From Cohaesibacter haloalkalitolerans (GTDB taxonomy: Bacteria > Pseudomonadota > Alphaproteobacteria > Rhizobiales > Cohaesibacteraceae), in assembly GCF_003574655.1 (NCBI RefSeq), contig NZ_QNUM01000003.1, positions 62,001 to 126,000 on the forward strand: DNA of 64,000 bases, given 5' to 3'. Under the pieces are notes generated by a model. That model was not told the origin of the DNA and did no database searches. It saw only the letters and a program-made list of their open reading frames with translations. Made by a program: the position numbers and the translations under genes. Within the stretch, counting starts at the first letter, position 1. Each line of letters begins with the position of its first letter. Positions 1 through 64,000 of this stretch are shown here, in pieces.

Positions 1-1506
1 ATATTGGGCCGAGTCGACGGTTCGGATTTCCATCTTGATGCCAAGGCGTTCCAGCACCCGGGCGTAGACGAGGGCGAGGCGTTCCTCTTCCTTGGTGGTC
101 GAAAGAAACTCGAAGACAAACGGTGCCCCGGTCGCCTCGTTCACCATGACCCCGTCCTTGAGGCTATAGCCTTCGCCTGCAAGGTCGGAGAGAGCGGCCC
201 GCATCAGCTTGCGCATCTCGCCATTGTTGGCCGCGGAAACGGGCAGATAGCTGCCGTCCAGTATGTTTGCGTCTATGGTGTCGAGATAGGGAGCCAGCAA
301 CGCCTTTTCCCGCTCACTTGCCGGCTCCCCCAGCGCCGAGAGAGAAGAGTTCTGGAAATAACTGCCAGAACGCTGGAACAGGCCGTGGTAGAGATTCTTG
401 TTCACCCAGTCGAAATCGAACAGCGTGGCCAATGTGCGCCGGACAACACGGTTCTGGAAGACCGGTTTGCGCGTGTTGAAAACAAAGCCAGACATGCCGG
501 TCGGCAAGTTCGAGCTGAAGACCTTCTTTTCGACCTTGCCGTCCCGGATGGCATTGAAATCATACTGATCGGCCCAGCGGGCAGGGTCGGATTCCGGCTG
601 AATGTCGAACTGCCCCTTTTTGAAGGCCTCGAACATCGCGGTTCCATCCCGATAATATTCAATGCTGATCTGGTCGAAATTGTCCTGGCCGATCTTGATT
701 GGCAGATCCTTGGCCCAGTAATCGGGGTTCCGCTTGAGCACGATTTTTGAACCGGCATCAACCTGCGAAATCAGATAGGGCCCAGAGCCAATGAACTGAT
801 ACATGCCGGACTTGGCAAAATTCTCCGGATCAATGGCATGTTTGGGCAACACCGGCATCATGCCGATCAGCAGCGGCAACTCACGGTCTTCGCCATTATC
901 AAAGACCAACCGAATCTGTCCCGGCCCCGGTTCCTCAATGGCAACAATCCGCTTGATCTGGCTCTTGTAGGACGGACGACCATGTTCCTCGAGCAATTTG
1001 AGTGTAAATTTCACGTCGTCCACAGTGATTGGCTGGCCGTCGGAAAAACGCGCCTCATCGCGAATTTTGAAGGTAATCGACGACCGGTCCTCCGGCATGT
1101 CTGCCCATTCGGCAATCAATCCATAAAGTGAAAAGGCCTCGTCAGCACTGCGCGCCATCAACGGTTCATAGACATTGTAGCCATAATCGGCATCCCAGAG
1201 GCCACGTGGTGCCACCCCTTTAAGAAGAAACGGATTGAGGCTGTCAAAGCTGCCCTGACTGGCATAGGTGATCTGGCCACCCTTCGGAGCATCCGGGTTC
1301 ACATAGTCCAGATATTTGAAATCTTTCGGATATTTTGGATCCCCATGCATCGCTATACTAGGAGATGGCGCAGCCTGGCTGACAGTCGACAGAAGCGGAG
1401 AGGCCAGCAGCAAGGAACAGGTCAGAACCGGCAGCACAGCCTTTCTGACCAGCGCTCCCCGAACGGAAGACCGAGAAGGGGACTGGCGCAAATATCGAAA
1501 AAACAT
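1..1506 (-). CDS. YejA-like extracellular peptide-binding protein of an ABC transporter (partial, C-terminus outside window)
   Basis: About 502 N-terminal residues can be read on the minus strand; the 3' end runs off the left edge. Residues 1-45 form a long signal peptide with a basic n-region and a hydrophobic core ending near SQA. Mature protein starts with MHGDPKYP (residues 53-60) followed by YVNPDAPKGG, the hallmark of the YejA branch of family 5 (SBP_bac_5) solute-binding proteins, which deliver peptides (microcin C type in E. coli) to YejBEF. Further family-typical stretches include a Pro-Asn-Tyr-Trp-like NPDYWAKD block. The start is supported by AGAGGAAG eight bases upstream. Partner permease genes would be expected just outside the window. 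Function as periplasmic oligopeptide receptor is inferred from family. Confidence 0.9.
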   Translation of the reverse strand, partial: MFFRYLRQSPSRSSVRGALVRKAVLPVLTCSLLLASPLLSTVSQAAPSPSIAMHGDPKYPKDFKYLDYVNPDAPKGGQITYASQGSFDSLNPFLLKGVAPRGLWDADYGYNVYEPLMARSADEAFSLYGLIAEWADMPEDRSSITFKIRDEARFSDGQPITVDDVKFTLKLLEEHGRPSYKSQIKRIVAIEEPGPGQIRLVFDNGEDRELPLLIGMMPVLPKHAIDPENFAKSGMYQFIGSGPYLISQVDAGSKIVLKRNPDYWAKDLPIKIGQDNFDQISIEYYRDGTAMFEAFKKGQFDIQPESDPARWADQYDFNAIRDGKVEKKVFSSNLPTGMSGFVFNTRKPVFQNRVVRRTLATLFDFDWVNKNLYHGLFQRSGSYFQNSSLSALGEPASEREKALLAPYLDTIDANILDGSYLPVSAANNGEMRKLMRAALSDLAGEGYSLKDGVMVNEATGAPFVFEFLSTTKEEERLALVYARVLERLGIKMEIRTVDSAQY

Positions 1507-1881
1507 GGTTCACTTCCTCTGTCGCAAACGGAATGCCGAACAGGGACCGAAATGAATCAGTCCCGCCGGGTCAATCTATCATAGGCAGGAAAACGGCCGC
1601 AGCATGATTCTGCCACTGGCATTTTGCTGCGACAGCTTGTAGAAGAAATAGCGTTTAGTCACTATTCTGCCCAATTCATTGTGAATGAAGAGACTAGTTT
1701 TGGATTCATGACTGCCGCCGAATTGCATCGATAACTCGCTCTTGGCATAGAGGCCATAAATGGAGCTGAGGCGATTCTGCCAATCCGGTGTCAGTCAAAA
1801 CGATCTGATGTCGCAAGGATCGACATATTGAACGGGAACTCGCCTTCCTGCAGTAACGGAACAAAATCGGGATTCTAATTA
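1507..1881. other. Intergenic region, 375 bp, divergent promoters
   Basis: The stretch separates the divergent YejA-like and IalB-family genes, so it must hold both promoters. No ORF with a plausible start and family resemblance and no convincing terminator or structured RNA was seen. The octamer ATTCTGCC occurs three times (1607, 1664, 1774) with irregular spacing, which may be chance. Confidence 0.5.
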
Positions 1882-2532
1882 ATGGTCATGTTTGACAGGG
1901 CTTCCAAACTCATAAAGCCAGTTGCCACGGCTGCTTTCGCACTCGCAGCTGTTGCATTTCTCGCACCTGTGCAGAGCGCCAGCGCCCAGCAGGCAGCTGA
2001 TGCCAATGCAAATGCCAACGCCCCGCGATGGATGAAATTCTGCAGCGACGATGCCAAGACCAAGAAACAGCTCTGCGCCGTCACCCAGGAGCTGAAAGCC
2101 GAGACCGGCCAGTTTCTGGCTTCCATTTCGCTGCGCGAACTGGAAGGGGCAAAGCGCAAGGCTCTTGTCATTGCGATCACCCCGGGCATGCTGCTGCGCC
2201 ACGGCCTGACGCTGCAGATCGACAAGGGCAAACAGACCAAGGGCACATTCTCGATCTGCTTCCCGAACGCCTGCTTCTCGGACGTTGCCGTGGATGACAC
2301 CTTCGTTGATCAGATGAAGAAGGGCGGCACCATTTCGGTCACCGCGCTCAACCAGCAGGCTCAGCCGGTGCGCTTCGATCTGTCCCTCAACGGCTTTACC
2401 GCCAGCTATGATGGCGATCCTATCGACCTCAAGAAGGCAGCTGAAGAACAGCAGAAACTGCAGGATCTGCTGCGCAAGCGCGCCGAAGAGCAGCGTCAGA
2501 AGATTCTTGAACAGAAACAGAAGACCGAATAG
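1882..2532 (+). CDS. Invasion-associated locus B (IalB) family exported protein
   Basis: 216 residues. Residues 1-35 are a Sec signal peptide ending SASA. The body carries the Cys-rich pattern of the IalB family: a Cys before SDD (about residue 54), a QLC about 12 residues later, then SICFPNACFSD further on, suggesting disulfides in the periplasm. The last 35 residues (DLKKAAEEQQKLQDLL onward) are charged and heptad-like, predicted as a helical or coiled-coil tail, which is longer than in many family members. IalB proteins are widespread in Hyphomicrobiales and linked to envelope/host interaction in Bartonella; a precise biochemical role is not known. A second in-frame ATG lies at codon 3 (1888). 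Transcription ends at the strong terminator at 2560. Monocistronic. Confidence 0.88.
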   Translation: MVMFDRASKLIKPVATAAFALAAVAFLAPVQSASAQQAADANANANAPRWMKFCSDDAKTKKQLCAVTQELKAETGQFLASISLRELEGAKRKALVIAITPGMLLRHGLTLQIDKGKQTKGTFSICFPNACFSDVAVDDTFVDQMKKGGTISVTALNQQAQPVRFDLSLNGFTASYDGDPIDLKKAAEEQQKLQDLLRKRAEEQRQKILEQKQKTE

Positions 2533-2559
2533 TCGGGCCCACTGTTCTGCAGACAAAAC

Positions 2560-2597
2560 AAAACCGCGATCCGATTGCTCGGGTCGCGGTTTTTTGT
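2560..2597 (+). terminator. Intrinsic terminator after the IalB-family gene
   Basis: Inverted repeat AAAACCGCGA / TCGCGGTTTT with a short loop, followed by a run of T. Because the stem begins with A residues it could also work for the minus-strand hspQ transcript if read-through occurs, but hspQ runs away from it leftwards and ends at 2657, so it may serve both. Confidence 0.85.
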
Positions 2598-2656
2598 ATC
2601 CGATCCTTGATCGACAAGCTGGGGTCGACAAGACCGGGGTAAACGAGACTGTGAGG

Positions 2657-2989
2657 TCAGTTGACCAGATCGTCTTCAGGCATATAGACGCCTTCCTTCA
2701 TGCCCTTGAAGAGCTGACGCACCTGCGGGTGCCGGATAGGCTCGCCTGAGCTGTCCTTGAGCAGGTTCTGCTCGGAGACATAGGCGACATACTCGGTTTC
2801 GTCATTTTCGGCAAAGATATGATAGAAGGGTTGATCCCTGCGTGGACGCACGTCCTCAGGAATGGAATCATACCATTCCTCGGAATTGGCAAACTCCGGA
2901 TCCACGTCAAAGACGACGCCACGGAAGGAATAAACCCGATGGCGCACGACCTGACCGATCTGAAATTTTGCGGTTTTCATTTCCGCCAT
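2657..2989 (-). CDS. hspQ: Heat shock protein HspQ
   Basis: 110 residues from the chosen start. The core KFQIGQVVRHRVYSFRGVVF, then DVDPEF and the QPFYHIFAE..TEYVAYVSEQNL stretch are diagnostic of the HspQ/YccV family, small beta-barrel proteins that bind hemimethylated DNA in vitro and act as specificity enhancers of Lon protease and in heat-shock control. The open frame extends to 3058, but residues upstream of MAEMKTAKF are not family-like; the ATG at 2989 has GGAG upstream, and a start at MKTAKF (2980) is also possible. Cytoplasmic, apparently monocistronic. The 222 bp upstream to the next gene hold its promoter. Confidence 0.9.
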   Translation of the reverse strand: MAEMKTAKFQIGQVVRHRVYSFRGVVFDVDPEFANSEEWYDSIPEDVRPRRDQPFYHIFAENDETEYVAYVSEQNLLKDSSGEPIRHPQVRQLFKGMKEGVYMPEDDLVN

Positions 2990-3280
2990 GAGACCAGGCT
3001 CCATTGTTTCTTTTATTCGCCTCGCAAAATAGGCTCTTAGCATTAATCTAGCATACATATTGCCGCAGACGCTATGAACATTCTTTTGATCAGCTCGTCG
3101 GAAAACGAAGCTCAGTACACATCACAGACAGATGGGCAAGTCAACAAGAGCCTTCACCTGTCTGGCCCTTGTTGCGCATTTTGAAGAGTTTGAAATGCGA
3201 ATTTCGGCAAAATCGCAGGAATTTGCCAGTTTTCCGCGCCTGTTCCCGCCAATGCGGGTGGGGCTCACATGAACACTGTT

Positions 3281-4327
3281 CTAGCCCCCAAAACCGTAAA
3301 GCGCTCCCATATCCGGGTCCTTGTCGGCCACCTGACGCGCCAGATCAACGATCACCTTGGCCTGCTTCCAGGTTGCATCGTCCTGCATCTTGCCATCGAT
3401 CATTACGGCTCCGGTCCCATCAGGCATGGCCTCCAGAATGCGTATGGCCATCTTGACCTCATCAACATCCGGGCTGAAGACGCGCTTGGCGATGGCAACC
3501 TGAGAAGGATGCAGCGTCCATGTGCCAAGGCACCCTTGCAGGAAGCTGTTGCGGAACTGGGCTTCGCAGGCGTCGGGATCGGCGAAATCGCCAAACGGAC
3601 CGTAGAAGGCCTTGAGGCCATAGGTCATGCAGGCATCCACCATCTTGGCCATCGTATAGTGCCAGAGGTCCTGCTGATAATAGGCACGTTCCTTGCCTTC
3701 CTCGATGTCCGCCAGAACCCGATAGCCCGGATGCCCCCCGCCGACCCGCGTGGTCTTCATGCCACGGGACGCAGCAAGGTCGGCTGGTCCAAGCGAAATA
3801 CCATGCATGCGCGGCGACGCGGCACAGATGTCCTCGACATTGGCCACCCCTTCAGCGGTTTCCAGAATGGCGTGAATGAGTATCGGCTTTTCCACTCCAT
3901 GCTTGGCTTCCAGCTGGGCCAGCAGTTGGTCTAGATAGTGAATGTCCCAAGCACCTTCCACCTTGGGCAGCATGATCACGTCGAGCTTGTTGCCAACCGA
4001 GGAGACAATGTCGATGACATCATCAAGAAACCACGGCGAGTTGAGGCAGTTGACGCGGGTCCACAGCCCGGTTGAGCCGAAGTCATTGTCGCGCGCCATC
4101 TGGATAAACCCGGCGCGGGCCTCTTCCTTCTTCTCAGCGGGAATGGCGTCTTCGAGATTGCCCAGGATCACATCGACAGACTTGATCAGATCGGGAATCT
4201 TGGCTCGCATCTTTTCAATATGCGGCGGCACGAAATGGATCATGCGCTCGACGCGAACCGGCAATTCGCGATAGGGGACTGGCGCTCCAATTGCCAATGG
4301 CTTGTAGAATGCACGCGGCGTTTTCAT
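3281..4327 (-). CDS. HpcH/HpaI aldolase / CitE family CoA-ester lyase (malyl-CoA lyase-like)
   Basis: 348 residues. The fold is read from [20 protein letters not shown] near residue 55-75 (Asp/Glu that bind Mg2+), the Arg/Asn-rich [11 protein letters not shown] strand, IMLPKVEG, and [17 protein letters not shown], where the glutamate binds metal, then GPADLAAS. These are the conserved strands of CitE-like lyases that cleave or condense malyl-CoA, beta-methylmalyl-CoA or citramalyl-CoA. The exact CoA ester cannot be told from sequence. The ATG at 4327 is chosen because AGGAGAG-like GGGAGAGAGACG precedes it; the open frame continues 22 codons upstream without family character. No pathway partner is adjacent. 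Confidence 0.85.
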
Positions 4328-4530
4328 CGTCTCTCTCCCGTTCTTTGCACCGCCAGCCCCGACGCTCCAATCGTCTTTTCGGGCCTCATTCAAGGGAACG
4401 GCGCACTCCTTGGCCTATTTGCACCGCAAAATTGCTGCAGTGCAATAAGACTGTAGGGGAAGATACGGAAGGGGTAGAGGAACGGATGTAATGAGGGGGT
4501 AATGAGCGGTAAAGCGGCAAGTGGAGCAGC

Positions 4531-5403
4531 CTAGCCCCAACGGCGATGCGCCCACATCCATTGTTCTGGCGCCTGCCGGATCCAGGCCTCAAACTGTGCC
4601 TGTTCGGCTATGGTCGCCTTGAGAATGTCGTCCTCGATATCGTCCGTCTGGGGCATGGGAATGATTTCTGCCTGCACCTCGAAATGGATGTCCCTGATCC
4701 GGCGAATGCGCAGCCCGATAAGCGGCGCTCCCTTCTTGCGCGCCAGACGGGCAGGAAAGCTGTTGGTCGGCGCCGGGCGCCCAAAAAAGTCGATACTGCT
4801 GCCGCGCACGTCTCTCAGGTCTCCCATGATCGCCACGGCCTTGCCACCATGCACGGAGGTGAGCGCTTTCATGCCGGCCCGGTCACCCTTGACAAACACG
4901 CCGCCACTGAAGGTTTCGGCCCGCTTGCGGACCATATAGTCATGCACCAGCGGGTTCTTGAGCTTCTGCATCACCACCGAGCAGTCAAATCCATTGTGCG
5001 AGGAAATCGCACCGCCGAGTTCCCAATTGCCCGAATGCAGCGAAACGATTACACCGCCGGATTTCTTGATTTCCTCGACTACCTCTCGATAGTTTTTCGG
5101 CTCTGTGATCAACTCGTCCATCCGCGCCACGAACCGGTCAGCCAGCACGCTCTCGGCAAAGGTCCGCCCGAGATTCTCCCACATGCCGAGCGTAATGGCA
5201 TGAAGCTCATTGTCGCTTTTGTCCGGAAAGGCGAGGCGGAGATGGGCCATCGCCCGCTTTTGCCGTCTGAGCCTTGGCGCAAGGCTGCGCCAGATCCAGC
5301 CCATGAAGGCGGAGGCCACATGCAGCGGCATCAGTCGCAGGATGAAGATGACAGACATCAGCAGCGCATATTCAACCCGATGAGCCAGCGTGACTTTTCT
5401 CAT
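4531..5403 (-). CDS. LpxL/HtrB-type lysophospholipid/lipid A acyltransferase
   Basis: 290 residues. An N-terminal membrane helix (about residues 10-35) is followed by the catalytic HSGNWE motif (H(x4)E type) near residue 125, and the conserved GGAISSHN, PLVHDYMVRKR and PLIGLRIRR blocks, ending with PEQWMWAHRRWG, the invariant C-terminal signature of the family. These inner-membrane enzymes transfer an acyl chain from acyl-ACP to the lipid A precursor. ATG at 5403 has AGGGA seven bases upstream and is preferred to a GTG at 5430. It lies downstream of the flavin hydroxylase gene in the same direction with a 172-bp gap, so co-transcription is possible. Which acyl position is used is not known. 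Confidence 0.9.
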   Translation of the reverse strand: MRKVTLAHRVEYALLMSVIFILRLMPLHVASAFMGWIWRSLAPRLRRQKRAMAHLRLAFPDKSDNELHAITLGMWENLGRTFAESVLADRFVARMDELITEPKNYREVVEEIKKSGGVIVSLHSGNWELGGAISSHNGFDCSVVMQKLKNPLVHDYMVRKRAETFSGGVFVKGDRAGMKALTSVHGGKAVAIMGDLRDVRGSSIDFFGRPAPTNSFPARLARKKGAPLIGLRIRRIRDIHFEVQAEIIPMPQTDDIEDDILKATIAEQAQFEAWIRQAPEQWMWAHRRWG

Positions 5404-5575
5404 TCTCAATCCCTGCAGGTTTCTCGACACCCTTCGCTACCGCCAGTGAGCGAATCCATTTTTGCGATTTTTATCCCAGGTTGCCCAAAGCGCAAAGGGG
5501 ACAAAGGCGAATGTGGAAAGAAGCCGGCCACCGGGCGACCAATCCTGTACGACTCGTCGCGCCTGTTGGCAGCGT

Positions 5576-6805
5576 TCAGAGCTTGGGTTGATGCTTTTTC
5601 ATGGCCGCGCTCGTCCAGCCAATCCGGCCCGGTGCATCCAGCCCGGCCTTCATCATGAATTTACGCAAGGTGGGCACCATGTTGGCAAGCGCCAGACCGG
5701 CCGTTCTGGCCCCCTGACCAAAGGGCAGAGACGAGATAAGCGACATGTTGAGCATGTGCACGCCCGCCGTCCGCGACCAGATATCGCCGCGTCGCATGCG
5801 ATCATATGCAACGAGCACTTCCTCCGACCCCGGGTCGTTGATGCCGTCTTCGCGAATGACATCGGCAAGGGTCGAGATATCGCGTAGGGTGAGATTCAGC
5901 CCCTGCGCCCCGATCGGCGGAAAGGCATGGGCGCTTTCGGCGATAAGTGCTGCCCGTGGGCCATGGAATTCCTTCGCCATTACGCCAGACAGAGGGAAGA
6001 TCTGAGGCGTGCTGATGACTTCGAATGCGCCATAGATGGAATGAGCACGGCGTTCCAGCTCAAGTGCCAGCGCGGCAGGCTCCATGGCCTTCAGCCGCTC
6101 GGCATCATCCGCAGTGACAACGCAGACAAGGCTTGAAGTGAAGCCGTCCCGATAAGGCACCAGCGTGAAGGGGCCGGTTTTGGTGTGAAACTCGGTCGAG
6201 ATATTGTTATGCGCCGTAGAGGCGTGATGCAGATTGACCACCAGTGCCGCCTGCGGATAGGACCATTTGCGCATTTCGATGCCAGCGGCCTCCCTGACAA
6301 TCGACTTGCGCCCGTCTGCGGCAATCACAAGCCGCGCGTTCCATTCGGTGCCGTCGGCCATGTCAATGTGGACACGATCCCCACCAAGCGCGACAGAGCT
6401 GGCAAACTGCTGATCCTCTATCAGGCGGCTCATCTCCAACCCGCCAAGCGCCGAATGCAGGCAGGCCACCAACCGGTTGTTGTCGATATTGTAGCCAAAG
6501 GCTTCAAGTCCAATTTCCGAGCTGTCAAATTCAGTGGTCGGTGCCTTGAACAGACGTCCGGTATCGTCAATGAGACGCATCGTCCGCAGGGCCTGCCCCT
6601 CGGACTTGATGGCATCCCACAGTCCGAGGCCTTCCAGATAGGGAACCGAACTGCCGAGCAGGGCAGTCGTTCGCCCGTCAGTACCGCCATGGGCCGGACC
6701 GATCAGCACGCAGGAAAAGCCGAGCTTGATCATCTGGATCGCAGCGACATGCCCCGCTGGTCCACTTCCGATCACAGCAACATCGACCTGTCGACTCTGC
6801 AACAT
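5576..6805 (-). CDS. UbiH/UbiF-family FAD-dependent hydroxylase
   Basis: 409 residues from ATG 6805, which has AAAGGGG upstream. The N-terminus VDVAVIGSGPAGHVAA is the FAD-binding GxGxxG fold; the DG motif (VIAADGRKSIVREAAG) lies mid-protein, and the second FAD motif (HAFPPIGAQGLNLTLRDI) near residue 300 is typical of ubiquinone hydroxylases (UbiH/UbiF/UbiI/UbiL class). Such enzymes hydroxylate the ring of polyprenylphenol intermediates with NAD(P)H and O2 at the membrane. The position hydroxylated cannot be assigned here. A longer frame to 6856 exists without supporting signal. An open frame of 39 codons sits directly upstream (6838-6957). Confidence 0.88.
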   Translation of the reverse strand: MLQSRQVDVAVIGSGPAGHVAAIQMIKLGFSCVLIGPAHGGTDGRTTALLGSSVPYLEGLGLWDAIKSEGQALRTMRLIDDTGRLFKAPTTEFDSSEIGLEAFGYNIDNNRLVACLHSALGGLEMSRLIEDQQFASSVALGGDRVHIDMADGTEWNARLVIAADGRKSIVREAAGIEMRKWSYPQAALVVNLHHASTAHNNISTEFHTKTGPFTLVPYRDGFTSSLVCVVTADDAERLKAMEPAALALELERRAHSIYGAFEVISTPQIFPLSGVMAKEFHGPRAALIAESAHAFPPIGAQGLNLTLRDISTLADVIREDGINDPGSEEVLVAYDRMRRGDIWSRTAGVHMLNMSLISSLPFGQGARTAGLALANMVPTLRKFMMKAGLDAPGRIGWTSAAMKKHQPKL

Positions 6806-6837
6806 GACAGCACCCCTTTGATGACGACCAACGGAAC

Positions 6838-6957
6838 TCAGACCATGGCCCGCCATTCCGATTCCGTAACATTTACCCCAGATAGCTTCGGGTCATAGCG
6901 CGTTCCCGGCGTGAAATCCAGATACTTTCCCGTATCGGTCCAGCCAGCTTTTGCCAT
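6838..6957 (-). CDS. Possible small protein of 39 residues upstream of the flavin hydroxylase gene (doubtful)
   Basis: The frame starts MAKAGWTDTGKYLDF and ends WRAMV, 32 bp before the hydroxylase start. No clear Shine-Dalgarno element precedes the ATG and no family is recognised. Composition (Trp, Tyr, Lys, Asp mix) is protein-like rather than obviously random. It could be a leader peptide, a small gene, or chance. Confidence 0.25.
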   Translation of the reverse strand: MAKAGWTDTGKYLDFTPGTRYDPKLSGVNVTESEWRAMV

Positions 6958-7010
6958 TATGACACCATGACTAACTTGCAATCCACAACGACTACGGTTC
7001 ATATGGCACC

Positions 7011-7055
7011 TCAAGATCACCCTTGCCAAGATCACCCCAGCCAAGATCACCCATG
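7011..7055. repeat. Three tandem imperfect 15-bp repeats before the DUF2182 gene
   Basis: Units TCAAGATCACCCTTG, CCAAGATCACCCCAG and CCAAGATCACCCATG abut each other and end 18 bp before the start codon of the DUF2182 gene. They may be a small expandable minisatellite or repeated operator in the 5' leader. Confidence 0.7.
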
Positions 7056-7073
7056 CAATGAGGGCGCGTCCGG

Positions 7074-8069
7074 ATGAGTTTTCTCGGATCCTTTTTCGAT
7101 ACCAGCAACGCCAGAGAGCTGCAGCAGCAGATGGCCCGCTTCCGCAAGGAACATCCGGACCTCGCCGCAGCCGAAGCCAAGCCGCGCATTGCGCTCTTTC
7201 TTGCCATTGCTGTCGCATCGCTGTTTGCGTGGTTCTATCTGTTTGCCATGGTGGTCGACATGGCCCCGGACATGGACATGCGCTCCCTTGGGCCGGGCAT
7301 GGCGGCCTTCAACGCCTTCAACAGTTTTGAAGCGCTCGACCCGACAACCCGCGCCTTTATCGCCGCGGTTTGCGCACCATCCGCCGCCATCGGCCATTTC
7401 GGCATGCCCGGGCAGGGGGCCTGGGGGCTTCAGGATCTGATGATCGTTTTTGCCATGTGGGTGATGATGGCCATTGCCATGATGCTGCCTACGGCCGCGC
7501 CAATTCTCAAGAGCTACGCTGCGGTTCAGGAGACCAAGGGCCGCAAGACCGGCGCCTTTGGCATTCTCATGCTGGCACTGGGCTATCTCAGCGTCTGGGT
7601 CGGTTTTGCCCTTCTGGCAACCCTGTTGCAGTGGGGCCTTACGGAAATCCAGACCATGTCCCCGGTCATGGCACCCGCTTCGATGGTCTTTTCCGCCTCG
7701 ACGCTGCTGCTCGCCGGTATCTACCAATTCACCGCCGCCAAGCAGGCCTGCCTGCTGCGCTGCCAGCTGCCCTTTCCCTATTTCAGTCGCCGAACCGAAA
7801 AGGGCTTTTTCCGCTCCTTTGCCGGCTCCTATGTCATGGGGCTGGAACAGGGGCTGTTCTGCACGGGCTGCACATGGGCATTGATGGCGGTGATGTTCGC
7901 GGTCGGTGTGATGAATGTCATCTGGATGGCAGTGCTGGGCCTGCTCATGGGGATCGAGAAGGTGGTTCCCAATCCGTGGGTCACTCGCGGCATAGGTATT
8001 TTCCTCATAATCTGGGGCCTTCTGGTACTGTCCATATCACCAGCCGGACGTGCCATCCTCGGCATTTGA
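7074..8069 (+). CDS. DUF2182 multi-pass membrane protein (putative metal-binding)
   Basis: 331 residues with about seven to eight predicted membrane segments. The family signature is visible: a W-x-MM-x-AMMLP block (WVMMAIAMMLPTAAP, near residue 138), YQFTAAKQACLLRCQLP with two Cys near residues 225-230, and EQGLFCTGCTWALM with a CxxC pair near residue 263. These Cys/His/Met positions are the basis for describing DUF2182 as a predicted metal-binding integral membrane family; in bacteria it often travels with a DUF1326 partner, which is not adjacent here. The start ATG at 7074 follows GAGGGCG. Transported or bound ligand unknown; copper or other soft metal is only a guess from the Cys/Met content. 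Confidence 0.85.
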   Translation: MSFLGSFFDTSNARELQQQMARFRKEHPDLAAAEAKPRIALFLAIAVASLFAWFYLFAMVVDMAPDMDMRSLGPGMAAFNAFNSFEALDPTTRAFIAAVCAPSAAIGHFGMPGQGAWGLQDLMIVFAMWVMMAIAMMLPTAAPILKSYAAVQETKGRKTGAFGILMLALGYLSVWVGFALLATLLQWGLTEIQTMSPVMAPASMVFSASTLLLAGIYQFTAAKQACLLRCQLPFPYFSRRTEKGFFRSFAGSYVMGLEQGLFCTGCTWALMAVMFAVGVMNVIWMAVLGLLMGIEKVVPNPWVTRGIGIFLIIWGLLVLSISPAGRAILGI

Positions 8070-8133
8070 TTTTTGTAGCGGATCGCGGTTGTTTCTGATT
8101 GCTTCCCACATCAGGATGGGCTAGGGACTGCGC

Positions 8134-8829
8134 ATGCAAAAACAAACCGCATTCCTCGTTCATCTGCTGACCGCCTCCGGTGCAGCCTTTGCCCTTCTGG
8201 CCACACTTGCCGCTTCGAATGGCGACTGGACAGCCCTGTTCTTCTGGCTGCTGGCAGCGCAGTTCGTCGATGGCATCGACGGTCCGATCGCGCGCAAGAT
8301 GCACGTGTCCACGGTTTTGCCCCACTGGAGCGGAAACAGCCTCGATTTCGTCATCGACTATGCGACCTATGTTTTCATTCCGGCTTTTGCCTTCGTCAAG
8401 GCAGACCTGATGCCCGAACCCTACGGGCTGGTTGCTGCCGCCATTATCGTCGTCACTGGCGGGCTCTATTTTGCCAATGACCAGATGAAGGCTCCATCCA
8501 ACGCCTTTCGCGGCTTTCCAGCAGTCTGGAACGGAGTGCTGTTCTACTATTTCATTTTCACGCCGGACCCTGTGACGGGCTTCATCGTTCTGGTGCTGCT
8601 AGCTGCCGGGCAGTTCGTTCCCATCGAATTCGTCCATCCGGTAAGAGTGAAATCCCTGCGCCCGCTGACGCTGACAATTGTTGCCGTATGGTCAGTGTTT
8701 GCCTGCCATGTTGTATTCAACAATATGGTTCCTACATCTTTGGATCGCATCGCTCTGGCAATCAGCGGCCTTTATCTGTTTGCCATTGGACCACTGCTCC
8801 ATTTCCGCAGGATCAGACCGCAAGGCTAG
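8134..8829 (+). CDS. pcs: Phosphatidylcholine synthase
   Basis: 231 residues, close to the usual size of Pcs. The CDP-alcohol phosphatidyltransferase signature is intact as DGIDGPIAR, then WSGNSLD and IDY (pattern DGxxxAR-Gxx..D..D), with the extra WSG insertion typical of Pcs. About seven to eight membrane helices follow. The enzyme condenses choline directly with CDP-diacylglycerol to give phosphatidylcholine and CMP in the inner membrane, a route typical of Rhizobium, Brucella and relatives, and needs imported choline. It sits 64 bp after the DUF2182 gene in the same direction, which may share a promoter, with no functional link evident. Confidence 0.95.
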   Translation: MQKQTAFLVHLLTASGAAFALLATLAASNGDWTALFFWLLAAQFVDGIDGPIARKMHVSTVLPHWSGNSLDFVIDYATYVFIPAFAFVKADLMPEPYGLVAAAIIVVTGGLYFANDQMKAPSNAFRGFPAVWNGVLFYYFIFTPDPVTGFIVLVLLAAGQFVPIEFVHPVRVKSLRPLTLTIVAVWSVFACHVVFNNMVPTSLDRIALAISGLYLFAIGPLLHFRRIRPQG

Positions 8830-8896
8830 ACCGGATCCTGCGCCCGGATCCCGCTGACGCATGACGTCGGCACCATAGCAAGAAAGCGGACTGACC

Positions 8897-9664
8897 ATGT
8901 TCACCCATCTTCTCGACGCAACCGTTCTGGCCAGTCTGCTGACGCTGACCGCCATGGAAATCGTGCTTGGCATCGACAATGTGGTGTTCATCTCGGTTCT
9001 GGTCAGCAAACTGCCCGCCCATATGGCCCAGAAGGCTCGCGCCATCGGCATCCTGCTCGCCCTGATCTTCCGCATCGGGCTGTTGTTTGCACTTTCGTGG
9101 CTCATCGGGCTCACCGATCCCGTCCTGTCGCTGTTCGATCAGGCTTTTTCCTGGCGCGACATCATCATGATCGCTGGCGGCGTGTTCCTCATCTACAAGG
9201 CGATGACGGAAATCCACCTCGAACTTGAGTTCAGCCACGAGGAGGAAACCCGGATCCGCACCGGCCAGACGGAATATGTCTTCGGGGCCGCCATCCTGCA
9301 GATCATCGTCATCGACCTTGTGTTCTCCATCGACTCAATCGTCACCGCCATCGGCATGGCACAGCATATCGAGATCATGATCGCCGCCATGGTGATCGCC
9401 ATGATCATCATGTATGCGGCATCCGGTCCCATCGCCCATTTCATAGAGAAACACCAGACCACCAAGATGCTGGCCCTGAGCTTCCTGATGCTGATCGGCT
9501 TCGCCCTCATCGGAGATGGCGTCAGCCTGCACATCCCGCGTGGCTACATCTATGCCATGATGGGCTTTGCCGTGCTGGTCGAGTTTCTCAACATCATTGC
9601 GCTGGATGCCCGCAGACGCAAAAAGCTGCTGCAAATGGAAGAGGGCAAGGGCGAGCCGTCCTGA
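8897..9664 (+). CDS. TerC family integral membrane protein
   Basis: 255 residues, seven predicted membrane helices. TerC hallmarks are the acidic intramembrane motifs LTAMEIVLGIDNVVFISVL (residues 16-34) and LQIIVIDLVFSIDSIVTAIG (about residues 135-154), each with Glu/Asp in a helix, and the linking FLIYKAMTEIH. Such proteins have been linked to tellurite resistance and, more recently, to manganese or other metal export (MeeF/TerC type) in the cytoplasmic membrane. It follows pcs by 67 bp on the same strand. Substrate not assignable from sequence. Confidence 0.92.
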   Translation: MFTHLLDATVLASLLTLTAMEIVLGIDNVVFISVLVSKLPAHMAQKARAIGILLALIFRIGLLFALSWLIGLTDPVLSLFDQAFSWRDIIMIAGGVFLIYKAMTEIHLELEFSHEEETRIRTGQTEYVFGAAILQIIVIDLVFSIDSIVTAIGMAQHIEIMIAAMVIAMIIMYAASGPIAHFIEKHQTTKMLALSFLMLIGFALIGDGVSLHIPRGYIYAMMGFAVLVEFLNIIALDARRRKKLLQMEEGKGEPS

Positions 9665-9871
9665 ACTTGTGCTGGAGGCGGTTAAGACGACGCCAAGACC
9701 GGGCAGGGAGGGGTCCAACTCTCCCGCTTTGCGCCCTGGCCCCCAAAAGCCCGGAGTGCCAATCCCCACAATCTGAACAGGGCACGACAGTTGGCCGCCT
9801 CTCGCGCTTGTTTCATCCTCCTTTATATGTCAATGTCATAGCAAGAAAACATCAACTCAGGGAGCAGCATC

Positions 9872-10789
9872 CTGGACCGCGCTCGTCTTCTCTATTCCCC
9901 GGCTATGCGTTATTTTGCAGCGGTTGCCGAACATGGTGCAATCCGCGCGGCAAGCCGTGAACTCAATGTTGCCTCCTCAGCCGTCAATCGACAGATCCTC
10001 TGGCTTGAAGACAGTCTCGGCGTGCCGCTGTTTGAGCGGGTGGGCCGTCGTTTGCAGCTTTCCCCTGCTGGCGAGATCCTGCTGCGCCACGTAAGGCACG
10101 TCCTACGTGATTTCGAACAGACCGCCTCCGAGCTCGACGCCCTGCGTGGCCTCAAGCGCGGTATCGTCCGGATTGCCAGCGTCGAGAGCGTGGCAACCGA
10201 GCTTCTGTCCGATCTTGCCGCCTCCTTCGGCAAGGCCTATCCCGACATCCAGTTGCGGATCACCGTGACCCACTCGGACAATATTGCCCGACAGATCATT
10301 GACTCCGACGCCGACATCGGCTTCTGCTTCGATCCCCCCGATGAGGATCTGCTGACGATCAATTATTCCCACGCCTTCGAGATCGGGGCTGTCGTCAACA
10401 AGAACCATCCGCTTGCCCAGAAGACGGCCTGCAGTTTCGAGGACTGTCTCGATTTTCCGATCATCCTGCCGTCCCGCGGCCTGTCCCTGCGGACAGCGCT
10501 TGATCGTCTGCTTGCCAAGACCGAGAACGAACCTTCGATATTCGCCGAGGTCAGCACCCTGCAGATGATGCGCCGCCTGGCAGCTCGTGATCTTGGTGTC
10601 TGCTTCCAGACACGCATCGGCCTCAATGACTCGCTGGACCATGCAGAACTGCGTTTTGTACCGCTCACGAACGAGCAGTTGCACTACAACACCCTGTCGA
10701 TTTTGACCCATCAGCAACGCAAGCTGAAGCTGGCTCCGGCCATGTTTCTGACCCATGCCCAACAGTTCTTCAGTAAGCGCTTCTCCTGA
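9872..10789 (+). CDS. LysR family transcriptional regulator, probable CTG start
   Basis: 305 residues if translation starts at CTG 9872, where AGGGAG lies eight bases upstream. The first ATG (9905) has no ribosome site, and using it would remove LDRARLLYSPA, part of the first helix that LysR proteins normally have before the helix-turn-helix (YFAAVAEHGAIRAASRELNVASSAVNRQI). The linker and LysR-substrate domain follow (RIASVESVATELLSDL; DIGFCFDP; VSTLQMMRRLAARDLG). It lies upstream of and codirectional with the BMP-type ABC operon, separated by 306 bp, and may control it; the effector is unknown. Confidence 0.88.
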   Translation: MDRARLLYSPAMRYFAAVAEHGAIRAASRELNVASSAVNRQILWLEDSLGVPLFERVGRRLQLSPAGEILLRHVRHVLRDFEQTASELDALRGLKRGIVRIASVESVATELLSDLAASFGKAYPDIQLRITVTHSDNIARQIIDSDADIGFCFDPPDEDLLTINYSHAFEIGAVVNKNHPLAQKTACSFEDCLDFPIILPSRGLSLRTALDRLLAKTENEPSIFAEVSTLQMMRRLAARDLGVCFQTRIGLNDSLDHAELRFVPLTNEQLHYNTLSILTHQQRKLKLAPAMFLTHAQQFFSKRFS

Positions 10790-11095
10790 ATCATCCCACA
10801 TGCATTTAAACACATTTCGGGAACAGTCAGGCGGTCAATGATGACATTTTGTGCACATTGATCTAACCTGATTAAATTCCGTTCAAAAAATAAGGTAAAA
10901 GGTCAAAATTTTTGCGCCGAAATTAATTTTGCGTATGGATTGTCTTGGGAATGTCACTTAAACAGTGGGAGAACCCAAGCTGAGATGCGAATGGCGCGTT
11001 TGCGCACCTACACTGATTGCTGGAGAAGCTTTCAGTGTTTTGCATTTCTGGAAATGATGAAAACCGTTTGATCCAAGCTCCGTAAACAGGTTGAG
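10790..11095. other. 306-bp leader region upstream of the BMP-type ABC operon
   Basis: AT-rich first half with a possible sigma70 promoter (TTGCGC at 10912, 16 bp, TATGGA at 10934), followed by the structured element at 10944-10979 and a further GCGC/GCGC hairpin near 10994. No coding frame of merit. The ATPase start codon is at 11096, preceded by only a weak ribosome site (GGTTGAG). Confidence 0.5.
10944..10979 (+). promoter_or_regulatory. Candidate structured leader RNA (possible purine-type riboswitch)
   Basis: Outer helix CTTGGG (10944-10949) pairs with CCCAAG (10974-10979); an inner helix CACT (10955-10958) pairs with AGTG (10964-10967). The two are joined by an asymmetric internal loop, AATGT on one side and GGAGAA on the other. 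A compact two-helix RNA with a purine-rich internal loop upstream of a BMP-family (purine nucleoside type) importer is what a small ligand-binding leader would look like; the xanthine-binding NMT1 class has this overall layout. I cannot confirm the consensus nucleotides. Confidence 0.4.
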
Positions 11096-12688
11096 ATGAC
11101 ATCAGCTCCCTTACTTGAAGCCAAAGGCATAACCAAACGTTTCGGCACTCTTTTGGCAAATGACGCCGTGGATCTGGTCGTACAACCGGGTGAAATCCAC
11201 GCACTTCTGGGCGAGAACGGAGCTGGCAAATCGACCCTTGTGAAGATCCTTTACGGATCGCTTGAACCGACCGCCGGACAGATCGTCTGGAAGGGCAAGG
11301 AGGTTCGCCTGAAAGACCCCGCCGAGGCTCGAAAGCTCGGTATCGGCATGGTTTTTCAGCATTTTTCCCTGTTTGACAGCATGACTGTCGTCGAGAATAT
11401 CGCGCTTGCTCTGCCCAATGGCCAGAAGATGGCCGAGCTCTCCAGACGGATCGAGCAGGTCAGTGCCGAATATGGTCTGCCTCTCAAAGCGAACAGCCTG
11501 GTGGCCGACCTTTCGGTTGGCGAGCGTCAGCGGATCGAGATCGTTCGCTGCCTGTTGCAGGACCCGCAGCTGATCATCATGGACGAACCGACCTCCGTGC
11601 TGACGCCACAGGAAGCAGAGCTGCTTTTCAAAACCCTTCTGAGATTGGCAGGCGAGGGGCGTTCGATCCTCTACATCAGCCATCGTCTTGAAGAGGTCAA
11701 ACGCATCTGCGATACCGCAACCATCCTGCGCCATGGCAAGCTCGTTGCCCATTGCACGCCGTCAGAGGAAACCGCCTCTTCGCTCGCCAGCCTGATGGTC
11801 GGCTCGAGCGTCAAGTCCGTGCAGCGCGACAAGGTCGACTTCACCGACGCGCCGGTCCTGATGCGTCTTGATCATCTTGATCTGCCAGCCTCCGGGCCGT
11901 TTGCCGTCGAACTCAAGGGCATTTCGCTTGATCTCAAGGGCGGCGAAGTCGTTGCCATTGCCGGTGTCGCCGGTAACGGCCAGTCGGAACTGTTCGACGC
12001 CATTTCCGGCGAACGGGCAACGGCACCGGATGCTGTCATCATCGACGACCAGAGCGTCGGCAACAAGAGCATCACCGTCCGGCGCAAGCTCGGTGCGGCC
12101 TTCGTGCCAGAGGAGCGCCTCAGCCATGCGGTCGTTCCCTCGTTGCGCCTGTCAGAAAACGTGCTGCTCACCCGCCACGGATCAGAAGAGCCATCGATGA
12201 TGCACAAGGGCGTGTTCATCAAGCGGACCAAATCCGGCAAGATCGGTCAGCGCATCGCCGAAAATTTCGATATCCGCAAGGGCGAACCTGATCCGCATGC
12301 CGGCAGTCTTTCCGGCGGCAACCTGCAGAAATTTGTCGTTGGTCGCGAGATCGACCGGTCGCCGTCGGTGCTGATCGTCTCCCAGCCGACATGGGGCGTG
12401 GACGCCGGGGCAGCAGCCCTCATTCGGCAAGCCCTGATCGATCTGGCACGCGAAGGGTCCGCCGTTCTGGTCATATCGCAGGACCTTGACGAGATTTTCG
12501 AAATCGCCGATCGCATTGCCGTCATCAACAAGGGTACCCTTTCCGAGGCAAAACCGGTTGAAGACATGAGCTTGGAAAAGATTGGCCTGCTCATGGGCGG
12601 CGTTCACGGCGACGATGGCAGCATAGACATTCCGTCCGTACAGTCAAACGCTGGGGCAGCAGAAGCAGGAGGCTCCAATGCGGCTTGA
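11096..12688 (+). CDS. ABC transporter ATP-binding protein, two-domain, BMP-associated (nucleoside/purine type)
   Basis: 530 residues with two fused nucleotide-binding domains. First domain: Walker A GENGAGKST (39-47), degenerate signature LSVGERQRIEI, Walker B LIIMDEPTS, H-loop ISHR. Second domain: Walker A is degenerate (AGVAGNGQSE, no lysine), signature LSGGNLQKFVVGREI intact, as usual for RbsA/YufO-type ATPases. It powers the importer formed with the two following permeases and the BMP binding protein at 14831. The reading frame overlaps the next gene by 11 bp, so translation is coupled. Second-domain Walker B is IVSQPTWGVD, lacking the usual catalytic Glu, again normal for this class. 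Confidence 0.93.
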   Translation: MTSAPLLEAKGITKRFGTLLANDAVDLVVQPGEIHALLGENGAGKSTLVKILYGSLEPTAGQIVWKGKEVRLKDPAEARKLGIGMVFQHFSLFDSMTVVENIALALPNGQKMAELSRRIEQVSAEYGLPLKANSLVADLSVGERQRIEIVRCLLQDPQLIIMDEPTSVLTPQEAELLFKTLLRLAGEGRSILYISHRLEEVKRICDTATILRHGKLVAHCTPSEETASSLASLMVGSSVKSVQRDKVDFTDAPVLMRLDHLDLPASGPFAVELKGISLDLKGGEVVAIAGVAGNGQSELFDAISGERATAPDAVIIDDQSVGNKSITVRRKLGAAFVPEERLSHAVVPSLRLSENVLLTRHGSEEPSMMHKGVFIKRTKSGKIGQRIAENFDIRKGEPDPHAGSLSGGNLQKFVVGREIDRSPSVLIVSQPTWGVDAGAAALIRQALIDLAREGSAVLVISQDLDEIFEIADRIAVINKGTLSEAKPVEDMSLEKIGLLMGGVHGDDGSIDIPSVQSNAGAAEAGGSNAA

Positions 12689-13766
12689 AATGCAAAAACG
12701 CCAGTCCCCGTCTCAGGCGATGTCATTGCTCTCGCCGGTATTGGCGATCATCCTGACCCTTCTGACCGGTGCCATCATGTTCAGCCTGCTCGGCTTCAAT
12801 CCGGGCAAGGCGCTTTACGTCTATTTCGTTGAGCCGCTGCTCGACCCCTGGAGTCTTCAGGAACTGGTGGTCAAGGCCTCGCCGCTGATCCTCATCGCAG
12901 TGGGCCTGACGATCTGCTATCGCTCCAACAACTGGAACATCGGCGCCGAAGGCCAGTTCACCATTGGCGCAATCTGCGGTTCGGTCCTGCCGATCATGTT
13001 CCCGGATTTCCAGAACTACGCCGTCTTCCCGATCATGCTGGCCATGGGCGCCATCGGCGGCGCTCTGTTTGCCTATATTCCGGCGCTCCTGAAAAACCGC
13101 TTTGCCACCAATGAGATCCTCACCAGCCTGATGCTGACCTATGTCGCCCTGCTGCTGCTCGACTTCATCGTGCGCGGCCCGTGGAAGGATCCGGAAGGCT
13201 ACAACTTCCCGGAAAGCCGTCTGTTCCACAGCTACGCGCAGGCTCCCAGCCTGTTTGAAGGCGGCCGCATGCATATCGGCGCGCTGTTCGCCGTTATCGC
13301 TGCGATCGTGGTCTTTGTGCTGTTCATTCGCACCCTCAAGGGGTTCGAGATCAAGGTTATCGGCGAAACGCCGCGGGCAGGGAACTTTGCCGGTTTCTCA
13401 AAGGAACGCATGACCGTCTTCGCCTTCCTCGTTTCCGGCGCCCTCACAGGCCTTGCCGGTATCCTGGAAGTGTCCGGACCGATCGGCCAACTGCGCCCGA
13501 CCATCTCTCCCGGCTATGGCTTCACCGCCATCATCGTTGCCTTTCTGGGACGTCTCAACCCCATTGGCGCGATCTTCGCCGGGCTTTTGTTGGCACTGTC
13601 CTATCTCGGAGGCGAGGCTGCTCAGGTCGATCTTGGCATCTCGGAGAAGACGGCTAAGGCGTTCCAGGGCATCCTGCTGTTCTATGTGCTGGCCTGTGAC
13701 ACCCTCATTCACTATCGTATCCGCATCGTCTTCAGCAACAAGACGCAGGTAAAAGAGGTCGCATGA
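12678..13766 (+). CDS. BMP-type ABC transporter permease 1
   Basis: 362 residues with about ten hydrophobic segments. The NNWNIGAEGQF motif (about residues 75-90) and the conserved G-x-GFTAIIVAFLGRLNPIG stretch near the C-terminus are those of BPD_transp_2 permeases paired with BMP/PnrA-type binding proteins (YufP/NupP). It forms the membrane channel with the next gene product. Start ATG lies inside the ATPase gene; end overlaps the next gene by four bases (ATGA). Substrate inferred from family as a nucleoside or purine. Confidence 0.93.
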   Translation: MRLEMQKRQSPSQAMSLLSPVLAIILTLLTGAIMFSLLGFNPGKALYVYFVEPLLDPWSLQELVVKASPLILIAVGLTICYRSNNWNIGAEGQFTIGAICGSVLPIMFPDFQNYAVFPIMLAMGAIGGALFAYIPALLKNRFATNEILTSLMLTYVALLLLDFIVRGPWKDPEGYNFPESRLFHSYAQAPSLFEGGRMHIGALFAVIAAIVVFVLFIRTLKGFEIKVIGETPRAGNFAGFSKERMTVFAFLVSGALTGLAGILEVSGPIGQLRPTISPGYGFTAIIVAFLGRLNPIGAIFAGLLLALSYLGGEAAQVDLGISEKTAKAFQGILLFYVLACDTLIHYRIRIVFSNKTQVKEVA

Positions 13767-14686
13767 TGGATTTTGCTGATGCCTTGCTGGTCTCTATCGT
13801 AACCGCATCCACGCCGCTGTTGCTGGCAGCGATCGGCGAGCTGGTCGTTGAACGGTCTGGCGTGCTGAACCTCGGCGTCGAGGGCATGATGATCATGGGG
13901 GCGGTCTGCGCCTTTGCAACGTCCCTGACCACCGGCAACCCTTATCTGGGCATCCTTGCCGGTATCCTTGGCGGAGCGGCCATGTCATTGCTGTTCGCCT
14001 TCCTGACACTCGGACTGGTGGCCAACCAGTATGCGACAGGGCTTGCCCTCAGTCTGCTCGGCCTTGGTTTCTCGGGCATGATCGGCGAGAACTATGTCGG
14101 CACTCCGGGCGTCAAACTGCCAACGCTGGACATTCCGGTGCTTTCCGACCTGCCGGTGGTGGGCGACGCTCTGTTCAATCAGGATATCCTGTTCTACATT
14201 GCTATCCTGCTGGTATTTTTCGTCAGCTGGCTGCTGTTCAAGAGCCGTTGGGGTCTGATCCTGCGCGCTGTCGGCGAAAACCACAATTCGGCTCACGCAC
14301 TTGGCTATAACGTCAATCGCGTTCGCCTCTATTCCGTGTTGTTCGGCGGCGTCTGCTCGGGTCTTTCCGGAGCCTATCTGTCGCTGGTCTACACCAATCT
14401 CTGGATCGAGAACATGACGGCAGGCCGCGGCTGGATTGCGCTGGCGCTCGTGGTCTTCGCCTCGTGGCTGCCATGGCGCACCATTGCCGGGGCCTATCTG
14501 TTTGGCGCGGTGCTGATCCTGCAGTTCCATGCACAGGGCGCTGGCTGGGAAGTTCCGTCCCAGCTGCTGTCAGCACTACCATATCTTGCAACAATCGTTG
14601 CGCTTGTATTCATTTCCCGCAACCGTACAGTTGCACGGGTCAATACTCCTTCCTGTCTGGGGCAGTCTTTTGTTCCAGACCGCTGA
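13763..14686 (+). CDS. BMP-type ABC transporter permease 2
   Basis: 307 residues, about eight to nine membrane helices. The N-terminal GELVVERSGVLNLGVEGMMIMGA motif (about residues 21-45) and ALGYNVNRVRLYSVLFGG are typical of YufQ/NupQ-like permeases. It begins at ATGATG within the end of permease 1 (four-base overlap). Two hairpins separate it from the binding-protein gene downstream. The last 20 residues (after ISRNRTVARV) look unlike the family and may be a variable tail. Confidence 0.92.
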   Translation: MMDFADALLVSIVTASTPLLLAAIGELVVERSGVLNLGVEGMMIMGAVCAFATSLTTGNPYLGILAGILGGAAMSLLFAFLTLGLVANQYATGLALSLLGLGFSGMIGENYVGTPGVKLPTLDIPVLSDLPVVGDALFNQDILFYIAILLVFFVSWLLFKSRWGLILRAVGENHNSAHALGYNVNRVRLYSVLFGGVCSGLSGAYLSLVYTNLWIENMTAGRGWIALALVVFASWLPWRTIAGAYLFGAVLILQFHAQGAGWEVPSQLLSALPYLATIVALVFISRNRTVARVNTPSCLGQSFVPDR

Positions 14687-14760
14687 TGACCAATAGCTGG
14701 TCATCCTCTGTCATTCAGATGGCAGCAACAAACATTGCCCTGATTTTCAAAAGCAGGGCA
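14685..14760 (+). other. Two intercistronic hairpins before the binding-protein gene
   Basis: GATGACCA / TGGTCATC (14685-14705) overlaps the permease stop region, and TGCCCTG / CAGGGCA (14736-14760) follows. Neither has a T run, so they are more likely mRNA processing or stabilising structures that allow higher expression of the binding protein than full terminators. Confidence 0.55.
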
Positions 14761-14830
14761 TTGAAAAAGCAAGCAAGACTCAGAACATGATCCGAAACCC
14801 GGATCACGCAATGAAAGAGGGATGCAACAA

Positions 14831-15901
14831 ATGCGTAAACTATTCGCAGCGGCAGCAGCCGTCGCTCTGGGCCTGACCGCCTCTTTGGGCGCACAGGCTG
14901 CTGACAAAACCAAAGTCGGCTTTGTCTATGTCGGTCCGGTCGGTGACATGGGCTGGTCCTACCAGCACGATCAGGGCCGTCAGGCTATCGAAAAGAAATT
15001 CGGCGACAAGGTTGAAACCACCTTCGTCGAAAGCGTATCCGAAGGCCCGGATGCCGAGCGCGTCATCGAAAAGCTGGCCCGCGCTGGCAACAACATCATC
15101 TTCACCACTTCCTTTGGCTACATGAACCCGACCCTCAAGGTCGCTGCCAAATATCCGGACGTGAAGTTCGAGCATGCCACCGGCTACAAACGTGCAGACA
15201 ACGTCTCCACCTACGGCGCACGCTTCTATGAAGGCCGTTACATCCTCGGCCAGATTGCAGCCAAGATGACCAAGACCAAAACCATTGGTTACATCGGCGC
15301 AACCCCGATTCCTGAAGTCGTTCGCGGCATCAACTCCTTCATGCTCGGCGCGCAGTCCATCGACCCTGAACTCAAGGTCAAGATCATCTGGATCAACAGC
15401 TGGTTCGACCCGGGCAAGGAAGCAGACGCTGCCAAGGCTCTCATCGACCAGGGCGCTGACATCCTTGTTCAGCACACCGACTCCGCAGCTCCTTTGCAGG
15501 TTGCAGCAGAGCGCGGCGTATTGGGCTTTGGTCAGGCGTCCGACCAGATCAAGTTCGCTCCGAAAAACCAGCTGACTGCGATCGTCGACCACTGGGACGA
15601 ATATTACATTTCCCGCGTACAGGCTGTCATGGATGGCACCTGGAAGTCTGAAGACACCTGGGGTGGCTTCGACAAGGAAATGGTTCACATGGCTGAGTTC
15701 ACCAACATGCCGGAAGACGTAGCCAAGATGGCTGCAGAAACCGAAGCCAAGATCAAGTCTGGTGAATTGCATCCGTTCAAGGGCCCGATCTACAAGCAGG
15801 ACGGCACGCTGGTTGTCAAAGAGGGTGAAACCCTTGACGACGGCACTCTGCTTGGCATGAACTGGTATGTCAAAGGCATCGACGGCAAAGTGCCGGAATG
15901 A
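14831..15901 (+). CDS. BMP family ABC transporter substrate-binding protein
   Basis: 356 residues. Signal peptide of about 22 residues (MRKLFAAAAAVALGLTASLG then AQAAD) without a lipobox cysteine, so a free periplasmic receptor. VGFVYVGPVGDMGWSYQHDQG, the FATSFGYM-like ITTSFGYM region, GARFYEGRYILGQIAA, and FDPGKEADAAKALIDQGADI are the BMP/PnrA fold; family members bind purine nucleosides or related purines. ATG 14831 (ten bases after AGAGG) is preferred over ATG 14822, which abuts the ribosome site. Last gene of the operon, followed by a strong terminator. Confidence 0.93.
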   Translation: MRKLFAAAAAVALGLTASLGAQAADKTKVGFVYVGPVGDMGWSYQHDQGRQAIEKKFGDKVETTFVESVSEGPDAERVIEKLARAGNNIIFTTSFGYMNPTLKVAAKYPDVKFEHATGYKRADNVSTYGARFYEGRYILGQIAAKMTKTKTIGYIGATPIPEVVRGINSFMLGAQSIDPELKVKIIWINSWFDPGKEADAAKALIDQGADILVQHTDSAAPLQVAAERGVLGFGQASDQIKFAPKNQLTAIVDHWDEYYISRVQAVMDGTWKSEDTWGGFDKEMVHMAEFTNMPEDVAKMAAETEAKIKSGELHPFKGPIYKQDGTLVVKEGETLDDGTLLGMNWYVKGIDGKVPE

Positions 15902-15936
15902 TAACGCCTTAGCCTGCAGAACCGGCTTGAATGTGT

Positions 15937-15972
15937 CTCCTCCGAACGATCGTTTCGGAGGAGATTTTTTTT
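15937..15972 (+). terminator. Intrinsic terminator of the BMP-type ABC operon
   Basis: CTCCTCCGAA (15937-15946) pairs perfectly with TTCGGAGGAG (15954-15963) across a seven-base loop and is followed by eight T. Confidence 0.93.
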
Positions 15973-16199
15973 GCTGAAAGGCCAGCGTTTCGCAGCAGCG
16001 TCGAAGCCCTCGCCAGAGAAAACCATGGGGAAGGCCCTTATACATTAGAACTAGTACATTACACTGGTACACTTGACTTATTGCAATTTCTGCCTAGTTG
16101 GAGCAAAATGTCTGTCGTTGATATTTAATCACCAGAAGTTTCCAGGGCAGCAATCCAGGAGCCGAATATTTGGGGGACCCGTTCTAAAGATTGTTGTCA
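15973..16199. other. Noncoding stretch ending in its own terminator; possible small RNA
   Basis: No credible ORF. It contains repeated GTAC/AGTGTA elements around 16050-16072 (read on the minus strand as AGTGTACC AGTGTAAT GTACTAGT), then TTGACT at 16073 as a possible -35, and runs into the plus-strand terminator at 16200. A terminator here has no coding gene to serve because the BMP operon already stops at 15972. Confidence 0.35.
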
Positions 16200-16237
16200 A
16201 TGAGGTCCAGCCAATCGGTCGGGCCTCATTTTTTTTG
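16200..16237 (+). terminator. Orphan intrinsic terminator
   Basis: ATGAGG..CC pairs with GG..CCTCAT, followed by nine T. It is oriented for plus-strand transcripts, between the BMP operon and the convergent sugar ABC operon. Confidence 0.8.
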
Positions 16238-16334
16238 GGCTACCAAACCTCGCCAATCTCTTCACCGAGCACGTGCTATCTGCATCCCGTTGCGTCTTCG
16301 TAAGGCTACGGCCTGACGGCGCACCATTACTTCA

Positions 16335-16373
16335 ATAAAACATCCGGCTACAGTCAGTAACTGCAACCGGATG
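16335..16373 (-). terminator. Intrinsic terminator of the minus-strand sugar ABC operon
   Basis: CATCCGG (16341-16347) pairs with CCGGATG (16367-16373), with an inner CAGT/ACTG pairing; on the minus strand the stem is followed by TTTTATT. It lies 36 bp after the ATPase stop codon. Confidence 0.75.
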
Positions 16374-16408
16374 CGTATCTTTGGATAGTTGACAAGCGGA
16401 TGGCTGCG

Positions 16409-17524
16409 TCAGATCCGCTTTTCCGTTTCCGGATCGAAGACATTGGCCCGCTTCATGTCGATCGCGCAATTGAAGTGATCGCCGATCTCAACTTCGATGG
16501 TGTTGTTGATACGGGCGAGAACAGAATTGATCCCCCACTTGATGTGACAAAGCGTGTCTGCACCCGTTGGCTCGACTACGTCGACAACACCAGTCACCAC
16601 TTCATGGCCGTCCTTCACCGGTTCCTCGGTGTAACTGATATTCTCGGGACGGATACCGATGATGGCTTCCTTGCCGACATAGGCTGACAGATCGGAATCG
16701 TAGCCCTTGAGCGACAGATCCAGGGTTGGGCCGGAGGCGTCTCTGGTCAGGGGTACATGGGCGATGATGTCATCGTCGGTCTTTTCCAGACGGCTCTTGA
16801 GAAAGTTCATCGGCGGCGACCCGACAAGGCTGGCGATGAACACATTGGCAGGCTTGTTGTAGATCTCGGCCGGGGTCGCATACTGCTGCACGATCCCGTC
16901 CTTGAGGATCGCGATCCGGTCGGCAAGTGTCATGGCCTCGATCTGATCGTGGGTTACATACACGATCGTTGCATTGAGCTCCTTGTGCAGGCGCTTGATT
17001 TCTGTCCGCATTTCAAGCCGCAACTTGGCGTCAAGGTTGGAGAGCGGTTCATCAAACAGGAAGATTTCCGGCCGTCGCACCAGTGCCCGCCCCATGGCCA
17101 CACGCTGGCGCTGGCCGCCCGAAAGCTGCGCTGGCTTGCGATCCATCAGGTGATCAATCTGCAACATCGTGGCCACTTCAGAGACCAGCTTGTTGCGTTC
17201 TTCCTTGGGAATGCCGCGCATTTCCAGCCCGAAGGCTATGTTCTTCTCAACGGTCATGTTGGGATAGAGCGCGTAGGACTGGAAGACCATCGCAATATCG
17301 CGGTCTTTCGGATGAACATCGTTGACCACCCGATCTCCGATGAGGATTTCCCCTTCGGTGATGCTTTCAAGACCAGCAATCATGTTGAGCAGTGTGGATT
17401 TGCCACAGCCCGACGCGCCAAGCAGCACTAGGAATTCACCATCCTTCAGATCAAGAGACACATCCTTGATCACCTCGACCGCCCCAAAGCGCTTGACCGC
17501 ATTTCTGATAGACAGGGATGCCAT
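16409..17524 (-). CDS. CUT1 sugar ABC transporter ATP-binding protein (UgpC/MsmK/MalK type)
   Basis: 371 residues. Walker A GASGCGKST (36-44), Q-loop MVFQSYALYP, signature LSGGQRQRVAMGRALVRRP, Walker B IFLFDEPLSNLD, H-loop YVTHDQ, then a C-terminal TOBE/OB regulatory domain from about residue 240 (GIRPENI). This is the energising subunit of the importer whose permeases and receptor lie upstream. It starts 12 bp after the MalG-like permease stop. In many alphaproteobacteria such ATPases can serve several CUT1 systems. Substrate expected to be a monosaccharide or oligosaccharide by context. Confidence 0.95.
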   Translation of the reverse strand: MASLSIRNAVKRFGAVEVIKDVSLDLKDGEFLVLLGASGCGKSTLLNMIAGLESITEGEILIGDRVVNDVHPKDRDIAMVFQSYALYPNMTVEKNIAFGLEMRGIPKEERNKLVSEVATMLQIDHLMDRKPAQLSGGQRQRVAMGRALVRRPEIFLFDEPLSNLDAKLRLEMRTEIKRLHKELNATIVYVTHDQIEAMTLADRIAILKDGIVQQYATPAEIYNKPANVFIASLVGSPPMNFLKSRLEKTDDDIIAHVPLTRDASGPTLDLSLKGYDSDLSAYVGKEAIIGIRPENISYTEEPVKDGHEVVTGVVDVVEPTGADTLCHIKWGINSVLARINNTIEVEIGDHFNCAIDMKRANVFDPETEKRI

Positions 17525-17536
17525 GCTGATTACTCC

Positions 17537-18424
17537 TTATCCTTTAACCGAGCCTGCGGTCAGGCCACGCACGAAATACCGACCGGCAACTATATAGACC
17601 AACAGCGTTGGCGCTGCCGTTATCAGGGCGGCAGCCATGTCTACGTTATACTGCTTGACCCCGGTGGTCGTATTGACAAGATTGTTGAGGGCGACCATCA
17701 GCGGCTGTGATCCCCCCGTGGTGAAGCTGACCCCGAACAGGAAATCGTTCCAGATCTGGGTGAACTGCCAGATCACGGCCACCACGATGATGGGAGGCGA
17801 GATCGGCAGCAGGATACGGAAGAAGATCGTGAAGAATCCCGCCCCGTCGATTGTCGCAGCCCGGATCAGTTCATCCGGGATGGTTACATAGTAGTTCCGG
17901 AAGAACAGGGTGGTGAAAGCCAACCCATAGACCGAATGCACCAGAATGAGGCCATAGACGGTGTTGGTCAGCCGCAGAATGCCAAGGGTTTGCGCCATCG
18001 GCAGGATGACCACCTGAAACGGCACGAAACAGCCGAACAGGATCAACGCAAAGATGATATTGCTGCCCCGGAAGCGCCATTTCGTCAGCGTGTAGCCAGT
18101 GAGGGCTCCCAGCATTGTCGAGAACAGAACCGCGGGAACCACCATCATCACGGAGTTCCAGAAATAGGGCTTGAGCCCCGAACACTGAACCCCAATGCAG
18201 GCTTCATTCCACGCATGGGTCCATGCGGTAAAATTCAGCTCGTGGGGCAGGGCCAGAAGCGAACCGCCGCGTATTTCCTCAAGATTCTTGAGCGAAGTAC
18301 TGATCACTACATAGGCAGGCATCAGGAACCACAGGCAGAACAGCAACAGAATGGTCCAGATCAACAGCCGCCCGACCCAATGGAACGATGAGTTTTCGGG
18401 TCTTACGATATCCAGATTAGACAT
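17537..18424 (-). CDS. CUT1 sugar ABC permease, MalG type
   Basis: 295 residues with six membrane helices; first helix around residues 15-38. The EAA loop reads IPDELIRAATIDGAGFFTIFFRILLPISPP, matching the ATP-binding-subunit docking motif. The start ATG at 18424 overlaps the MalF-like gene by eight bases; a longer frame upstream is not family-like. An insertion HAWNEACIGVQCSGLKPYF between the first helices is characteristic of the glucose/mannose-type GtsC/AglG-related permeases with a Cys pair, so a glucose-like substrate is plausible. Confidence 0.92.
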   Translation of the reverse strand: MSNLDIVRPENSSFHWVGRLLIWTILLLFCLWFLMPAYVVISTSLKNLEEIRGGSLLALPHELNFTAWTHAWNEACIGVQCSGLKPYFWNSVMMVVPAVLFSTMLGALTGYTLTKWRFRGSNIIFALILFGCFVPFQVVILPMAQTLGILRLTNTVYGLILVHSVYGLAFTTLFFRNYYVTIPDELIRAATIDGAGFFTIFFRILLPISPPIIVVAVIWQFTQIWNDFLFGVSFTTGGSQPLMVALNNLVNTTTGVKQYNVDMAAALITAAPTLLVYIVAGRYFVRGLTAGSVKG

Positions 18425-19313
18425 TTTTCGACCCCCGCAATTCCGAATAGAGATATGGCACCATGATCGCCACCACCGTGGCCAGCATGATGATGGCCGA
18501 TGCCGCACCGACACCGATTTCATTGCGCCGGAAGGTCATTTCATACATGAAGTTCGCAGGCAGTGTCGAAGAGTAGCCCGGACCACCATTGGTCAGTGCC
18601 ACGACAAGGTCGAAACTCTTGATCGCAAGATGCGAGAGGATGACGACAGCGCTCATGAACACTGGCCGCATGGAGGGCAGAATGATCCGCAGATAGATCT
18701 TCGCGGTCGATGCCCCGTCGAGACTGGCCGCCTTGATGATGTCCTGATCGACACTGCGCAGGGCAGACAGGAACAGCGCCATGACAAAGCCTGACGACTG
18801 CCAGACTGCTGCCATGACGAGCGCATAGACAGCCATGTTCTGGTCAACGATCCAGCCAAAGGAAAAGGATTCCCAGCCCCATGACCGCACCACGGTTTCA
18901 AGCCCGAGAGACGGGTTCATGATCCATTTCCAGGCCGTCCCCGTGATGACGAAGGAAATTGCCATCGGATAGAGATAGATGGTCCTGATCGCGCCTTCGA
19001 TGCGTATGCGCTGGTCGAGCAGAATGGCGAGCAGAACCCCGATGATGATCGAGACGAGGATGAATGTTGCGCCAAAGATCAGAAGGTTGGTGAAGGCAAC
19101 ATTCCAGCGATCCATCTGGAACAGACGCTCATACTGGCGCAGACCAATGAGATCATAGTTGGGCAGCATCCTCGACTTCGAAAACGAGATATAGGCCGTC
19201 CAGATGATGAATCCATAGACAAACAGCAGAATTGCCAGAAAGCCGGGAGCGATAACAATCTTGGGCATCCAGCGTTCCAGCCTGTCCGCCATTCGCGCCG
19301 CAACACTAGCCAT
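18417..19313 (-). CDS. CUT1 sugar ABC permease, MalF type
   Basis: 298 residues, six to seven membrane helices. EAA loop VDQDIIKAASLDGASTAKIYLRIILPSMRP and the FDLVVALTNGGPGYSSTLPANFMYE stretch are typical of CUT1 first permeases (GtsB-like). ATG 19313 has AGGAGAG five bases upstream; the 16 codons of open frame before it are discarded. Works with the MalG-like subunit to form the channel. A strong hairpin lies between this gene and the receptor gene upstream. Confidence 0.92.
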   Translation of the reverse strand: MASVAARMADRLERWMPKIVIAPGFLAILLFVYGFIIWTAYISFSKSRMLPNYDLIGLRQYERLFQMDRWNVAFTNLLIFGATFILVSIIIGVLLAILLDQRIRIEGAIRTIYLYPMAISFVITGTAWKWIMNPSLGLETVVRSWGWESFSFGWIVDQNMAVYALVMAAVWQSSGFVMALFLSALRSVDQDIIKAASLDGASTAKIYLRIILPSMRPVFMSAVVILSHLAIKSFDLVVALTNGGPGYSSTLPANFMYEMTFRRNEIGVGAASAIIMLATVVAIMVPYLYSELRGSKNV

Positions 19314-19397
19314 TTGGGCTCTCCTTTCTAGTTCAGAGGCCAGACCCCATTCCGTTTCCAAGCATTAGACAGGATTGGACAGCCCCTTTGGTCGGTT

Positions 19398-19424
19398 GAG
19401 CCGACCGCAACAAGCGGTCGGCTC
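19398..19424 (-). other. Intercistronic stem-loop between receptor and permease genes
   Basis: GAGCCGACCG (19398-19407) pairs perfectly with CGGTCGGCTC (19415-19424). No T run follows on the minus strand. Placed 16 bp after the binding-protein stop, it is the position where such structures protect receptor mRNA and dampen permease expression in many sugar operons. Confidence 0.7.
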
Positions 19425-19439
19425 CAGGCCAGAAAGCTG

Positions 19440-20690
19440 CTATTTGGCGAGATTGATCGCTTCAATCAGTTTCTTGGTTGCTTCTTCAGAGCTCATGTCA
19501 GAGTTGAAGTGAGCCGTAACCACGTCAAGGAAAGCACCACGAACGGCACCGGCCTGAGCGATTTCGTGGGCAACAGAGCCAACCAGCGTATTGTTCTTGG
19601 CAGCGGCCGTCATGTCTTCCATGGATTTGATGGCACAGGCATCAAACTTGTCCATGGGAACGTCCATGCGGGCAGGGATGGACCCCTTGTAAAGGTTGAA
19701 GGTTTCCTGGAATTCCTTGCCAAGAATAAGCTCTGCGAGCAGGGCTTGACCCTCTTTCTTGTCTTCGCCCTTCACATTGAACATGGCAAAGCTGTCGGAG
19801 TTCAGGATATAGCCGCCCTCAGATGGTGTTGGCGCGCAAATATAGTCAACGCCAGGTTTCTTGCCGGCAGCCGCAAATTCACCCTTTGCCCAGTCGCCCA
19901 TGATCTGCATGGCCGCTTCACCGCGCATGACCATGGCGGTGGCAAGGTTCCAGTCGCGTCCAGGATAGTCCGGATCGACATAATCGCGCATCTTGCGCAT
20001 CTGGTCGAAGACCTTGACCATGGTCGGAGAGCCAAGAGCTTCCTCATCAAGATCAACCATGGCCTTCTTGTAGAAGTCCACGCCGCCAATGCCGAGCACA
20101 ACGGTTTCAAAAACGGTTGCGTCCTGCCATGGCTGCCCACCATAGGCCAAAGGCACGATGCCAGCTGCTTTCAGCTTGTCGGCGGTTGCGTTGAATTCAT
20201 CCCAGGTCTTTGGCACTTCGGCACCAACCTTGGCCAGCACTTCCGGATTGGCCCAGATCCAGTCCACACGGTGGACGTTGACAGGAACGGCAACATAATG
20301 GCCGTCATACTTGACCACGTCCTTGATGGCCTGTGGCAGGATGTCATCCCATTTCTGGGCGGTAGCCACTTCGGTCAGATCACCAAGAGCACCGGCGGCT
20401 GCCCATTCGGCAATATTCGGCCCCTTGATCTGCACAGCGGCTGGTGGATCCCCCGCCAGAACACGCGAACGCAAAACGGCCGCCTGGGCATCCCCGCCGC
20501 CACCGGCGACCGGAGCATCGATCCATTTGCCGCCACGTTTCTCAAATGCCTGTTGCAATTCCTTGATGGCTTTGGCTTCGCCACCGGAAGTCCAGTAGTG
20601 CAGGACTTCGGCGACAGGTTCGGCCTGTGCGGCCAGAGGCATAGCGGCCAACGCTATTGCGCCCATCAGGGCGAGCTTCAAAGATTTCAT
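19440..20690 (-). CDS. CUT1 sugar ABC substrate-binding protein (glucose/mannose GtsA-like)
   Basis: 416 residues. Signal peptide MKSLKLALMGAIALAAMPLA ending AQA, then VAEVLHYWTSGGEAKA, the start typical of the glucose/mannose receptors (SBP_bac_1). Family-like blocks include WIDAPVAGGGGDAQA, VNVHRVDWIWANPEVL, YGGQPWQDATVFE, MGDWAKGEF and YKGSIPARMDV. Periplasmic receptor for the importer encoded downstream. Ribosome site GGGAGGAAAAA precedes the ATG. The divergent intergenic region toward the two-component system contains a 21-bp palindrome and tandem 10-bp repeats, so the response regulator probably controls this gene. Confidence 0.93.
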   Translation of the reverse strand: MKSLKLALMGAIALAAMPLAAQAEPVAEVLHYWTSGGEAKAIKELQQAFEKRGGKWIDAPVAGGGGDAQAAVLRSRVLAGDPPAAVQIKGPNIAEWAAAGALGDLTEVATAQKWDDILPQAIKDVVKYDGHYVAVPVNVHRVDWIWANPEVLAKVGAEVPKTWDEFNATADKLKAAGIVPLAYGGQPWQDATVFETVVLGIGGVDFYKKAMVDLDEEALGSPTMVKVFDQMRKMRDYVDPDYPGRDWNLATAMVMRGEAAMQIMGDWAKGEFAAAGKKPGVDYICAPTPSEGGYILNSDSFAMFNVKGEDKKEGQALLAELILGKEFQETFNLYKGSIPARMDVPMDKFDACAIKSMEDMTAAAKNNTLVGSVAHEIAQAGAVRGAFLDVVTAHFNSDMSSEEATKKLIEAINLAK

Positions 20691-20764
20691 TTTTTCCTCC
20701 CAAGATAAAATGAAAACAAATATGCAATATCATAGTAAAATGGAATCTCGGACGACAGCAGCAG

Positions 20765-20784
20765 GTTTTTGTAAGTTTTTGTAT
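20765..20784. promoter_or_regulatory. Tandem 10-bp repeats, candidate OmpR-family binding site
   Basis: GTTTTTGTAA is followed immediately by GTTTTTGTAT. One-turn tandem repeats are the classic arrangement bound by OmpR-family response regulator dimers; the site lies about 75 bp upstream of the sugar receptor gene and about 100 bp from the divergent regulator gene. Confidence 0.5.
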
Positions 20785-20808
20785 CAGAAAACATGATTGC
20801 AACCGTCG

Positions 20809-20829
20809 AATGTTACAAATTGTAACATT
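20809..20829. promoter_or_regulatory. Perfect 21-bp palindrome in the divergent sugar-ABC / two-component promoter region
   Basis: AATGTTACA, spacer AAT, TGTAACATT: nine-base arms match perfectly. Located between the divergently transcribed receptor gene and the response regulator gene. It could be an operator for a dimeric regulator or the GltR-like response regulator. Confidence 0.6.
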
Positions 20830-20885
20830 CTCGCTCTTGTTGAACAAAACGGATTATTCAAGAGTATAATAAGGGAGGAACAGGG

Positions 20886-21617
20886 GTGCAACGTATTCAC
20901 ATCATAGAAGATGATCCCGAGATTTCGTCTCTGTTGTCATCATATCTGGATGCGCGCAATTTTCAGTGCGTTGTGTCTGAATCCGCAGAAGTCGCCTACA
21001 GGCGTGGCAATGTTCTGTTCGATCTTCTGATCGTCGACCTGATGCTGCCCGGCGAGAGCGGCCTCGACTTCTGCAAGAAGGTTCGGGCAACCTCCCGAAT
21101 TCCCATCATCATACTGTCGGCGGTCAAGGGCGATACCGAGCGAATCATCGGCCTTGAACTGGGTGCCGATGACTATATGGAAAAGCCGTTCAACCCGCGT
21201 GAGCTGCTGGCCCGCATCAACGCGCTGTTGCGGCGGACCGGCCCGGGCGAGCGGTCGGCGACGACGGGCAAGCTGACCTTTGACGGCTGGCTGCTCGATC
21301 TGACCAATGAGCAATTGCACGCACCAGGCAACCTTCTGGTGCCGCTCAGCACACGTGAATATGCCGTGTTGTCCATTCTGGTGCATGCCTCGCCCAATCC
21401 GGTTTCCCGCGATGAACTGGCCCAATTGCTCATCGGCCACGACATCGAACCGGGTGACCGGCGTATCGATATTCTCGTCAGTCGCCTGCGCAAGAAGATC
21501 ACCGACGTCGACAGCAGGGCCCAGTTCATCCGAACCGTCCGCAATCAGGGTTACAAATTCTGTTCTGAAATAGAAACCTCAAGCGGGGCATCCCGAGACC
21601 TGAAATCCAATCTCTAG
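20886..21617 (+). CDS. OmpR/PhoB-family response regulator (GltR-like context)
   Basis: 243 residues from a GTG start preceded by GGAGGAACAGG. Receiver domain: acidic pocket EDD (8-10), phosphoacceptor Asp51 in LLIVDLMLPGESG, Thr/Ser switch at ILSAV, Lys100 in YMEKPF. C-terminal winged-helix domain from about residue 130 with VPLSTREYAVLSILV and VSRLRKKITD...FIRTVRNQGYKF. Followed 15 bp later by its kinase. Divergent from the sugar ABC importer, as gltR is beside gts genes in Pseudomonas; regulation of sugar uptake is inferred from that position. Confidence 0.93.
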   Translation: MQRIHIIEDDPEISSLLSSYLDARNFQCVVSESAEVAYRRGNVLFDLLIVDLMLPGESGLDFCKKVRATSRIPIIILSAVKGDTERIIGLELGADDYMEKPFNPRELLARINALLRRTGPGERSATTGKLTFDGWLLDLTNEQLHAPGNLLVPLSTREYAVLSILVHASPNPVSRDELAQLLIGHDIEPGDRRIDILVSRLRKKITDVDSRAQFIRTVRNQGYKFCSEIETSSGASRDLKSNL

Positions 21618-21632
21618 AAAGACCGCAAGACC

Positions 21633-23147
21633 ATGTGGCAATTCATCCTGTCGATCTTCCCGCGCAGTCAGGCAGCCCGCATCGCGACCATGCTGTCCCT
21701 TGCCTTCGTTGCCGGGATCGGGACGACGTGGATCGTGATTGAGACCTATCTGGTTCGCCGAAACGAGATCACCATTGCCGAAATGACCGGCGGGCGTCTG
21801 TCCCAGATTATCGAGCAATGCATCGAAACCACCACATTTCAGGAAGATCCTTGCAACGGCGACGAACAACCCTACAGCTTTCACATGCTCGACGGTTTCC
21901 CGAAGGAAACAGACAGCTATGTGTCGCCACTGATCCTGACGCTTAACAAAAAGCGGATTCGGGCCGCAGTGCGGTTCGCGGCTACCCCACCACTGCCGGG
22001 GCTTTTGAGCGCAAAGCGGCATAGCACCGACCTGCAGGAAGACAGCATCTACAACCCGACCCTCCTGAGCCAGGGGGGAGACCAGTTCCCCAATGCCTCC
22101 ATTCCAGCCGCCGTGCGCATGGCGTCGCTGTCTCAGGCCATCGCCCGGCAGGATATCGATGCGACGCTCTATATCTTTGGTGAGAATGATCAGGTCATGG
22201 CAATCAGCTCGCCCAGACTATGGCGGGTGCGCGTTTCCGAAACGCAAGGGGCCTTCATGACGCTGTTTCTCGCAGTCCTCATTCTCTCGGTCAGTTTCCC
22301 TTTTTCCAACACGCTGATGGCCCCGTTCAGGAAACTTGGTGATGGCACCAAATTCACCCGCAAGTCTCTAGGGCGCTTTACGCCCACAGAGGCATTGGCC
22401 ATCCAGGACAACATGCGGGAACTGGTCAAACGGTTCGATCGGGACAGGGAACGTCAGCTTCTGGGCCTCGCCGCGATCTCCCATGACCTGCGCACACCGG
22501 TTACCCGCATGCTGCTGCGCACCGAGATGATCAAGGAAGATGACATCAGAGACCGCTTTGCCAACGATCTTGAATCCATCCATGATCTGGTGGAGGGCGC
22601 TCTCGATTTCCTCTCCCTGCACAAGAACAACGAGGAGAGACACCGCTTCTCGCTGAGCTCGCTCATCACCAGCCTCTGCGACGACTATCAGGACATGGAG
22701 CTCAATGTAACCTTTGACACGACACAGCCAATAGAGATCGAAGGCGTGGCGTCGGTGTTCAGTGTCGCCGCATCAGTGGAGCTCTCAACCCTCACACAGG
22801 GCTTCATGATCGGCCGCCCCAAGCAGCTGCGCCGGGCCCTGTCCAACATCATCGACAATGCCCTCAAATATGGGTGCTATGCCAAGGTGTCCCTCGGTTA
22901 TGATGGCAGCGAACGGACAGTCATCACCATTGTCGATGGTGGCCCGGGCATTCCGAGCGACCAGATCGAGAAGGTCTTTCTGCCCTTTGAGAGGGGCCAT
23001 GAAGGGCACAAGACCAAAGGGGTTGGGCTTGGTCTGAGCATTGCCAACGAAATCATCCGCAATCACAAGGGCGAGATGACCCTGAGCAACAGCAATGAAG
23101 GCCTGAAGGTGGAAATCACCCTTCCGCGCGACATCTTCACCAACTAG
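21633..23147 (+). CDS. Sensor histidine kinase (GtrS-like context)
   Basis: 504 residues. First membrane helix about 15-40, periplasmic sensor region about 42-203 with two Cys (63 and 74) that could form a disulfide, second helix about 206-228, HAMP-like segment, then HisKA with the phosphorylated His284 in AAISHDLRTPV, and HATPase_c with N-box IIDNALKYG, GPGIP and GVGLGLSIANEI. Partner of the regulator just upstream. The periplasmic region shows no familiar Cache or PAS motif by eye, so the ligand is unknown; a sugar acid or sugar-receptor complex is plausible given the neighbours. Confidence 0.92.
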   Translation: MWQFILSIFPRSQAARIATMLSLAFVAGIGTTWIVIETYLVRRNEITIAEMTGGRLSQIIEQCIETTTFQEDPCNGDEQPYSFHMLDGFPKETDSYVSPLILTLNKKRIRAAVRFAATPPLPGLLSAKRHSTDLQEDSIYNPTLLSQGGDQFPNASIPAAVRMASLSQAIARQDIDATLYIFGENDQVMAISSPRLWRVRVSETQGAFMTLFLAVLILSVSFPFSNTLMAPFRKLGDGTKFTRKSLGRFTPTEALAIQDNMRELVKRFDRDRERQLLGLAAISHDLRTPVTRMLLRTEMIKEDDIRDRFANDLESIHDLVEGALDFLSLHKNNEERHRFSLSSLITSLCDDYQDMELNVTFDTTQPIEIEGVASVFSVAASVELSTLTQGFMIGRPKQLRRALSNIIDNALKYGCYAKVSLGYDGSERTVITIVDGGPGIPSDQIEKVFLPFERGHEGHKTKGVGLGLSIANEIIRNHKGEMTLSNSNEGLKVEITLPRDIFTN

Positions 23148-23448
23148 ACCGCGCGCAAATGGCGCGCCCCTGGCGCGATTGGCGAGAATTGCACAGAGTT
23201 CCACCAATTTAGTAGCATTGACAGGTGCGCTAGAGAGCCTCTCTTGCCTGCTGACGCTTTGTCTAATCACGTAGATCCTCAAATACTGCGAGCATATTCA
23301 AGGCGTTACAAACAGAGATTTCAATATTTCTCATGCGCGTCCAAAATCCACTGAAATCAGCCAATGAAATCGAATACACTTTTTCGTTTGAAATCGATTT
23401 CACAAGCCAGCAAACTGCTTCCATCATTTGTGACAAGGGAGGAAGCAG
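23148..23448. other. 301-bp promoter region of the CUT2 sugar operon
   Basis: Begins with a GC-rich imperfect hairpin just after the kinase stop (CGCGCGCAAATGGCGCGCC) that lacks a T run, then AT-rich sequence with three TGAAATC elements leading to the palindrome at 23389. No coding frame of merit. Strong ribosome site AGGGAGGAAG before the receptor ATG. Confidence 0.6.
23389..23402. promoter_or_regulatory. LacI-type operator upstream of the CUT2 sugar operon
   Basis: TGAAATCGATTTCA is a perfect 14-bp palindrome with the central CG step typical of LacI/PurR family operators, 47 bp before the receptor start codon. A related half site TGAAATCGAATACA lies 24 bp upstream (23365), and TGAAATCAG at 23352. 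The cognate repressor is probably the LacI protein encoded at 28078. Confidence 0.7.
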
Positions 23449-24468
23449 ATGAAGTTGAAGAACGCACTTCTGGGAATGGCCGTCATGGCTCTGGCTATTC
23501 CGGCAGCGCAGGCTGAAGAGTTTACCATCGGTCTTTCAAATGGTTGGGTCGGCTCCGAATGGCGCACCCAGATGATCGAGGAAGCTCAGGCAGCTGCTGA
23601 AAAATGGAAAGAAAAGGGCGTAGACGTCAAAGTCGTGGTGCAGAGCGCCAATGTCGACGTTCCCGGCCAGATCGCACACGTCCGCAATTTCATCAATCAG
23701 GGCGTCAACGCCATCATCATCAACCCGAACAGCCCGACGGCCTTTGACCCGGTCTTCTCACAAGCCAAGGAAGACGGCATTCTCGTCATCTCCACGGATG
23801 CGGAAGTCTCGTCTCAGGACGCCCTCTATGTGGGCATCGACCAGACCAACTGGGCAGCCCTCAGCGCCAAGTGGCTCGCCGAAACCCTGAAGGGCAAGGG
23901 GCAGGTCGTCGCGATCAATGGCGTGGCCGGTCATCCTGCCAATGAAATGCGCATTGCAGGTTATACCAGCGTGTTCAATCAGTATCCCGACATCAAGGTC
24001 GTCAACGAAGTCAACGCCAACTGGGATCAGGCTCAGGGCCAACAGGCCATGCAGAACCTTCTGGCAACCTATCCCGACATTGACGGCGTCTGGGTTCAGG
24101 ACGGCATGGCAGCCGGTGCATGGCGCTCGCTGATGGATGCTGGCAAGGCCGGGCAGGTAGCCGCAACAGGTGAAATCCGCAAGGACTTCATCGATCTGTG
24201 GGTCAAGAACGACTTCAACTCCGGTGCATCCGTGAACCCTCCCGGGGTCATGGCCAGCGCGCTCAACGTTGCCGTCTTCATGCTGCAGGGGCGTGAACTG
24301 AAGGAACCGGCCGCTGCGGGGCAATACAAGAACGCCTTGTATCTGCCAATCCCGTTCATCAACGGCGACAACGTCGCAACCGTTGCCAAGGAACTGGAAG
24401 GCAAACCCGGTTTCTATTCCTACACCAGCTCCCTGAGCATCGACGAAGCTGAAGCATACTTCAAATAA
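23449..24468 (+). CDS. CUT2 sugar ABC substrate-binding protein (ribose-type)
   Basis: 339 residues. Signal peptide of 22 residues ending AQA. Mature protein EEFTIGLSNGWVGSEWRTQM with two alpha/beta lobes; ribose/galactose-binding-like blocks are NQGVNAIIINPNSPTAFDPV, DALYVGIDQTNWAALSAKWL and GVWVQDGMAAGAWRSL. Periplasmic receptor for the following ATPase and two permeases. The ligand is unknown: residues match the Peripl_BP_4 family rather than a specific sugar. Followed by an intercistronic hairpin, consistent with higher receptor expression. Confidence 0.92.
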   Translation: MKLKNALLGMAVMALAIPAAQAEEFTIGLSNGWVGSEWRTQMIEEAQAAAEKWKEKGVDVKVVVQSANVDVPGQIAHVRNFINQGVNAIIINPNSPTAFDPVFSQAKEDGILVISTDAEVSSQDALYVGIDQTNWAALSAKWLAETLKGKGQVVAINGVAGHPANEMRIAGYTSVFNQYPDIKVVNEVNANWDQAQGQQAMQNLLATYPDIDGVWVQDGMAAGAWRSLMDAGKAGQVAATGEIRKDFIDLWVKNDFNSGASVNPPGVMASALNVAVFMLQGRELKEPAAAGQYKNALYLPIPFINGDNVATVAKELEGKPGFYSYTSSLSIDEAEAYFK

Positions 24469-24483
24469 TCCCGATGACCATGA

Positions 24484-24509
24484 TGCCGCTGACCTCTAGG
24501 CCAGCGGCA
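24484..24509 (+). other. Intercistronic stem-loop after the CUT2 receptor gene
   Basis: TGCCGCTG (24484-24491) pairs perfectly with CAGCGGCA (24502-24509). No T run, so a stabilising or attenuating structure between receptor and ATPase genes rather than a full terminator. Confidence 0.65.
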
Positions 24510-24543
24510 AGCATCGACAGACGATAACGAAGGTGCAGGCAAG

Positions 24544-26052
24544 ATGAGTCGATTGAAGCTGCAGCAGATTTGCAAATATTACGACGCAACGACTGCTTTG
24601 GCCTCTGGGGATCTGCTGCTGGAAAGCGGCGAAATCCACGTTTTGATCGGAGCCAACGGCTCCGGCAAGAGCACATTATGCAAGGTCGTTGCCGGCAGTG
24701 TGCGCCCGGATGGCGGGCTGTTCGAACTGAACGGAAAACCCGTCACGCTGTTCGGGCCCAAGGCGGCTAGAGACATGGGGATCTGCCTGTTCTATCAGGA
24801 ACTCAGCCTGGCCAACAGCCTGTCCGTCGCCCAGAATATCAATCTCTATCACCTGCCGACCCATGCAGGCGGCCTTGTTGATGAGGCCGAACTCGCTAGA
24901 CGGGCCGAGCATTACATCGACAAGTTCAGGAAGGTAGTCGGAGAGAATTTTTCCGCTGACACCCCGGTTACAAAGCTGCGCCCCGACCAGAAGCAGTTGG
25001 TCGAGATCATGAAGACGCTGGCCAGCGAAGCCGAAATCCTGATTTTTGACGAACCGACCTCGGCGCTCGACCGGTCGCAGGTCGACTGCTTTTTCTCCAT
25101 CCTGCGAGAGCTTAAGGAGGAGGGGCGTTCAATCATCTTCATTTCCCATCGCATGGACGAGATTTTCGACATCGCAGACCGCATCACGGTAATCCGCGAT
25201 GGCACCACAGTCTCCTCGCGCCCGATCAATGAGACCGATCAGGCAACCATCATCCGTGACATGATCGGCGAACAGCACGAAACGGCAGCGCAAATCAGCG
25301 TATCCCCCCATGACCAGATGGCAAATGCGGAAATCTGCCTCAAGGCAGAAGCCCTTGGCGGCACCCAGCTCCGCAATGTCGGCTTTTCCCTCGCAAGAGG
25401 CGAGATTCTCGGCCTTGGTGGTTTGCACGGGCAGGGGCAGTCAACACTGCTTCGCACCCTGTTTGGCGCAAAGAGGCTGACAACAGGCACGCTGGAGCTG
25501 AACGGCAGACTTGTGCACCCGGCCAGTCCGAGAGCTGCCATCAAGCTGGGCTTTTCCTATGTGTCCGGCGATCGGGTGCGTGATGGCGTCATCACCGGGC
25601 GCTCGATCATGGAAAATGTCTCGCCCATCCATTTTCTCAAGGACCGCAAGTTTCTGGCCTTTCCAAGCGTGCTTTCGCGCGTCATTGAACCGGCCCTTGC
25701 CTCGCTCAACACCAAATACACAAGCCTTGGCGCTTCCATCAGTTCGCTTTCAGGGGGCAACCAGCAGAAGGTGGTGATTGCCCGCTGGCTGACCAATCCG
25801 CCCGATATCCTGCTGCTCGACGACCCCACCAAGGGCATCGACCTCAGTGCCAAGAGCGAGCTTTTCGCGCTGGTCCGCAAGCTCGCCGACGAAGGCATGG
25901 CCATCATCCTCTATTCCTCGGAAGACAGCGAGCTGCTGGCCCACTCGGACCGCATTCTGGTCTTCAACAACGGCTCGGTTTCTCGCGAGCTGGTGGGCGA
26001 AGACAAGACCCGCTTCAATCTCTATCAGGCAGCATATTCGGGGGCAAAATGA
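24544..26052 (+). CDS. CUT2 sugar ABC transporter ATP-binding protein (RbsA type)
   Basis: 502 residues, two fused nucleotide-binding domains. First: Walker A GANGSGKST (36-44), degenerate signature KLRPDQKQLVEI, Walker B ILIFDEPTSALD, H-loop ISHRMDEI. Second: Walker A lost (GLHGQGQST), signature LSGGNQQKVVIARWL intact, Walker B ILLLDDPTKGID. This asymmetry is normal for RbsA-like proteins. The stop overlaps the next start by four bases (ATGA), coupling translation with the first permease. Confidence 0.94.
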   Translation: MSRLKLQQICKYYDATTALASGDLLLESGEIHVLIGANGSGKSTLCKVVAGSVRPDGGLFELNGKPVTLFGPKAARDMGICLFYQELSLANSLSVAQNINLYHLPTHAGGLVDEAELARRAEHYIDKFRKVVGENFSADTPVTKLRPDQKQLVEIMKTLASEAEILIFDEPTSALDRSQVDCFFSILRELKEEGRSIIFISHRMDEIFDIADRITVIRDGTTVSSRPINETDQATIIRDMIGEQHETAAQISVSPHDQMANAEICLKAEALGGTQLRNVGFSLARGEILGLGGLHGQGQSTLLRTLFGAKRLTTGTLELNGRLVHPASPRAAIKLGFSYVSGDRVRDGVITGRSIMENVSPIHFLKDRKFLAFPSVLSRVIEPALASLNTKYTSLGASISSLSGGNQQKVVIARWLTNPPDILLLDDPTKGIDLSAKSELFALVRKLADEGMAIILYSSEDSELLAHSDRILVFNNGSVSRELVGEDKTRFNLYQAAYSGAK

Positions 26053-27026
26053 CAGAAGCACACGCATTGAAAACCCGCATGGCAACGCTCTTTAGGCGCT
26101 TTCCGTTTCTTCCAGCGCTGGGCATGCTGCTGCTGCTGTTCGTGCTCAACGGCATTGCCGAACCAAACAGCATGACCGTTCGGGCGCTCAAGGGTGTCGC
26201 CAGCACCTATCTCGCCCTTGTCTTCCTGTCAGTCGGCCAGACCTTCGTGGTCTACACAGGTGATATCGACCTGTCCGTCGGCGCAATCCTGTCGCTGGTC
26301 AATGTGTCCATAGTGGTCATCATGAGCCAGCTTGGCGGCGAACCCTATGTCGTTCTGCTGGCCCTTCTGGTGGGTATCCTCATCGGTGCGCTATGCGGGC
26401 TGGTCAACGGTTTCGTGGTGTCCGGCCTCCGGATGCAGGCCATTGTGGCAACCTTTGCCACCAGCATCCTGCTCTCGGGCATCGCCCTGTGGGTTCTCCC
26501 TGTTGCGGGCCTGCCAGCCCCGAGCCTGTTCTGGAAGGTCTATGGCGGTCGCAGCTATGGCATTCCGAATGTCTTCTTTTTTGCCGTCGTCCTCATCGCC
26601 ATCCTTGCCGTGCTGGCCAAGACGAGCATGGTGACCAAGCTGCTCGCCGTCGGCAATGGCCAGCTGTCCGCCTATCAGTCCGGCCTGTCGGTCACCCGCA
26701 TCCGGATCTATGGCTATGTGATTTGCGGCGTATTCGCAGCGCTTGCAGCCTTCTGCATTACCGGTGACACGGCCAGCGGCGACCCGTTGGTCGGCGGCGC
26801 CATGACCCTGTCCAGTGTCGCCGCCGTCGTCCTTGGCGGCACGGCGCTCTCGGGCGGTATCGGATCAGCCTTCGGATCCGCCATCGGCGCCATCATCATC
26901 GGCCTCATCAGTTCGCTGGTCTTCTATGCCGGTATCCCGTCCGAATGGCAGAATCTGGCGCAGGGTGCGACGATCCTTGTGGTTCTGATGCTCGGAGTGC
27001 TGGCCTCGCGGAGGATCAACCAATGA
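26049..27026 (+). CDS. CUT2 sugar ABC permease 1 (RbsC type)
   Basis: 325 residues, about nine to ten membrane helices. GQTFVVYTGDIDLSVGAILSLVNV (about 58-82) is the BPD_transp_2 signature, with NGFVVSGLRMQAIVATFAT and VAAVVLGGTALSGGIGSAFGSAIGA further on. Forms the channel with the next gene product, with which it shares an ATGA overlap. Confidence 0.93.
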   Translation: MTEAHALKTRMATLFRRFPFLPALGMLLLLFVLNGIAEPNSMTVRALKGVASTYLALVFLSVGQTFVVYTGDIDLSVGAILSLVNVSIVVIMSQLGGEPYVVLLALLVGILIGALCGLVNGFVVSGLRMQAIVATFATSILLSGIALWVLPVAGLPAPSLFWKVYGGRSYGIPNVFFFAVVLIAILAVLAKTSMVTKLLAVGNGQLSAYQSGLSVTRIRIYGYVICGVFAALAAFCITGDTASGDPLVGGAMTLSSVAAVVLGGTALSGGIGSAFGSAIGAIIIGLISSLVFYAGIPSEWQNLAQGATILVVLMLGVLASRRINQ

Positions 27027-28015
27027 CCATCATGCAGCCGACCAACCCGCAGGATAGCCGGTCCTCGATCATTGTCTATTTCAAGAATCCGCTGCTTGTG
27101 GCGTTCATTCTCATCGTCCTGTTGCTGATTGCAGGTGAAACACTGTCACCCGGCTTTGCTTCGATGGAGCAGATCCTTCGCCTGCTCATCGTGGCAGCCT
27201 TGCTGGGCATAGTCGCCGCCGGGCAAAATCTGGTTATTCTGGGGGGACGCGAGGGGATCGACCTCTCTGTCGGAGGGGTCGTATCCCTGAGCGCCGTGCT
27301 CGCGGGCAATGTGATGGATGGCAACAATGCCAACATCATTGCTGCAATCCTCGTCTGTCTGGCCGCAGGCGGGCTGGTCGGACTCATCAACGGTGTCGGC
27401 GTTACCATCTTCGGCATCCCGCCGCTGGTCATGACGCTGGGCATGCTTGGTGTGTTGCAGGGGCTTCTGGTCGTCATCCGTCAGGGCATTCCGTCCGGCC
27501 TTGCCGCTCCGGCGCTGGCCAATTTCGTCTCAAAACCCTTCCTGTTGAACCTGCCGGGCATCCTATGGCTCTGGATCGCCGTGGGGTTGCTGATGGCCTT
27601 CCTGCTGATGCGAACCTCGCTCGGCTATAAGATCTACGCCATCGGCTCGAATGAAAACGCCGCCTATATGGCCGGTGTACCCGTCAAGCGGGTTCGCGTC
27701 ATGCTGTTCGCGCTGTCGAGCATGTTCGCCGCTCTGGCTGGCATCTGCATTCTGGGCTATGCGGGGACGTCCTTTGCCAATGTTGGCGACAGCTACATGT
27801 TGTCCTCGATCATCGCCGTGGTGCTCGGCGGCACGCCGCTATCCGGCGGCAAGGGCGGCTACACCGGCACCATGGCGGGAGCCTTCCTGCTGATCCTCAT
27901 GCAGAGCATCCTGACCACGCTCAGCATCGGCGAATCCGGCCGGCAGGTGGTGTTTGGCATCACTCTGCTGTTCCTGCTGCTATTCTATGGTCGCAGCAAG
28001 GCCTTGCGGGGTTAG
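27023..28015 (+). CDS. CUT2 sugar ABC permease 2 (RbsC type)
   Basis: 330 residues, about nine to ten membrane helices, with the family motif AAGQNLVILGGREGIDLSVGG and IIAVVLGGTPLSGGKGGYTG. The ATG at 27023 overlaps the stop of permease 1; the open frame further upstream is a shadow. Two distinct permease genes rather than a single homodimeric one are common in alphaproteobacterial CUT2 systems. Confidence 0.93.
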   Translation: MTIMQPTNPQDSRSSIIVYFKNPLLVAFILIVLLLIAGETLSPGFASMEQILRLLIVAALLGIVAAGQNLVILGGREGIDLSVGGVVSLSAVLAGNVMDGNNANIIAAILVCLAAGGLVGLINGVGVTIFGIPPLVMTLGMLGVLQGLLVVIRQGIPSGLAAPALANFVSKPFLLNLPGILWLWIAVGLLMAFLLMRTSLGYKIYAIGSNENAAYMAGVPVKRVRVMLFALSSMFAALAGICILGYAGTSFANVGDSYMLSSIIAVVLGGTPLSGGKGGYTGTMAGAFLLILMQSILTTLSIGESGRQVVFGITLLFLLLFYGRSKALRG

Positions 28016-28077
28016 AATAACGGGGCAATTGGAACAAGGTGCGAGCATAAAACAGGGAGCGTGAAAGAAGGCAACAG

Positions 28078-29097
28078 GTGAACAAGCGAGCAAAAATCAA
28101 GGATATTGCCCTCAAGGCCGGTGTTTCGCCGACCACCGTCTCGCGCGCCCTCAGCGGGTCCGGTCTGGTGGCGGAGCCAACCCTCAGCCATGTCCGGGAG
28201 ATCGCCCAGACCATGCGCTATCGGCCCAACATCAGCGCCCGCAACCTTCGAACCCAGAAAACCATGTCCATCCTCGTCGTCGTCCGCGACATCGGCAACC
28301 CGTTCTATCTCGACATCTTCAAGGGAGCGGAAAGCATCGCTCATGACGCGGGCTATTCTTTGCTGATGGCCAACACCGAAGACGATCCCAATCGCGAGGC
28401 CGATTATTTCGACATGCTCAACCACGGCCACGCAGACGGCATGATCCTGATGACCGGCAAGATGCCGGTTGATTGCGATCTGCCAGTTGACATTGCCCAG
28501 AAAGTGGTCGTTGCCCTTGAAATGATCGACGGCGTCGATCTGACCCATGTCGTGATCGACAATGAATATGCCTCCATCGAGGCGATTGACCATCTGGTAG
28601 CGCTTGGCCATCGCAAGATCGCCTATATCGCAGGGCCGATCCCGGAGGGGATGAGCGTCCGGCGGCTGGCCGGGTTCCGCCACGCCATGAAGGCCTCCGG
28701 TCTTTCTCTGCCCGAGGCCTATGTCCAGCAGGGCGACTTTAGCTATCGGAGCGGCGAGATGGCCACCAACAGGCTGCTCGATCTGCCAGACCGCCCAACC
28801 GCGATTTATACCGCCAATGATGAAATGGCCTTTGGCGCCATCAGGGCCGCCAAGAACAAGGGGCTGGTCGTCCCTGATGATCTGTCCATTTTTGGCTTCG
28901 ACGACACCTATCTGGCAGAAGCCTTCGTTCCGGCGCTGACCACCGTCCGCCAACCCTGTCTCGAGATTGGCCGACGCGCCATGACCCGCCTTCTGGCCCA
29001 TCTTTCCGGCGACAAGCCGCAAACCGACAGCATCGTCGTGCCGACAGAAATCGTGGTCAGGGAAACGACTGCACCACCAAAGCATTTCGTGGAATAG
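28078..29097 (+). CDS. LacI family transcriptional regulator of the CUT2 sugar operon
   Basis: 339 residues from a GTG start with AAGAAGG upstream. N-terminal helix-turn-helix IKDIALKAGVSPTTVSRALSGSG with hinge YRPNISARNLRTQKT, then a periplasmic-binding-like effector domain (ILVVVRDIGNPFYLDIFKGAE; HVVIDNEYASIEAIDHLVALGHRKIAYIAG; FGFDDTYLAEAFVPALTTV). Being inside the operon it probably autoregulates through the palindrome at 23389, with an imported sugar or its metabolite as inducer. Confidence 0.94.
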   Translation: MNKRAKIKDIALKAGVSPTTVSRALSGSGLVAEPTLSHVREIAQTMRYRPNISARNLRTQKTMSILVVVRDIGNPFYLDIFKGAESIAHDAGYSLLMANTEDDPNREADYFDMLNHGHADGMILMTGKMPVDCDLPVDIAQKVVVALEMIDGVDLTHVVIDNEYASIEAIDHLVALGHRKIAYIAGPIPEGMSVRRLAGFRHAMKASGLSLPEAYVQQGDFSYRSGEMATNRLLDLPDRPTAIYTANDEMAFGAIRAAKNKGLVVPDDLSIFGFDDTYLAEAFVPALTTVRQPCLEIGRRAMTRLLAHLSGDKPQTDSIVVPTEIVVRETTAPPKHFVE

Positions 29098-29215
29098 CCA
29101 ACAGACCAAAACCAGAAACTGCACATAAACGGACGCATGCCCGGAGCACCTGATGGAACGTGTGGGCCTGCATCAAGAAAGCAAGGTCATGAACCTTGTG
29201 AGTGGGAGGAGTACC

Positions 29216-30460
29216 ATGACACACCCTAAAGAAACCCTGAATGTCGGCCTTGTCGGCTCCGGCTTCATCGCCGAGTTTCATCTCAAGTCAATGCTCGGCG
29301 TGCGCAATGTCCGCATATCGGGCGTGTTCAGTCGCACACAGGCCCATCGCCAGCATATCGTCAATGTAGCCACCAAACTCGGCCTCGGGCCATGCCAGTC
29401 GTTTGCCTCGCTCGATGCCATGCTGGAAGACGACAGCATCGACGCCGTCTGGATCCTTTCGCCCAACTACACGCGCCTTGACATCATGCGACAGATCCAC
29501 GCTGCGGTAACAGAAAACCGCAGCAAGGTGTTTGCCGTCGCTTGCGAGAAGCCGCTGGCCCGGACCATATCCGAAGCCCGCGAAATGTTGCGGCTGGCCG
29601 AAGACGCCAAACTCAACCACGGCTATCTGGAAAATCAGGTCTTCTGTACGCCGGTCTTGCGTGGCAAGGAGATCATCTGGCGGCGGGCCGCCGCCAATGC
29701 TGGTCGGCCCTATCTGGCCCGCGCAGCAGAAGAACATTCAGGCCCCCATGCCGCATGGTTCTGGCAGGGAGACAAGCAGGGCGGCGGTGTCCTCAACGAC
29801 ATGATGTGCCACAGCGTCGAAGTGGCGCGCCACCTGCTGACGGATCCGGCAAAGCCGCGCAGCTCTCTGCGGATCAAATCGGTCAACGGCACGGTGGCCA
29901 ATCTCAAATGGACCTTGCCGAAATATGCCCAGCAACTGTCCGACCGTTATGGCTCTGACGTCGACTACCGCAACCGTCCATCAGAAGACTTCGCCCGCGC
30001 CACCATCGCGCTGGAAGACGACGAGGGCAAGGAACTGATGATCGAGGCAACCACCTCCTGGGCCTATGTCGGGGCAGGGCTGCGCATTCAGCTCGAACTG
30101 CTTGGACCGGAATATTCCATGGAGTTCAATTCGCTTGCTACCGGCCTCAAGATTTTCATGTCCCGCGAGATTGCTGGGGCCGAGGGCGAGGATCTGGTCG
30201 AAAAGCAGAATGCGGAGCAGGGGCTGATGCCCGTGCTGGAAGACGAGGCTGGCATCTACGGCTACACCGACGAGAACCGCCACATGGTGGAATGCTTCCG
30301 CAAGGGGGAAACCCCGTCCGAAACATTCGAGGATGGCCTTGCCGTGGTTCAGATGCTGATGGGCCTTTACTATTCGGCGGAAGTCGGCCGAACGGTGTCG
30401 TTCCCGGCAGATGACCTTGAAGACTATGTTCCTGTTGTCGCGCGCGTCGGCGCCAGTTGA
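29216..30460 (+). CDS. Gfo/Idh/MocA family oxidoreductase
   Basis: 414 residues from ATG 29216, which has GGAGG seven bases upstream; the 21 codons before it are discarded. Rossmann fold NVGLVGSGFIAEFHLKSM, then the catalytic-lysine motif ACEKPLARTISEAREML (EKP) near residue 115, and the GGGVLNDMMCHSVEVARHLL helix with conserved Asp and His. NAD(P)-dependent sugar or polyol dehydrogenase in the cytoplasm, presumably the first catabolic step for the sugar imported by the upstream ABC system. It ends the cluster at a strong terminator. Substrate unknown. Confidence 0.9.
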   Translation: MTHPKETLNVGLVGSGFIAEFHLKSMLGVRNVRISGVFSRTQAHRQHIVNVATKLGLGPCQSFASLDAMLEDDSIDAVWILSPNYTRLDIMRQIHAAVTENRSKVFAVACEKPLARTISEAREMLRLAEDAKLNHGYLENQVFCTPVLRGKEIIWRRAAANAGRPYLARAAEEHSGPHAAWFWQGDKQGGGVLNDMMCHSVEVARHLLTDPAKPRSSLRIKSVNGTVANLKWTLPKYAQQLSDRYGSDVDYRNRPSEDFARATIALEDDEGKELMIEATTSWAYVGAGLRIQLELLGPEYSMEFNSLATGLKIFMSREIAGAEGEDLVEKQNAEQGLMPVLEDEAGIYGYTDENRHMVECFRKGETPSETFEDGLAVVQMLMGLYYSAEVGRTVSFPADDLEDYVPVVARVGAS

Positions 30461-30481
30461 GCCGCTCCCTTTGAGCAAAGG

Positions 30482-30513
30482 AAAAGCCGGATCCCTTGAG
30501 GTCCGGCTTTTTG
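30482..30513 (+). terminator. Intrinsic terminator after the Gfo/Idh/MocA gene
   Basis: AAAAGCCGGA pairs with TCCGGCTTTTT across a short loop; the leading A run makes it work in both directions, so it can also end the minus-strand apbE operon that stops at 30545. Confidence 0.9.
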
Positions 30514-30544
30514 AGTTCAACAGGCTTGGGAACAGCCGAAACAA

Positions 30545-31558
30545 TCAGTGAACATCCTTGTCGCAGGCAGCCGCAACGCCAAACAACGGCCCCACGGCGA
30601 CCTGTCTGAGACGATCTCCATCCCGGACGACAAACAGGGCGTTGATCCCCTTGGCGCGCGCAACATGCACGCCCGCATCATGTCCCATCACCATCAGCGC
30701 CGTTGCCCAGGCATCGGCCGTCATGCAGCGTTCGGCGATGACACTGACCGAAGCCACGTCATTCTGCAACGGGCCACCGCGGCGGGGATCCATCGTGTGG
30801 CTGAAGGTCTGATTGCCAACCTTCACCCATTGGCGATAGTCGCCACTGGTGGCAATGGCGCAATCGCTTAGCTGCAACATGCCCAGAGCCGCGCGCGTGG
30901 TGTAATCAGGTTTTTCCAGAGCCACCGACCATGGCAGATCACCGGCCTTTGCACCCATCGCGCGCATCTCGCCGTCAATCCCGACAAGCCCGTTCTCGAT
31001 CCCGAAATCGGCGAGCACATCTGCCATGGCATCGACGCCATAGCCCTTGGCGATGCCACTAAGATCAAGCTTCACGGCCACCGACTTGCGGACAGCCAGA
31101 CGGTCGGGGTCCAGCTCGATAAGGTCGCAGCTCTTGGGACGGCCGCGCCCCAATTGCTGGCGGATCGCGAGCGGGTCGGGCTCCCTCGAGGGTGCACCAA
31201 ATCCCCACGCATCCACCATATCGCCGACAGCGGGGTCGAACAGCCCGCTGGAGGCGCGGTTGATCACCATGGCTTCCGTCAGCACCGTGAACAGCTCACG
31301 CGGCACAGGAGTCCATTGTCCCGGCTCGGCCCGATTGAGCCGCATGAGGTCGGAGGCAGGATTCCAGGTCGACATTTGCCGGTCCACCCGGTTCACCGCC
31401 TCGAACAGGGCCTGATCAAGGCCTTTCGGCTTCTCGCTCTCCTCACTCATGATGATTGCACTGTAGCGCGTGCCCATGGTGGGGCCATTGAAGACATGGC
31501 GATGAAGACCGGGGCCAACCGGTTCGGCCTTTGGCATATCAAAAGACATCTTCAACAT
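30545..31558 (-). CDS. apbE: ApbE-family FAD:protein FMN transferase, apparently without signal peptide
   Basis: 337 residues. ApbE motifs in order: NGPTMGTRYS, STWNPASDLMRLN, LFDPAVGDMVDAWGFG, VKLDLSGIAKGYGVDAM, the SGDYRQW segment, and HTMDPRRGGPL, where His/Asp bind flavin and Mg2+. The enzyme moves FMN from FAD onto a Thr/Ser of a target protein. ATG 31558 has GGAGGGTCG upstream and overlaps the end of the PepSY fusion gene by 20 bp. Unlike most ApbE proteins no Sec signal or lipobox is visible, so it may act in the cytoplasm. The likely target is the DUF2271 protein two genes upstream. Confidence 0.93.
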   Translation of the reverse strand: MLKMSFDMPKAEPVGPGLHRHVFNGPTMGTRYSAIIMSEESEKPKGLDQALFEAVNRVDRQMSTWNPASDLMRLNRAEPGQWTPVPRELFTVLTEAMVINRASSGLFDPAVGDMVDAWGFGAPSREPDPLAIRQQLGRGRPKSCDLIELDPDRLAVRKSVAVKLDLSGIAKGYGVDAMADVLADFGIENGLVGIDGEMRAMGAKAGDLPWSVALEKPDYTTRAALGMLQLSDCAIATSGDYRQWVKVGNQTFSHTMDPRRGGPLQNDVASVSVIAERCMTADAWATALMVMGHDAGVHVARAKGINALFVVRDGDRLRQVAVGPLFGVAAACDKDVH

Positions 31559-33752
31559 AACGACCCTCCTTCTTGAGGTCAGCGAGGTCCATGCCGGAGG
31601 ACTTGAGGACGTCCATGAAGGCCTCCTCGATCCCCTTGGCCATCTCCCGACCGCCACAGATCATGATCTGGGCACCATCACGGACGAGGGCCGAGAGTTC
31701 TGCAGCATCCTGACGGATGCGATCCTGCACATAGAGCCGCTGGTGGGTTCGGGAAAAGGCAAGCTTGACCGAATGAACAAACCCCGTCTTGTGCCAGTCT
31801 CCGAGCTCCTTGTGATAAAGGAAGTCCGATTGCGGATGGCGAGCGCCGAAATAGAGCCGCATCTGCCGTTTACTGTGGTTGTTGCGGACAAATCCGATCA
31901 GTGGACCAATACCGGCTCCGGCCCCAATGAGAATGACCGGTGTGCCGGACTTCTTGAGCTGGAAGCCCGGGTTGGCCTGAAAGGCAGCCTTGATGCTGTC
32001 TCCGGGCTGAAGGCCATGCAGATACCCCGAACAAAGACCACCAGGCACATTGCGGACGCAAATCTCGACAAAGCCATTCTTGCGGGCCGAAGCCAGGGAA
32101 TAGTAGCGCGGCACGCTGTCACCCTCTGGCGTAATGCTGAGCAGGTCACCCGGCTCAAAGGAAGGCAAGCCCTTGCCAAACAGACGGGCAACCCACGAGC
32201 GATTGTTGTCGGCCAGCTTGAAGCGGAAGACCGTGGTCGGCGCCTGAACCTCGTGACCATAGTCTTTGCGAGACACCAACGTTAGTTGATGCTGCTCCAC
32301 ACGGGAGACCACAGGGGCCAGCTCCAGCACGAACCCCAACCGTCTGGACAGTGCCTCACTCCAGCGGGCGAACTCCTGCGCGGACTGGCGATTGATCGCA
32401 GCAAACGGCATGACCTGTGGCCATCCATCCTCGGCGAACTGACGGGTCACATCCTGTGCATACTGGCAATAATTCGGGAACTGGCGATCACCAAACCCAA
32501 GCACGGCAACCGGTATCTTTTGCGCCCCGGCATATTTGCCGAGCTTTGCCAGAAAGCCCTTGGCAGAACGCGGGGCCTCACCATCGCCATAGGTGGCGGT
32601 GAGGACAAACATCAGCCTGGCTTGCGGATAGTCCCCGGCAAAGGCATTCATCTCGCTGGTGTGAACACGCAACCCCGCCTTGACAAGACCGTCATGCAGG
32701 CTGCGAGCAAACCCCCATGTGCTGTTGCCTTCACTCCCCACGAGGATAACAGCATCCGCATCACGGGTCTTTGAGTTGCCTGCAATCTTGATCTTGCTTT
32801 GACGTTTGCGCCACCAGATGAGACCACCGGTCACTCCCATCAGCGGCACACCGAGGGAGGCAACACCGAGCAGCAGGGCAAGCGGAGCCAGTCCTTCACC
32901 GGTATGCAGCATATAGATGAACTCATAGATCTGTTTGGCACGGCCATTGGGCGTGTAGTTCAACAGCGCACCGGTAGCCTGATCCACATAGCCCATGCCA
33001 TCAGCCGTCGTCAGGGTGAAGGCATCCTTGGTGTCTCCCTCATAGGGGAAGGAAAGCTCCCGCAATTGCGAGACGGGTGTTTCGCGCAAGCCTTCAAGGG
33101 AAATGATCTGCGCAGGCGTCCCGCCGTTGACTGTCGGGAATGCAGCATCTGCACCGGAACCATCCGGAGCCAGCCCGAAAGTAGCCGCCGTCATGTAGAT
33201 CCCGGTGAGCGCACTGAGAGACAGCCCGGCAACGGCAATACGCGCGACTTCCAGATGCAGCCGCTGGGAGAGGGTGCCACGCACCGGCCCGAACAGCTGT
33301 TTCCAGCTTCCCATACGCCGCTTGAGCATGATGAGACCTGACACACAGATAAGCCCCATCACCACAGCCCCAAACCCTGTGGTCATGCGCCCGCCATCAC
33401 CCAGAAACAGTGACCGATGCAGATCGGTCAGCCAGATCTGGGTTTGCGACGACTGATATGGACCAAGGTCCGCACCTGTAGACGGGTCGAACAGCTCGGC
33501 ACCGGAAACACCATTCTCATAGTAATAGGCGATAACCTGGCCAGAAGCGCGCCGGACAATCTGCGATGTGCCCGGATGGGCTTCCTTGACCACATCGGCC
33601 AGTTCGGCAACAGACAGGGTCTCTGAGCTTTCCAGAGGCTGGCTGCTTCGCTCAAGAACGGGATAGATGGACAGGGCCGCCCCGCTCAGGCTCAAAACGA
33701 GAACAAGCGGCAGAAGAATGAGACCGGTGAATTTATGAATAAGCTGCTGCAT
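31539..33752 (-). CDS. PepSY membrane domain / flavodoxin / NADPH reductase fusion protein
   Basis: 737 residues. Residues 1-315 are a PepSY_TM domain with four helices (about 10-30, 125-145, 168-190, 288-314) and candidate heme-ligand His at 6, 112, 166 and 283. Residues about 333-480 are flavodoxin-like with the FMN-binding VGSEGNSTWGFA and TATYGDGEAP. Residues about 490-737 match the CPR/CysJ FAD-NADPH module: RYYSLASA (FAD), GAGAGIGPLIGF (NADPH), MICGGREMAKGIEEAF. The chain would pass NADPH electrons across the membrane in one polypeptide. Second gene after the DUF2271 gene, upstream of apbE. Confidence 0.92.
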   Translation of the reverse strand: MQQLIHKFTGLILLPLVLVLSLSGAALSIYPVLERSSQPLESSETLSVAELADVVKEAHPGTSQIVRRASGQVIAYYYENGVSGAELFDPSTGADLGPYQSSQTQIWLTDLHRSLFLGDGGRMTTGFGAVVMGLICVSGLIMLKRRMGSWKQLFGPVRGTLSQRLHLEVARIAVAGLSLSALTGIYMTAATFGLAPDGSGADAAFPTVNGGTPAQIISLEGLRETPVSQLRELSFPYEGDTKDAFTLTTADGMGYVDQATGALLNYTPNGRAKQIYEFIYMLHTGEGLAPLALLLGVASLGVPLMGVTGGLIWWRKRQSKIKIAGNSKTRDADAVILVGSEGNSTWGFARSLHDGLVKAGLRVHTSEMNAFAGDYPQARLMFVLTATYGDGEAPRSAKGFLAKLGKYAGAQKIPVAVLGFGDRQFPNYCQYAQDVTRQFAEDGWPQVMPFAAINRQSAQEFARWSEALSRRLGFVLELAPVVSRVEQHQLTLVSRKDYGHEVQAPTTVFRFKLADNNRSWVARLFGKGLPSFEPGDLLSITPEGDSVPRYYSLASARKNGFVEICVRNVPGGLCSGYLHGLQPGDSIKAAFQANPGFQLKKSGTPVILIGAGAGIGPLIGFVRNNHSKRQMRLYFGARHPQSDFLYHKELGDWHKTGFVHSVKLAFSRTHQRLYVQDRIRQDAAELSALVRDGAQIMICGGREMAKGIEEAFMDVLKSSGMDLADLKKEGRYVEDVF

Positions 33753-33801
33753 GGCAGGAAATCTCTTTTTCGTGGCAATCGGTCAGGGAGTGAAAGGAAG
33801 C

Positions 33802-34272
33802 TCACATATCGAAGCTGAAGGACTGGACAAAGCGCCGGCCGGATACTGCCTTGCCTGTGTTGCCGGAATCCAGAGGCACCACGACTTCCGAAGGCGCGGA
33901 CCCCATGTTTTCGACGGCGGTGTCGATGTGTAGCTGGTAGCCCGCATTGAACAGCGCGTCGGACAGATCAAGCGTCACCTTCAGTGTGCGTCCGCTGCCG
34001 ACGCTGGCGCCGGTGATGCCATCCACTTCGGCAGGGTTTGCGCCGGTAGCGCGAGCCCAGTCGCGCAGATCGCGGTAGTATTTGGCCCGCCCGCCCGACA
34101 TCCACAGTGAGCCCTGATAGGCACCGGAGGCATCGGTGACATACATCACCATATAGGCTTCCGGTCCACCATAGTTTTTCATGGTCGTGGTGAAGGTTAC
34201 GGGAGCGGCTTCTGCCACGGCAGGCAGAGCAACGACCGAAGCGAGGGTGGCGGTGGCAAGATATTTGTTCAT
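33802..34272 (-). CDS. DUF2271 exported protein with an FMN-attachment motif
   Basis: 156 residues. Sec signal peptide 1-22 (ends AEAA), then VTFTTTMKNYGGPEAYMVMYV and WMSGGRAKYYRDLRDWAR, typical of DUF2271. Residues 84-91 read DGITGASV, which fits the ApbE target consensus D-G-x-S/T-G-A-S/T; Ser90 (codon at 34003-34005) would be the flavin acceptor. ATG 34272 follows AAGGAAACC. DUF2271 genes are known neighbours of apbE and PepSY genes. Here it most likely is a periplasmic flavoprotein that accepts electrons from the PepSY fusion protein encoded 49 bp downstream. The final acceptor (ferric iron or other) is unknown. Confidence 0.9.
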   Translation of the reverse strand: MNKYLATATLASVVALPAVAEAAPVTFTTTMKNYGGPEAYMVMYVTDASGAYQGSLWMSGGRAKYYRDLRDWARATGANPAEVDGITGASVGSGRTLKVTLDLSDALFNAGYQLHIDTAVENMGSAPSEVVVPLDSGNTGKAVSGRRFVQSFSFDM

Positions 34273-34350
34273 GGCTGGTTTCCTTGTGATAGAGAGCAGC
34301 ATCCCGACGTCGTTCTCTTTTTGCTCGTCAGGATGCCGCCAGATCTGGCT

Positions 34351-34671
34351 CTAGTTGATGGAAGCTTTCGGGGCAGAGCCCCTGGTGATGAGCTTGTTGT
34401 TGTTGATCGGGCCGGATGGGGCCGGTGTTGTCGCCTGCGCGCCACGAGACCGATAGTTGTCGTCGTCGTCGTCATCATCGGAATGCCAACCGATGGGCAG
34501 ACGCCAGCCAAACAGATTCAAACGGTGATCCCGGTCATGTTCGGAATAGCCGTGTTCGCGTTCATCGCCGTAGTACCCTCGTTTGTCATGACCGTAGCCT
34601 TCAGCCCAGGTCGCTGTGGCGGCCAGAATGGTGCCACTGACAAGCAAGGCGCCAATTACAAGTTTCTTCAT
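34351..34671 (-). CDS. Small exported His/Asp-rich protein of unknown function
   Basis: 106 residues. Signal peptide 1-23 (ends TWA). Mature part has GYGHDKRGYYGDEREHGYSE, DRDHR, then a run of seven Asp (65-71). No recognised domain; composition suggests an intrinsically disordered, cation-binding polypeptide. First gene of the run DUF2271 - PepSY fusion - apbE (78-bp gap to DUF2271). Good ribosome site GGAAGGGAG, part of which lies in a hairpin (34685-34705). The Asp run and low complexity make homology calls unreliable; related small PepSY-neighbour proteins exist. Confidence 0.75.
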   Translation of the reverse strand: MKKLVIGALLVSGTILAATATWAEGYGHDKRGYYGDEREHGYSEHDRDHRLNLFGWRLPIGWHSDDDDDDDNYRSRGAQATTPAPSGPINNNKLITRGSAPKASIN

Positions 34672-34684
34672 GGTTGCGGTCTCC

Positions 34685-34705
34685 CTTCCATTGGTTCGAT
34701 GGAAG
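34685..34705 (-). promoter_or_regulatory. Hairpin overlapping the ribosome-binding site of the His/Asp-rich gene
   Basis: CTTCCAT (34685-34691) pairs with ATGGAAG (34699-34705). In the minus-strand mRNA the ATGGAAG arm runs into GGGAG, so part of the Shine-Dalgarno sequence would be sequestered. It may equally be a DNA operator for the adjacent OmpR-type regulator. Confidence 0.4.
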
Positions 34706-34855
34706 CACTATCTCCCACCAGCCTGAAGGCGACCTGACTGGGAATTTCTTTTTGCGTCAGCTTCCTGTAAGGTTTCGCAGCGACACTGCGGCTGGCTTCA
34801 GGCAAGCGGAAAATGCCGCTGATGCATGGAATATGTGAAGGAAAGTGAGTGACTG

Positions 34856-35515
34856 ATGCGGGTCTTGTTGGTCGAGGATGACATGGTGCTCGGGTCTGCG
34901 GTGCGCGACCAGATCGCCGCCGACGGGCACAGCGTGGATTGGGTACAAAGGCTGGACGCCGCAGGGGATTATCTGCGCGCCGCGCCCTATGACCTTGTAC
35001 TGCTCGATCTGATGCTGCCGGACGGTCTGGGACTCAACTTCCTCAGAAAACTCAGAGCATCGGGCGATGTGACACCGGTCATTATCCTGACCGCCCTCGA
35101 TCAGATCTCCGACCGTATCGAAGGCCTCAACGCTGGTGCCGATGACTATTTGGTCAAACCCTTTGACCTGCAGGAACTGACAGCGCGCCTCAAGGCCGTC
35201 GCCCGTCGCTACAGCGGCAACCCCAATCCATTGGTCAAGATCGGCGAACTGGAAATCGACATCGCAGCCCGCACCATCATGCGCTCAGGCAAGACCGTGA
35301 CGTTGACAGCAAGGGAATGGGCTCTCTTCGAGGCCTTTCTGCAACATCCGGGCAACCTGCTCTCCAAGAGCCAGTTGGAGGAAACCCTCTATACATTCGA
35401 CGCAGAGATCGAAAGCAACACCATCGAGGTCCACATCAGCCGCATGCGCAAAAAGCTCGGGGCCGGCGTGATCGAAACCGTGCGCGGTATGGGCTATCGG
35501 CTGGAGCAGTCATGA
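34856..35515 (+). CDS. OmpR-family response regulator (QseB/PmrA-like)
   Basis: 219 residues. Receiver: EDD 7-9, phosphoacceptor Asp51 in LVLLDLMLPDGLG, ILTAL, Lys101 in YLVKPFDL. Winged-helix DNA-binding domain from about residue 125 (VTLTAREWALFEAFLQHPG; EIESNTIEVHISRMRKKLG; IETVRGMGYRLE). Divergent from the DUF2271/PepSY/apbE run across 184 bp, so likely its regulator. The intergenic region has the inverted pair GCCTGAAG (34721) and CTTCAGGC (34796). Stop overlaps the kinase start (ATGA). Confidence 0.93.
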   Translation: MRVLLVEDDMVLGSAVRDQIAADGHSVDWVQRLDAAGDYLRAAPYDLVLLDLMLPDGLGLNFLRKLRASGDVTPVIILTALDQISDRIEGLNAGADDYLVKPFDLQELTARLKAVARRYSGNPNPLVKIGELEIDIAARTIMRSGKTVTLTAREWALFEAFLQHPGNLLSKSQLEETLYTFDAEIESNTIEVHISRMRKKLGAGVIETVRGMGYRLEQS

Positions 35516-37014
35516 AAGTAAGGTCCTTCGTCAAAAACAGTCTTCAGCTGCGTCTGTCCCTCGGTCTTGCGCTGGGTGTGGGCCTTCTCTGGCTGGCAGC
35601 AACCACCGTCAGCGGGCTCGTCGTCAAGCATGAGCTCGACGGCGCCTTCGATCAGGCCCTTGCCGAAGCCGTGGAGCGTCTGCTGCCACCGGTCATTCAC
35701 GACATTGTCGAAGGCAATGGCAGAAGCGATGAAATGGAGGACCTCAAGGTCAATGGCCTCCATATCGGACGGATCGGCAAATCCTGGCGCACAGAAAACG
35801 GCATCACCCGCGATGGTTTCAAGCAAGGCTTCAAGCGCCGCCTGCACAAAGACAATGAAGAGGATGATGACGGCGAAGAAAAAGGTCGGCAAGACGTCTC
35901 GCAAAAAGTCGAAAAGCCGTCCATCAAATCAGATGACGATCAGTATCTCACCTATATTGTTCGAGACGCCCAAGGCGGGCTTTTGCTGCAGTCCAATCAT
36001 GCAGATCCCGAGATTTTCCCGAGTATCGATCAACTGGGCTTCATCACGCTCAACGACCAGCGCATTTTCACTGGCTCCACCCTTGATGGCAACGTGATCA
36101 TCTCCGTCGCAGACCCAATGGAAAGGCGCCAACGGGCTGCACATGACACCCTGAAGGCGCTCGCCATGCCGCTTTTCTTTCTGGTACCGCTCAGCATGTT
36201 TGGCGTCTGGCTGCTGGTGCGTATTTCTATGCGACCAATGCGCGGCTTCCGCTCGGGCATCGAAGCGCGCGGGGCAGGGGATCTGACCCCGATCAGGGCC
36301 AAAAATCTGCCGTCTGAAATCGAACCCATCGCCGATGCCGTCAACAATCTGCTTGACCGCATGCGCAGGACACTGGAAGCCGAGCGCAGCTTTACCGCCA
36401 ACAGCGCCCACGAGTTGCGTACCCCCGTTGCCGCAGCGCTGGCACAGACCCAGCGTCTCATCTCGGAAGCGGGTGAAGGCTCCATCGGGGACCGGGCCCA
36501 TCAGATCGAAACGGCGCTCAAGTCGCTCTCACGCCTCACCGAAAAACTCATGCAGCTGGCCCGTGCCGAGGGTGGATCCATGCTGTCCGAACAGGAACGC
36601 GACATCGTGCCGATTGCCAGACTGGTGATGGACGAGTTCCGCGAGGATTCCGAACGCCTCGACATCCTGTTGCCGTCAGAGCCGCTACCCCTGCTAATCG
36701 ACGCCAATGTCTTTGCCATCCTGTTGCGCAATCTCGTCGAGAATGCCCTCAAGCATGCGACCCCGGAAAGCATCGTCACCATCACGCTGGCGAGGGACAA
36801 AAGCCTGTCCGTGACCAACGACTGCGACCCGATACCCGCAGATGTGATGGAACGCCTGCTCCGCCCCTTCGAACGCGGCAACACCTCTGCCAAGGGTAGC
36901 GGAGTTGGTCTAGCCATTGTCGAGGCCATCACCAAGGGCAGCGGGGCTTCGCTCTCGCTGAAGTCACCGATTACCGGCACATCAAGAGGGTTTGAGGCCA
37001 TGGTCCGTTTCTGA
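35512..37014 (+). CDS. Sensor histidine kinase with acidic periplasmic loop
   Basis: 500 residues. Membrane helices about 15-37 and 218-238 bound a periplasmic region of about 180 residues. Within it lies a strongly acidic block KDNEEDDDGEEK (113-124) and SDDDQ (140-144), which could bind metal cations. HAMP segment follows, then phosphoacceptor His300 in NSAHELRTPVAAAL, N-box LVENALKHA, and GSGVGLAIVEAI. QseC/PmrB-like architecture. Starts inside the regulator stop codon. By position it would sense a signal (metal or redox) and control the flavinylated electron-transfer genes. Confidence 0.92.
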   Translation: MKVRSFVKNSLQLRLSLGLALGVGLLWLAATTVSGLVVKHELDGAFDQALAEAVERLLPPVIHDIVEGNGRSDEMEDLKVNGLHIGRIGKSWRTENGITRDGFKQGFKRRLHKDNEEDDDGEEKGRQDVSQKVEKPSIKSDDDQYLTYIVRDAQGGLLLQSNHADPEIFPSIDQLGFITLNDQRIFTGSTLDGNVIISVADPMERRQRAAHDTLKALAMPLFFLVPLSMFGVWLLVRISMRPMRGFRSGIEARGAGDLTPIRAKNLPSEIEPIADAVNNLLDRMRRTLEAERSFTANSAHELRTPVAAALAQTQRLISEAGEGSIGDRAHQIETALKSLSRLTEKLMQLARAEGGSMLSEQERDIVPIARLVMDEFREDSERLDILLPSEPLPLLIDANVFAILLRNLVENALKHATPESIVTITLARDKSLSVTNDCDPIPADVMERLLRPFERGNTSAKGSGVGLAIVEAITKGSGASLSLKSPITGTSRGFEAMVRF

Positions 37015-37174
37015 TCCGATCAGCTCTTGGCTCCGGGCAAAGAAAATGGGGATGGGGTATCGAGAAAGCCGGGCAAAATTACGGGCGACATACGACGTAT
37101 TGACGCACGTCCAATCTGCGGTATTTAATCGGGTCTGTTTTTTTCTTGATCCCTTTTTCCCGTCAGGCTCCATC

Positions 37175-37885
37175 ATGAACACCAATGCCTCATCCCCTCG
37201 CTTTGCGATCCCTCAGCCCGTGACACCGACCATACCGGTAACCGGCACCGACGCTGTTTTCCCCATCCGGCGCATCTATTGCGTCGGTCGGAACTACGCC
37301 GCCCACGCCATCGAAATGGGGCACGATCCGGATCGCGAATTGCCATTTTTCTTTCAGAAAAATCCAGACAACATTCTGTTTGCACAGGATTTTCCCTATC
37401 CGCCATTAAGCAGTGACGTGCATTTCGAAGTGGAACTGATCGTTGCGCTGAAGGACGGCGGCAGCAATATTGCCGTTGACGACGCCATGGACAAGATCTT
37501 CGGCTACGGCATCGGGGTGGACTTCACGCGCCGGGATTTGCAGGCCGAGGCCAAGAAGCAGGGCCGTCCGTGGACAGCCGCAAAGGCATTCGAGCATTCC
37601 GCTCCAGTATCGGCGATTGTGCCGGCCGAGGAAGTCCCTTCATTGGCAAAGAAACGGATCTGGCTTGAGAAGAACGGCGCAGTCCAGCAGGACAGCGACC
37701 TCGATCATCTGATCTGGAAGCTGCCAGAGGTGATCAGCGAACTGTCCAAGCAGTTCGAACTTGCCGCAGGCGACATCATCTTTACCGGAACACCGGCCGG
37801 TGTCAGTTCCGTGGACGTAGGAGACAGCATTCATTGTGCTGTCGAGGATATCGCGGAACTGTCCTTCAAAGTGGTTGCGGGTTAA
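37175..37885 (+). CDS. Fumarylacetoacetate hydrolase family protein
   Basis: 236 residues. Domain core: IYCVGRNYAAHAIEMG, FFFQKNPDNI, then the metal-binding acidic pair in HFEVELIVAL and Asp in YGIGVDFTRRDLQAEAKKQG, ending with AGDIIFTGTPAGV. FAH-family enzymes are Mg2+-dependent C-C hydrolases, isomerases or decarboxylases; this short form resembles fumarylpyruvate hydrolase / acylpyruvase-type members. ATG 37175 is preferred; the longer frame to 36992 has no family similarity. Isolated between a two-component system and a convergent TRAP operon; substrate unknown. Confidence 0.9.
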   Translation: MNTNASSPRFAIPQPVTPTIPVTGTDAVFPIRRIYCVGRNYAAHAIEMGHDPDRELPFFFQKNPDNILFAQDFPYPPLSSDVHFEVELIVALKDGGSNIAVDDAMDKIFGYGIGVDFTRRDLQAEAKKQGRPWTAAKAFEHSAPVSAIVPAEEVPSLAKKRIWLEKNGAVQQDSDLDHLIWKLPEVISELSKQFELAAGDIIFTGTPAGVSSVDVGDSIHCAVEDIAELSFKVVAG

Positions 37886-37895
37886 GCCGCAAAGG

Positions 37896-37923
37896 CTCTC
37901 TCCCGGCAGATGTCGGGAGAGAG
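37896..37923. terminator. Perfect 10-bp stem-loop between convergent genes
   Basis: CTCTCTCCCG pairs with CGGGAGAGAG over an eight-base loop, midway between the convergent FAH-family gene and TRAP permease gene. T runs are weak on both sides, so termination efficiency is uncertain. Confidence 0.55.
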
Positions 37924-37937
37924 AAACACAGGCATCG

Positions 37938-39812
37938 CTAGGCCGAGACAGCCCTGTCTCCGGAAAGCTTGCGCCCCCAGATCATCGCAGCCGCGATGGT
38001 GGCGGCAACCCCGGCCAGCTTGACAATCACCAGCGGCCACAGGCAGGCAATCGCAATGATACCGAAAACATAGCGCTGCCAGACCGGTATCGGAGCCCGG
38101 ATAAAGCCCAGCATGGCAAATCCCATCGCAAACAGCGCCCCGATCCCGCCAATGACTGCCAGAGTGTTGTCAACGAGACCGGCATTGGACAGTAGCCCCA
38201 GATCATAGCAGAAGGCGAACGGCACCATGAAGGCGAGGATGCCGAGCTTGAGCGCCTGAATGGCTGTCTTGTTCGGATCGGACTGGGCCAGAGAACTCGC
38301 CGCATAGGCCGCCAGAGCCACCGGTGGGGTGATGTTGGAAACGATCGCGAAATAGAACACGAACATGTGCGCCGCCAACGGCTCGAAGCCCAGCTCAGCC
38401 AGAGCCGGTACGCCAAGAGCCGCCCCGAGAATGTAGGCGCTGGTGGTTGGCAGCCCCATACCGAGAATCAGCGATACGACGGCGATGAGGAACAAAGCAA
38501 CAAAGGGCACGCCCTGTGCCAGCGAAAAGACCAGTCCAACAAACTTGAACCCGAAACCGGTAAGGGACACCGACCCGACCACAATGCCTGCCGCCGCACA
38601 TGCAATGGCGACAACCGGCACATTTCTGGAGCCGGACACGATCGCATCAAGAATTTTCCGCGGTCCCATGCGATGCTCCGGATCGGGCAGGGAAACCAGC
38701 CACGCCCCGAGAATACCGATGGCGGCCGCCAGCATGGGCGAAAAACCTGACAGAAGCATGTAGACGAGGCCGACGATCGGGAGCAGCTTGTAGGACTGCT
38801 TCAGCACCCGCTTCTTGCTTGGCAGATCCTCTTCGCTCAGCCCCTGCAAATTATTCTTGAGCGCTCCCAGATGCACCATCAGCAACACGGCTCCGTAATA
38901 GAGAACAGCCGGGACAAGCGCCGCAATGATGATGTCACTGAAAGGAACCCCAAGGAAAGACGCCATGATGAAGGCACCGGCCCCCATGATCGGAGGCATG
39001 ATCTGTCCCCCGGTACTGGCAACCGATTCCACGGCGGCAGCAAAGTAGGGCGGATAGCCGATCCGTTTCATCAGCGGGATGGTGAAGGTGCCGGTTCCAT
39101 AAACGTTAGCAACCGCAGCTCCGGAGATTGAGCCGAACAGGGCTGAACTCACCACCGAGATCTTGGCCGGGCCTCCGGGAGACGTTCCGGTGAAAGCCTG
39201 GGCAAAATCCATAAAATACTGTCCGACACCGCTTTTTTCCAGAAAACCGCCGAAAATCAGGAAAACCATCACGAATGTTGCAGACACACCGAGCGGAATG
39301 GAGAAAACGCCTTCATCGGTCAGATAGATCTGTTCGATAACCTCGGCAAAGCTGAAGGGCAGCCCCTTGAGGATTCCGGGCATATAATTGCCAAACCACA
39401 TATAACCGGCAAAGAAGCCGACGATGATGGCCAGAGGCATCCCGACCACGCGCCGTGTCGCTTCAAGCAGGAAGAACACCAGCGCCAGTCCGAGCACCTG
39501 CTGGGCCATGGTGACGTCATCGACCTGCACCATACGGAAGGTGATTTCCTCATAATTCAGAATGATGTAGAGGCCGGGCAGCGTGGACGCAATGGCCAGT
39601 ATCCAGTCATACCACGGGACATTGACACTATCCTTGTCGGCGCCTCGCATCGGATAGAGAATGAAGGCCATGGGGAACACCATGCTCAGATGCAGGCTGC
39701 GTTGCAGATAGGCCTCGAAACTGCCGAAAACCGATGTGTAGAGATGGAACAGACCAACACACAGGATATAGACATAGACAATTCGTTTAACCAGTGAACC
39801 CGTCGCGCGCAT
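37938..39812 (-). CDS. TRAP transporter fused 4TM/12TM permease (TAXI type)
   Basis: 624 residues. The first four helices match DctQ-like small subunit and the rest DctM-like large subunit, fused as is typical of TAXI-TRAP systems. Hallmarks: GGFLEKSGVGQYFMDFAQA, GSISGAAVANVYGTGTFTIP, ASTGGQIMPPIMGAGAF and the later GMGLPTTSAYILGAAL. Secondary, sodium- or proton-driven importer of the inner membrane working with the receptor encoded 95 bp upstream. Substrate unknown; TAXI systems often carry C4-dicarboxylates or glutamate-like acids. Confidence 0.95.
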   Translation of the reverse strand: MRATGSLVKRIVYVYILCVGLFHLYTSVFGSFEAYLQRSLHLSMVFPMAFILYPMRGADKDSVNVPWYDWILAIASTLPGLYIILNYEEITFRMVQVDDVTMAQQVLGLALVFFLLEATRRVVGMPLAIIVGFFAGYMWFGNYMPGILKGLPFSFAEVIEQIYLTDEGVFSIPLGVSATFVMVFLIFGGFLEKSGVGQYFMDFAQAFTGTSPGGPAKISVVSSALFGSISGAAVANVYGTGTFTIPLMKRIGYPPYFAAAVESVASTGGQIMPPIMGAGAFIMASFLGVPFSDIIIAALVPAVLYYGAVLLMVHLGALKNNLQGLSEEDLPSKKRVLKQSYKLLPIVGLVYMLLSGFSPMLAAAIGILGAWLVSLPDPEHRMGPRKILDAIVSGSRNVPVVAIACAAAGIVVGSVSLTGFGFKFVGLVFSLAQGVPFVALFLIAVVSLILGMGLPTTSAYILGAALGVPALAELGFEPLAAHMFVFYFAIVSNITPPVALAAYAASSLAQSDPNKTAIQALKLGILAFMVPFAFCYDLGLLSNAGLVDNTLAVIGGIGALFAMGFAMLGFIRAPIPVWQRYVFGIIAIACLWPLVIVKLAGVAATIAAAMIWGRKLSGDRAVSA

Positions 39813-39907
39813 ATCGGTTTCCTTCTGTCACGAAAGGGGAAATGGGGGAGGGAGCAAGTGCGACCCCGGCAATCGGGCCGGGATCGCCACGTCTTCTGAC
39901 ATGCGCT

Positions 39908-40873
39908 TTACTGCACCGACTTCCAGAACTTGACGGCGCCCGGATGGGCAGGAACAGAAGCAGGAACAGCTTCCTGCGGGTTCAGCTCTTCAACAGCCTT
40001 GACGCCCTTCTGCAGGGTTTCCTTGTTTTCCCAGAGCGCCTTGGTCATGTTGTAGACCGTATCCTCATCCAGATCACTGCGCACAACGATACTGGTGTAG
40101 TCCCCAATGGTTGGAACGGGCTCGGTCACGGATTTGTAGATTTCCGGATCGATCTCGAAGGTCACCGTACCAAGAGCATTGCTCATCGCATCAAGGATCT
40201 TCTTGTCGACAGGGAGAAGAACCACATCCAACTGGCTTTCGATCTTAAGAACAACAGCTGCGGCGCGACCAACCGAGAAGGCGAAGCAATCAAGGTGATT
40301 GTCTGCCAGCTGGTTGGAACCGTCATCATACGATGCGAAGGAGACAGAGCCACCCCAGCCCTGAATATCCTTCCAGCCCACACCCAGACCCTTTTCAAAG
40401 GCGGCGCGGATCACGAATTCGGAAGAGGTCCCCGGCTTCAGGGTAGCCATACGGATTGGCAGCTTCTTGTCAACGATATCGGCAACCGACTTGATGCCAT
40501 TGGCCTCGGCATAGTCCTTGCGCATGACGAAATAGGTATACTGACGATAGACGTTGGCCAATACCGAGACATTCTCATAGGCCTGCTTGAACGGATCCTC
40601 GCCCTTTGTCGCAGCACCAACCAGAGACGTCACGGAGAATCCAAGATCGGTCTTGCCACGGTCGGCATTCACCACGTTGGAAACACCGCCACCGGTGCCG
40701 CTGGAAGTCGGAATACCCGCCTTTGACCAGGTTTCCGCCAACGCGCCACCAAGGGCAAACCAGTTGCCACCCGGAGGGCCTGCGGAAAAGCGAAGCTGGT
40801 CCTGTGCACTAGCAGGAACCGACACGATCGTTGCGCAAACCAGCGCAGCTGCAACAGCAATTCTCTTGAACAT
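39908..40873 (-). CDS. TAXI family TRAP solute-binding protein
   Basis: 321 residues. Signal peptide 1-23 ending ASA, then QLRFSAGPPGGNWFALGGALAETW, the TAXI opening motif. STGTGGGVSNVVNADRGKTDLGF and GVGWKDIQGWGG also fit. Periplasmic receptor for the fused permease downstream. GGAGG lies seven bases before the ATG. Probably transcribed as a two-gene operon with the permease. Confidence 0.94.
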   Translation of the reverse strand: MFKRIAVAAALVCATIVSVPASAQDQLRFSAGPPGGNWFALGGALAETWSKAGIPTSSGTGGGVSNVVNADRGKTDLGFSVTSLVGAATKGEDPFKQAYENVSVLANVYRQYTYFVMRKDYAEANGIKSVADIVDKKLPIRMATLKPGTSSEFVIRAAFEKGLGVGWKDIQGWGGSVSFASYDDGSNQLADNHLDCFAFSVGRAAAVVLKIESQLDVVLLPVDKKILDAMSNALGTVTFEIDPEIYKSVTEPVPTIGDYTSIVVRSDLDEDTVYNMTKALWENKETLQKGVKAVEELNPQEAVPASVPAHPGAVKFWKSVQ

Positions 40874-41198
40874 CTACCATCCTCCACGTTCAATCCAAGA
40901 CGTATGAAATCAAATGAAACCAGCGACTAAGTCCTTGCCCTGATTACTGATAGTTTACCTTTCCAATTCAACAGTATCGCAACAGACACAGGCCAGCCAT
41001 TCATCCTTAGGTTGAATAGGCCATATCGCATCAGGTCTTCTACGAAGAGTTGCCGATGAGGTTTTTAACAAGCCGGTTCAAATTGCCCGGGCACGCAGCA
41101 AGGAGAAGGCCAAAGGCGCTTTTGCAAATGCCAGCAGGAAGGATGCGCAATCGCAAGCGCAGAATACCGCGCCTCGCAGGGGGAAATATGAACAGGCC
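40874..41198. other. 325-bp region between the TAXI receptor and the LysR gene
   Basis: Both flanking genes are on the minus strand, so this holds the TAXI operon promoter and the 3' end of the LysR transcript. An open frame at 41056-41214 (plus) is Arg/Lys-rich, overlaps the LysR end and resembles nothing known; it is not called. No terminator or operator could be defined. Confidence 0.45.
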
Positions 41199-42074
41199 TC
41201 AGGTCTGCGGCATCCGATAATTGAGCAGAGCGTCCGTCAGGACGTCGAGAACCGCTGCACGACTGGAACTTGGCCGGCGTACAACCCCCAGTTTCCGATA
41301 GATCGGCGGTGATCCGAAAGGGGTGGTCTCAAGGCCGGTTGTCACCATGCCATGCAAGGCCACTTCCGGAACAACCGAGAATCCGAGCCCTGCCTCGACA
41401 CAGCCAATCACCGCTGGCATGGTGTTCACAGAAACAAGCTGGCGTTGTTCCGCCCCGAGTCGCGCCAATTCCGTGTCAATTTGACGCGCCAGAGGCACGT
41501 GAATGCGATATCGGATGTAGGGAATCGTCCGCACGAGCTCCTCAAACGACAGCTCTTTTGCGCCCGCAGGCAACAGGATCAACAGCGGCTCGCTAAGCAC
41601 TTCCGTCCAGATAAGACCGCTCGGAACCGTCACCTGATCGGCGACGAGTGCCGCGTCCAGCTGCCCTGAGGCAACCTCGCTCATCAGCTGCTCCGACATG
41701 CCGATACGGAGGCGAAACGACAGATCAGGGAAGGTCGACCGGATTGTCGCCAGCGTGCGGGGTACATAGGAATTGGCAGCCGTGCGCAAAGTCCCAAACG
41801 CCAATGTTCCCCGTACCTTGGCCCCGCTGACCGACGCTTTGGTTTCGGTGACGATTTGCAGGATCGTGCGCGCCGACCGCACCATCTCCGATCCCTTTGC
41901 GGTCAAGACAGGCGGCCTTCGGGACCGGTCGAACAGATCCGTTTGCAGCTCGGATTCCAGCGCGGCAATCTGCTGGCTCACCGCCGATGCAGTCAGGTTG
42001 ACTGCCTCGGCCGCAGCGGCAAAGCCACCGTGTTGAACGACGGCCAAGAGTGTTTCGAGTTGTCGTGTGTCCAC
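41199..42074 (-). CDS. LysR family transcriptional regulator divergent from tctCBA
   Basis: 291 residues. HTH FAAAAEAVNLTASAVSQQIAALESELQ (about residues 17-43), then the substrate domain (LAFGTLRTAANSYVPRTLATI; LDAALVADQ; MPAVIGCVEAGLGFSVVPEVAL). Divergent from tctC with 133 bp between starts, and a T-N11-A type LysR box lies in that gap, so control of tctCBA and the coupled gamma-glutamyltransferase-like gene is the natural reading. Effector presumably the transported acid or a breakdown product. Confidence 0.92.
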   Translation of the reverse strand: MDTRQLETLLAVVQHGGFAAAAEAVNLTASAVSQQIAALESELQTDLFDRSRRPPVLTAKGSEMVRSARTILQIVTETKASVSGAKVRGTLAFGTLRTAANSYVPRTLATIRSTFPDLSFRLRIGMSEQLMSEVASGQLDAALVADQVTVPSGLIWTEVLSEPLLILLPAGAKELSFEELVRTIPYIRYRIHVPLARQIDTELARLGAEQRQLVSVNTMPAVIGCVEAGLGFSVVPEVALHGMVTTGLETTPFGSPPIYRKLGVVRRPSSSRAAVLDVLTDALLNYRMPQT

Positions 42075-42090
42075 GCCATAACATTAGCAT

Positions 42091-42111
42091 TTCTTATTTT
42101 AATAGCAAGAA
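42091..42111. promoter_or_regulatory. LysR box between lysR and tctC
   Basis: TTCTT (42091-42095) and AAGAA (42107-42111) are inverted and spaced by 11 bp, the T-N11-A arrangement of LysR recognition sites. A possible tctC promoter follows (TTGTGT at 42136 and CATAAA at 42159). Confidence 0.6.
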
Positions 42112-42207
42112 TTCTGAGCTTTGCGTGCGTTTTCCTTGTGTTACAGTTGATGCGCAATCATAAACAAAACGGGTATCCGTTACATATTTCCATTGGGAGT
42201 AAGCTCC

Positions 42208-43155
42208 ATGAATTTACGTTCGGGCCTCGCAGCCCTCGTTGCAGCCGTTTCGCTGTTTTCTTCGCCCGTCCTCGCCGCCGACTATCCGGAGCGTCCGGTC
42301 GAATTCATTGTTCCCTGGGCACCGGGTGGTGGCTCCGATACGCTGATGCGCCTCATTGCCAACGATATCAAACCCTATCTCGGCGTTGACATGCCGATCA
42401 TCAACATGCCCGGCGTCGGCGGTACCGTCGGCCTGCGCGAAGCCTCTCGCCGCGCAGCGGATGGCTACACCATCTCTCAGGTTCATGAAGGTCTTCTGGT
42501 CGCCTCGCAGATCGGTCTGACCGAACTCAAATGGACCGATTTCGAACCCATCGCCCTGATGACCTCTTCGCCGCAGTATCTGGTCGTCAATGGCAAGGCA
42601 CCCTACAAGACCTTTGAAGAATTCGTGACCTATGCCAAGGCCCATCCGGGCGAGATCACCATGGGCGTCACCCTTGGCGGCGTGCCACACCTGCATGCAG
42701 CCATGATCGAACAGGCATTCGGCCTCAAATTCTCCTACGTCGGATATGAGGGCACCGGTCAGCGCATTCGCGCCCTTGTTGGCGCCAACCTCGACGCAGC
42801 CATCGGCGACATCAGCTCGTCCAAACAGTTCGTCGACAATGGCGATCTGATCTTCCTCGCCGTGGGATCGACCAAACGCGTCAAGGAAGCACCGGATGTA
42901 CCGACCTTTGCCGAACTGGGTTCCGACATCGAACTGAGCGTCACCCGTGGCATTGTCATGCCGAAAGACACCCCGCAGGAAGCCCGCGACAAGATGGAAG
43001 CTGCTCTCAAGGCTCTGGCTGCTGACGAAACCTACATCAAGCAGACCAACAATGCGGGCGCCGAGGTCGATTTCCGCGGTCAGGTTGATTACAACAAATA
43101 TCTCAGCAAACTCGACAAGACGGTTTCTGAACTGGCAGAGGTGCTTGCACCGTGA
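42208..43155 (+). CDS. tctC: Tripartite tricarboxylate transporter receptor, TctC family
   Basis: 315 residues. Signal peptide 1-24 (ends VLA), then ADYPERPVEFIVPWAPGGGSDTLMR, the standard TctC/Bug start. PIINMPGVGGTVGLREASR and the GVTLGGVPHLHAAMIEQ region complete the ligand cleft. Periplasmic high-affinity receptor feeding TctAB. ATG 42208 has GGGAG ten bases upstream; a TTG at 42193 is less likely. Bug receptors bind carboxylates and amino-acid-derived acids; here the downstream enzyme suggests a gamma-glutamyl or pyroglutamyl compound, which is inference. Confidence 0.93.
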   Translation: MNLRSGLAALVAAVSLFSSPVLAADYPERPVEFIVPWAPGGGSDTLMRLIANDIKPYLGVDMPIINMPGVGGTVGLREASRRAADGYTISQVHEGLLVASQIGLTELKWTDFEPIALMTSSPQYLVVNGKAPYKTFEEFVTYAKAHPGEITMGVTLGGVPHLHAAMIEQAFGLKFSYVGYEGTGQRIRALVGANLDAAIGDISSSKQFVDNGDLIFLAVGSTKRVKEAPDVPTFAELGSDIELSVTRGIVMPKDTPQEARDKMEAALKALAADETYIKQTNNAGAEVDFRGQVDYNKYLSKLDKTVSELAEVLAP

Positions 43156-43667
43156 GCCAGTCGGATCTTGATGAAGAACTGGCTTTGGAGGCGGGCGAGA
43201 TCGCCCGCCTCGTAAGCTATATCCTGTTTCTTCTCATCGCTTCGGGGATGTTCTTTGCCGCAGGCGACATCCCGACCTCCCGCTTTGAGCGGTTGGGAGC
43301 AGGGGCTTTCCCGCAATTTGTCTTTGCCGGTATCGTCCTCATCTGTGCCATTGCGATTGTCCTTACCGTTCCCAAGATTTCCGCCGCGGCCTATGGGCAG
43401 TTTTTCCGCTTCGCCGCGAAATGGGCACGCAAATGCTACCTTGTGTTCCTGTGCCTTGCTGCCCTTGGCCTCTATCTTGTCGCCATGCCGTGGCTCGGCT
43501 TCAGTCTCGCCAGCCTCATTTTTCTGTTCGGCATGCAACTGGCGCTGCTGCCACGGTCCGTTAAATCGATCATCATTGCAGCGATCATTGCCGTGGTCTT
43601 CTCCTACGGGCTGAACTTGCTGTTTGCAGAGGTCTTTACGGTCTTTCTGCCAAAGGGAGTGTTGTGA
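43152..43667 (+). CDS. tctB: Tripartite tricarboxylate transporter small membrane subunit, TctB
   Basis: 171 residues from a GTG that overlaps the tctC stop (GTGA). Four predicted helices and no strong motif, as usual for TctB; the DIPTSRFERLGAGAFPQFV loop fits the family. Works with TctA as the membrane part of the importer. Confidence 0.9.
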   Translation: MSQSDLDEELALEAGEIARLVSYILFLLIASGMFFAAGDIPTSRFERLGAGAFPQFVFAGIVLICAIAIVLTVPKISAAAYGQFFRFAAKWARKCYLVFLCLAALGLYLVAMPWLGFSLASLIFLFGMQLALLPRSVKSIIIAAIIAVVFSYGLNLLFAEVFTVFLPKGVL

Positions 43668-43668
43668 A

Positions 43669-45186
43669 ATGGATAGCTTCCTGATCGGCGCAGCCCAGAT
43701 TTTCACCTTCACCACGATCGCCTACATGGTCGCGGGGTCGATTGCCGGCATCATCGCCTCGGCCATTCCCGGCTTCACCGTGACCATGGCCATCGTGCTG
43801 ACCCTGCCGCTGACCTTCACCATGGAGCCACTGCAGGGCATCGCCGTCATGCTCTCGGTCTATGTGGGCGGCTACACCGGCGGCCTGATTTCCGCCGCTC
43901 TGCTCGGCATTCCGGGCACGCCATCCTCCGTTGCCACCACCTTTGATGCCTTTCCCATGGCCCGTGGTGGTGAAGCCGGTCGCGCCCTGTCCCTCGGCGT
44001 CTGGGCTTCCTTCTTCGGTACGGTCATTTCCACCATCGTGCTGATCGTGGCCGCGCCACCATTGGCCCTCATCGCGGTCAAGCTCGGCCCGTGGGAATAT
44101 TTCTCGCTCATCGTCTTCGCCCTGACGATCGTTGCAAGCCTTGTCGGCGACTCCGTCATCCGAGGCCTTATCGCCGGTCTCATCGGCCTTGCCATGTCGA
44201 CCGTCGGCAGCGACCCCATTCTCGGTCGGTCCCGGTTCGACTTCGGCTTCGAGATGCTCGAGACCGGCCTGCCGTTCCTTGTCGTCCTCATCGGCATCTA
44301 CGCCATTTCCCAGCTTGCCTCGGAAGTGGAGGATTCCCACAGTGTCCGCTCCGGCAGCAAGCTGGTCACCGGTGCCATCGACTTCCAGACCTGGAAGGTG
44401 ATGAAAGAAGTGCTCTCCCGTCCGGTCAACCTGATCCGCTCGTCGATTGTCGGCGTCCTGATCGGCGCTCTGCCGGGGGCAGGGGGCTCGATTGCCAACC
44501 TCGTTGCCTATGATCAGGCCAAACGCTCGTCCAGGACCCCGGAGGCTTTCGGCACCGGCATCCCGGACGGCATCGTCGCCTCGGAATCGGGCAACTCGGC
44601 CACAGCCGGTGGCGGTCTCATCCCGATGATCGGCCTCGGTATTCCCGGCTCGGCGGTTGATGCCATCCTCATGGCCTCACTGATGGTCCATGGCATTTCC
44701 GTGGGTCCACGCCTGATCATGGATCATTCCGATCTGGTCTACGGCATGTTCATCGCCATGGTGGTTTCCTCCTTCATCATGCTGATTGTCGCCATCTTCT
44801 CCATGCGCCTTTTCCTACGCGTGGCCGAAGTGCCCAAGTGGATCATTGTGCCGGTGGTCATGGTCTGTTGCGTGGTCGGGGCCTTTGCCCTACACAACCG
44901 CATTTCCGATCTCTATCTGCTCGGTTTCATCGGCGTTGTGGGCTACGTCCTCAGAGCCCTTGGCTATTCGCTGGCACCACTGGTACTGGGTGTCATTCTC
45001 GGGCCGATTGCAGAAACCAACCTGCGCCGAGCCCTGATGACCGATGGGGACCCGACCGTATTCTTCACCCGTCCCATCAGTCTTTTGTTCTTGATTGCCG
45101 CCGTCATCTCGATTGTCTGGGCTATCAGGACCCATCTGAAGAAACGCAAGACAGACGAAAGGTTTTTCGATGCAGCTGCGTCATGA
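43669..45186 (+). CDS. tctA: Tripartite tricarboxylate transporter large membrane subunit, TctA
   Basis: 505 residues, about 11-12 helices. The two conserved loops are intact: GYTGGLISAALLGIPGTPSSVATTFDAFPMARGG (about residues 65-100) and GIPDGIVASESGNSATAGGGLIPMIGLGIPGSAVDAI (about 300-340). ATG 43669 directly follows tctB. The 3' end overlaps the next gene by 17 bp, coupling synthesis of the transporter with a gamma-glutamyltransferase-like enzyme. Confidence 0.96.
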   Translation: MDSFLIGAAQIFTFTTIAYMVAGSIAGIIASAIPGFTVTMAIVLTLPLTFTMEPLQGIAVMLSVYVGGYTGGLISAALLGIPGTPSSVATTFDAFPMARGGEAGRALSLGVWASFFGTVISTIVLIVAAPPLALIAVKLGPWEYFSLIVFALTIVASLVGDSVIRGLIAGLIGLAMSTVGSDPILGRSRFDFGFEMLETGLPFLVVLIGIYAISQLASEVEDSHSVRSGSKLVTGAIDFQTWKVMKEVLSRPVNLIRSSIVGVLIGALPGAGGSIANLVAYDQAKRSSRTPEAFGTGIPDGIVASESGNSATAGGGLIPMIGLGIPGSAVDAILMASLMVHGISVGPRLIMDHSDLVYGMFIAMVVSSFIMLIVAIFSMRLFLRVAEVPKWIIVPVVMVCCVVGAFALHNRISDLYLLGFIGVVGYVLRALGYSLAPLVLGVILGPIAETNLRRALMTDGDPTVFFTRPISLLFLIAAVISIVWAIRTHLKKRKTDERFFDAAAS

Positions 45187-46759
45187 TCCCATTTATTCAT
45201 CCCGCCGCTCACCGGTTCTGGCTGACAATGTCGTCGCGACATCCCAGCCCCTTGCAACCCAGGCAGGCCTGACGATCCTGCAGCGCGGCGGCAATGCTGT
45301 CGACGCTGCCATCGCCACGGCTGCAACCCTGACCGTCGTGGAGCCGACCGGCAACGGCCTTGGGTCCGATGCCTTCTGCATCCTCTGGGATGGCAGGCAA
45401 CTGCACGGTCTCAACGCATCGGGCCGCGCACCAGCGGCCTGGACTGAGGATCGCTTCCCCAACGGGATGCCCGCCCATGGCTGGGACAGCGTGACCGTCC
45501 CCGGCGCTGTCAGCGCCTGGGTCGAACTGTCCGAACGATTTGGCAAGCTGGAACTCTCCGAGGTTCTGGCTCCCGCCATTCACTATGCCGAAGAAGGCTT
45601 CATTGTGTCGCCGGTAATCGGCGCTCTCTGGTCACGCGGAGCCGCAACACTGAAGGATCAGCCCGGCTTTGCCGACCACTTCATGCCCAACGGACGGGCT
45701 CCGAAGGCAGGCGAACGCTTCGTCAACCGGGCTCTGGCCAAAACCCTGAAGGCCATCGCCCAGACCCATGGTAAGGCCTTTTACGAAGGTGAGATCGCCG
45801 AGAAGATCGTCGCCTTTTCCAAGGCCAATGGCGGCGCGATGGCAATGTCCGATCTGGCCGAGCACAGCCTTGATTGGAGCGGCACGATCAGCCAGCCCTT
45901 CGATGACATCGACCTGCATGAAATCCCGCCAAACGGGCAGGGGATCGCCGCTCTGATGGCGCTTGGCATGCTCCAGCACACCACGATCCGAGATCACGGA
46001 CCGGATGACCTCGCCGCAGTGCATCTGCAGATCGAGGCCATCAAGCTCGCCTATGCCGACTTGCATCGCTATGTCGCCGACCGCCGCTTCATGAAGGATA
46101 TCCGGGAAACAGATCTTCTCGATCCGGACTATCTCAAGGCCCGTGCCCGGCTGATCAGCATGGACCGCGCCCAGAATCTCGGACCGGGGGCACCCAAGCG
46201 CGGCGGCACCGTGCTGCTCAATGCAGCCGATGCCTCGGGCATGATGATCAGCTACATCCAGTCCAACTACGCAGGCTTCGGCTCAGGTGTTGTGGTACCC
46301 GGCACCGGCATCGCCATGCAGAACCGCGGCTTTGGCTTCACCACCGAGGCAGGGCACCCCAACTGCGTCGGGCCGAAGAAACGTCCGTTCCACACGATCA
46401 TTCCGGGCTTTGCCATGAAGAGTGGCGCACCGCTTATGGCCTTTGGCATGATGGGAGGCCCGATTCAGGCTCAGGGTCACATGCAGCTCTTGCTCCGTAC
46501 CCAGCTTTGGGATCAGGATGTCCAAACCGCAGCCGATGCCCCGCGCTGGCGCATGATCGAAAATCTGGACGTCGCCTGCGAACCCCAGATGCCGGAGTCC
46601 CTGCTTGAAGGTCTGGTCGATCTTGGCCACCGCATCCAGATTGAAGCCCCGGACAATGCCTTCGGCTTTGGCGGTGCCCAACTGGTGCAAAAGCTCCCCG
46701 GTGGGGGCTATGCAGCGGGGTCCGACCCGCGCAAGGACGGACAGGCCGCAGGTTTTTGA
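45170..46759 (+). CDS. Gamma-glutamyltransferase family protein, cytosolic form
   Basis: 529 residues. PF01019-type features: SQPLATQAGLTILQRGGNAVDAAIATAATL, VEPTGNGLGSDAF, the HEIPPNGQG block, and the autoprocessing site with nucleophile Thr347 in KRGGTVLLNAAD followed by IQSNYAGFGSGVV and GHPNCVGPKKRPFHTI. No signal peptide, so it acts in the cytoplasm, unlike classical Ggt. Such enzymes hydrolyse gamma-glutamyl or N-acyl bonds after self-cleavage into two subunits. The 17-bp overlap with tctA implies the imported compound is its substrate. Could instead be a GGT-like cephalosporin/glutaryl-acylase relative. Confidence 0.9.
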   Translation: MQLRHDPIYSSRRSPVLADNVVATSQPLATQAGLTILQRGGNAVDAAIATAATLTVVEPTGNGLGSDAFCILWDGRQLHGLNASGRAPAAWTEDRFPNGMPAHGWDSVTVPGAVSAWVELSERFGKLELSEVLAPAIHYAEEGFIVSPVIGALWSRGAATLKDQPGFADHFMPNGRAPKAGERFVNRALAKTLKAIAQTHGKAFYEGEIAEKIVAFSKANGGAMAMSDLAEHSLDWSGTISQPFDDIDLHEIPPNGQGIAALMALGMLQHTTIRDHGPDDLAAVHLQIEAIKLAYADLHRYVADRRFMKDIRETDLLDPDYLKARARLISMDRAQNLGPGAPKRGGTVLLNAADASGMMISYIQSNYAGFGSGVVVPGTGIAMQNRGFGFTTEAGHPNCVGPKKRPFHTIIPGFAMKSGAPLMAFGMMGGPIQAQGHMQLLLRTQLWDQDVQTAADAPRWRMIENLDVACEPQMPESLLEGLVDLGHRIQIEAPDNAFGFGGAQLVQKLPGGGYAAGSDPRKDGQAAGF

Positions 46760-46818
46760 TCGCCGGGAACTGAAGACCGGAAGCAAGAAGTCCCCGCGCC
46801 GGACAACGTCCGGACCAG

Positions 46819-46855
46819 ATGGCCCCTTTTCGGCATAGCGCGGAGAAGGGGCCAT
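46819..46855 (+). other. Strong stem-loop between the GGT-like and SBF-family genes
   Basis: ATGGCCCCTT pairs perfectly with AAGGGGCCAT across a 17-base loop. No T run follows, so this is probably an mRNA 3' protecting or partial attenuating structure between two cistrons of one operon. Confidence 0.6.
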
Positions 46856-46916
46856 TCAGACACAAAGACAAGAGACAGGCCCGTTTCAGAGAGGCCTCGA
46901 CAATTCGGGAGGTGAC

Positions 46917-47927
46917 ATGAAGTTTCTCAAACGCATTGGTATCGACACATACATGTTGCTGTTGGTTGCGACAGTGTGTCTTGGCCTGCTGATCCCCGCG
47001 CGCGGCATCGCCATGACCGGGCTCGGTCATGTCACCTTCTGGGCAGTCGCTTTCTTGTTCTTCCTTTATGGAGCCAAGCTGGATGCCAGCTCGGTGAAGG
47101 CCGGGCTGATGAACTGGCGACTGCAGGGGCTGACATTTCTGGCAACCTATCTGGTGATCCCGATCATAGGTCTGGCTCTGGCGGCAACCTTCGGCCCACT
47201 GCTCGGCACGACAGTTACCCTTGGCCTGCTGTTCCTCGCCGTGCTGCCGTCCACGGTGCAGTCATCCATCGCCTTCACCTCGATTGCCGGGGGCAATGTG
47301 CCTGCCGCCATCTGTGCCGCCTCCGTTTCCAACATGATCGGTGTCGCCCTGACACCGGCCCTCGTGGCGCTGCTGATGCATCAGGGCACTGGCGGCGTCA
47401 GCTTCGATGCGGTGATCAAGATCAGCACCCAGATCCTGCTGCCCTTTGTTCTGGGCCAGATGGTGCGTCCGCTGATTGGCTCCTTCATCTCCAGACACAA
47501 GGTCTTGACCATGGTCGTGGACCGTGGCTCCATTCTGCTGATTGTCTACAAGGCCTTCAGCTCCGGCACCACGTCGGGCCTGTGGAATGCCGTCCCGGTT
47601 TCCAGCCTTGCCATGTTGTTCGTAGTCATCCTCATTTTCCTTGCGCTGACCATGGCGTCCATGATCCTTGGCGGTCGGGTTTTCAAGCTCGACTATCCGG
47701 ACAGTGCCGTGCTGTTCTATTGTGGCTCGACCAAAAGCCTTGCCAGCGGTCTGCCAATTGCCAGCGCCCTGTTTGCAGCCGATCAGGTGGGCGCGATCGT
47801 GCTGCCGATCATGATTTACCACATGAGCCAGCTCTTGGTCTGTGCCTATGTCTCGCAGAAAGCGGGCAGGCGCATTCGCGAGGAGGAAACCCGGCAGGGC
47901 GCATTGGCCAACCAAGGCGCCAAATAG
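46917..47927 (+). CDS. Bile acid:sodium symporter (SBF-like) family transporter
   Basis: 336 residues, nine to ten helices. Family-like blocks: FWAVAFLFFLYGAKLD near residue 40, VLPSTVQSSIAFTSIAGGNVPAAICAASVSN (about 108-140), and FYCGSTKSLASGLPIASALF near residue 265. These match the SBF-like CPA transporter subgroup rather than true bile acid carriers; such proteins move organic anions with sodium. Last gene of the tctCBA-ggt arm; possibly exports or imports a product of the enzyme. GGGAGG lies seven bases before the ATG. Ends at a bidirectional terminator. Confidence 0.88.
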   Translation: MKFLKRIGIDTYMLLLVATVCLGLLIPARGIAMTGLGHVTFWAVAFLFFLYGAKLDASSVKAGLMNWRLQGLTFLATYLVIPIIGLALAATFGPLLGTTVTLGLLFLAVLPSTVQSSIAFTSIAGGNVPAAICAASVSNMIGVALTPALVALLMHQGTGGVSFDAVIKISTQILLPFVLGQMVRPLIGSFISRHKVLTMVVDRGSILLIVYKAFSSGTTSGLWNAVPVSSLAMLFVVILIFLALTMASMILGGRVFKLDYPDSAVLFYCGSTKSLASGLPIASALFAADQVGAIVLPIMIYHMSQLLVCAYVSQKAGRRIREEETRQGALANQGAK

Positions 47928-47970
47928 GGTTTTGCGCAGCAACCCGGATGCGTCATGGCTCCAGACACAG

Positions 47971-48001
47971 AAAAGGCGGGACCGATCCCGCCTTTTCCTT
48001 T
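47971..48001. terminator. Bidirectional intrinsic terminator between convergent operons
   Basis: AAAAGGCGGGA pairs perfectly with TCCCGCCTTTT around a four-base loop; T runs on both strands let it end both the plus-strand tct/ggt/SBF arm and the minus-strand peptide operon. Confidence 0.92.
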
Positions 48002-48034
48002 TCAGGTAGCAAGCTGCCGTTCAAGCGCCTTGGC

Positions 48035-48805
48035 CTACATGCCCTTGATCATGCCGCCATCAACCCGGATCATCGACCCGGTGACAAAGCTGGCCTGTTC
48101 CGAGCACAGGAAGGTGACGACGGCACCGAATTCTTCCGGCTTGCCATAACGGGCAGCCGGAATGGTTGCGCGTGACGCAGCCTTGACCTCATCAACAGAC
48201 TGGCCGCTCTTCTTGGCCTTGCCCGCATCAAGCTCGGCAAGCCGGTCGGTCGCAATGCGCCCCGGCAGTACCATGTTGACGGTGATGCCAGAGGCTGCCA
48301 CTTCGCTTGCCAGCGTTTTCGACCAGCCGGCAATCGCACCGCGCACGCCATTGGACAGCGCCAGATTGGGGATCGGGCTGACAATGCCGGACGAGCCGAT
48401 GGTCACCACGCGGCCCCAACCCTTGTCGGCCATCGCTTCCACGGCCTTGTCGGTGATGGCAAAAATCGGCGTTGCCATGGCGTTGAAGGCGGCAACCCAG
48501 GCTTCCACGCTCTGGCCCTTGGCCGGACCGGCAGCCGGTCCACCACAGTTGTTAACCAGAATGTCCACCGGCGTCTCACCAAGAAAGGCAATCACATCGC
48601 TCACCGACCCGGCATCGGCCAAATCAAGCTTGATGGTGCTTACCTTGTCCTTGAGACTCTCGGGCAAGCCAACAGGCAAAGCCCCGGACCGGGAGGCGGC
48701 GATGACATCAGCGCCTTCCTCAGCAAGCAGGATGGCCGATGCGGCACCAAGGCCGCGACTGGCACCCAACACGAGCGCACGTTTTCCCTTCAGACCAAAA
48801 TCCAT
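48035..48805 (-). CDS. SDR family protein lacking the usual YxxxK catalytic pair
   Basis: 256 residues. Cofactor fold ALVLGASRGLGAAS (GxxxGxG) near residue 11 and NNCGGPAAGP (NNxG region) near residue 88 place it in the short-chain dehydrogenase/reductase family. The catalytic Ser region is GSSGIVSPIPN, but where YxASK is expected the protein has SNGVR, so Tyr becomes Ser and Lys becomes Arg. A subgroup of SDRs with this LSNxxR pattern exists; its chemistry is unclear. Start overlaps the DapA-like stop by one base (TGATG). Last gene of the long minus-strand run. Confidence 0.88.
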   Translation of the reverse strand: MDFGLKGKRALVLGASRGLGAASAILLAEEGADVIAASRSGALPVGLPESLKDKVSTIKLDLADAGSVSDVIAFLGETPVDILVNNCGGPAAGPAKGQSVEAWVAAFNAMATPIFAITDKAVEAMADKGWGRVVTIGSSGIVSPIPNLALSNGVRGAIAGWSKTLASEVAASGITVNMVLPGRIATDRLAELDAGKAKKSGQSVDEVKAASRATIPAARYGKPEEFGAVVTFLCSEQASFVTGSMIRVDGGMIKGM

Positions 48806-49731
48806 CAGCCAAGCTCCTTCAATCTCTTTTCCTGTCGATCAATGATGCGATCGACCTCACTGCGGGCAGCAGCCGTCAGCCCCTTGCCCGGTTTGCGCAT
48901 CGCTTCAGAGGCGATCACGCCCCGTTTCTGCAACACATATTTGCGGACGGCAAGGCCCAGTCCCGGCTGCTGTTCATAACAGACGAGCGGCAGGTAGGCA
49001 TCATAGATATCCTGTGCCTTGTCCAGATCGCCCTTTTCGGCAAAGGCCACGATATCGCGCAGCATTTCGATATAGGCAAAGCCCGTCATTGCACCATTGG
49101 CACCGCGTGCCATGGATTCGGGCAGGAACAGCGCACCATTGCCGCACAGGATCGAAATGCGACGGCGACCGGCTTTCTCGGCCTCGCGCACGGCACTGAT
49201 CTTCTCCAGACCCGGCCAGTCTTCATGCTTGAGCATGACGATCTGTTCGTTCTGGTCGATGATCGTGCCAAGGGTATCGGTCGAGATATTGACCCCGGTG
49301 CTCAACGGAAAGTCCTGCAGAACCACCGGCGCACCGGCCCCGGCCGCTTCGCAGGCATTGGCATAATAGGCGATGATCTGCTCGTTGGTCTTGAGGTTGC
49401 CCGGAGGGGCGATCATCACACCGGCTGCGCCCAGATCCATCACCTTTTTCGACAATTCCGAGATGGCAGCAAGCCCCGGTGCAGATACACCGACAACGAT
49501 GGGCGCCCCATTGGCGCGTTTGATCACACGGCTCGCGATGTCTACGGCTTCTGCCTGCGTCATCTTGGGTGCTTCGCCCATCATGCCCAGCACGGTGATG
49601 CCCGTTGACCCCTTTTCCAGATAGAAGTCTGTCACCCGATCAAGGCTGTCAAAATCGATGGCGCCCTGTTCGTCAAAGGGCGTGACCGAGATCGAGAAAA
49701 CACCTTTGGTGTCATTGCTGAGAAGCGTCAT
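48805..49731 (-). CDS. Dihydrodipicolinate synthase (DapA) family aldolase/lyase
   Basis: 308 residues. GVFSISVTPFDEQGAID opening, TVLGMMGEAPKMTQAEA (usual GTTGE variant), and the Schiff-base Lys168 in VMLKHEDWPGL identify the class I aldolase family. The segment normally carrying Tyr133 (YNVPxRTG) reads QDFPLSTG, so the proton-relay tyrosine of DapA is missing and authentic dihydrodipicolinate synthesis is unlikely; a keto-acid lyase or cyclase role fits better. Good ribosome site (AAGGACGGAAC). Part of the catabolic run; coupled to the SDR gene downstream. Confidence 0.9.
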   Translation of the reverse strand: MTLLSNDTKGVFSISVTPFDEQGAIDFDSLDRVTDFYLEKGSTGITVLGMMGEAPKMTQAEAVDIASRVIKRANGAPIVVGVSAPGLAAISELSKKVMDLGAAGVMIAPPGNLKTNEQIIAYYANACEAAGAGAPVVLQDFPLSTGVNISTDTLGTIIDQNEQIVMLKHEDWPGLEKISAVREAEKAGRRRISILCGNGALFLPESMARGANGAMTGFAYIEMLRDIVAFAEKGDLDKAQDIYDAYLPLVCYEQQPGLGLAVRKYVLQKRGVIASEAMRKPGKGLTAAARSEVDRIIDRQEKRLKELG

Positions 49732-49750
49732 GTTCCGTCCTTTTCGACCG

Positions 49751-50881
49751 TTATTTTACAAATAGCTTACGGGGGAAATTGGTCAGTCTTTCGTAGCCCG
49801 TTTCCGTGATGGCGATGGTTTCTGACATACCGTAACCGCTCGCCAGAAGATAGGTATGGAATGTCTGGCCCGGTTCGAATTTCCATGTGCAGCTTGGCTC
49901 TGCCTCAAGGGGCTCGCCACCGTTCGGCTGCAGCAGAAGGCCGACCGAGTAGAAGGTCTTGTTGGTATAGGTCTCGCGCAGACCGGCAGACAGGATGCCG
50001 TCGCGATAGATGCTGTCCGGCACCGTTGCTGCCACACCGGGGCGTACTTCTGCAAGTGCCGCATCCTGAATGGCAATCAGTTTCTCGACGATAGCGTGAT
50101 CATCATCCCGTGCAGGAGCAATGCGGATCGGACGCATGAACCGGGCGTGATAGTGGTGAACGTTCGGGGTTACCTCGATCTGCACGATATCACCAGCCTC
50201 AAGCACACGGTCCGAATAGCCGCCATGCAGATGGAAGGCCCGCTCGCCGGACGACATGACCCCCGGTCCCGGCAGGTCGGATCCGGCCCGGATCATCGCC
50301 GCGCAGATCTGGGCAGCCATTTCGCGTTCGGACACGCCGACTTCAGACGCATCAATGGCAGCCTGCATCCCGGCTTCCGCCGCCTTGGCAGCAAGCCGCT
50401 GATAGGCGATCTCGGCCGGGCTCTTGATGAGCCGCATGGTCGGAGCCAGATTACTCTCGTCCTGCCAGAGAATGCCGGGGATGGCAGTCTTGAGATATTC
50501 GAAACGCCCGGCAGAAAGCGGCCATGCGGACAATTCGATGCCCAGTTTGGCATTCGGTCCCATCCGGCTGCGGATCGCATCGGCAGCCACCTTCATCCGA
50601 TCATCGCTGTCGGTCCACATCACCCGATCGGGAAAGACACAGGTCGTATCGAGATAGTATTCCTCGACATCGCGGCAGAAGAGGGTAGGCTCGCCGTCAG
50701 CGGGAATGATGGCAAACTGCAATGTGCCATAGGCGCGGGTATAATAACCGGTAACCCAGGTCACTGTCTCGGGCAGAAAGGCCACTAGGCCGTCGAGATC
50801 CCGTTTTTTGAGTTCGGCCTGAACGCGGGCAAGACGGGCGAGATATTCCTCGCGCTGGAACCAATAGGCAGGTGTCGGCAT
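49751..50881 (-). CDS. M24 (pita-bread) family hydrolase, metal-ligand-poor, paralog 1
   Basis: 376 residues. N-terminal creatinase-type domain (YWFQREEYLARLARVQAEL; VTWVTGYYTRAYG) and C-terminal pita-bread domain (LIKSPAEIAYQRLAAKAAEAG; AGDIVQIEVTPNVHHYHARF). True Xaa-Pro aminopeptidases have two Asp where this has Glu (QIEV) and a non-acidic residue (HARF), so dinuclear metal binding is doubtful. Creatinase and ectoine hydrolase show the same loss and hydrolyse C-N bonds without metal. AAGGAG lies seven bases before the start. Substrate unknown. Confidence 0.88.
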   Translation of the reverse strand: MPTPAYWFQREEYLARLARVQAELKKRDLDGLVAFLPETVTWVTGYYTRAYGTLQFAIIPADGEPTLFCRDVEEYYLDTTCVFPDRVMWTDSDDRMKVAADAIRSRMGPNAKLGIELSAWPLSAGRFEYLKTAIPGILWQDESNLAPTMRLIKSPAEIAYQRLAAKAAEAGMQAAIDASEVGVSEREMAAQICAAMIRAGSDLPGPGVMSSGERAFHLHGGYSDRVLEAGDIVQIEVTPNVHHYHARFMRPIRIAPARDDDHAIVEKLIAIQDAALAEVRPGVAATVPDSIYRDGILSAGLRETYTNKTFYSVGLLLQPNGGEPLEAEPSCTWKFEPGQTFHTYLLASGYGMSETIAITETGYERLTNFPRKLFVK

Positions 50882-51018
50882 TTGAAAACTCCTTGAGAGC
50901 GATACACCACAGACCGGGCATGACCCGCCGGGGTGTCTCTCAAATCCTTGCTATGAATTCACCCCGCACAAAGACGGGGCAAGTCTGACTTCTTGATTGA
51001 TCGGTTGGCCCGAACGGG

Positions 51019-51720
51019 TCAGCCGTTAAGCACCAGTTCGGTGAAACGGGTCAGCATGGTCTTTGCCTCATCAGCTTCATGGGCAGACGCCTTCAACTCT
51101 TCGATGTCGGCACCGTCCAGCTCCATCCGCTCGCGGTTCTGTTCGAACCAGATCGGGGCCTGCGCCAGGGTGACTTCCGGATGGCCCTGAATGCCCCAGA
51201 TATCCTCGTCCTTGTAGCGCCAGACATGGTTGGCGCAATCGTCCGAGTAGGCCAGAATGGTCATGTCCGGATGGGCGCCTAGCACTTCGTCATTGTGCCA
51301 GACGAACATATGCACGGTCTCGTGCAGATCCTTGGCAATCTTGTCGGTGCGAGCCGCTTCCGTGACCGGCAGATCCTTGTAGCCGATCTCGCAGCTGGTG
51401 CGCCGGAAGACCTGATCCTTGCCGCAAAGGGCCGAAGCGAGGATCTGGTGACCGAAGCAGACACCCAGCATCGGGATCTTTTCTTCAGCCGCCTCACGGA
51501 TGAGATCATGCTCGCGCAGGATGAAGTCGATTTCCTCATAGGCACCATGCGGGCTGCCAGACAGGAAGATGCCGTCATAGCCATCCAGGGAAAGCGGAAA
51601 CTGGCCGTCATAGGCCCAGAAGCGATCGACGTTGAGACCCCAGGTTTCGAACCGTTCGTCAAGTTTGGCAACCGACTGCAAAGACCGGCCATTGCCCAGA
51701 TATAGAAGACGTTTACCCAT
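51019..51720 (-). CDS. Class I glutamine amidotransferase domain protein
   Basis: 233 residues, a stand-alone GATase1 domain. Catalytic triad is visible: Cys88 in MLGVCFGHQ, His180 and Glu182 in GIQGHPEVT. GSPHGAYEE forms the oxyanion-loop region. No synthetase domain or obvious partner lies next to it, so it may hydrolyse a gamma-glutamyl amide directly, as PuuD and GuaA-related stand-alone members do, releasing glutamate. That fits the gamma-glutamyl/pyroglutamyl theme of the locus but is inference. Confidence 0.9.
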   Translation of the reverse strand: MGKRLLYLGNGRSLQSVAKLDERFETWGLNVDRFWAYDGQFPLSLDGYDGIFLSGSPHGAYEEIDFILREHDLIREAAEEKIPMLGVCFGHQILASALCGKDQVFRRTSCEIGYKDLPVTEAARTDKIAKDLHETVHMFVWHNDEVLGAHPDMTILAYSDDCANHVWRYKDEDIWGIQGHPEVTLAQAPIWFEQNRERMELDGADIEELKASAHEADEAKTMLTRFTELVLNG

Positions 51721-51798
51721 GGCGTGGGCATTCCTTGTTGTTGTTGGGGGCCCTGTCAGTGTGCCGACAAGGGCCCTGAATTCCTGACAAATCCGGCC

Positions 51799-53016
51799 TC
51801 AGCAGCGGAACAGTTCAATGGGCAGATCGGAAAAGACCTCAGGCGCCCCGGTTTCGCGGATAACGAAGGTCTGGCCGATACCGGCAACAAGGCCGGTGTC
51901 CGTGTCGGGGATCATGATATGGACGAAGAACACCATACCCGGCTGCATGACGAGCGGATTGCCCGAATAGATCATCGGCGGCACGTCCATCCATGTCGGC
52001 TTGAAGGTGCAGCCAAGGGCATAGCCACAGGCGGCGTATCGGGCCTTGGCAAAACCGCCCTTGTCAAGCACCCGGCGATGGATATCATCGAGGGTTCCCA
52101 GTTCGCGACCGGGCAGGGCATTGGCCTTGATCTCCTCAAGCGCATCGCGGGCAACACCCATCTGGCGTTCCTGACGCGGATCGACTGGACCGACGGTCAG
52201 CGTATTCTCGATGCAGACATGATACCGGCAGTGGGACCCGGCCAGCTCGACCAGTACCTGATCCTGCGCCTCGATGGTGTGGGCGATACCCGAGCTGCGA
52301 CCGAACAGGGCCGCAGCACCGGCATTGACCATTGGACCACCCGACGGCATGTCACCACCAAGCGAAAGCATGGCATCAGCCGCTGCACCCACCAGAGCGC
52401 TATCCGGGATGCCCGGCTTGACGCGGGCAATGGTAGCGCGCACCGCCGCATCGGCCAACTTGCCAGCAATGCGGACATGCTCCAATTCGGCGGAGGATTT
52501 GACCAGACGCAGCCCGCGAATGATCCACGAACCGTCGGCGGTTTCGCAGAAGCCTTGCAGAGCAGCGTCGACAGTGCGTCCGTTGAAGGCGGTGAGGCCA
52601 TAGGTAGCATATTCGATACCGACCTTCTTGCCCTTGAGGCCCTTTTCTTCAAGAATGCCGCGCAAGTCCATGGCCGGATTGGCATCTTCGGCATTGAGCC
52701 AGATGCGGACCTCGTCATAGAGCGATGCCACTTCGGCCTGCCGCTTGTCCGGCGTGCGGGTCAGCACAACGGTCTCGCTGTCATCGGCGGTGATCACTCC
52801 AGCCTGAAAGAACACATAGCCGGCGGTGTCAAAGCCGGTCAGCCAATAGTGGCTTTCCTGCGCGAAGACGAGCAGAGCATCGAGCCCTTCCTCCCGCATC
52901 CGCTTGCGCGTTGCGGTGAGGCGAGCGGCGTATTCTTCAGCGGGAAACCGGAGCAAAACGTCCCGTCCGCTTTTGGTCTTTGCGGTATATTCTTTTGGAA
53001 CAAACATCTCGGTCAC
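51799..53016 (-). CDS. M24 (pita-bread) family hydrolase, metal-ligand-poor, paralog 2
   Basis: 405 residues from a GTG at 53016 with GGAG seven bases upstream, overlapping the end of the M20 gene region; ATG 53007 is the alternative. N-terminal ALLVFAQESHYWLTGFDTAGYVFF and C-terminal VKSSAELEHVRIAGKLAD, QVLVELAGSHCRYHVCIENT, GYALGCTFKPTWMDVPP and MIYSGNPLVMQPGM. The two Asp ligands of M24 metalloproteases are replaced as in paralog 1. It shares the MDVPPMIYSGNP block with paralog 3 (59368), pointing to duplication. Ectoine-hydrolase-like chemistry is plausible. Confidence 0.9.
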   Translation of the reverse strand: MTEMFVPKEYTAKTKSGRDVLLRFPAEEYAARLTATRKRMREEGLDALLVFAQESHYWLTGFDTAGYVFFQAGVITADDSETVVLTRTPDKRQAEVASLYDEVRIWLNAEDANPAMDLRGILEEKGLKGKKVGIEYATYGLTAFNGRTVDAALQGFCETADGSWIIRGLRLVKSSAELEHVRIAGKLADAAVRATIARVKPGIPDSALVGAAADAMLSLGGDMPSGGPMVNAGAAALFGRSSGIAHTIEAQDQVLVELAGSHCRYHVCIENTLTVGPVDPRQERQMGVARDALEEIKANALPGRELGTLDDIHRRVLDKGGFAKARYAACGYALGCTFKPTWMDVPPMIYSGNPLVMQPGMVFFVHIMIPDTDTGLVAGIGQTFVIRETGAPEVFSDLPIELFRC

Positions 53017-53020
53017 GTGA

Positions 53021-54241
53021 CTACTCCATTTCACAGATATCGGCCATGGTCATCAGATAGACCCGGATCATGTCGAGATAGTCGACAATCTCGACCCGTT
53101 CATCCGGCATGGTATTGAACTTGCCACCCGGCCCGCAGACGACCCCTTCCATGCCGCCAACAGCCCATAGATGGCCAGCATCCGTGCCGAAATAGGCCGG
53201 AGGGGCAATGGCGCCGGTGGGCTGGTCTTCACCGCGCACAGCCTTGTAGGCACCGTTGAGCGCAGTGACGATACGGGCATCCTTGGCAACCTCGAAGGCT
53301 GGCATGGTCGGTTGCCCTTTCCGGGTTTCCGGCGTCACGGTTGCCTTGAGACCGGGGAAGCGCGCTTCCAGCTCATCAAGCTTCTTGCGCATGTCCTTGA
53401 CGGCGTTTTCGCGGGTCTGGCCAGGTCCATAGCGACCCGAGCCCTTGATGCGCACATAGTCGGCCACCTGCGGCGGGCGCCATTCATGCAGCTCCTTGCC
53501 AAGCGCTCCGTGCACCACGCCCACATGAACGCGGTTGACCGAGCGGTGCTCTTCGGACGGCGCATCCGAGAAGGTCATCTCGTTGAGTTCGGGGATAAGG
53601 GCACAGGCTGCCATGATGGCATCGACACCGGCTTCGCGCTTGGAGAGGTGGCGGGTGATGCCTTCAAGCTCGATGGTGAAGGTGAAAGCCGCCGCATGCA
53701 TGGTGATTGCCTGCAGGTCGGACGGTTCGGAATTGATGAAATAGTCCGCCCGGAGACCGGCATTCACCGCAGCCAGGGTGCCTATCCCGCCCTGCAATTC
53801 GCCGATCACATAGGTCAGGATGACATCACCCTTGAGCCGTTTACCGTTGTCGATCAATGTCTTGACAGCACAGAGCGAGGCCATGTCACCGGCCTTCATG
53901 TTGGAAACGCCGATGCCATAGATGAACTCGTCATCAACGAGCCCACCCCACGGATCGACAGTCCAGCCTTCGGTAACCGGATTGGTGTCGAGATGGCCAT
54001 TGAACAGCAGGCTCTTGCCGCCACCGGTACCGCGCCAACGCCCGATGGCATTGACGCGGTCACCCACCACAGGCATCAGTTCAACTTCCAGTCCCATCTT
54101 CTCCATGATCGATGCAACATGCTCGGCCAATTTGCGCTCGCCTTCGGTTTCCGAATAGCTCTTGTGGCTGACGATGTCGGACAGAATGTCGAGACAGGCT
54201 TGGTCATCAAGATTGCGCGCCAGATCGAGGGCTTCACTCAT
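53021..54241 (-). CDS. M20 family ArgE/DapE-type deacylase
   Basis: 406 residues. Metal-site motifs: LLFNGHLDTNPV (His and Asp, about residue 75) and YGIGVSNMKAGDMASL. The usual EE pair appears as VIGELQGGIGT (Glu-Leu), a known variant of a peptide-operon M20 subgroup but one that removes one acidic residue. Dimerisation domain follows, and DAGHLWAVGG near residue 370 supplies the late His. Zn-dependent amide hydrolase acting on an N-acyl or dipeptide substrate. Start ATG 54241 lies inside the ABC ATPase end; a second ATG is at 54244. Confidence 0.9.
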   Translation of the reverse strand: MSEALDLARNLDDQACLDILSDIVSHKSYSETEGERKLAEHVASIMEKMGLEVELMPVVGDRVNAIGRWRGTGGGKSLLFNGHLDTNPVTEGWTVDPWGGLVDDEFIYGIGVSNMKAGDMASLCAVKTLIDNGKRLKGDVILTYVIGELQGGIGTLAAVNAGLRADYFINSEPSDLQAITMHAAAFTFTIELEGITRHLSKREAGVDAIMAACALIPELNEMTFSDAPSEEHRSVNRVHVGVVHGALGKELHEWRPPQVADYVRIKGSGRYGPGQTRENAVKDMRKKLDELEARFPGLKATVTPETRKGQPTMPAFEVAKDARIVTALNGAYKAVRGEDQPTGAIAPPAYFGTDAGHLWAVGGMEGVVCGPGGKFNTMPDERVEIVDYLDMIRVYLMTMADICEME

Positions 54242-55946
54242 CATTTTGCTCCGTTTCATATACGCCGAGCGAAACCTGAACAGGCACTGCGTCGAGTAGG
54301 GCTCTGGTGTAGGGATTGCGATCCTCTGCCTGTGCGTCCTCGCGGTCGAACAGGTCAACCAGCCGACCATGCTGCATGACGGCAATGCGATGGGCGATCT
54401 GGCGGATCAGATTGAGATCGTGGGTAATGAAGATACAGGCCGTGCCCGTATCTTTCTGAAGGTTGACGAGCAGCTCCGTCACCGAAGCCTGCACCGAAAC
54501 GTCGAGCGCGGCGGTCACCTCGTCACAGATCACCAGTTCGGGCTCGGCCGCAAAGGCACGGGCAATGGCCACGCGCTGTTTCTCGCCGCCAGAAAGCTGA
54601 TGCGGCAGCCGGTCGGCATACTCAGCGGGCAGACGCACGAGCTCAAGCAGCTCCCGAACCCGGTTCTTGATCTCGGCAGCAGGCACGACATCATAGAGGT
54701 GCAACGGGCGCGACAGGATCGTGCCGATGGTCTGGCGCGGGTTGAGCGAGGCGTCAGGATGCTGGAACACGATCTGCACCTTGCGGCGATAATCGCGCGA
54801 GATTTCCTTGCGCCCCTTGACCGAAATGTCGCCAAACTTTACCGCTCCAGTGAAATCATTAAGCCCGGTCAGGGCCTTGGCGATGGTCGATTTGCCCGAT
54901 CCGCTTTCGCCAACGATGCCCAGAAGTTCCCCGGGACGGACGCTCAAAGAGACATCCTTGGCACCCCAGAAAATCTGGTCTTCATCCGGCTTGGCCTTCA
55001 GAACCTTTTCCTTGAAGGTGAGGGGCGAATAGCGCACGCTGACCTTGTCCAGAGAGAGCAGGGGGGCTGACGTTTCGGGCTTTGCCACTCCCAACCAGCG
55101 GTCAGGGTGGGGCACGGCACTGATCAGGCGCTTGGTGTAGCTGTCCTGCGGGTTGTTGAACACCTCGTTGACCGGGCCATGTTCGACCAGATCGCCATGA
55201 TGCAACACCGACACCTTGTCGGCGATGCGCGAAACCAGCCCCAGATCGTGCGAAATGTAGAGGGCGGAAACATGGGTTTCCTCCCGCAGGCGGTTGAACA
55301 GATCAAGGATCTGCCGGGCCGTCAGGATATCCAGCGCGGTTGTCGGCTCGTCGAAGATGATCAGCTCCGGTTCGCAGGCAAAGGCCGTGGCAATCACCAC
55401 GCGCTGCTTCTCGCCGCCGGATGCCTCGTGGGGATAGCGATCGAGCATTTCCTTCGGACGCGTGATGCCGGTGCGGGCCAGCGCCGCTTCCGCCTCTGCA
55501 CGCGCCTCGGCCTTGGTCAGACCGCGATGAGCCATCAGCACTTCGGAAATCTGTTCCCCGATGCGCATTGTCGGATTGAGCGAGGTCGATGGGTCCTGAA
55601 AGACCATGGAAATACGCTGGCCGCGGATGTCGATCATCTGACGTGGCGACATCTCCAGCAGTTCCTGACCGGCAAGACGAATCGCACCATGCTTTTCGAT
55701 GGCGTTTGACGGCAGATAGCGCATGATCGACCAGGCCATAGAGGACTTGCCCGATCCGCTTTCGCCCACCAAGCCGTGGGTTTCACCCGGAGCGATCTCC
55801 AGATTGATGTTGTTGAGCGCCTTGACCGGGCCGTTGCTGGTGGCATAGGCGAGGGAATAGTTGCGGATGGAAAGCCGCGGTGCCGTAGCGTTGAAGACCA
55901 CCGCCTTTTCCCTAGCCGGGTGGCTGTTGACATGGGTTGCAGACAT
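54234..55946 (-). CDS. Peptide ABC transporter fused ATP-binding protein (DppD-DppF type)
   Basis: 570 residues with two complete ABC domains. Domain 1: Walker A GESGSGKSS (61-69), signature ASGGEKQRVVIATAFACEP, Walker B LIIFDEPTTALD. Domain 2: Walker A GESGSGKST near residue 347, signature LSGGEKQRVAIARAFAAEP, Walker B LVICDEVTAALD (Glu then Val rather than Pro). Fused DppDF proteins are common in Hyphomicrobiales. ATG 55946 with GGAG upstream is chosen over TTG 55949. Energises the DppBC permeases encoded just upstream. Confidence 0.95.
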   Translation of the reverse strand: MSATHVNSHPAREKAVVFNATAPRLSIRNYSLAYATSNGPVKALNNINLEIAPGETHGLVGESGSGKSSMAWSIMRYLPSNAIEKHGAIRLAGQELLEMSPRQMIDIRGQRISMVFQDPSTSLNPTMRIGEQISEVLMAHRGLTKAEARAEAEAALARTGITRPKEMLDRYPHEASGGEKQRVVIATAFACEPELIIFDEPTTALDILTARQILDLFNRLREETHVSALYISHDLGLVSRIADKVSVLHHGDLVEHGPVNEVFNNPQDSYTKRLISAVPHPDRWLGVAKPETSAPLLSLDKVSVRYSPLTFKEKVLKAKPDEDQIFWGAKDVSLSVRPGELLGIVGESGSGKSTIAKALTGLNDFTGAVKFGDISVKGRKEISRDYRRKVQIVFQHPDASLNPRQTIGTILSRPLHLYDVVPAAEIKNRVRELLELVRLPAEYADRLPHQLSGGEKQRVAIARAFAAEPELVICDEVTAALDVSVQASVTELLVNLQKDTGTACIFITHDLNLIRQIAHRIAVMQHGRLVDLFDREDAQAEDRNPYTRALLDAVPVQVSLGVYETEQNDE

Positions 55947-56764
55947 CAATGGCTCCTTCGAGGGTCAAGGCTGTCGCGCAGGGCATCGCCAAACAGGTTG
56001 AAACCGAGCGCGGACATGGCAATGAACATGCCGGGAATGGCCACACACCATGGATTGCGGAACATGAATTGACGTGCTTCGGCAACCATCAGCCCCCATT
56101 CAGTACTCGGAGGCTGCGCCCCAAGCCCAAGAAAGCCGAGGGTGGCACCGATCATGATGGCAAAGGACACGCGGATGGTGGATTCCACGATGATGGGACC
56201 AAGCGCATTGGGCAGCACTTCACGGACCACGATGTAGATGCCGGATTCCCCGCGCGCCACGGCAGCACGGACATAATCGCGGGTACGCACCGACAGCACG
56301 GCACTGCGCGAGATGCGCGCCATGCCGGGCGCAAAGGCAACGGCGACCGCCAGCATGGCCTGCCCCATGCCACCGCCAAGCACAGTGACGATCAACAGCG
56401 TGAACAGCAGTTCCGGTACGGCCAGCAGACCGTCCAGAATGCGCATGATGGCGTTGTCGACCCAACCGCCTGCGACACCGGCCACAACACCGATGACAGC
56501 TCCGATGCTGACACCGAGCAATGTTGCGAACACACCGAACAGAACGGTCGTCGGCGCGCCATTGAGAATGCGCGACAACAGATCGCGACCGAACTGGTCA
56601 GTGCCCAGCAGATGGGTCATTGACGGTCCCTGAAGCCGGTTCAGGGCATCGAAGGCCTGCGGGTTATAGGGGGCAAGCCACGGACCGGCAATGGCGATTG
56701 CCAGCGTGAAGAGCAGGAGAAAGACGCCAACGAGAGCGTTGGGTGCCAGAAAGCTTTTAGGCAT
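55946..56764 (-). CDS. Peptide ABC transporter permease, DppC type
   Basis: 272 residues, six helices. HLLGTDQFGRDLLSRILNGAPT (about residues 51-72) is the OppC/DppC signature, and AAVARGESGIYIVVREVLPNALGPIIV is the EAA loop. Start overlaps the DppB gene by eight bases; its stop touches the ATPase start. Inner membrane channel subunit for small peptides or modified amino acids. Confidence 0.95.
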   Translation of the reverse strand: MPKSFLAPNALVGVFLLLFTLAIAIAGPWLAPYNPQAFDALNRLQGPSMTHLLGTDQFGRDLLSRILNGAPTTVLFGVFATLLGVSIGAVIGVVAGVAGGWVDNAIMRILDGLLAVPELLFTLLIVTVLGGGMGQAMLAVAVAFAPGMARISRSAVLSVRTRDYVRAAVARGESGIYIVVREVLPNALGPIIVESTIRVSFAIMIGATLGFLGLGAQPPSTEWGLMVAEARQFMFRNPWCVAIPGMFIAMSALGFNLFGDALRDSLDPRRSH

Positions 56765-57707
56765 AACGAACCCTTGGATCGAGTATGGCGATGATCACAT
56801 CTGAAAGGAAGTTGGACAGGGCGTAGACAGTGGCAAGAAGCAGGGTTACGGCCTGAATGACCGGCAGATCCCGGTTCTCCAGAGCATAGATCAAAAGACG
56901 CCCCAACCCCGGCCATGCAAAGATTTCCTCAACGACGATAATACCGCCGAGCAGATAGCCGATGTCCAGCGAAATGACCGCAACGGCAGGGGCCAGCGAG
57001 TTCGGCAGGGCGTGACGCCAGATCACCCGCTTTTCATTGAGCCCCTTGAGGCGCGCAGCGCGAATGAAATCCGATGACAACACCTCGGACATTTCCGACC
57101 GCACCTGACGGGAAATATGCGCCATCAGCACCAGACCGAGCGTGACCGCTGGCAGCACCACATGGGCAAGGAAATCCGGAATGCTGACCCACGGTGCCGT
57201 AAAACCACCGGCAGGGAATACACCCGTCTTTGGTGCAGCGAAAACGACCAGCAACAGCGTTGCCGTCACGAATTCCGGCAAGGCAGAGCCCATGTAGCTG
57301 AAGACAGCCAACAGGAGATCCATCACCTTGCCGCGGCTGACCGCAGCGATGGCGCCAAGAGGGATCGCGATGATGGTAACCAGCACAAGCGCCGTTCCTG
57401 CCAGCACGGCGGAATTGACGAAAGCTTCGCCAACCACGTCCGATACGGGCAGGGACAGACGCAATGACATGCCGAAGTCACCGTGAATGACGCCGCTCAC
57501 CCAGCTCAGATACTGCATGTACCAGGGCAGGTCGAGATGAAGCTGCTTCTCCAACGCCGCCACCGCATCGGGCGTAGCATATTCGCCCAATATCATGATG
57601 GCAGCGTTGCCCGGGAGCACCGCAGTAATCGCGAAAACCGCGAAAGTGACGATGACCAGAACAAGGAGAATGGACAGCAACCGGCGGAATAGATATCCGA
57701 TTGTCAT
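56757..57707 (-). CDS. Peptide ABC transporter permease, DppB type
   Basis: 316 residues, six helices. Opening IGYLFRRLLSILLVLVIVTF, LHLDLPWYMQYLSWVSGVIHGDFG and the EAA loop FIRAARLKGLNEKRVIWRHALPNS mark it as DppB/OppB. No strong ribosome site is seen before the ATG, so translation may depend on the DppA transcript 18 bp upstream. Pairs with DppC. Confidence 0.95.
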   Translation of the reverse strand: MTIGYLFRRLLSILLVLVIVTFAVFAITAVLPGNAAIMILGEYATPDAVAALEKQLHLDLPWYMQYLSWVSGVIHGDFGMSLRLSLPVSDVVGEAFVNSAVLAGTALVLVTIIAIPLGAIAAVSRGKVMDLLLAVFSYMGSALPEFVTATLLLVVFAAPKTGVFPAGGFTAPWVSIPDFLAHVVLPAVTLGLVLMAHISRQVRSEMSEVLSSDFIRAARLKGLNEKRVIWRHALPNSLAPAVAVISLDIGYLLGGIIVVEEIFAWPGLGRLLIYALENRDLPVIQAVTLLLATVYALSNFLSDVIIAILDPRVRYA

Positions 57708-57725
57708 GTCAGTTCAAGTCTCGGC

Positions 57726-59270
57726 CTATTTGTCCAACCAGACGTTTTCGAAGTAGAAGTAGCGGTTGATCGGAGCCAGATTGTAGCCCTCGGTCTTGTC
57801 GCTGGACGCAGTCAGAAGGTCTTCCCAGAACGGGATGATATAGACCTGGTCATCGAGCATCATCTGCTGGGCCTTGGCGTAGATTTCTACACGTTTGATC
57901 GGATCGAGAGTTGCCCGACCTTCATCAACAAGAGCGTCGAACTCCTTGTTCTTCCATGCAGAATCTTCATAGGACGCATCAGAAGTGACCAGCAGGCGGA
58001 AAGCCGCATCAGCGGTTGGCTGCATACCCCAGTAACCGATGTAGAAGTCGCCCTTCATCCAGACATTGGCCAGATAGGTGTCGTGCGGCATGGTTTCGAC
58101 CTCGATGTCGAAGCCTGCTGGCAGGGCCATCTGCTTGATGGCAACGGCAACCTGTGCACGAATGGCCGGACGGTTGGAAGCAACCATGGTGACCTTGAGG
58201 CCATCCGGATACCCGGCTTCGGCCAGCAGGGCCTTTGCGGCTGCCGGATCATACGGGATTTCCGGAGAGTCGATGACATACTGATATTCCGGCGACAGGA
58301 TGTTGTCATAGGCCGGACGGCCCAGGCCTTCCAGAATGACATCCACCAGCATCTGGCGGTCAACAGCCATGGCCAGAGCCTTGCGAACCCGCACATCGCT
58401 CCATGGCTTGGCGTCGTGACGCATCACCACGTTGACGAAACGGCCCGACGGAATACGCTTGGCTTCGATGCCAGCAGACCCGGCAATGCGCTCATAGTCG
58501 GCCTGCTGAACCGTCAGCATGACGTCCATCTGGCCATTGAGGAAGTTGGCAGTTTCAGCGGCAAGATCGGGGAAGAGGTGCATTTCGACCGCATCAAGAT
58601 AGGGCTTGCCAGGGATGAAGTAGTTCTCGTTCTTGACCAGACGCACCATCTGGGCACTGTCGTAGGTTTCCAGCTTGAAGGGACCAGTACCGTTGACGGT
58701 GGTTTCCAGCGTTGCCGGATCCGCTTCCAGCGCCTTGCGCGACACGATGCGGGCGTTGGCATGGGCAGTGGCCGTCGGAAGGTCGGCAAACGGAGACTTG
58801 AGCTTGAACACAACCGTCAGATCATCAGCAGCGGAAACGCTGTCGATCATGGTCAGAACCGAGCGGGCAGAGGCCGGACGATCCGGATTGAGAATGGCTT
58901 CGTAGGTCGCAACCACATCATCGGCGGTCAATGCTGAACCATCATGGAAGGTAACGCCCTTGCGCAGCTTGAACGTGAAGACGGTTGCGCCCTCGCTGCC
59001 TTCCCAGCTCTCAGCCAGATCGGCCATCGGCTTGTTGTCGACACCGATGCGGGTCAGACCGGAATAGAGCATGTCGAGACACGGATATTCGGCCGGTCCG
59101 GACAGTGTCAGCGGGTTCAGCGTGGCGATACGGGTGGAATGACTGACCTTCAGAATGCCCCCGGCCTTCGGAGTAGCGGCGGAAGCCATGCCGATGCTGG
59201 TCATGGGAATAAGGCCAGCGGCGGCCATGCCCAACATTACTCCGCGGCGGGAAATCGTAAATTTGCTCAT
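57726..59270 (-). CDS. Peptide ABC substrate-binding protein (SBP family 5) with Tat-like signal
   Basis: 514 residues. The signal region has SRRGVMLGMAAAGL, a twin-arginine pattern, ending near ASA, so export may be by Tat. Mature body: GGILKVSHSTRIATLNPL, WEGSEGATVFTFKLRKGVTFHDGSALTADDV (classic family 5 block, about residues 95-125), NGTGPFKLETYDSAQMVRLVKNENYF and VRKALAMAVDRQMLVDVILEG. Periplasmic receptor for the DppBCDF importer downstream. GAGGG lies nine bases before the ATG. The ligand may be a dipeptide or a modified amino acid cleaved by the operon's hydrolases. Confidence 0.94.
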   Translation of the reverse strand: MSKFTISRRGVMLGMAAAGLIPMTSIGMASAATPKAGGILKVSHSTRIATLNPLTLSGPAEYPCLDMLYSGLTRIGVDNKPMADLAESWEGSEGATVFTFKLRKGVTFHDGSALTADDVVATYEAILNPDRPASARSVLTMIDSVSAADDLTVVFKLKSPFADLPTATAHANARIVSRKALEADPATLETTVNGTGPFKLETYDSAQMVRLVKNENYFIPGKPYLDAVEMHLFPDLAAETANFLNGQMDVMLTVQQADYERIAGSAGIEAKRIPSGRFVNVVMRHDAKPWSDVRVRKALAMAVDRQMLVDVILEGLGRPAYDNILSPEYQYVIDSPEIPYDPAAAKALLAEAGYPDGLKVTMVASNRPAIRAQVAVAIKQMALPAGFDIEVETMPHDTYLANVWMKGDFYIGYWGMQPTADAAFRLLVTSDASYEDSAWKNKEFDALVDEGRATLDPIKRVEIYAKAQQMMLDDQVYIIPFWEDLLTASSDKTEGYNLAPINRYFYFENVWLDK

Positions 59271-59367
59271 TGTGCCCTCATGAGGTTGATTACACGTTCG
59301 TAATTGGGTTGGTGATTTATGTTTTTGTTATGCTGTTTTGCTTTTGTCTTATTGGAAGTTCGGCCCG

Positions 59368-60546
59368 TCAGGTGATCACGGTCAGATCATCTGGCAAAGC
59401 GGTCAGGACTTCAGGGGCCCCATCTGTGATCAACAGGGTGTGGCCAACACCCATGGCAAGTCCGGTGTCACTGTCACCGTTCATGACATGGTAGAAAAGG
59501 GTCATGCCGGGCTGGCATTGGGTCGGATTGCCCGAATAGATCATCGGCGGCACATCCATGCTGGTTGGAGCAAAATTGCAGCCGACCGAATAGCCCGTCG
59601 CGCCATAGCGGGCCCGACGATAGCCACCAGCATCCAGACCTGCGGCATAGAGATCGAAAATCTCGCCAAGAGTGGTGCCTGGACGGGCGATTTCCGTCAT
59701 CCGGTGCAAGGTCTCCATGCCCACGTCATACATCTTGCGATGCGCGTCGGAGACGGTACCGAACAGGATCGTCCATTCGGTCTTGACGTTGTAATGACGA
59801 TAGGCAACCGGATATTCCGCCAACACCTGATCCTGCTTTTCGATCCGACGCGGATCAGACACGCCACGGCCATAGACGGCACGGTTGCCCGAATTGAAAA
59901 TCGGGGCATTGGGCGGCATGTCGGCACCCTGGCCGAGGATCGAGGTGAGATAGGCGGCTTTCAGGTCGCTATCGAGAACACCCGGTCTGGCTGCGTCGAT
60001 GACCGCCAGAAGCGAATTGTCGAGGATTTCAGCGGCCTTGCGGGAGTAGGCGATTTCTGCGGGGGACTTGATTACACGGAGGCGGCGAATCATGTGGTCG
60101 TCATTGACCAGAGTACACCAGCCGTTGAGCGCGTTCTGCACACGCCAGAGGTTCCAGCCAGTGAGACCATGTGTATTCAGCTCAATGGCAATTTTCTTGC
60201 CCTCAAGGCCAAGCTCGGCAAGGATGCCCTTGAGATCCTGTGCAGGATCGGCTTCCTCCGAATCCCACCAGATGCGGATATCTGTGATCGTGCTGGTCTG
60301 TCTGGCCTGCACCAGATCGGGGCGTCTGGTCAGAAGAATCGGCTCACGGCCATCTGCAGGGACAACAAGGCACTGAAAGAAGACAAATCCGCCAGTATCA
60401 AAGCCCGTAAGCCAGTACATGCTCTCTTGAGAAAATACCAGCATGGCTTCACAGCCGGCTTCTCTGACTTTCTGACACAGCCGCCTGTAGCGTGAAGCAT
60501 GCTCCTCTCTTGTAAAAGGGAGGCTTGGTTGAGCAAGGCTTTCCAC
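59368..60546 (-). CDS. M24 (pita-bread) family hydrolase, metal-ligand-poor, paralog 3
   Basis: 392 residues from a GTG at 60546 (AGGA ten bases upstream); the open frame extends further but crosses the operator and has no family character. Blocks: AMLVFSQESMYWLTGFDTGGFVFF, RRLRVIKSPAEIAYSRKAAEI, QVLAEYPVAYRHYNVKTEWT (both canonical metal Asp replaced), GYSVGCNFAPTSMDVPP and MIYSGNPTQCQPGM. Closest in the window to paralog 2. First gene of the minus-strand run, divergent from the GntR gene, so directly exposed to that regulator. Confidence 0.88.
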   Translation of the reverse strand: MESLAQPSLPFTREEHASRYRRLCQKVREAGCEAMLVFSQESMYWLTGFDTGGFVFFQCLVVPADGREPILLTRRPDLVQARQTSTITDIRIWWDSEEADPAQDLKGILAELGLEGKKIAIELNTHGLTGWNLWRVQNALNGWCTLVNDDHMIRRLRVIKSPAEIAYSRKAAEILDNSLLAVIDAARPGVLDSDLKAAYLTSILGQGADMPPNAPIFNSGNRAVYGRGVSDPRRIEKQDQVLAEYPVAYRHYNVKTEWTILFGTVSDAHRKMYDVGMETLHRMTEIARPGTTLGEIFDLYAAGLDAGGYRRARYGATGYSVGCNFAPTSMDVPPMIYSGNPTQCQPGMTLFYHVMNGDSDTGLAMGVGHTLLITDGAPEVLTALPDDLTVIT

Positions 60547-60592
60547 GAGTGGTTCATCCTTTTTCGATCGTTGCGTTGCATTGAGCTTAAAG

Positions 60593-60608
60593 TATGGTAT
60601 ACCAAAGG
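60593..60608. promoter_or_regulatory. Candidate GntR operator 1 (TGGTATACCA palindrome)
   Basis: TATGGTATACCAAAGG contains the 10-bp palindrome TGGTATACCA (60595-60604), a form typical of FCD-type GntR operators. It sits between the M24 hydrolase gene (start 60546, minus) and the GntR gene (start 60770, plus), and its core recurs upstream of pxpA. Confidence 0.7.
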
Positions 60609-60769
60609 TCAACCACTGGAATTCACATTGTCTGCCAAGAAAATGCATTACGCATTTTGTGCTGTTTGAATTGTGGCAACTGGATGAGTATAAGAAGAGT
60701 GGTACAGGCTCATCCCTGCCGAAAGGCGGCAGCTGGAGACGACTGTGGAACGAGAAGAGCGAGAAAAGC

Positions 60770-61429
60770 ATGCTGATCGAGACCAGTAAGCGACTGGCCC
60801 AACAGGCTTATGAACAGATTCTGGAGCTGATCCTGACAGGCAAGGCGGAGCCGGGCGAAATGCTCACCGAGCGTCGACTTGCGGAGACGCTGGACATGTC
60901 CCGCACCCCCATCAGGGATGCCCTGCTGATGTTGGAGAGCGAAGGCCTTCTGAAGCGTCATGGCAGTCGCGGACTACAGGTCAAGCAGATGCGCATCGAG
61001 GACTATATGGAAGTGCTCCAGATTCGCCTGATGCTCGAACCGGAAGCCGCAAGGCTCGCCGCCGGGCGCATTCCCGCCGAAACCCTTGCCGATCTGCGTG
61101 AGCGCCTTGAAGGGCTGATCAAAGATGCCGACAAGGGGGAGGCCCGACCGGATCGTGAGACGGTCCGCGCCGTCGATGATGGGCTGCATGGTGCAATCGC
61201 CAACATGGCAGGCAATGCCCATCTCGCCCAGATCATTCATTCACTCAGACGTCAAACCCAGATTTTTGACCTGCGCAGCATGCCTGAGCGCCTGACATCC
61301 ACCTGTCGGGAACATCTGACCCTCATCGACCTGCTGGAACAAGGCCGGGGCGACGAGGCGGCTGCGGCGATGCGAGAGCATCTGGACCATGTTCGCGCCA
61401 GCATTATACGGAGACTTACGCCGCAATGA
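60770..61429 (+). CDS. GntR family regulator, FadR/FCD subfamily
   Basis: 219 residues from ATG 60770; the open frame upstream (to 60581) reads through the promoter and is not family-like. Winged helix: LAQQAYEQILELILTGKAEPGEMLTERRLAETLDMSRTPIRDALLMLESEGLLKRHG. FCD effector domain from about residue 75 with conserved His and Asp/Asn (HGAIANMAGNAHL; CREHLTLIDLLEQG) that bind a metal in many members. Likely autoregulatory and controlling both arms of the catabolic locus through the GGTATACC sites. Stop overlaps the next start (ATGA). Confidence 0.94.
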   Translation: MLIETSKRLAQQAYEQILELILTGKAEPGEMLTERRLAETLDMSRTPIRDALLMLESEGLLKRHGSRGLQVKQMRIEDYMEVLQIRLMLEPEAARLAAGRIPAETLADLRERLEGLIKDADKGEARPDRETVRAVDDGLHGAIANMAGNAHLAQIIHSLRRQTQIFDLRSMPERLTSTCREHLTLIDLLEQGRGDEAAAAMREHLDHVRASIIRRLTPQ

Positions 61430-62742
61430 CCCCAAACGCGGAGAGCGCTGTCGCTCTCGATCAGGATGGACACAACCAGCCACCCGCCGACATCGCCCTT
61501 GCGCGCAGGCTTTTTGACGAACTGGAACACCGGACCAGCAATGCTTTCGGTTTTACCCGCCCGTCCTTCGGGCTCGGCGAACAGATTGCCCATGACATGG
61601 TTCGGCGCGAAGCCCGTAAACTCGGGCTAGAGACGACAATCGACGCAGGCTGCAATCTCTACATGACCCTCAGGGGCCGCAAGAGCGGCCCCGGTCTGGT
61701 CATCGGCTCTCATCTGGATTCGGTGCCCCGTGGCGGCAACTTCGATGGCGCAGCCGGTGTCCTGATGGGTCTGGCTGTCCTGTCCGGTTTCGTCAAGGCG
61801 GGTATCACGCCTGAACGCGACATCACCGTCATGGCCATCCGCGCCGAGGAAAGTGTCTGGTTTGGCGCATCCTATATTGGCAGCCGCATGGCCTTCGGCC
61901 TCATGGACAGCAAGGAGCTGATGGCTCTCAAGCGCTCATCCGACAAGGTCTCTCTTCATTCCGCAATCGAAGCCAATGGCGGCGATGCTGCGGCGATCGC
62001 TGCCGGTGAGGGCTATCTGTCCCCTGAGACTGTCGGCATGTTCATAGAGCCCCACATCGAGCAGGGGCCAGTGCTGGTGGAAAGGGAAATCCCAGTTGGC
62101 ATCGTGACAGGCATCCGCGGTTCTTTCCGGTTCCGCGCCGCCCGCTGCCTTGGCGAATATGGTCACTCCGGCGCCACACCGCGCACCTATCGAGCCGACG
62201 CCGTCCGCGCCGTTTCCACACTGGTCGTGCGCATGGATGAAGCATGGATGAAACTGGCCGAAGAAGGACACGATCTGGTCGTCACCTTCAGCCAGTTCTA
62301 TACCGACCCGGACGAAGCCGCCTTCAGCAAGATCGCCGGAGAGGTGGCCTTTTCCCTCGATGTACGCAGCGAGGAACAGGAAACGCTGAACCGCATGCAG
62401 ACCATTCTGCACGAAACCGTTGCCAAGATCGAAACGGAACAGAATGTCCGGTTCCAGATGGGCACGGTTTCAACCAGCACACCGGCGATCATGGCGCCCG
62501 GGATCGTCAAGGGGCTCGAAAAATGCGCGGAAGATCATGGGCTTGAAACCCTGACCATGCCCTGCGGGGCTGGCCATGACGCCGCCGTGTTTGCCGGGGA
62601 AGGGGTGCCCACGGGAATGATCTTCATCCGCAATGACAATGGCAGTCACAATCCCGAAGAACATATGGAAATGAGCGACTTCACAAAAGCGGCCGAACTA
62701 CTGTCGGCCTTTTGCCTTTCCGACCCCATCTCCGCGCTTTGA
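61426..62742 (+). CDS. M20 family Zn-dependent amidase (hydantoinase/carbamoylase type)
   Basis: 438 residues. Motifs: IGSHLDSVPRGGNFDGAAGVL (His/Asp metal ligands, about residue 90), RAEESVWFGASYIGSR (Glu pair), EPHIEQGPVLV (metal His), SFRFRAARCLGEYGHSGATP (dimer lid), MPCGAGHDAAVF (late His). This is the N-carbamoyl-L-amino acid hydrolase / allantoate amidohydrolase / ureidopropionase group. Cytosolic. Translationally coupled to the GntR gene, so substrate or product is probably sensed by that regulator. Exact substrate not assignable. Confidence 0.93.
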   Translation: MTPNAESAVALDQDGHNQPPADIALARRLFDELEHRTSNAFGFTRPSFGLGEQIAHDMVRREARKLGLETTIDAGCNLYMTLRGRKSGPGLVIGSHLDSVPRGGNFDGAAGVLMGLAVLSGFVKAGITPERDITVMAIRAEESVWFGASYIGSRMAFGLMDSKELMALKRSSDKVSLHSAIEANGGDAAAIAAGEGYLSPETVGMFIEPHIEQGPVLVEREIPVGIVTGIRGSFRFRAARCLGEYGHSGATPRTYRADAVRAVSTLVVRMDEAWMKLAEEGHDLVVTFSQFYTDPDEAAFSKIAGEVAFSLDVRSEEQETLNRMQTILHETVAKIETEQNVRFQMGTVSTSTPAIMAPGIVKGLEKCAEDHGLETLTMPCGAGHDAAVFAGEGVPTGMIFIRNDNGSHNPEEHMEMSDFTKAAELLSAFCLSDPISAL

Positions 62743-62744
62743 TC

Positions 62745-62770
62745 AAAAAGGCTGCCTGAACGTCAGGCAG
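62745..62770 (-). terminator. Hairpin with minus-strand T run
   Basis: CTGCCTGA (62752-62759) pairs with TCAGGCAG (62763-62770); the minus strand continues CCTTTTT. On the plus strand it has no T run but could still act as a 3' structure for the amidase transcript. Confidence 0.5.
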
Positions 62771-62910
62771 TCACCATTCTGCAAGACATGCCTTCATGGC
62801 CACCGACCCCAGTGCGCAGATGGGACAGCAAGCCGATGCGCCCAGACACCGAGCCAATGCCTATGCGCAGCACAGCATCGCGATAAGATAACTCGGATTG
62901 GCAAGGCGTT

Positions 62911-62938
62911 GGAAAAGCCGACCGTGGGCCGTCGGCTT
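62911..62938 (-). terminator. Second hairpin with minus-strand T run
   Basis: AAGCCGAC (62915-62922) pairs with GTCGGCTT (62931-62938), followed on the minus strand by TTTTCC. No minus-strand gene that would need it is visible. Confidence 0.4.
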
Positions 62939-62948
62939 GCCTTGTCAA

Positions 62949-62964
62949 TCCGGTATACCAAATG
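62949..62964. promoter_or_regulatory. Candidate GntR operator 2 upstream of pxpA
   Basis: ATCCGGTATACCAAATG shares the core GGTATACCAAA with the site at 60593; GGTATACC at 62952-62959 is palindromic. It lies about 125 bp before the pxpA start codon. Confidence 0.65.
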
Positions 62965-63087
62965 TATCCATAATACTGCAAAGAATAGCAAGAACCTGCC
63001 GGTCACATTCATGCGTCAAAGATCCGTCACACATGGATGGGACAACGGCATGGCACGCATCACCAGAACACAAGAAGGGAACTCAAG

Positions 63088-63861
63088 ATGGGCAAATCCG
63101 TCGATTTGAACTGTGATATGGGAGAGGGCTTTGGCGCTTACCGCATTGGCGACGAGGCGGCCATGCTTGATATTGTCACCACCGCCAACATCGCCTGCGG
63201 ATTTCATGCTGGCGACCCTGTGGTGATGCGCGAAACGATTCTGGCAGCAAAAGAGCGCAAGGTCTCCATCGGAGCCCATCCGTCCTTCATGGATCTCTAT
63301 GGCTTTGGTCGCCGCCGCATTCTTGGTGACAGCCCTGAAGATCTGGAAGCGCAGATCGTCTACCAGATTGCCGCCATCGACGGCATGGCCCGTGCCCTCG
63401 GCTGGCCAATCACCCACATGAAGACCCATGGCGCGCTCGGCAACATGGCAGCCGAAGATCCTGAGTTGGCGGCCATCTGCATTCGGGCAACCAAAGCCGT
63501 CAATCCTGATCTGGTGATCGTTGCCCTGCCATATTCCGAGATCATGAAAGCGGCCGAGAAGGCCGGGATGGCCGTGGTTTGCGAGGTCTATGCCGACCGC
63601 ACCTATACGGCAGAGGGCATGTTGACCCCGCGCAAGGAACCCGGAGCCGTCATCAAGGATCACGCCCAATCCGTGGAACAGGCCCTTACCATGGTGCGCG
63701 ATGGTTTTATCCCCACCACTGCGGGAACAAGACTGCCGGTAGAGGCCGCCTCCATTTGCGTCCATGGCGACACCCCCGGCGCCGTGGCCACGGCTGGTCA
63801 ACTGCGCACGGCCTTCCTTGACGAGGGGATTGAAGTTCGCCCCTTTGCCTTTCCTGCATGA
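63088..63861 (+). CDS. pxpA: LamB/YcsF family protein, 5-oxoprolinase subunit A
   Basis: 257 residues. Diagnostic motifs: VDLNCDMGEGFGAYRIG at the N-terminus, ANIACGFHAGDPVVM, IGAHPSFMDLYGFGRR, and HMKTHGALGNMA near residue 120. PxpA with PxpB and PxpC forms the ATP-dependent 5-oxoprolinase that opens pyroglutamate to glutamate. ATG 63088 has AAGGGA upstream; the frame back to 63037 is not family-like. The gene that starts at 63965 is in the right place for pxpB. Probably controlled by the GntR protein through the upstream site. Confidence 0.93.
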   Translation: MGKSVDLNCDMGEGFGAYRIGDEAAMLDIVTTANIACGFHAGDPVVMRETILAAKERKVSIGAHPSFMDLYGFGRRRILGDSPEDLEAQIVYQIAAIDGMARALGWPITHMKTHGALGNMAAEDPELAAICIRATKAVNPDLVIVALPYSEIMKAAEKAGMAVVCEVYADRTYTAEGMLTPRKEPGAVIKDHAQSVEQALTMVRDGFIPTTAGTRLPVEAASICVHGDTPGAVATAGQLRTAFLDEGIEVRPFAFPA

Positions 63862-63964
63862 TCAGTCATTAAGACAGGCTGTTGAAATCGGCCATTGACT
63901 GTCGGCACCCCCGGCAGGACAGTTTCATTCATACTTTTCAGCATACATTCAGGAGCATTTCATC

Positions 63965-64000
63965 ATGACGGATTCAGCCAATTCCATTGAGGCAAGAGAC
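63965..64000 (+). CDS. Start of a further gene, cut by the window edge (expected pxpB, not provable)
   Basis: An ATG at 63965 with AGGAG nine bases upstream opens MTDSANSIEARD and runs to the window end. Only 12 codons are visible, so identity rests on position: pxpA is normally followed by pxpB and pxpC or biotin-carrier genes. Confidence 0.55.
   Translation, partial: MTDSANSIEARD

Follow-up and report, generated by a model that had tools for sequence, protein, structure and literature searches.

A patchily distributed gene block with its own regulator gene and operator-like site in Cohaesibacter haloalkalitolerans, a candidate breakdown pathway for a nitrogen-rich, glutamate-like compound

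Part of the DNA analysed here from Cohaesibacter haloalkalitolerans (a stretch of 64,000 nucleotides, hereafter the window) gathers transporter genes and genes for several families of C-N hydrolases, which raises the question of whether they form one catabolic system and what such a system would degrade. A preliminary description had proposed a single system of three arms within 45170-64000, and family scans bore out the gene families that it listed, namely GGT-like, SBF-like, SDR, DapA-like, three M24, class-I GATase, two M20, Dpp-type ABC and PxpA; the TctABC genes were misplaced, as they lie at 42193-45186 and overlap the start of that interval only by their last bases. Comparison with related loci shows positions 48035-63861, covering two of the three arms, to be one conserved catabolic regulon of patchy distribution, with an FCD-GntR gene of its own and an operator-like site, TGGTATACCA, common to both arms. 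Seemingly, various groups of bacteria from soil and the sea have exchanged this block of about 14 genes as a unit. Its make-up suggests an undescribed pathway that takes up and breaks down a nitrogen-rich, glutamate-like compound, apparently under an on/off switch in its own DNA.

The predicted unit consists of sdr-dapA-m24c-gat-m24b-m20-dppDFCBA-m24a on the minus strand and gntR-carbamoylase-pxpA on the plus strand. By rising coordinate, the first arm comprises sdr (48035-48805; PF13561/PF00106), a short-chain dehydrogenase gene that is an optional member; a dapA-like gene (48805-49731; PF00701) for a lyase or dehydratase of the DHDPS/KDA-dehydratase superfamily; m24c (49751-50881; PF00557 and PF01321), coding for a putative metal-free pita-bread hydrolase and core enzyme; gat (51019-51720; PF00117), for the other core enzyme, a stand-alone class-I glutamine amidotransferase-like hydrolase of the gamma-glutamyl-peptidase type; m24b (51799-53007, start inferred), for a second metal-free M24 hydrolase; and m20 (53021-54259, start uncertain; PF01546), for an ArgE/DapE-type amidohydrolase. 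It continues with the importer genes dppDF (54234-55949; PF00005 twice), whose 571-aa product unites both ATPases, dppC (55946-56764; PF00528) and dppB (56757-57707; PF00528, PF19300) for the permeases and dppA (57726-59270; PF00496) for a peptide/opine-type solute-binding protein, and ends with m24a (59368-60546, GTG start inferred; PF00557 and PF01321), for the third metal-free M24 hydrolase. The second arm comprises gntR (60770-61429; PF00392 and PF07729), the FCD-type regulator gene, carb (61426-62742), for an M20 enzyme of the N-carbamoyl-amino-acid hydrolase type, and pxpA (63037-63861, the real start being probably the ATG at 63088), for 5-oxoprolinase subunit A. The gntR gene was absent from the preliminary gene list. 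Rfam gave no match in 40000-64000, and promoter and terminator scans yielded no more than shuffled sequences did.

A class-III aminotransferase gene lies downstream of pxpA across the window end (63965-65329 in window numbering; L005:1965-3329), and none was found beside pxpA in G219 or G197 (L016, L018). Among the further downstream genes of four relatives, a class-III aminotransferase occurs in four, a CN_hydrolase in one and a MocR-type regulator in two; these genes were not counted as parts of the regulon because they are not constant enough.

When m24c was sought in 84,980 species genomes, 57 loci were recovered. All 57 contain gat, directly adjacent in 45 and separated by a binding-protein gene in 12, so that the association is more than chance. 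In a second architecture (12 loci), the m24c-gat module accompanies an opine/GABA-type ABC importer. All twelve loci whose two sides were read contain m24a, dppABC-DF and carb; m24b, gntR and dapA are each present in 11, m20 in nine and sdr in three. The D-2-hydroxyacid dehydrogenase gene (hadh) and pxpABC also occur in 12/12, these loci having been picked from those with pxpA and hadh. Many relatives' loci additionally carry PxpB (26/57), PxpC (29/57) and the D-2-hydroxyacid dehydrogenase, and both pxpB and pxpC are present in the same-genus G197 (L018); the window block has pxpA without local pxpB or pxpC, with PxpB homologues elsewhere in the genome (G000). One plasmid locus (L172) has both operator sites and, as far as its sequence reaches, 14 of the genes to be expected. 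As judged by this comparison, the regulon contains an inner module of m24c and gat, often with dapA and sometimes sdr, and an outer module of m24a, m24b, m20, carbamoylase, PxpABC, the D-2-hydroxyacid dehydrogenase and the dipeptide/opine-type Dpp importer.

The two arms also have in common a predicted palindromic operator, TGGTATACCA, with the core GGTATACC. The first site (60595-60604), in the divergent m24a/gntR promoter, is an exact match; the second, CGGTATACCA (62951-62960), upstream of pxpA, has one mismatch, with the core in the corresponding position in G219 and G197 (L016, L018). The best two operator-matrix matches in the whole window fall at 60590 and 62946, the score of the second (16.1) staying under the maximum of 18.0 reached in 20 shuffles, and at least two matches with up to one mismatch also arose in 9 of 100 shuffles. 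Among relatives, the core is present in 32/34 m24a/gntR gaps, 28/30 pxpA/gat gaps and 10/12 gntR promoters of the second architecture, and 91 sites were counted in 1.32 Mb against 2.6 expected. The pxpA/gat loci without it (L071, L074) show no gntR in the locus; it was not found either in L055 and L081 among the second-architecture promoters, nor in a Roseomonas plasmid or the short G625 contig. Searching 10 whole genomes for additional members gave few sites beyond the locus, and a reversed-pattern control was similar or larger in most genomes. The substrate or a product would lift repression by GntR.

Metal-dependent M24 peptidases (prolidase/aminopeptidase P) hold their metals through five ligands, D, D, H, E and E. 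All three M24 proteins of the block have Creatinase_N domains, and in alignment with DoeA and a prolidase their D, D and H are replaced as in DoeA (Asp by Glu, His by Tyr), the Glu columns being less surely aligned. These E and Y replacements are kept in 40/40 m24a rows, 8/8 m24b rows and 57/58 m24c rows, the remaining one being partial. The three enzymes thereby resemble metal-free hydrolases of the ectoine-hydrolase type, which agrees with the earlier mention of ectoine hydrolase among M24 members without metal ligands.

The nearest solved relative of gat is gamma-glutamyl peptidase 1 of Arabidopsis (E = 2e-19 over about 157 residues); gat is distant from it, the two sharing the class-I GATase fold with Cys-His-Glu. 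The gat product belongs to that fold family, and its triad C88/H180/E182 is kept in 58/58 rows, so it resembles a gamma-glutamyl peptidase and is a putative hydrolase. The m20 product stays under the TIGR01910 cut-off (161.6 vs 217.6 bits). The carb product is a putative N-carbamoyl-amino-acid hydrolase (TIGR01879, 254.8 bits vs cut-off 204) with six presumed metal/catalytic residues in 38/38 rows. The dapA-like product, which keeps Lys and Gln in 17/17 rows, falls below the TIGR00674 cut-off for 4-hydroxy-tetrahydrodipicolinate synthase (106.8 vs 206.15 bits), and its nearest solved relative is 3dz1.

Our best explanation, to which we give somewhat less than an even chance, combines the regulon drawn from comparison with a proposed course of import, metal-free C-N hydrolysis, amide hydrolysis and 5-oxoproline salvage. 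The Dpp system would import a pseudo-dipeptide containing a glutamate-like unit, and the M24 enzymes would convert amidine, guanidine or ring C-N bonds to amides or ureido groups by the addition of water. By analogy to DoeA followed by DoeB in ectoine breakdown, partner amidohydrolases would complete each reaction: gat after m24c by cleaving a gamma-glutamyl amide to glutamate and an amine, m20 after m24b by N-acyl cleavage, and carb after m24a by N-carbamoyl cleavage. PxpABC may salvage 5-oxoproline arising by cyclisation, while DapA and the dehydrogenases would process the remaining carbon skeleton. The pairing is incomplete among relatives, as 3/11 m24b loci have no m20, m24b is missing from one locus with m20 (L071/L124), and carb is missing from two with m24a (L049, L054). 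An end in pyroglutamate/glutamate had been proposed before; the 5-oxoproline end point is likely, PxpA, PxpB and PxpC all being in view in many relatives, and the chemistry leading there is inferred. More speculatively, and with distinctly less confidence, the block could be a mobile alphaproteobacterial pathway for unrecognised natural pseudo-dipeptides, in which an amidine or guanidine is joined to a gamma-glutamyl or pyroglutamyl unit; each of the three M24s would have its amidohydrolase partner, and an older inner module M24c-Gat-DapA would later have been extended by an outer module stripping a larger conjugate.

The alternative that survives best, although we consider it unlikely, is a hydantoin or guanidino route, in which the M24s would remove the imino nitrogen of a creatinine-like or hydantoin ring, PxpABC would be the ATP-dependent hydantoinase and the amino acid would be freed by the M20 carbamoylase. 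In its favour, the carb product passes the hydantoinase/carbamoylase model TIGR01879, hadh-pxpB-pxpC come after carb in 23 of the 35 loci that possess it, and the solved relatives of m24c include creatinases. However, this route leaves gat, the most constant partner, without a role; PxpA (348 bits on NF003814, cut-off 226) and PxpB look by their scores like ordinary subunits of 5-oxoprolinase, and family scans of the window block revealed no creatininase or HyuA-type hydantoinase.

Somewhat less probable still are glutamine-type Amadori or opine compounds (fructosyl-glutamine, mannopine, agropinic acid and similar), whose lactam forms would need a 5-oxoprolinase and whose gamma-amide would need a GATase. 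DppA has 5u4o as nearest solved relative and AgaA as the second, and L-2-keto-3-deoxyarabonate dehydratase, a sugar-acid dehydratase, comes after 3dz1 for the dapA-like protein. Mannopine (MotA), GABA-sensor and agropine proteins stand just below the best solved match of the second-architecture binding protein, but that match (4i1d) bears no ligand name and such kinship is broad. Moreover, the three M24s and the carbamoylase are given no role, and no sugar kinase or opine oxidase was seen in the block.

Plain use of 5-oxoproline or pyroglutamyl peptides with accessory peptidase-like genes is improbable. Its model is the pxpTABC/PxpR system of Corynebacterium glutamicum, described as PxpABC under a local GntR repressor with an APC transporter and a 17-bp repeat as operator (PMC13274462). 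PxpABC with a local GntR is common to both systems; the block differs by its Dpp ABC importer, by its operator and by M24, GATase and M20 genes, which the cluster as described there does not include (PMC13274462). Against this reading, pxpA is in view in only 32/57 loci, many of which were covered over 10 kb or less, compared with m24c and gat in all, and only L055 of the 12 second-architecture loci shows pxp genes in view.

The single gamma-glutamyl pathway of three arms, as first proposed, is largely refuted and very improbable. In its favour, the tctC-tctB-tctA-ggt-sbf arm (42193-47927, plus strand) adjoins the block in G000, G302 and G303, and 6/6 same-genus genomes with m24c have a GGT orthologue (79% or more) vs 3/12 of those without it (Fisher p = 0.009, not corrected for kinship). 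Yet those three are only half of the six same-genus genomes with m24c: the arm is more than 2 Mb away in G219 and G197 and on another contig in G298, its GGT is present without m24c in G288, G256 and G301, and at 35% identity or more ggt and tctA are each found in 1/57 m24c relatives. Shared operators, also proposed, hold for the two right-hand arms, whereas the regions upstream of tctC, ggt and sbf score below zero on the operator matrix. Scattering of the genes in relatives, earlier named as what would refute one system, is thus true of this arm and not of the other two, as judged by gene order and the shared operator; we regard tctC-sbf as a separate conserved unit because it is located elsewhere in relatives, its GGT occurs without m24c and it has no operator. 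Its ggt product is GGT-like, reaching 475 bits in Pfam (cut-off 27) and 296.7 against 357.85 on TIGR00066.

Least probable of all is a divergent ectoine/hydroxyectoine locus: m24b and m24c have DoeA as their nearest solved relative, and NCBIfam ectoine-hydrolase models rank first for all three M24s, but these reach only 127.6/154.3 (m24c), 116/175.9 (m24b) and 125.8/145.2 bits (m24a) on TIGR02993/NF038259, whose cut-offs are 613 and 575, and three paralogues, gat, PxpABC and a carbamoylase are foreign to ectoine breakdown as set out in PMC5924519.

Ectoine catabolism (DoeA/EutD, the deacylase DoeB/EutE, an aminotransferase and a semialdehyde dehydrogenase) nonetheless resembles the block in that a metal-free M24 with the same ligand replacements feeds an amide hydrolase. 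Unlike it, the block has three M24s, a GATase in place of DoeB, PxpABC and a carbamoylase, and an FCD-GntR instead of the MocR-type EnuR. Homologues of m24c (46-50%) lie with an SBP/permease/ATPase importer in operons of symbiosis plasmids (R. binae p5, Phyllobacterium p_unnamed3, S. meliloti pHRC017, S. medicae pMl2, Paraburkholderia pSYMBR3459). Here gat is replaced by a PuuD-type gamma-glutamyl-GABA hydrolase (annotated in 3/5, from incomplete gene tables), paired with the M24 in R. binae, Phyllobacterium and Paraburkholderia; an Asp/Glu racemase is present in 5/5, and no GGTATACC site was found. In R. binae and Phyllobacterium the operons also code for a class-III aminotransferase and succinate-semialdehyde dehydrogenase, as found in ectoine breakdown too (PMC5924519). 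No description of the gene set or the operator was found in the open-access literature, in line with the earlier statement that no described pathway has this set, so the block is apparently an undescribed catabolic system of C-N hydrolases.

N-acetylglutaminylglutamine amide had been considered as a substrate on account of an Asn-synthase-like gene (L005:3391-5250); it was dropped because this gene, which passes the general asparagine synthase model, fails the osmolyte model (182 vs cut-off 570 bits).

A loose list of hydrolases becomes in this way a defined and testable unit, described by its genes, its regulator gene and operator, two transporter architectures and named host strains. The substrate is thereby put within reach of ordinary screening for binding-protein ligands, for derepression of the regulator or for growth. 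The result would also bear on M24 proteins annotated as "Xaa-Pro peptidase family" though without the peptidase metal site, including an M24a paralogue (40-45%) that about a third of the order's sampled genomes contain. This paralogue lies in a housekeeping locus in 6/8 regions read, and in L163 and L164 it is instead accompanied by an ABC importer.

Family scans of the window, which covers bases 62001-126000 of contig C18 in a genome of 5.0 Mb, recovered the protein families named in the preliminary description. On the minus strand, the genes m24a-dppA-dppB-dppC-dppDF-m20-m24b-gat-m24c-dapA-sdr follow each other from 60546 down to 48035 in a compact run, in which neighbours overlap or lie close together, with 97 bases between m24a and dppA, 78 between m24b and gat and 137 between gat and m24c. 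Divergent from m24a, the plus strand carries gntR-carb and then pxpA, preceded by a terminator-like stem (62691-62709), stems of this kind being equally frequent in shuffled sequence. A class-III aminotransferase gene directly follows pxpA (window 63965-65329, i.e., 1965-3329 of L005, a region of the same genome that reaches past the window end), a neighbour that was not found beside pxpA in the same-genus genomes G219 or G197. Further left on the plus strand lies a separate arm, tctC-tctB-tctA-ggt-sbf (42193-47927).

That the C-N hydrolases, the Dpp importer and PxpA of the two right-hand arms form one unit is supported by their co-occurrence in relatives outside Cohaesibacter. Two conserved peptide patterns, derived from an alignment of m24c from seven genomes, were used to scan 84,980 species genomes, a search that therefore detects close relatives only. 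It yielded 57 m24c loci with best-segment identities of 66-95%, one of which (L084) is cut inside m24c. Gene presence was mapped by tblastn with identity thresholds of 30-60% depending on the gene, and gat accompanied m24c in all 57 loci, directly adjacent in 45 and with a binding-protein gene in between in 12. With many loci cut at ≤10 kb, gntR was found in 46, m24a and dppA in 37 each, dppB in 36, carb in 35, pxpA in 32, pxpC in 29, pxpB and hadh (D-2-hydroxyacid dehydrogenase) in 26 each, dapA in 13, m20 in 9, m24b in 8 and sdr in 5, and the left-arm genes ggt and tctA in one each. The missing side was added for 12 loci picked for having pxpA and hadh, these two being thus 12/12 by selection; dppA, dppB, dppC, dppDF, m24a, carb, gat and m24c were each present in all 12, m24b, gntR and dapA in 11, m20 in nine and sdr in three. 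The families of the block are therefore found together in Rhizobiaceae, Rhodobacterales and other groups. The system is rare: m24c was detected at E ≤ 1e-110 in 2/385 genomes of the class and gat at E ≤ 1e-40 in 9/297 genomes of the order, own genome included in both, two of the gat matches being just 36-38% identical with no m24c in view. Class-III aminotransferases 32-36% identical to that of the window occur downstream of m24c in 8/57 relatives, and in two loci (L039:11534-14643 and L085:5509-8730) a MocR-type regulator with GntR and class-I/II aminotransferase domains adjoins a class-III aminotransferase gene downstream of the gat-m24c pair.

The two right-hand arms also share an operator-like site. 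The sequence GGTATACC was found in the m24a|gntR gap in 36 of 38 regions (including the window and three pre-scan loci, one genome being counted twice), against 0.1 in letter shuffles. Over 72 loci, with a few genomes present twice, 91 sites were counted, where first-order Markov sequences predict 2.6. Of the m24a|gntR gaps in the 57 scan loci, 32/34 contain the site, the remaining two (L048, L053) having an 8-of-10 match, as do 28/30 pxpA|gat gaps, the exceptions (L071 and L074) showing no gntR in the locus either; the site also lies upstream of gntR in 10/12 loci of the second architecture described below. Both predicted sites were found in a Rhizobium sp. SSA_523 plasmid locus (L172) that was not part of motif building, and none in the Roseomonas plasmid locus L170, in five plasmid relatives with 46-50% identity or in the 6.5-kb contig of G625. 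The two best operator-matrix hits of the window lie at 60590 (25.2), in the m24a|gntR gap, and at 62946 (16.1), whereas the best scores in 20 shuffled windows averaged 9.3 with a maximum of 18.0, and 9/100 shuffles contained at least two matches to TGGTATACCA at up to one mismatch. The former site is thus clear on its own score, and the latter gains weight from its position upstream of pxpA, a placement repeated in L016 and L018. Upstream regions of the left arm scored below zero, so that the shared operators of the preliminary description hold for the two right-hand arms and do not extend to the left. In many relatives the site has a TTGAC next to it (GTCAACCA in 27/38 m24a|gntR gaps), which points to a regulator that overlaps the promoter of m24a and would act as a repressor.

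Besides its operator scores, the left arm proved separable from the catabolic system to which it had been assigned. Among 18 same-genus genomes, m24c occurs in six and a GGT orthologue (≥79%) in nine; they lie side by side solely in G000 (own genome), G302 and G303, more than 2 Mb apart in G219 and G197, and on separate contigs in G298, and GGT occurs without m24c in G288, G256 and G301. The GGT orthologue is present in each of the six m24c-bearing genomes (Fisher p = 0.009), a co-occurrence that may be explained by shared descent or may reflect a genuine link between left arm and block. The GGT-like protein scores under the GGT equivalog cut-off. The tctA-ggt-sbf linkage is kept in G302, G303, G288, G219, G298 and G197, with just a matching piece of tctA in G256 and none in the short stretch visible in G301; tctA-ggt-sbf (within 42193-47927) is a conserved unit in its own right in Cohaesibacter.

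Two architectures can be distinguished, the one seen here and a second with the order gntR-gat-SBP-m24c-fused permease-ATPase, found in 12 loci (five Bosea, Chelatococcus, Microvirga, Pinisolibacter, Prosthecomicrobium, Nitratireductor, Pantoea and Gluconacetobacter), with dapA in six (between gntR and gat in Nitratireductor) and sdr in three. In G625 (59% identical), gat, SBP, m24c, dapA and permease are grouped again. In a midpoint-rooted m24c tree omitting L084, all 43 rows of the first architecture fall in one group (support 92/98), together with two of the second and two unclear ones, and three of the 46-50% plasmid relatives, users of an SBP/permease/ATPase importer, stand apart from every other row. 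Our reading is that an inner module of m24c, gat, dapA and a small-molecule importer is older, the first architecture having later gained Dpp, m24a, m24b, m20, carb and PxpABC. Families are intermingled in the tree, with Arboricoccus (Geminicoccaceae) within Rhizobiaceae, and Aurantimonas and Faunimonas placed with Rhodobacterales, which is consistent with transfer.

Aligned with a metal prolidase and DoeA, the ectoine hydrolase, all three M24 proteins have the first ligand Asp replaced by Glu, the second by a non-ligand residue and the ligand His by Tyr, the same replacements as in DoeA; they should therefore be metal-free hydrolases and not metallopeptidases. DoeA, an M24-fold protein according to profile scores and our solved-relative search, came out as the solved protein closest to m24b and m24c, the two for which this search was done, and all three widely miss the curated ectoine-hydrolase cut-offs. 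Matches to m24a at E ≤ 1e-80 occur in 105/297 genomes of the order, the four block genomes among them; a DoeA-like metal-free paralogue about 40-45% identical to m24a lies at ~10.0-11.2 kb in L159, L160, L161, L162, L165 and L166, and in 6/8 regions its neighbourhood is a housekeeping one (lgt, a MidA-like methyltransferase gene, a PgeF/YfiH-like laccase-domain gene, then prs).

Regarding the partner enzymes, gat has gamma-glutamyl peptidase 1 as its nearest solved relative and a Cys-His-Glu triad conserved in 58/58 rows. The DapA-like protein harbors, in 17/17 rows, the Lys that serves at the Schiff-base position of DapA-type enzymes and the Gln of a QDxP motif in common with L-2-keto-3-deoxyarabonate dehydratase, where true DHDPS has Tyr. 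The binding protein of one second-architecture locus (L050) is nearest to 4i1d, an unassigned protein, with mannopine, GABA-sensor and agropine proteins next, and DppA to 5u4o and AgaA.

The proposed reaction order is drawn from the recurring pair of metal-free M24 and gamma-glutamyl-type amidase: the former would hydrolyse a C-N ring or amidine, the latter would then hydrolyse an amide, and PxpABC would reclaim 5-oxoproline alongside. No description of the gene set or operator turned up in searches of an open-access library, and we class the block as an operon of DoeA-like hydrolases, new in its composition and with a defined regulon. Among described regulated 5-oxoproline systems, the closest one found, pxpTABC of C. 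glutamicum, has only PxpABC and a GntR repressor in common with the block, and a different operator, according to the accessible text (PMC13274462). Ectoine breakdown, as outlined in the available part of its description, proceeds through an M24 hydrolase, a deacylase, an aminotransferase and a semialdehyde dehydrogenase (PMC5924519).

Related operons with an SBP-type importer and an M24 46-50% identical to m24c occur on rhizobial and Paraburkholderia symbiosis plasmids (L167, L168, L169, L171, L178). An Asp/Glu racemase is present in 5/5, a D-2-hydroxyacid dehydrogenase in 4/5, an annotated gamma-glutamyl-GABA hydrolase in 3/5, and an aminotransferase with succinate-semialdehyde dehydrogenase in 2/5. 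Those of R. binae and Phyllobacterium have the order M24, hydroxyacid dehydrogenase, gamma-glutamyl-GABA hydrolase, class-III aminotransferase and succinate-semialdehyde dehydrogenase; the GABA-type hydrolase is annotated in Paraburkholderia too, and not in the incomplete gene tables of S. meliloti and S. medicae. Neorhizobium NCHU2750 has a relative at 34%, in which a "glutamine amidotransferase" (34% to gat along 165 residues) comes after the M24, with a carbamoylase and ArgE nearby. Finally, on Salipiger abyssi plasmid pPABY7 (L177), an M20 hydrolase and an ABC importer are encoded near a pair of adjacent M24 genes, which may be a further pathway of this kind.
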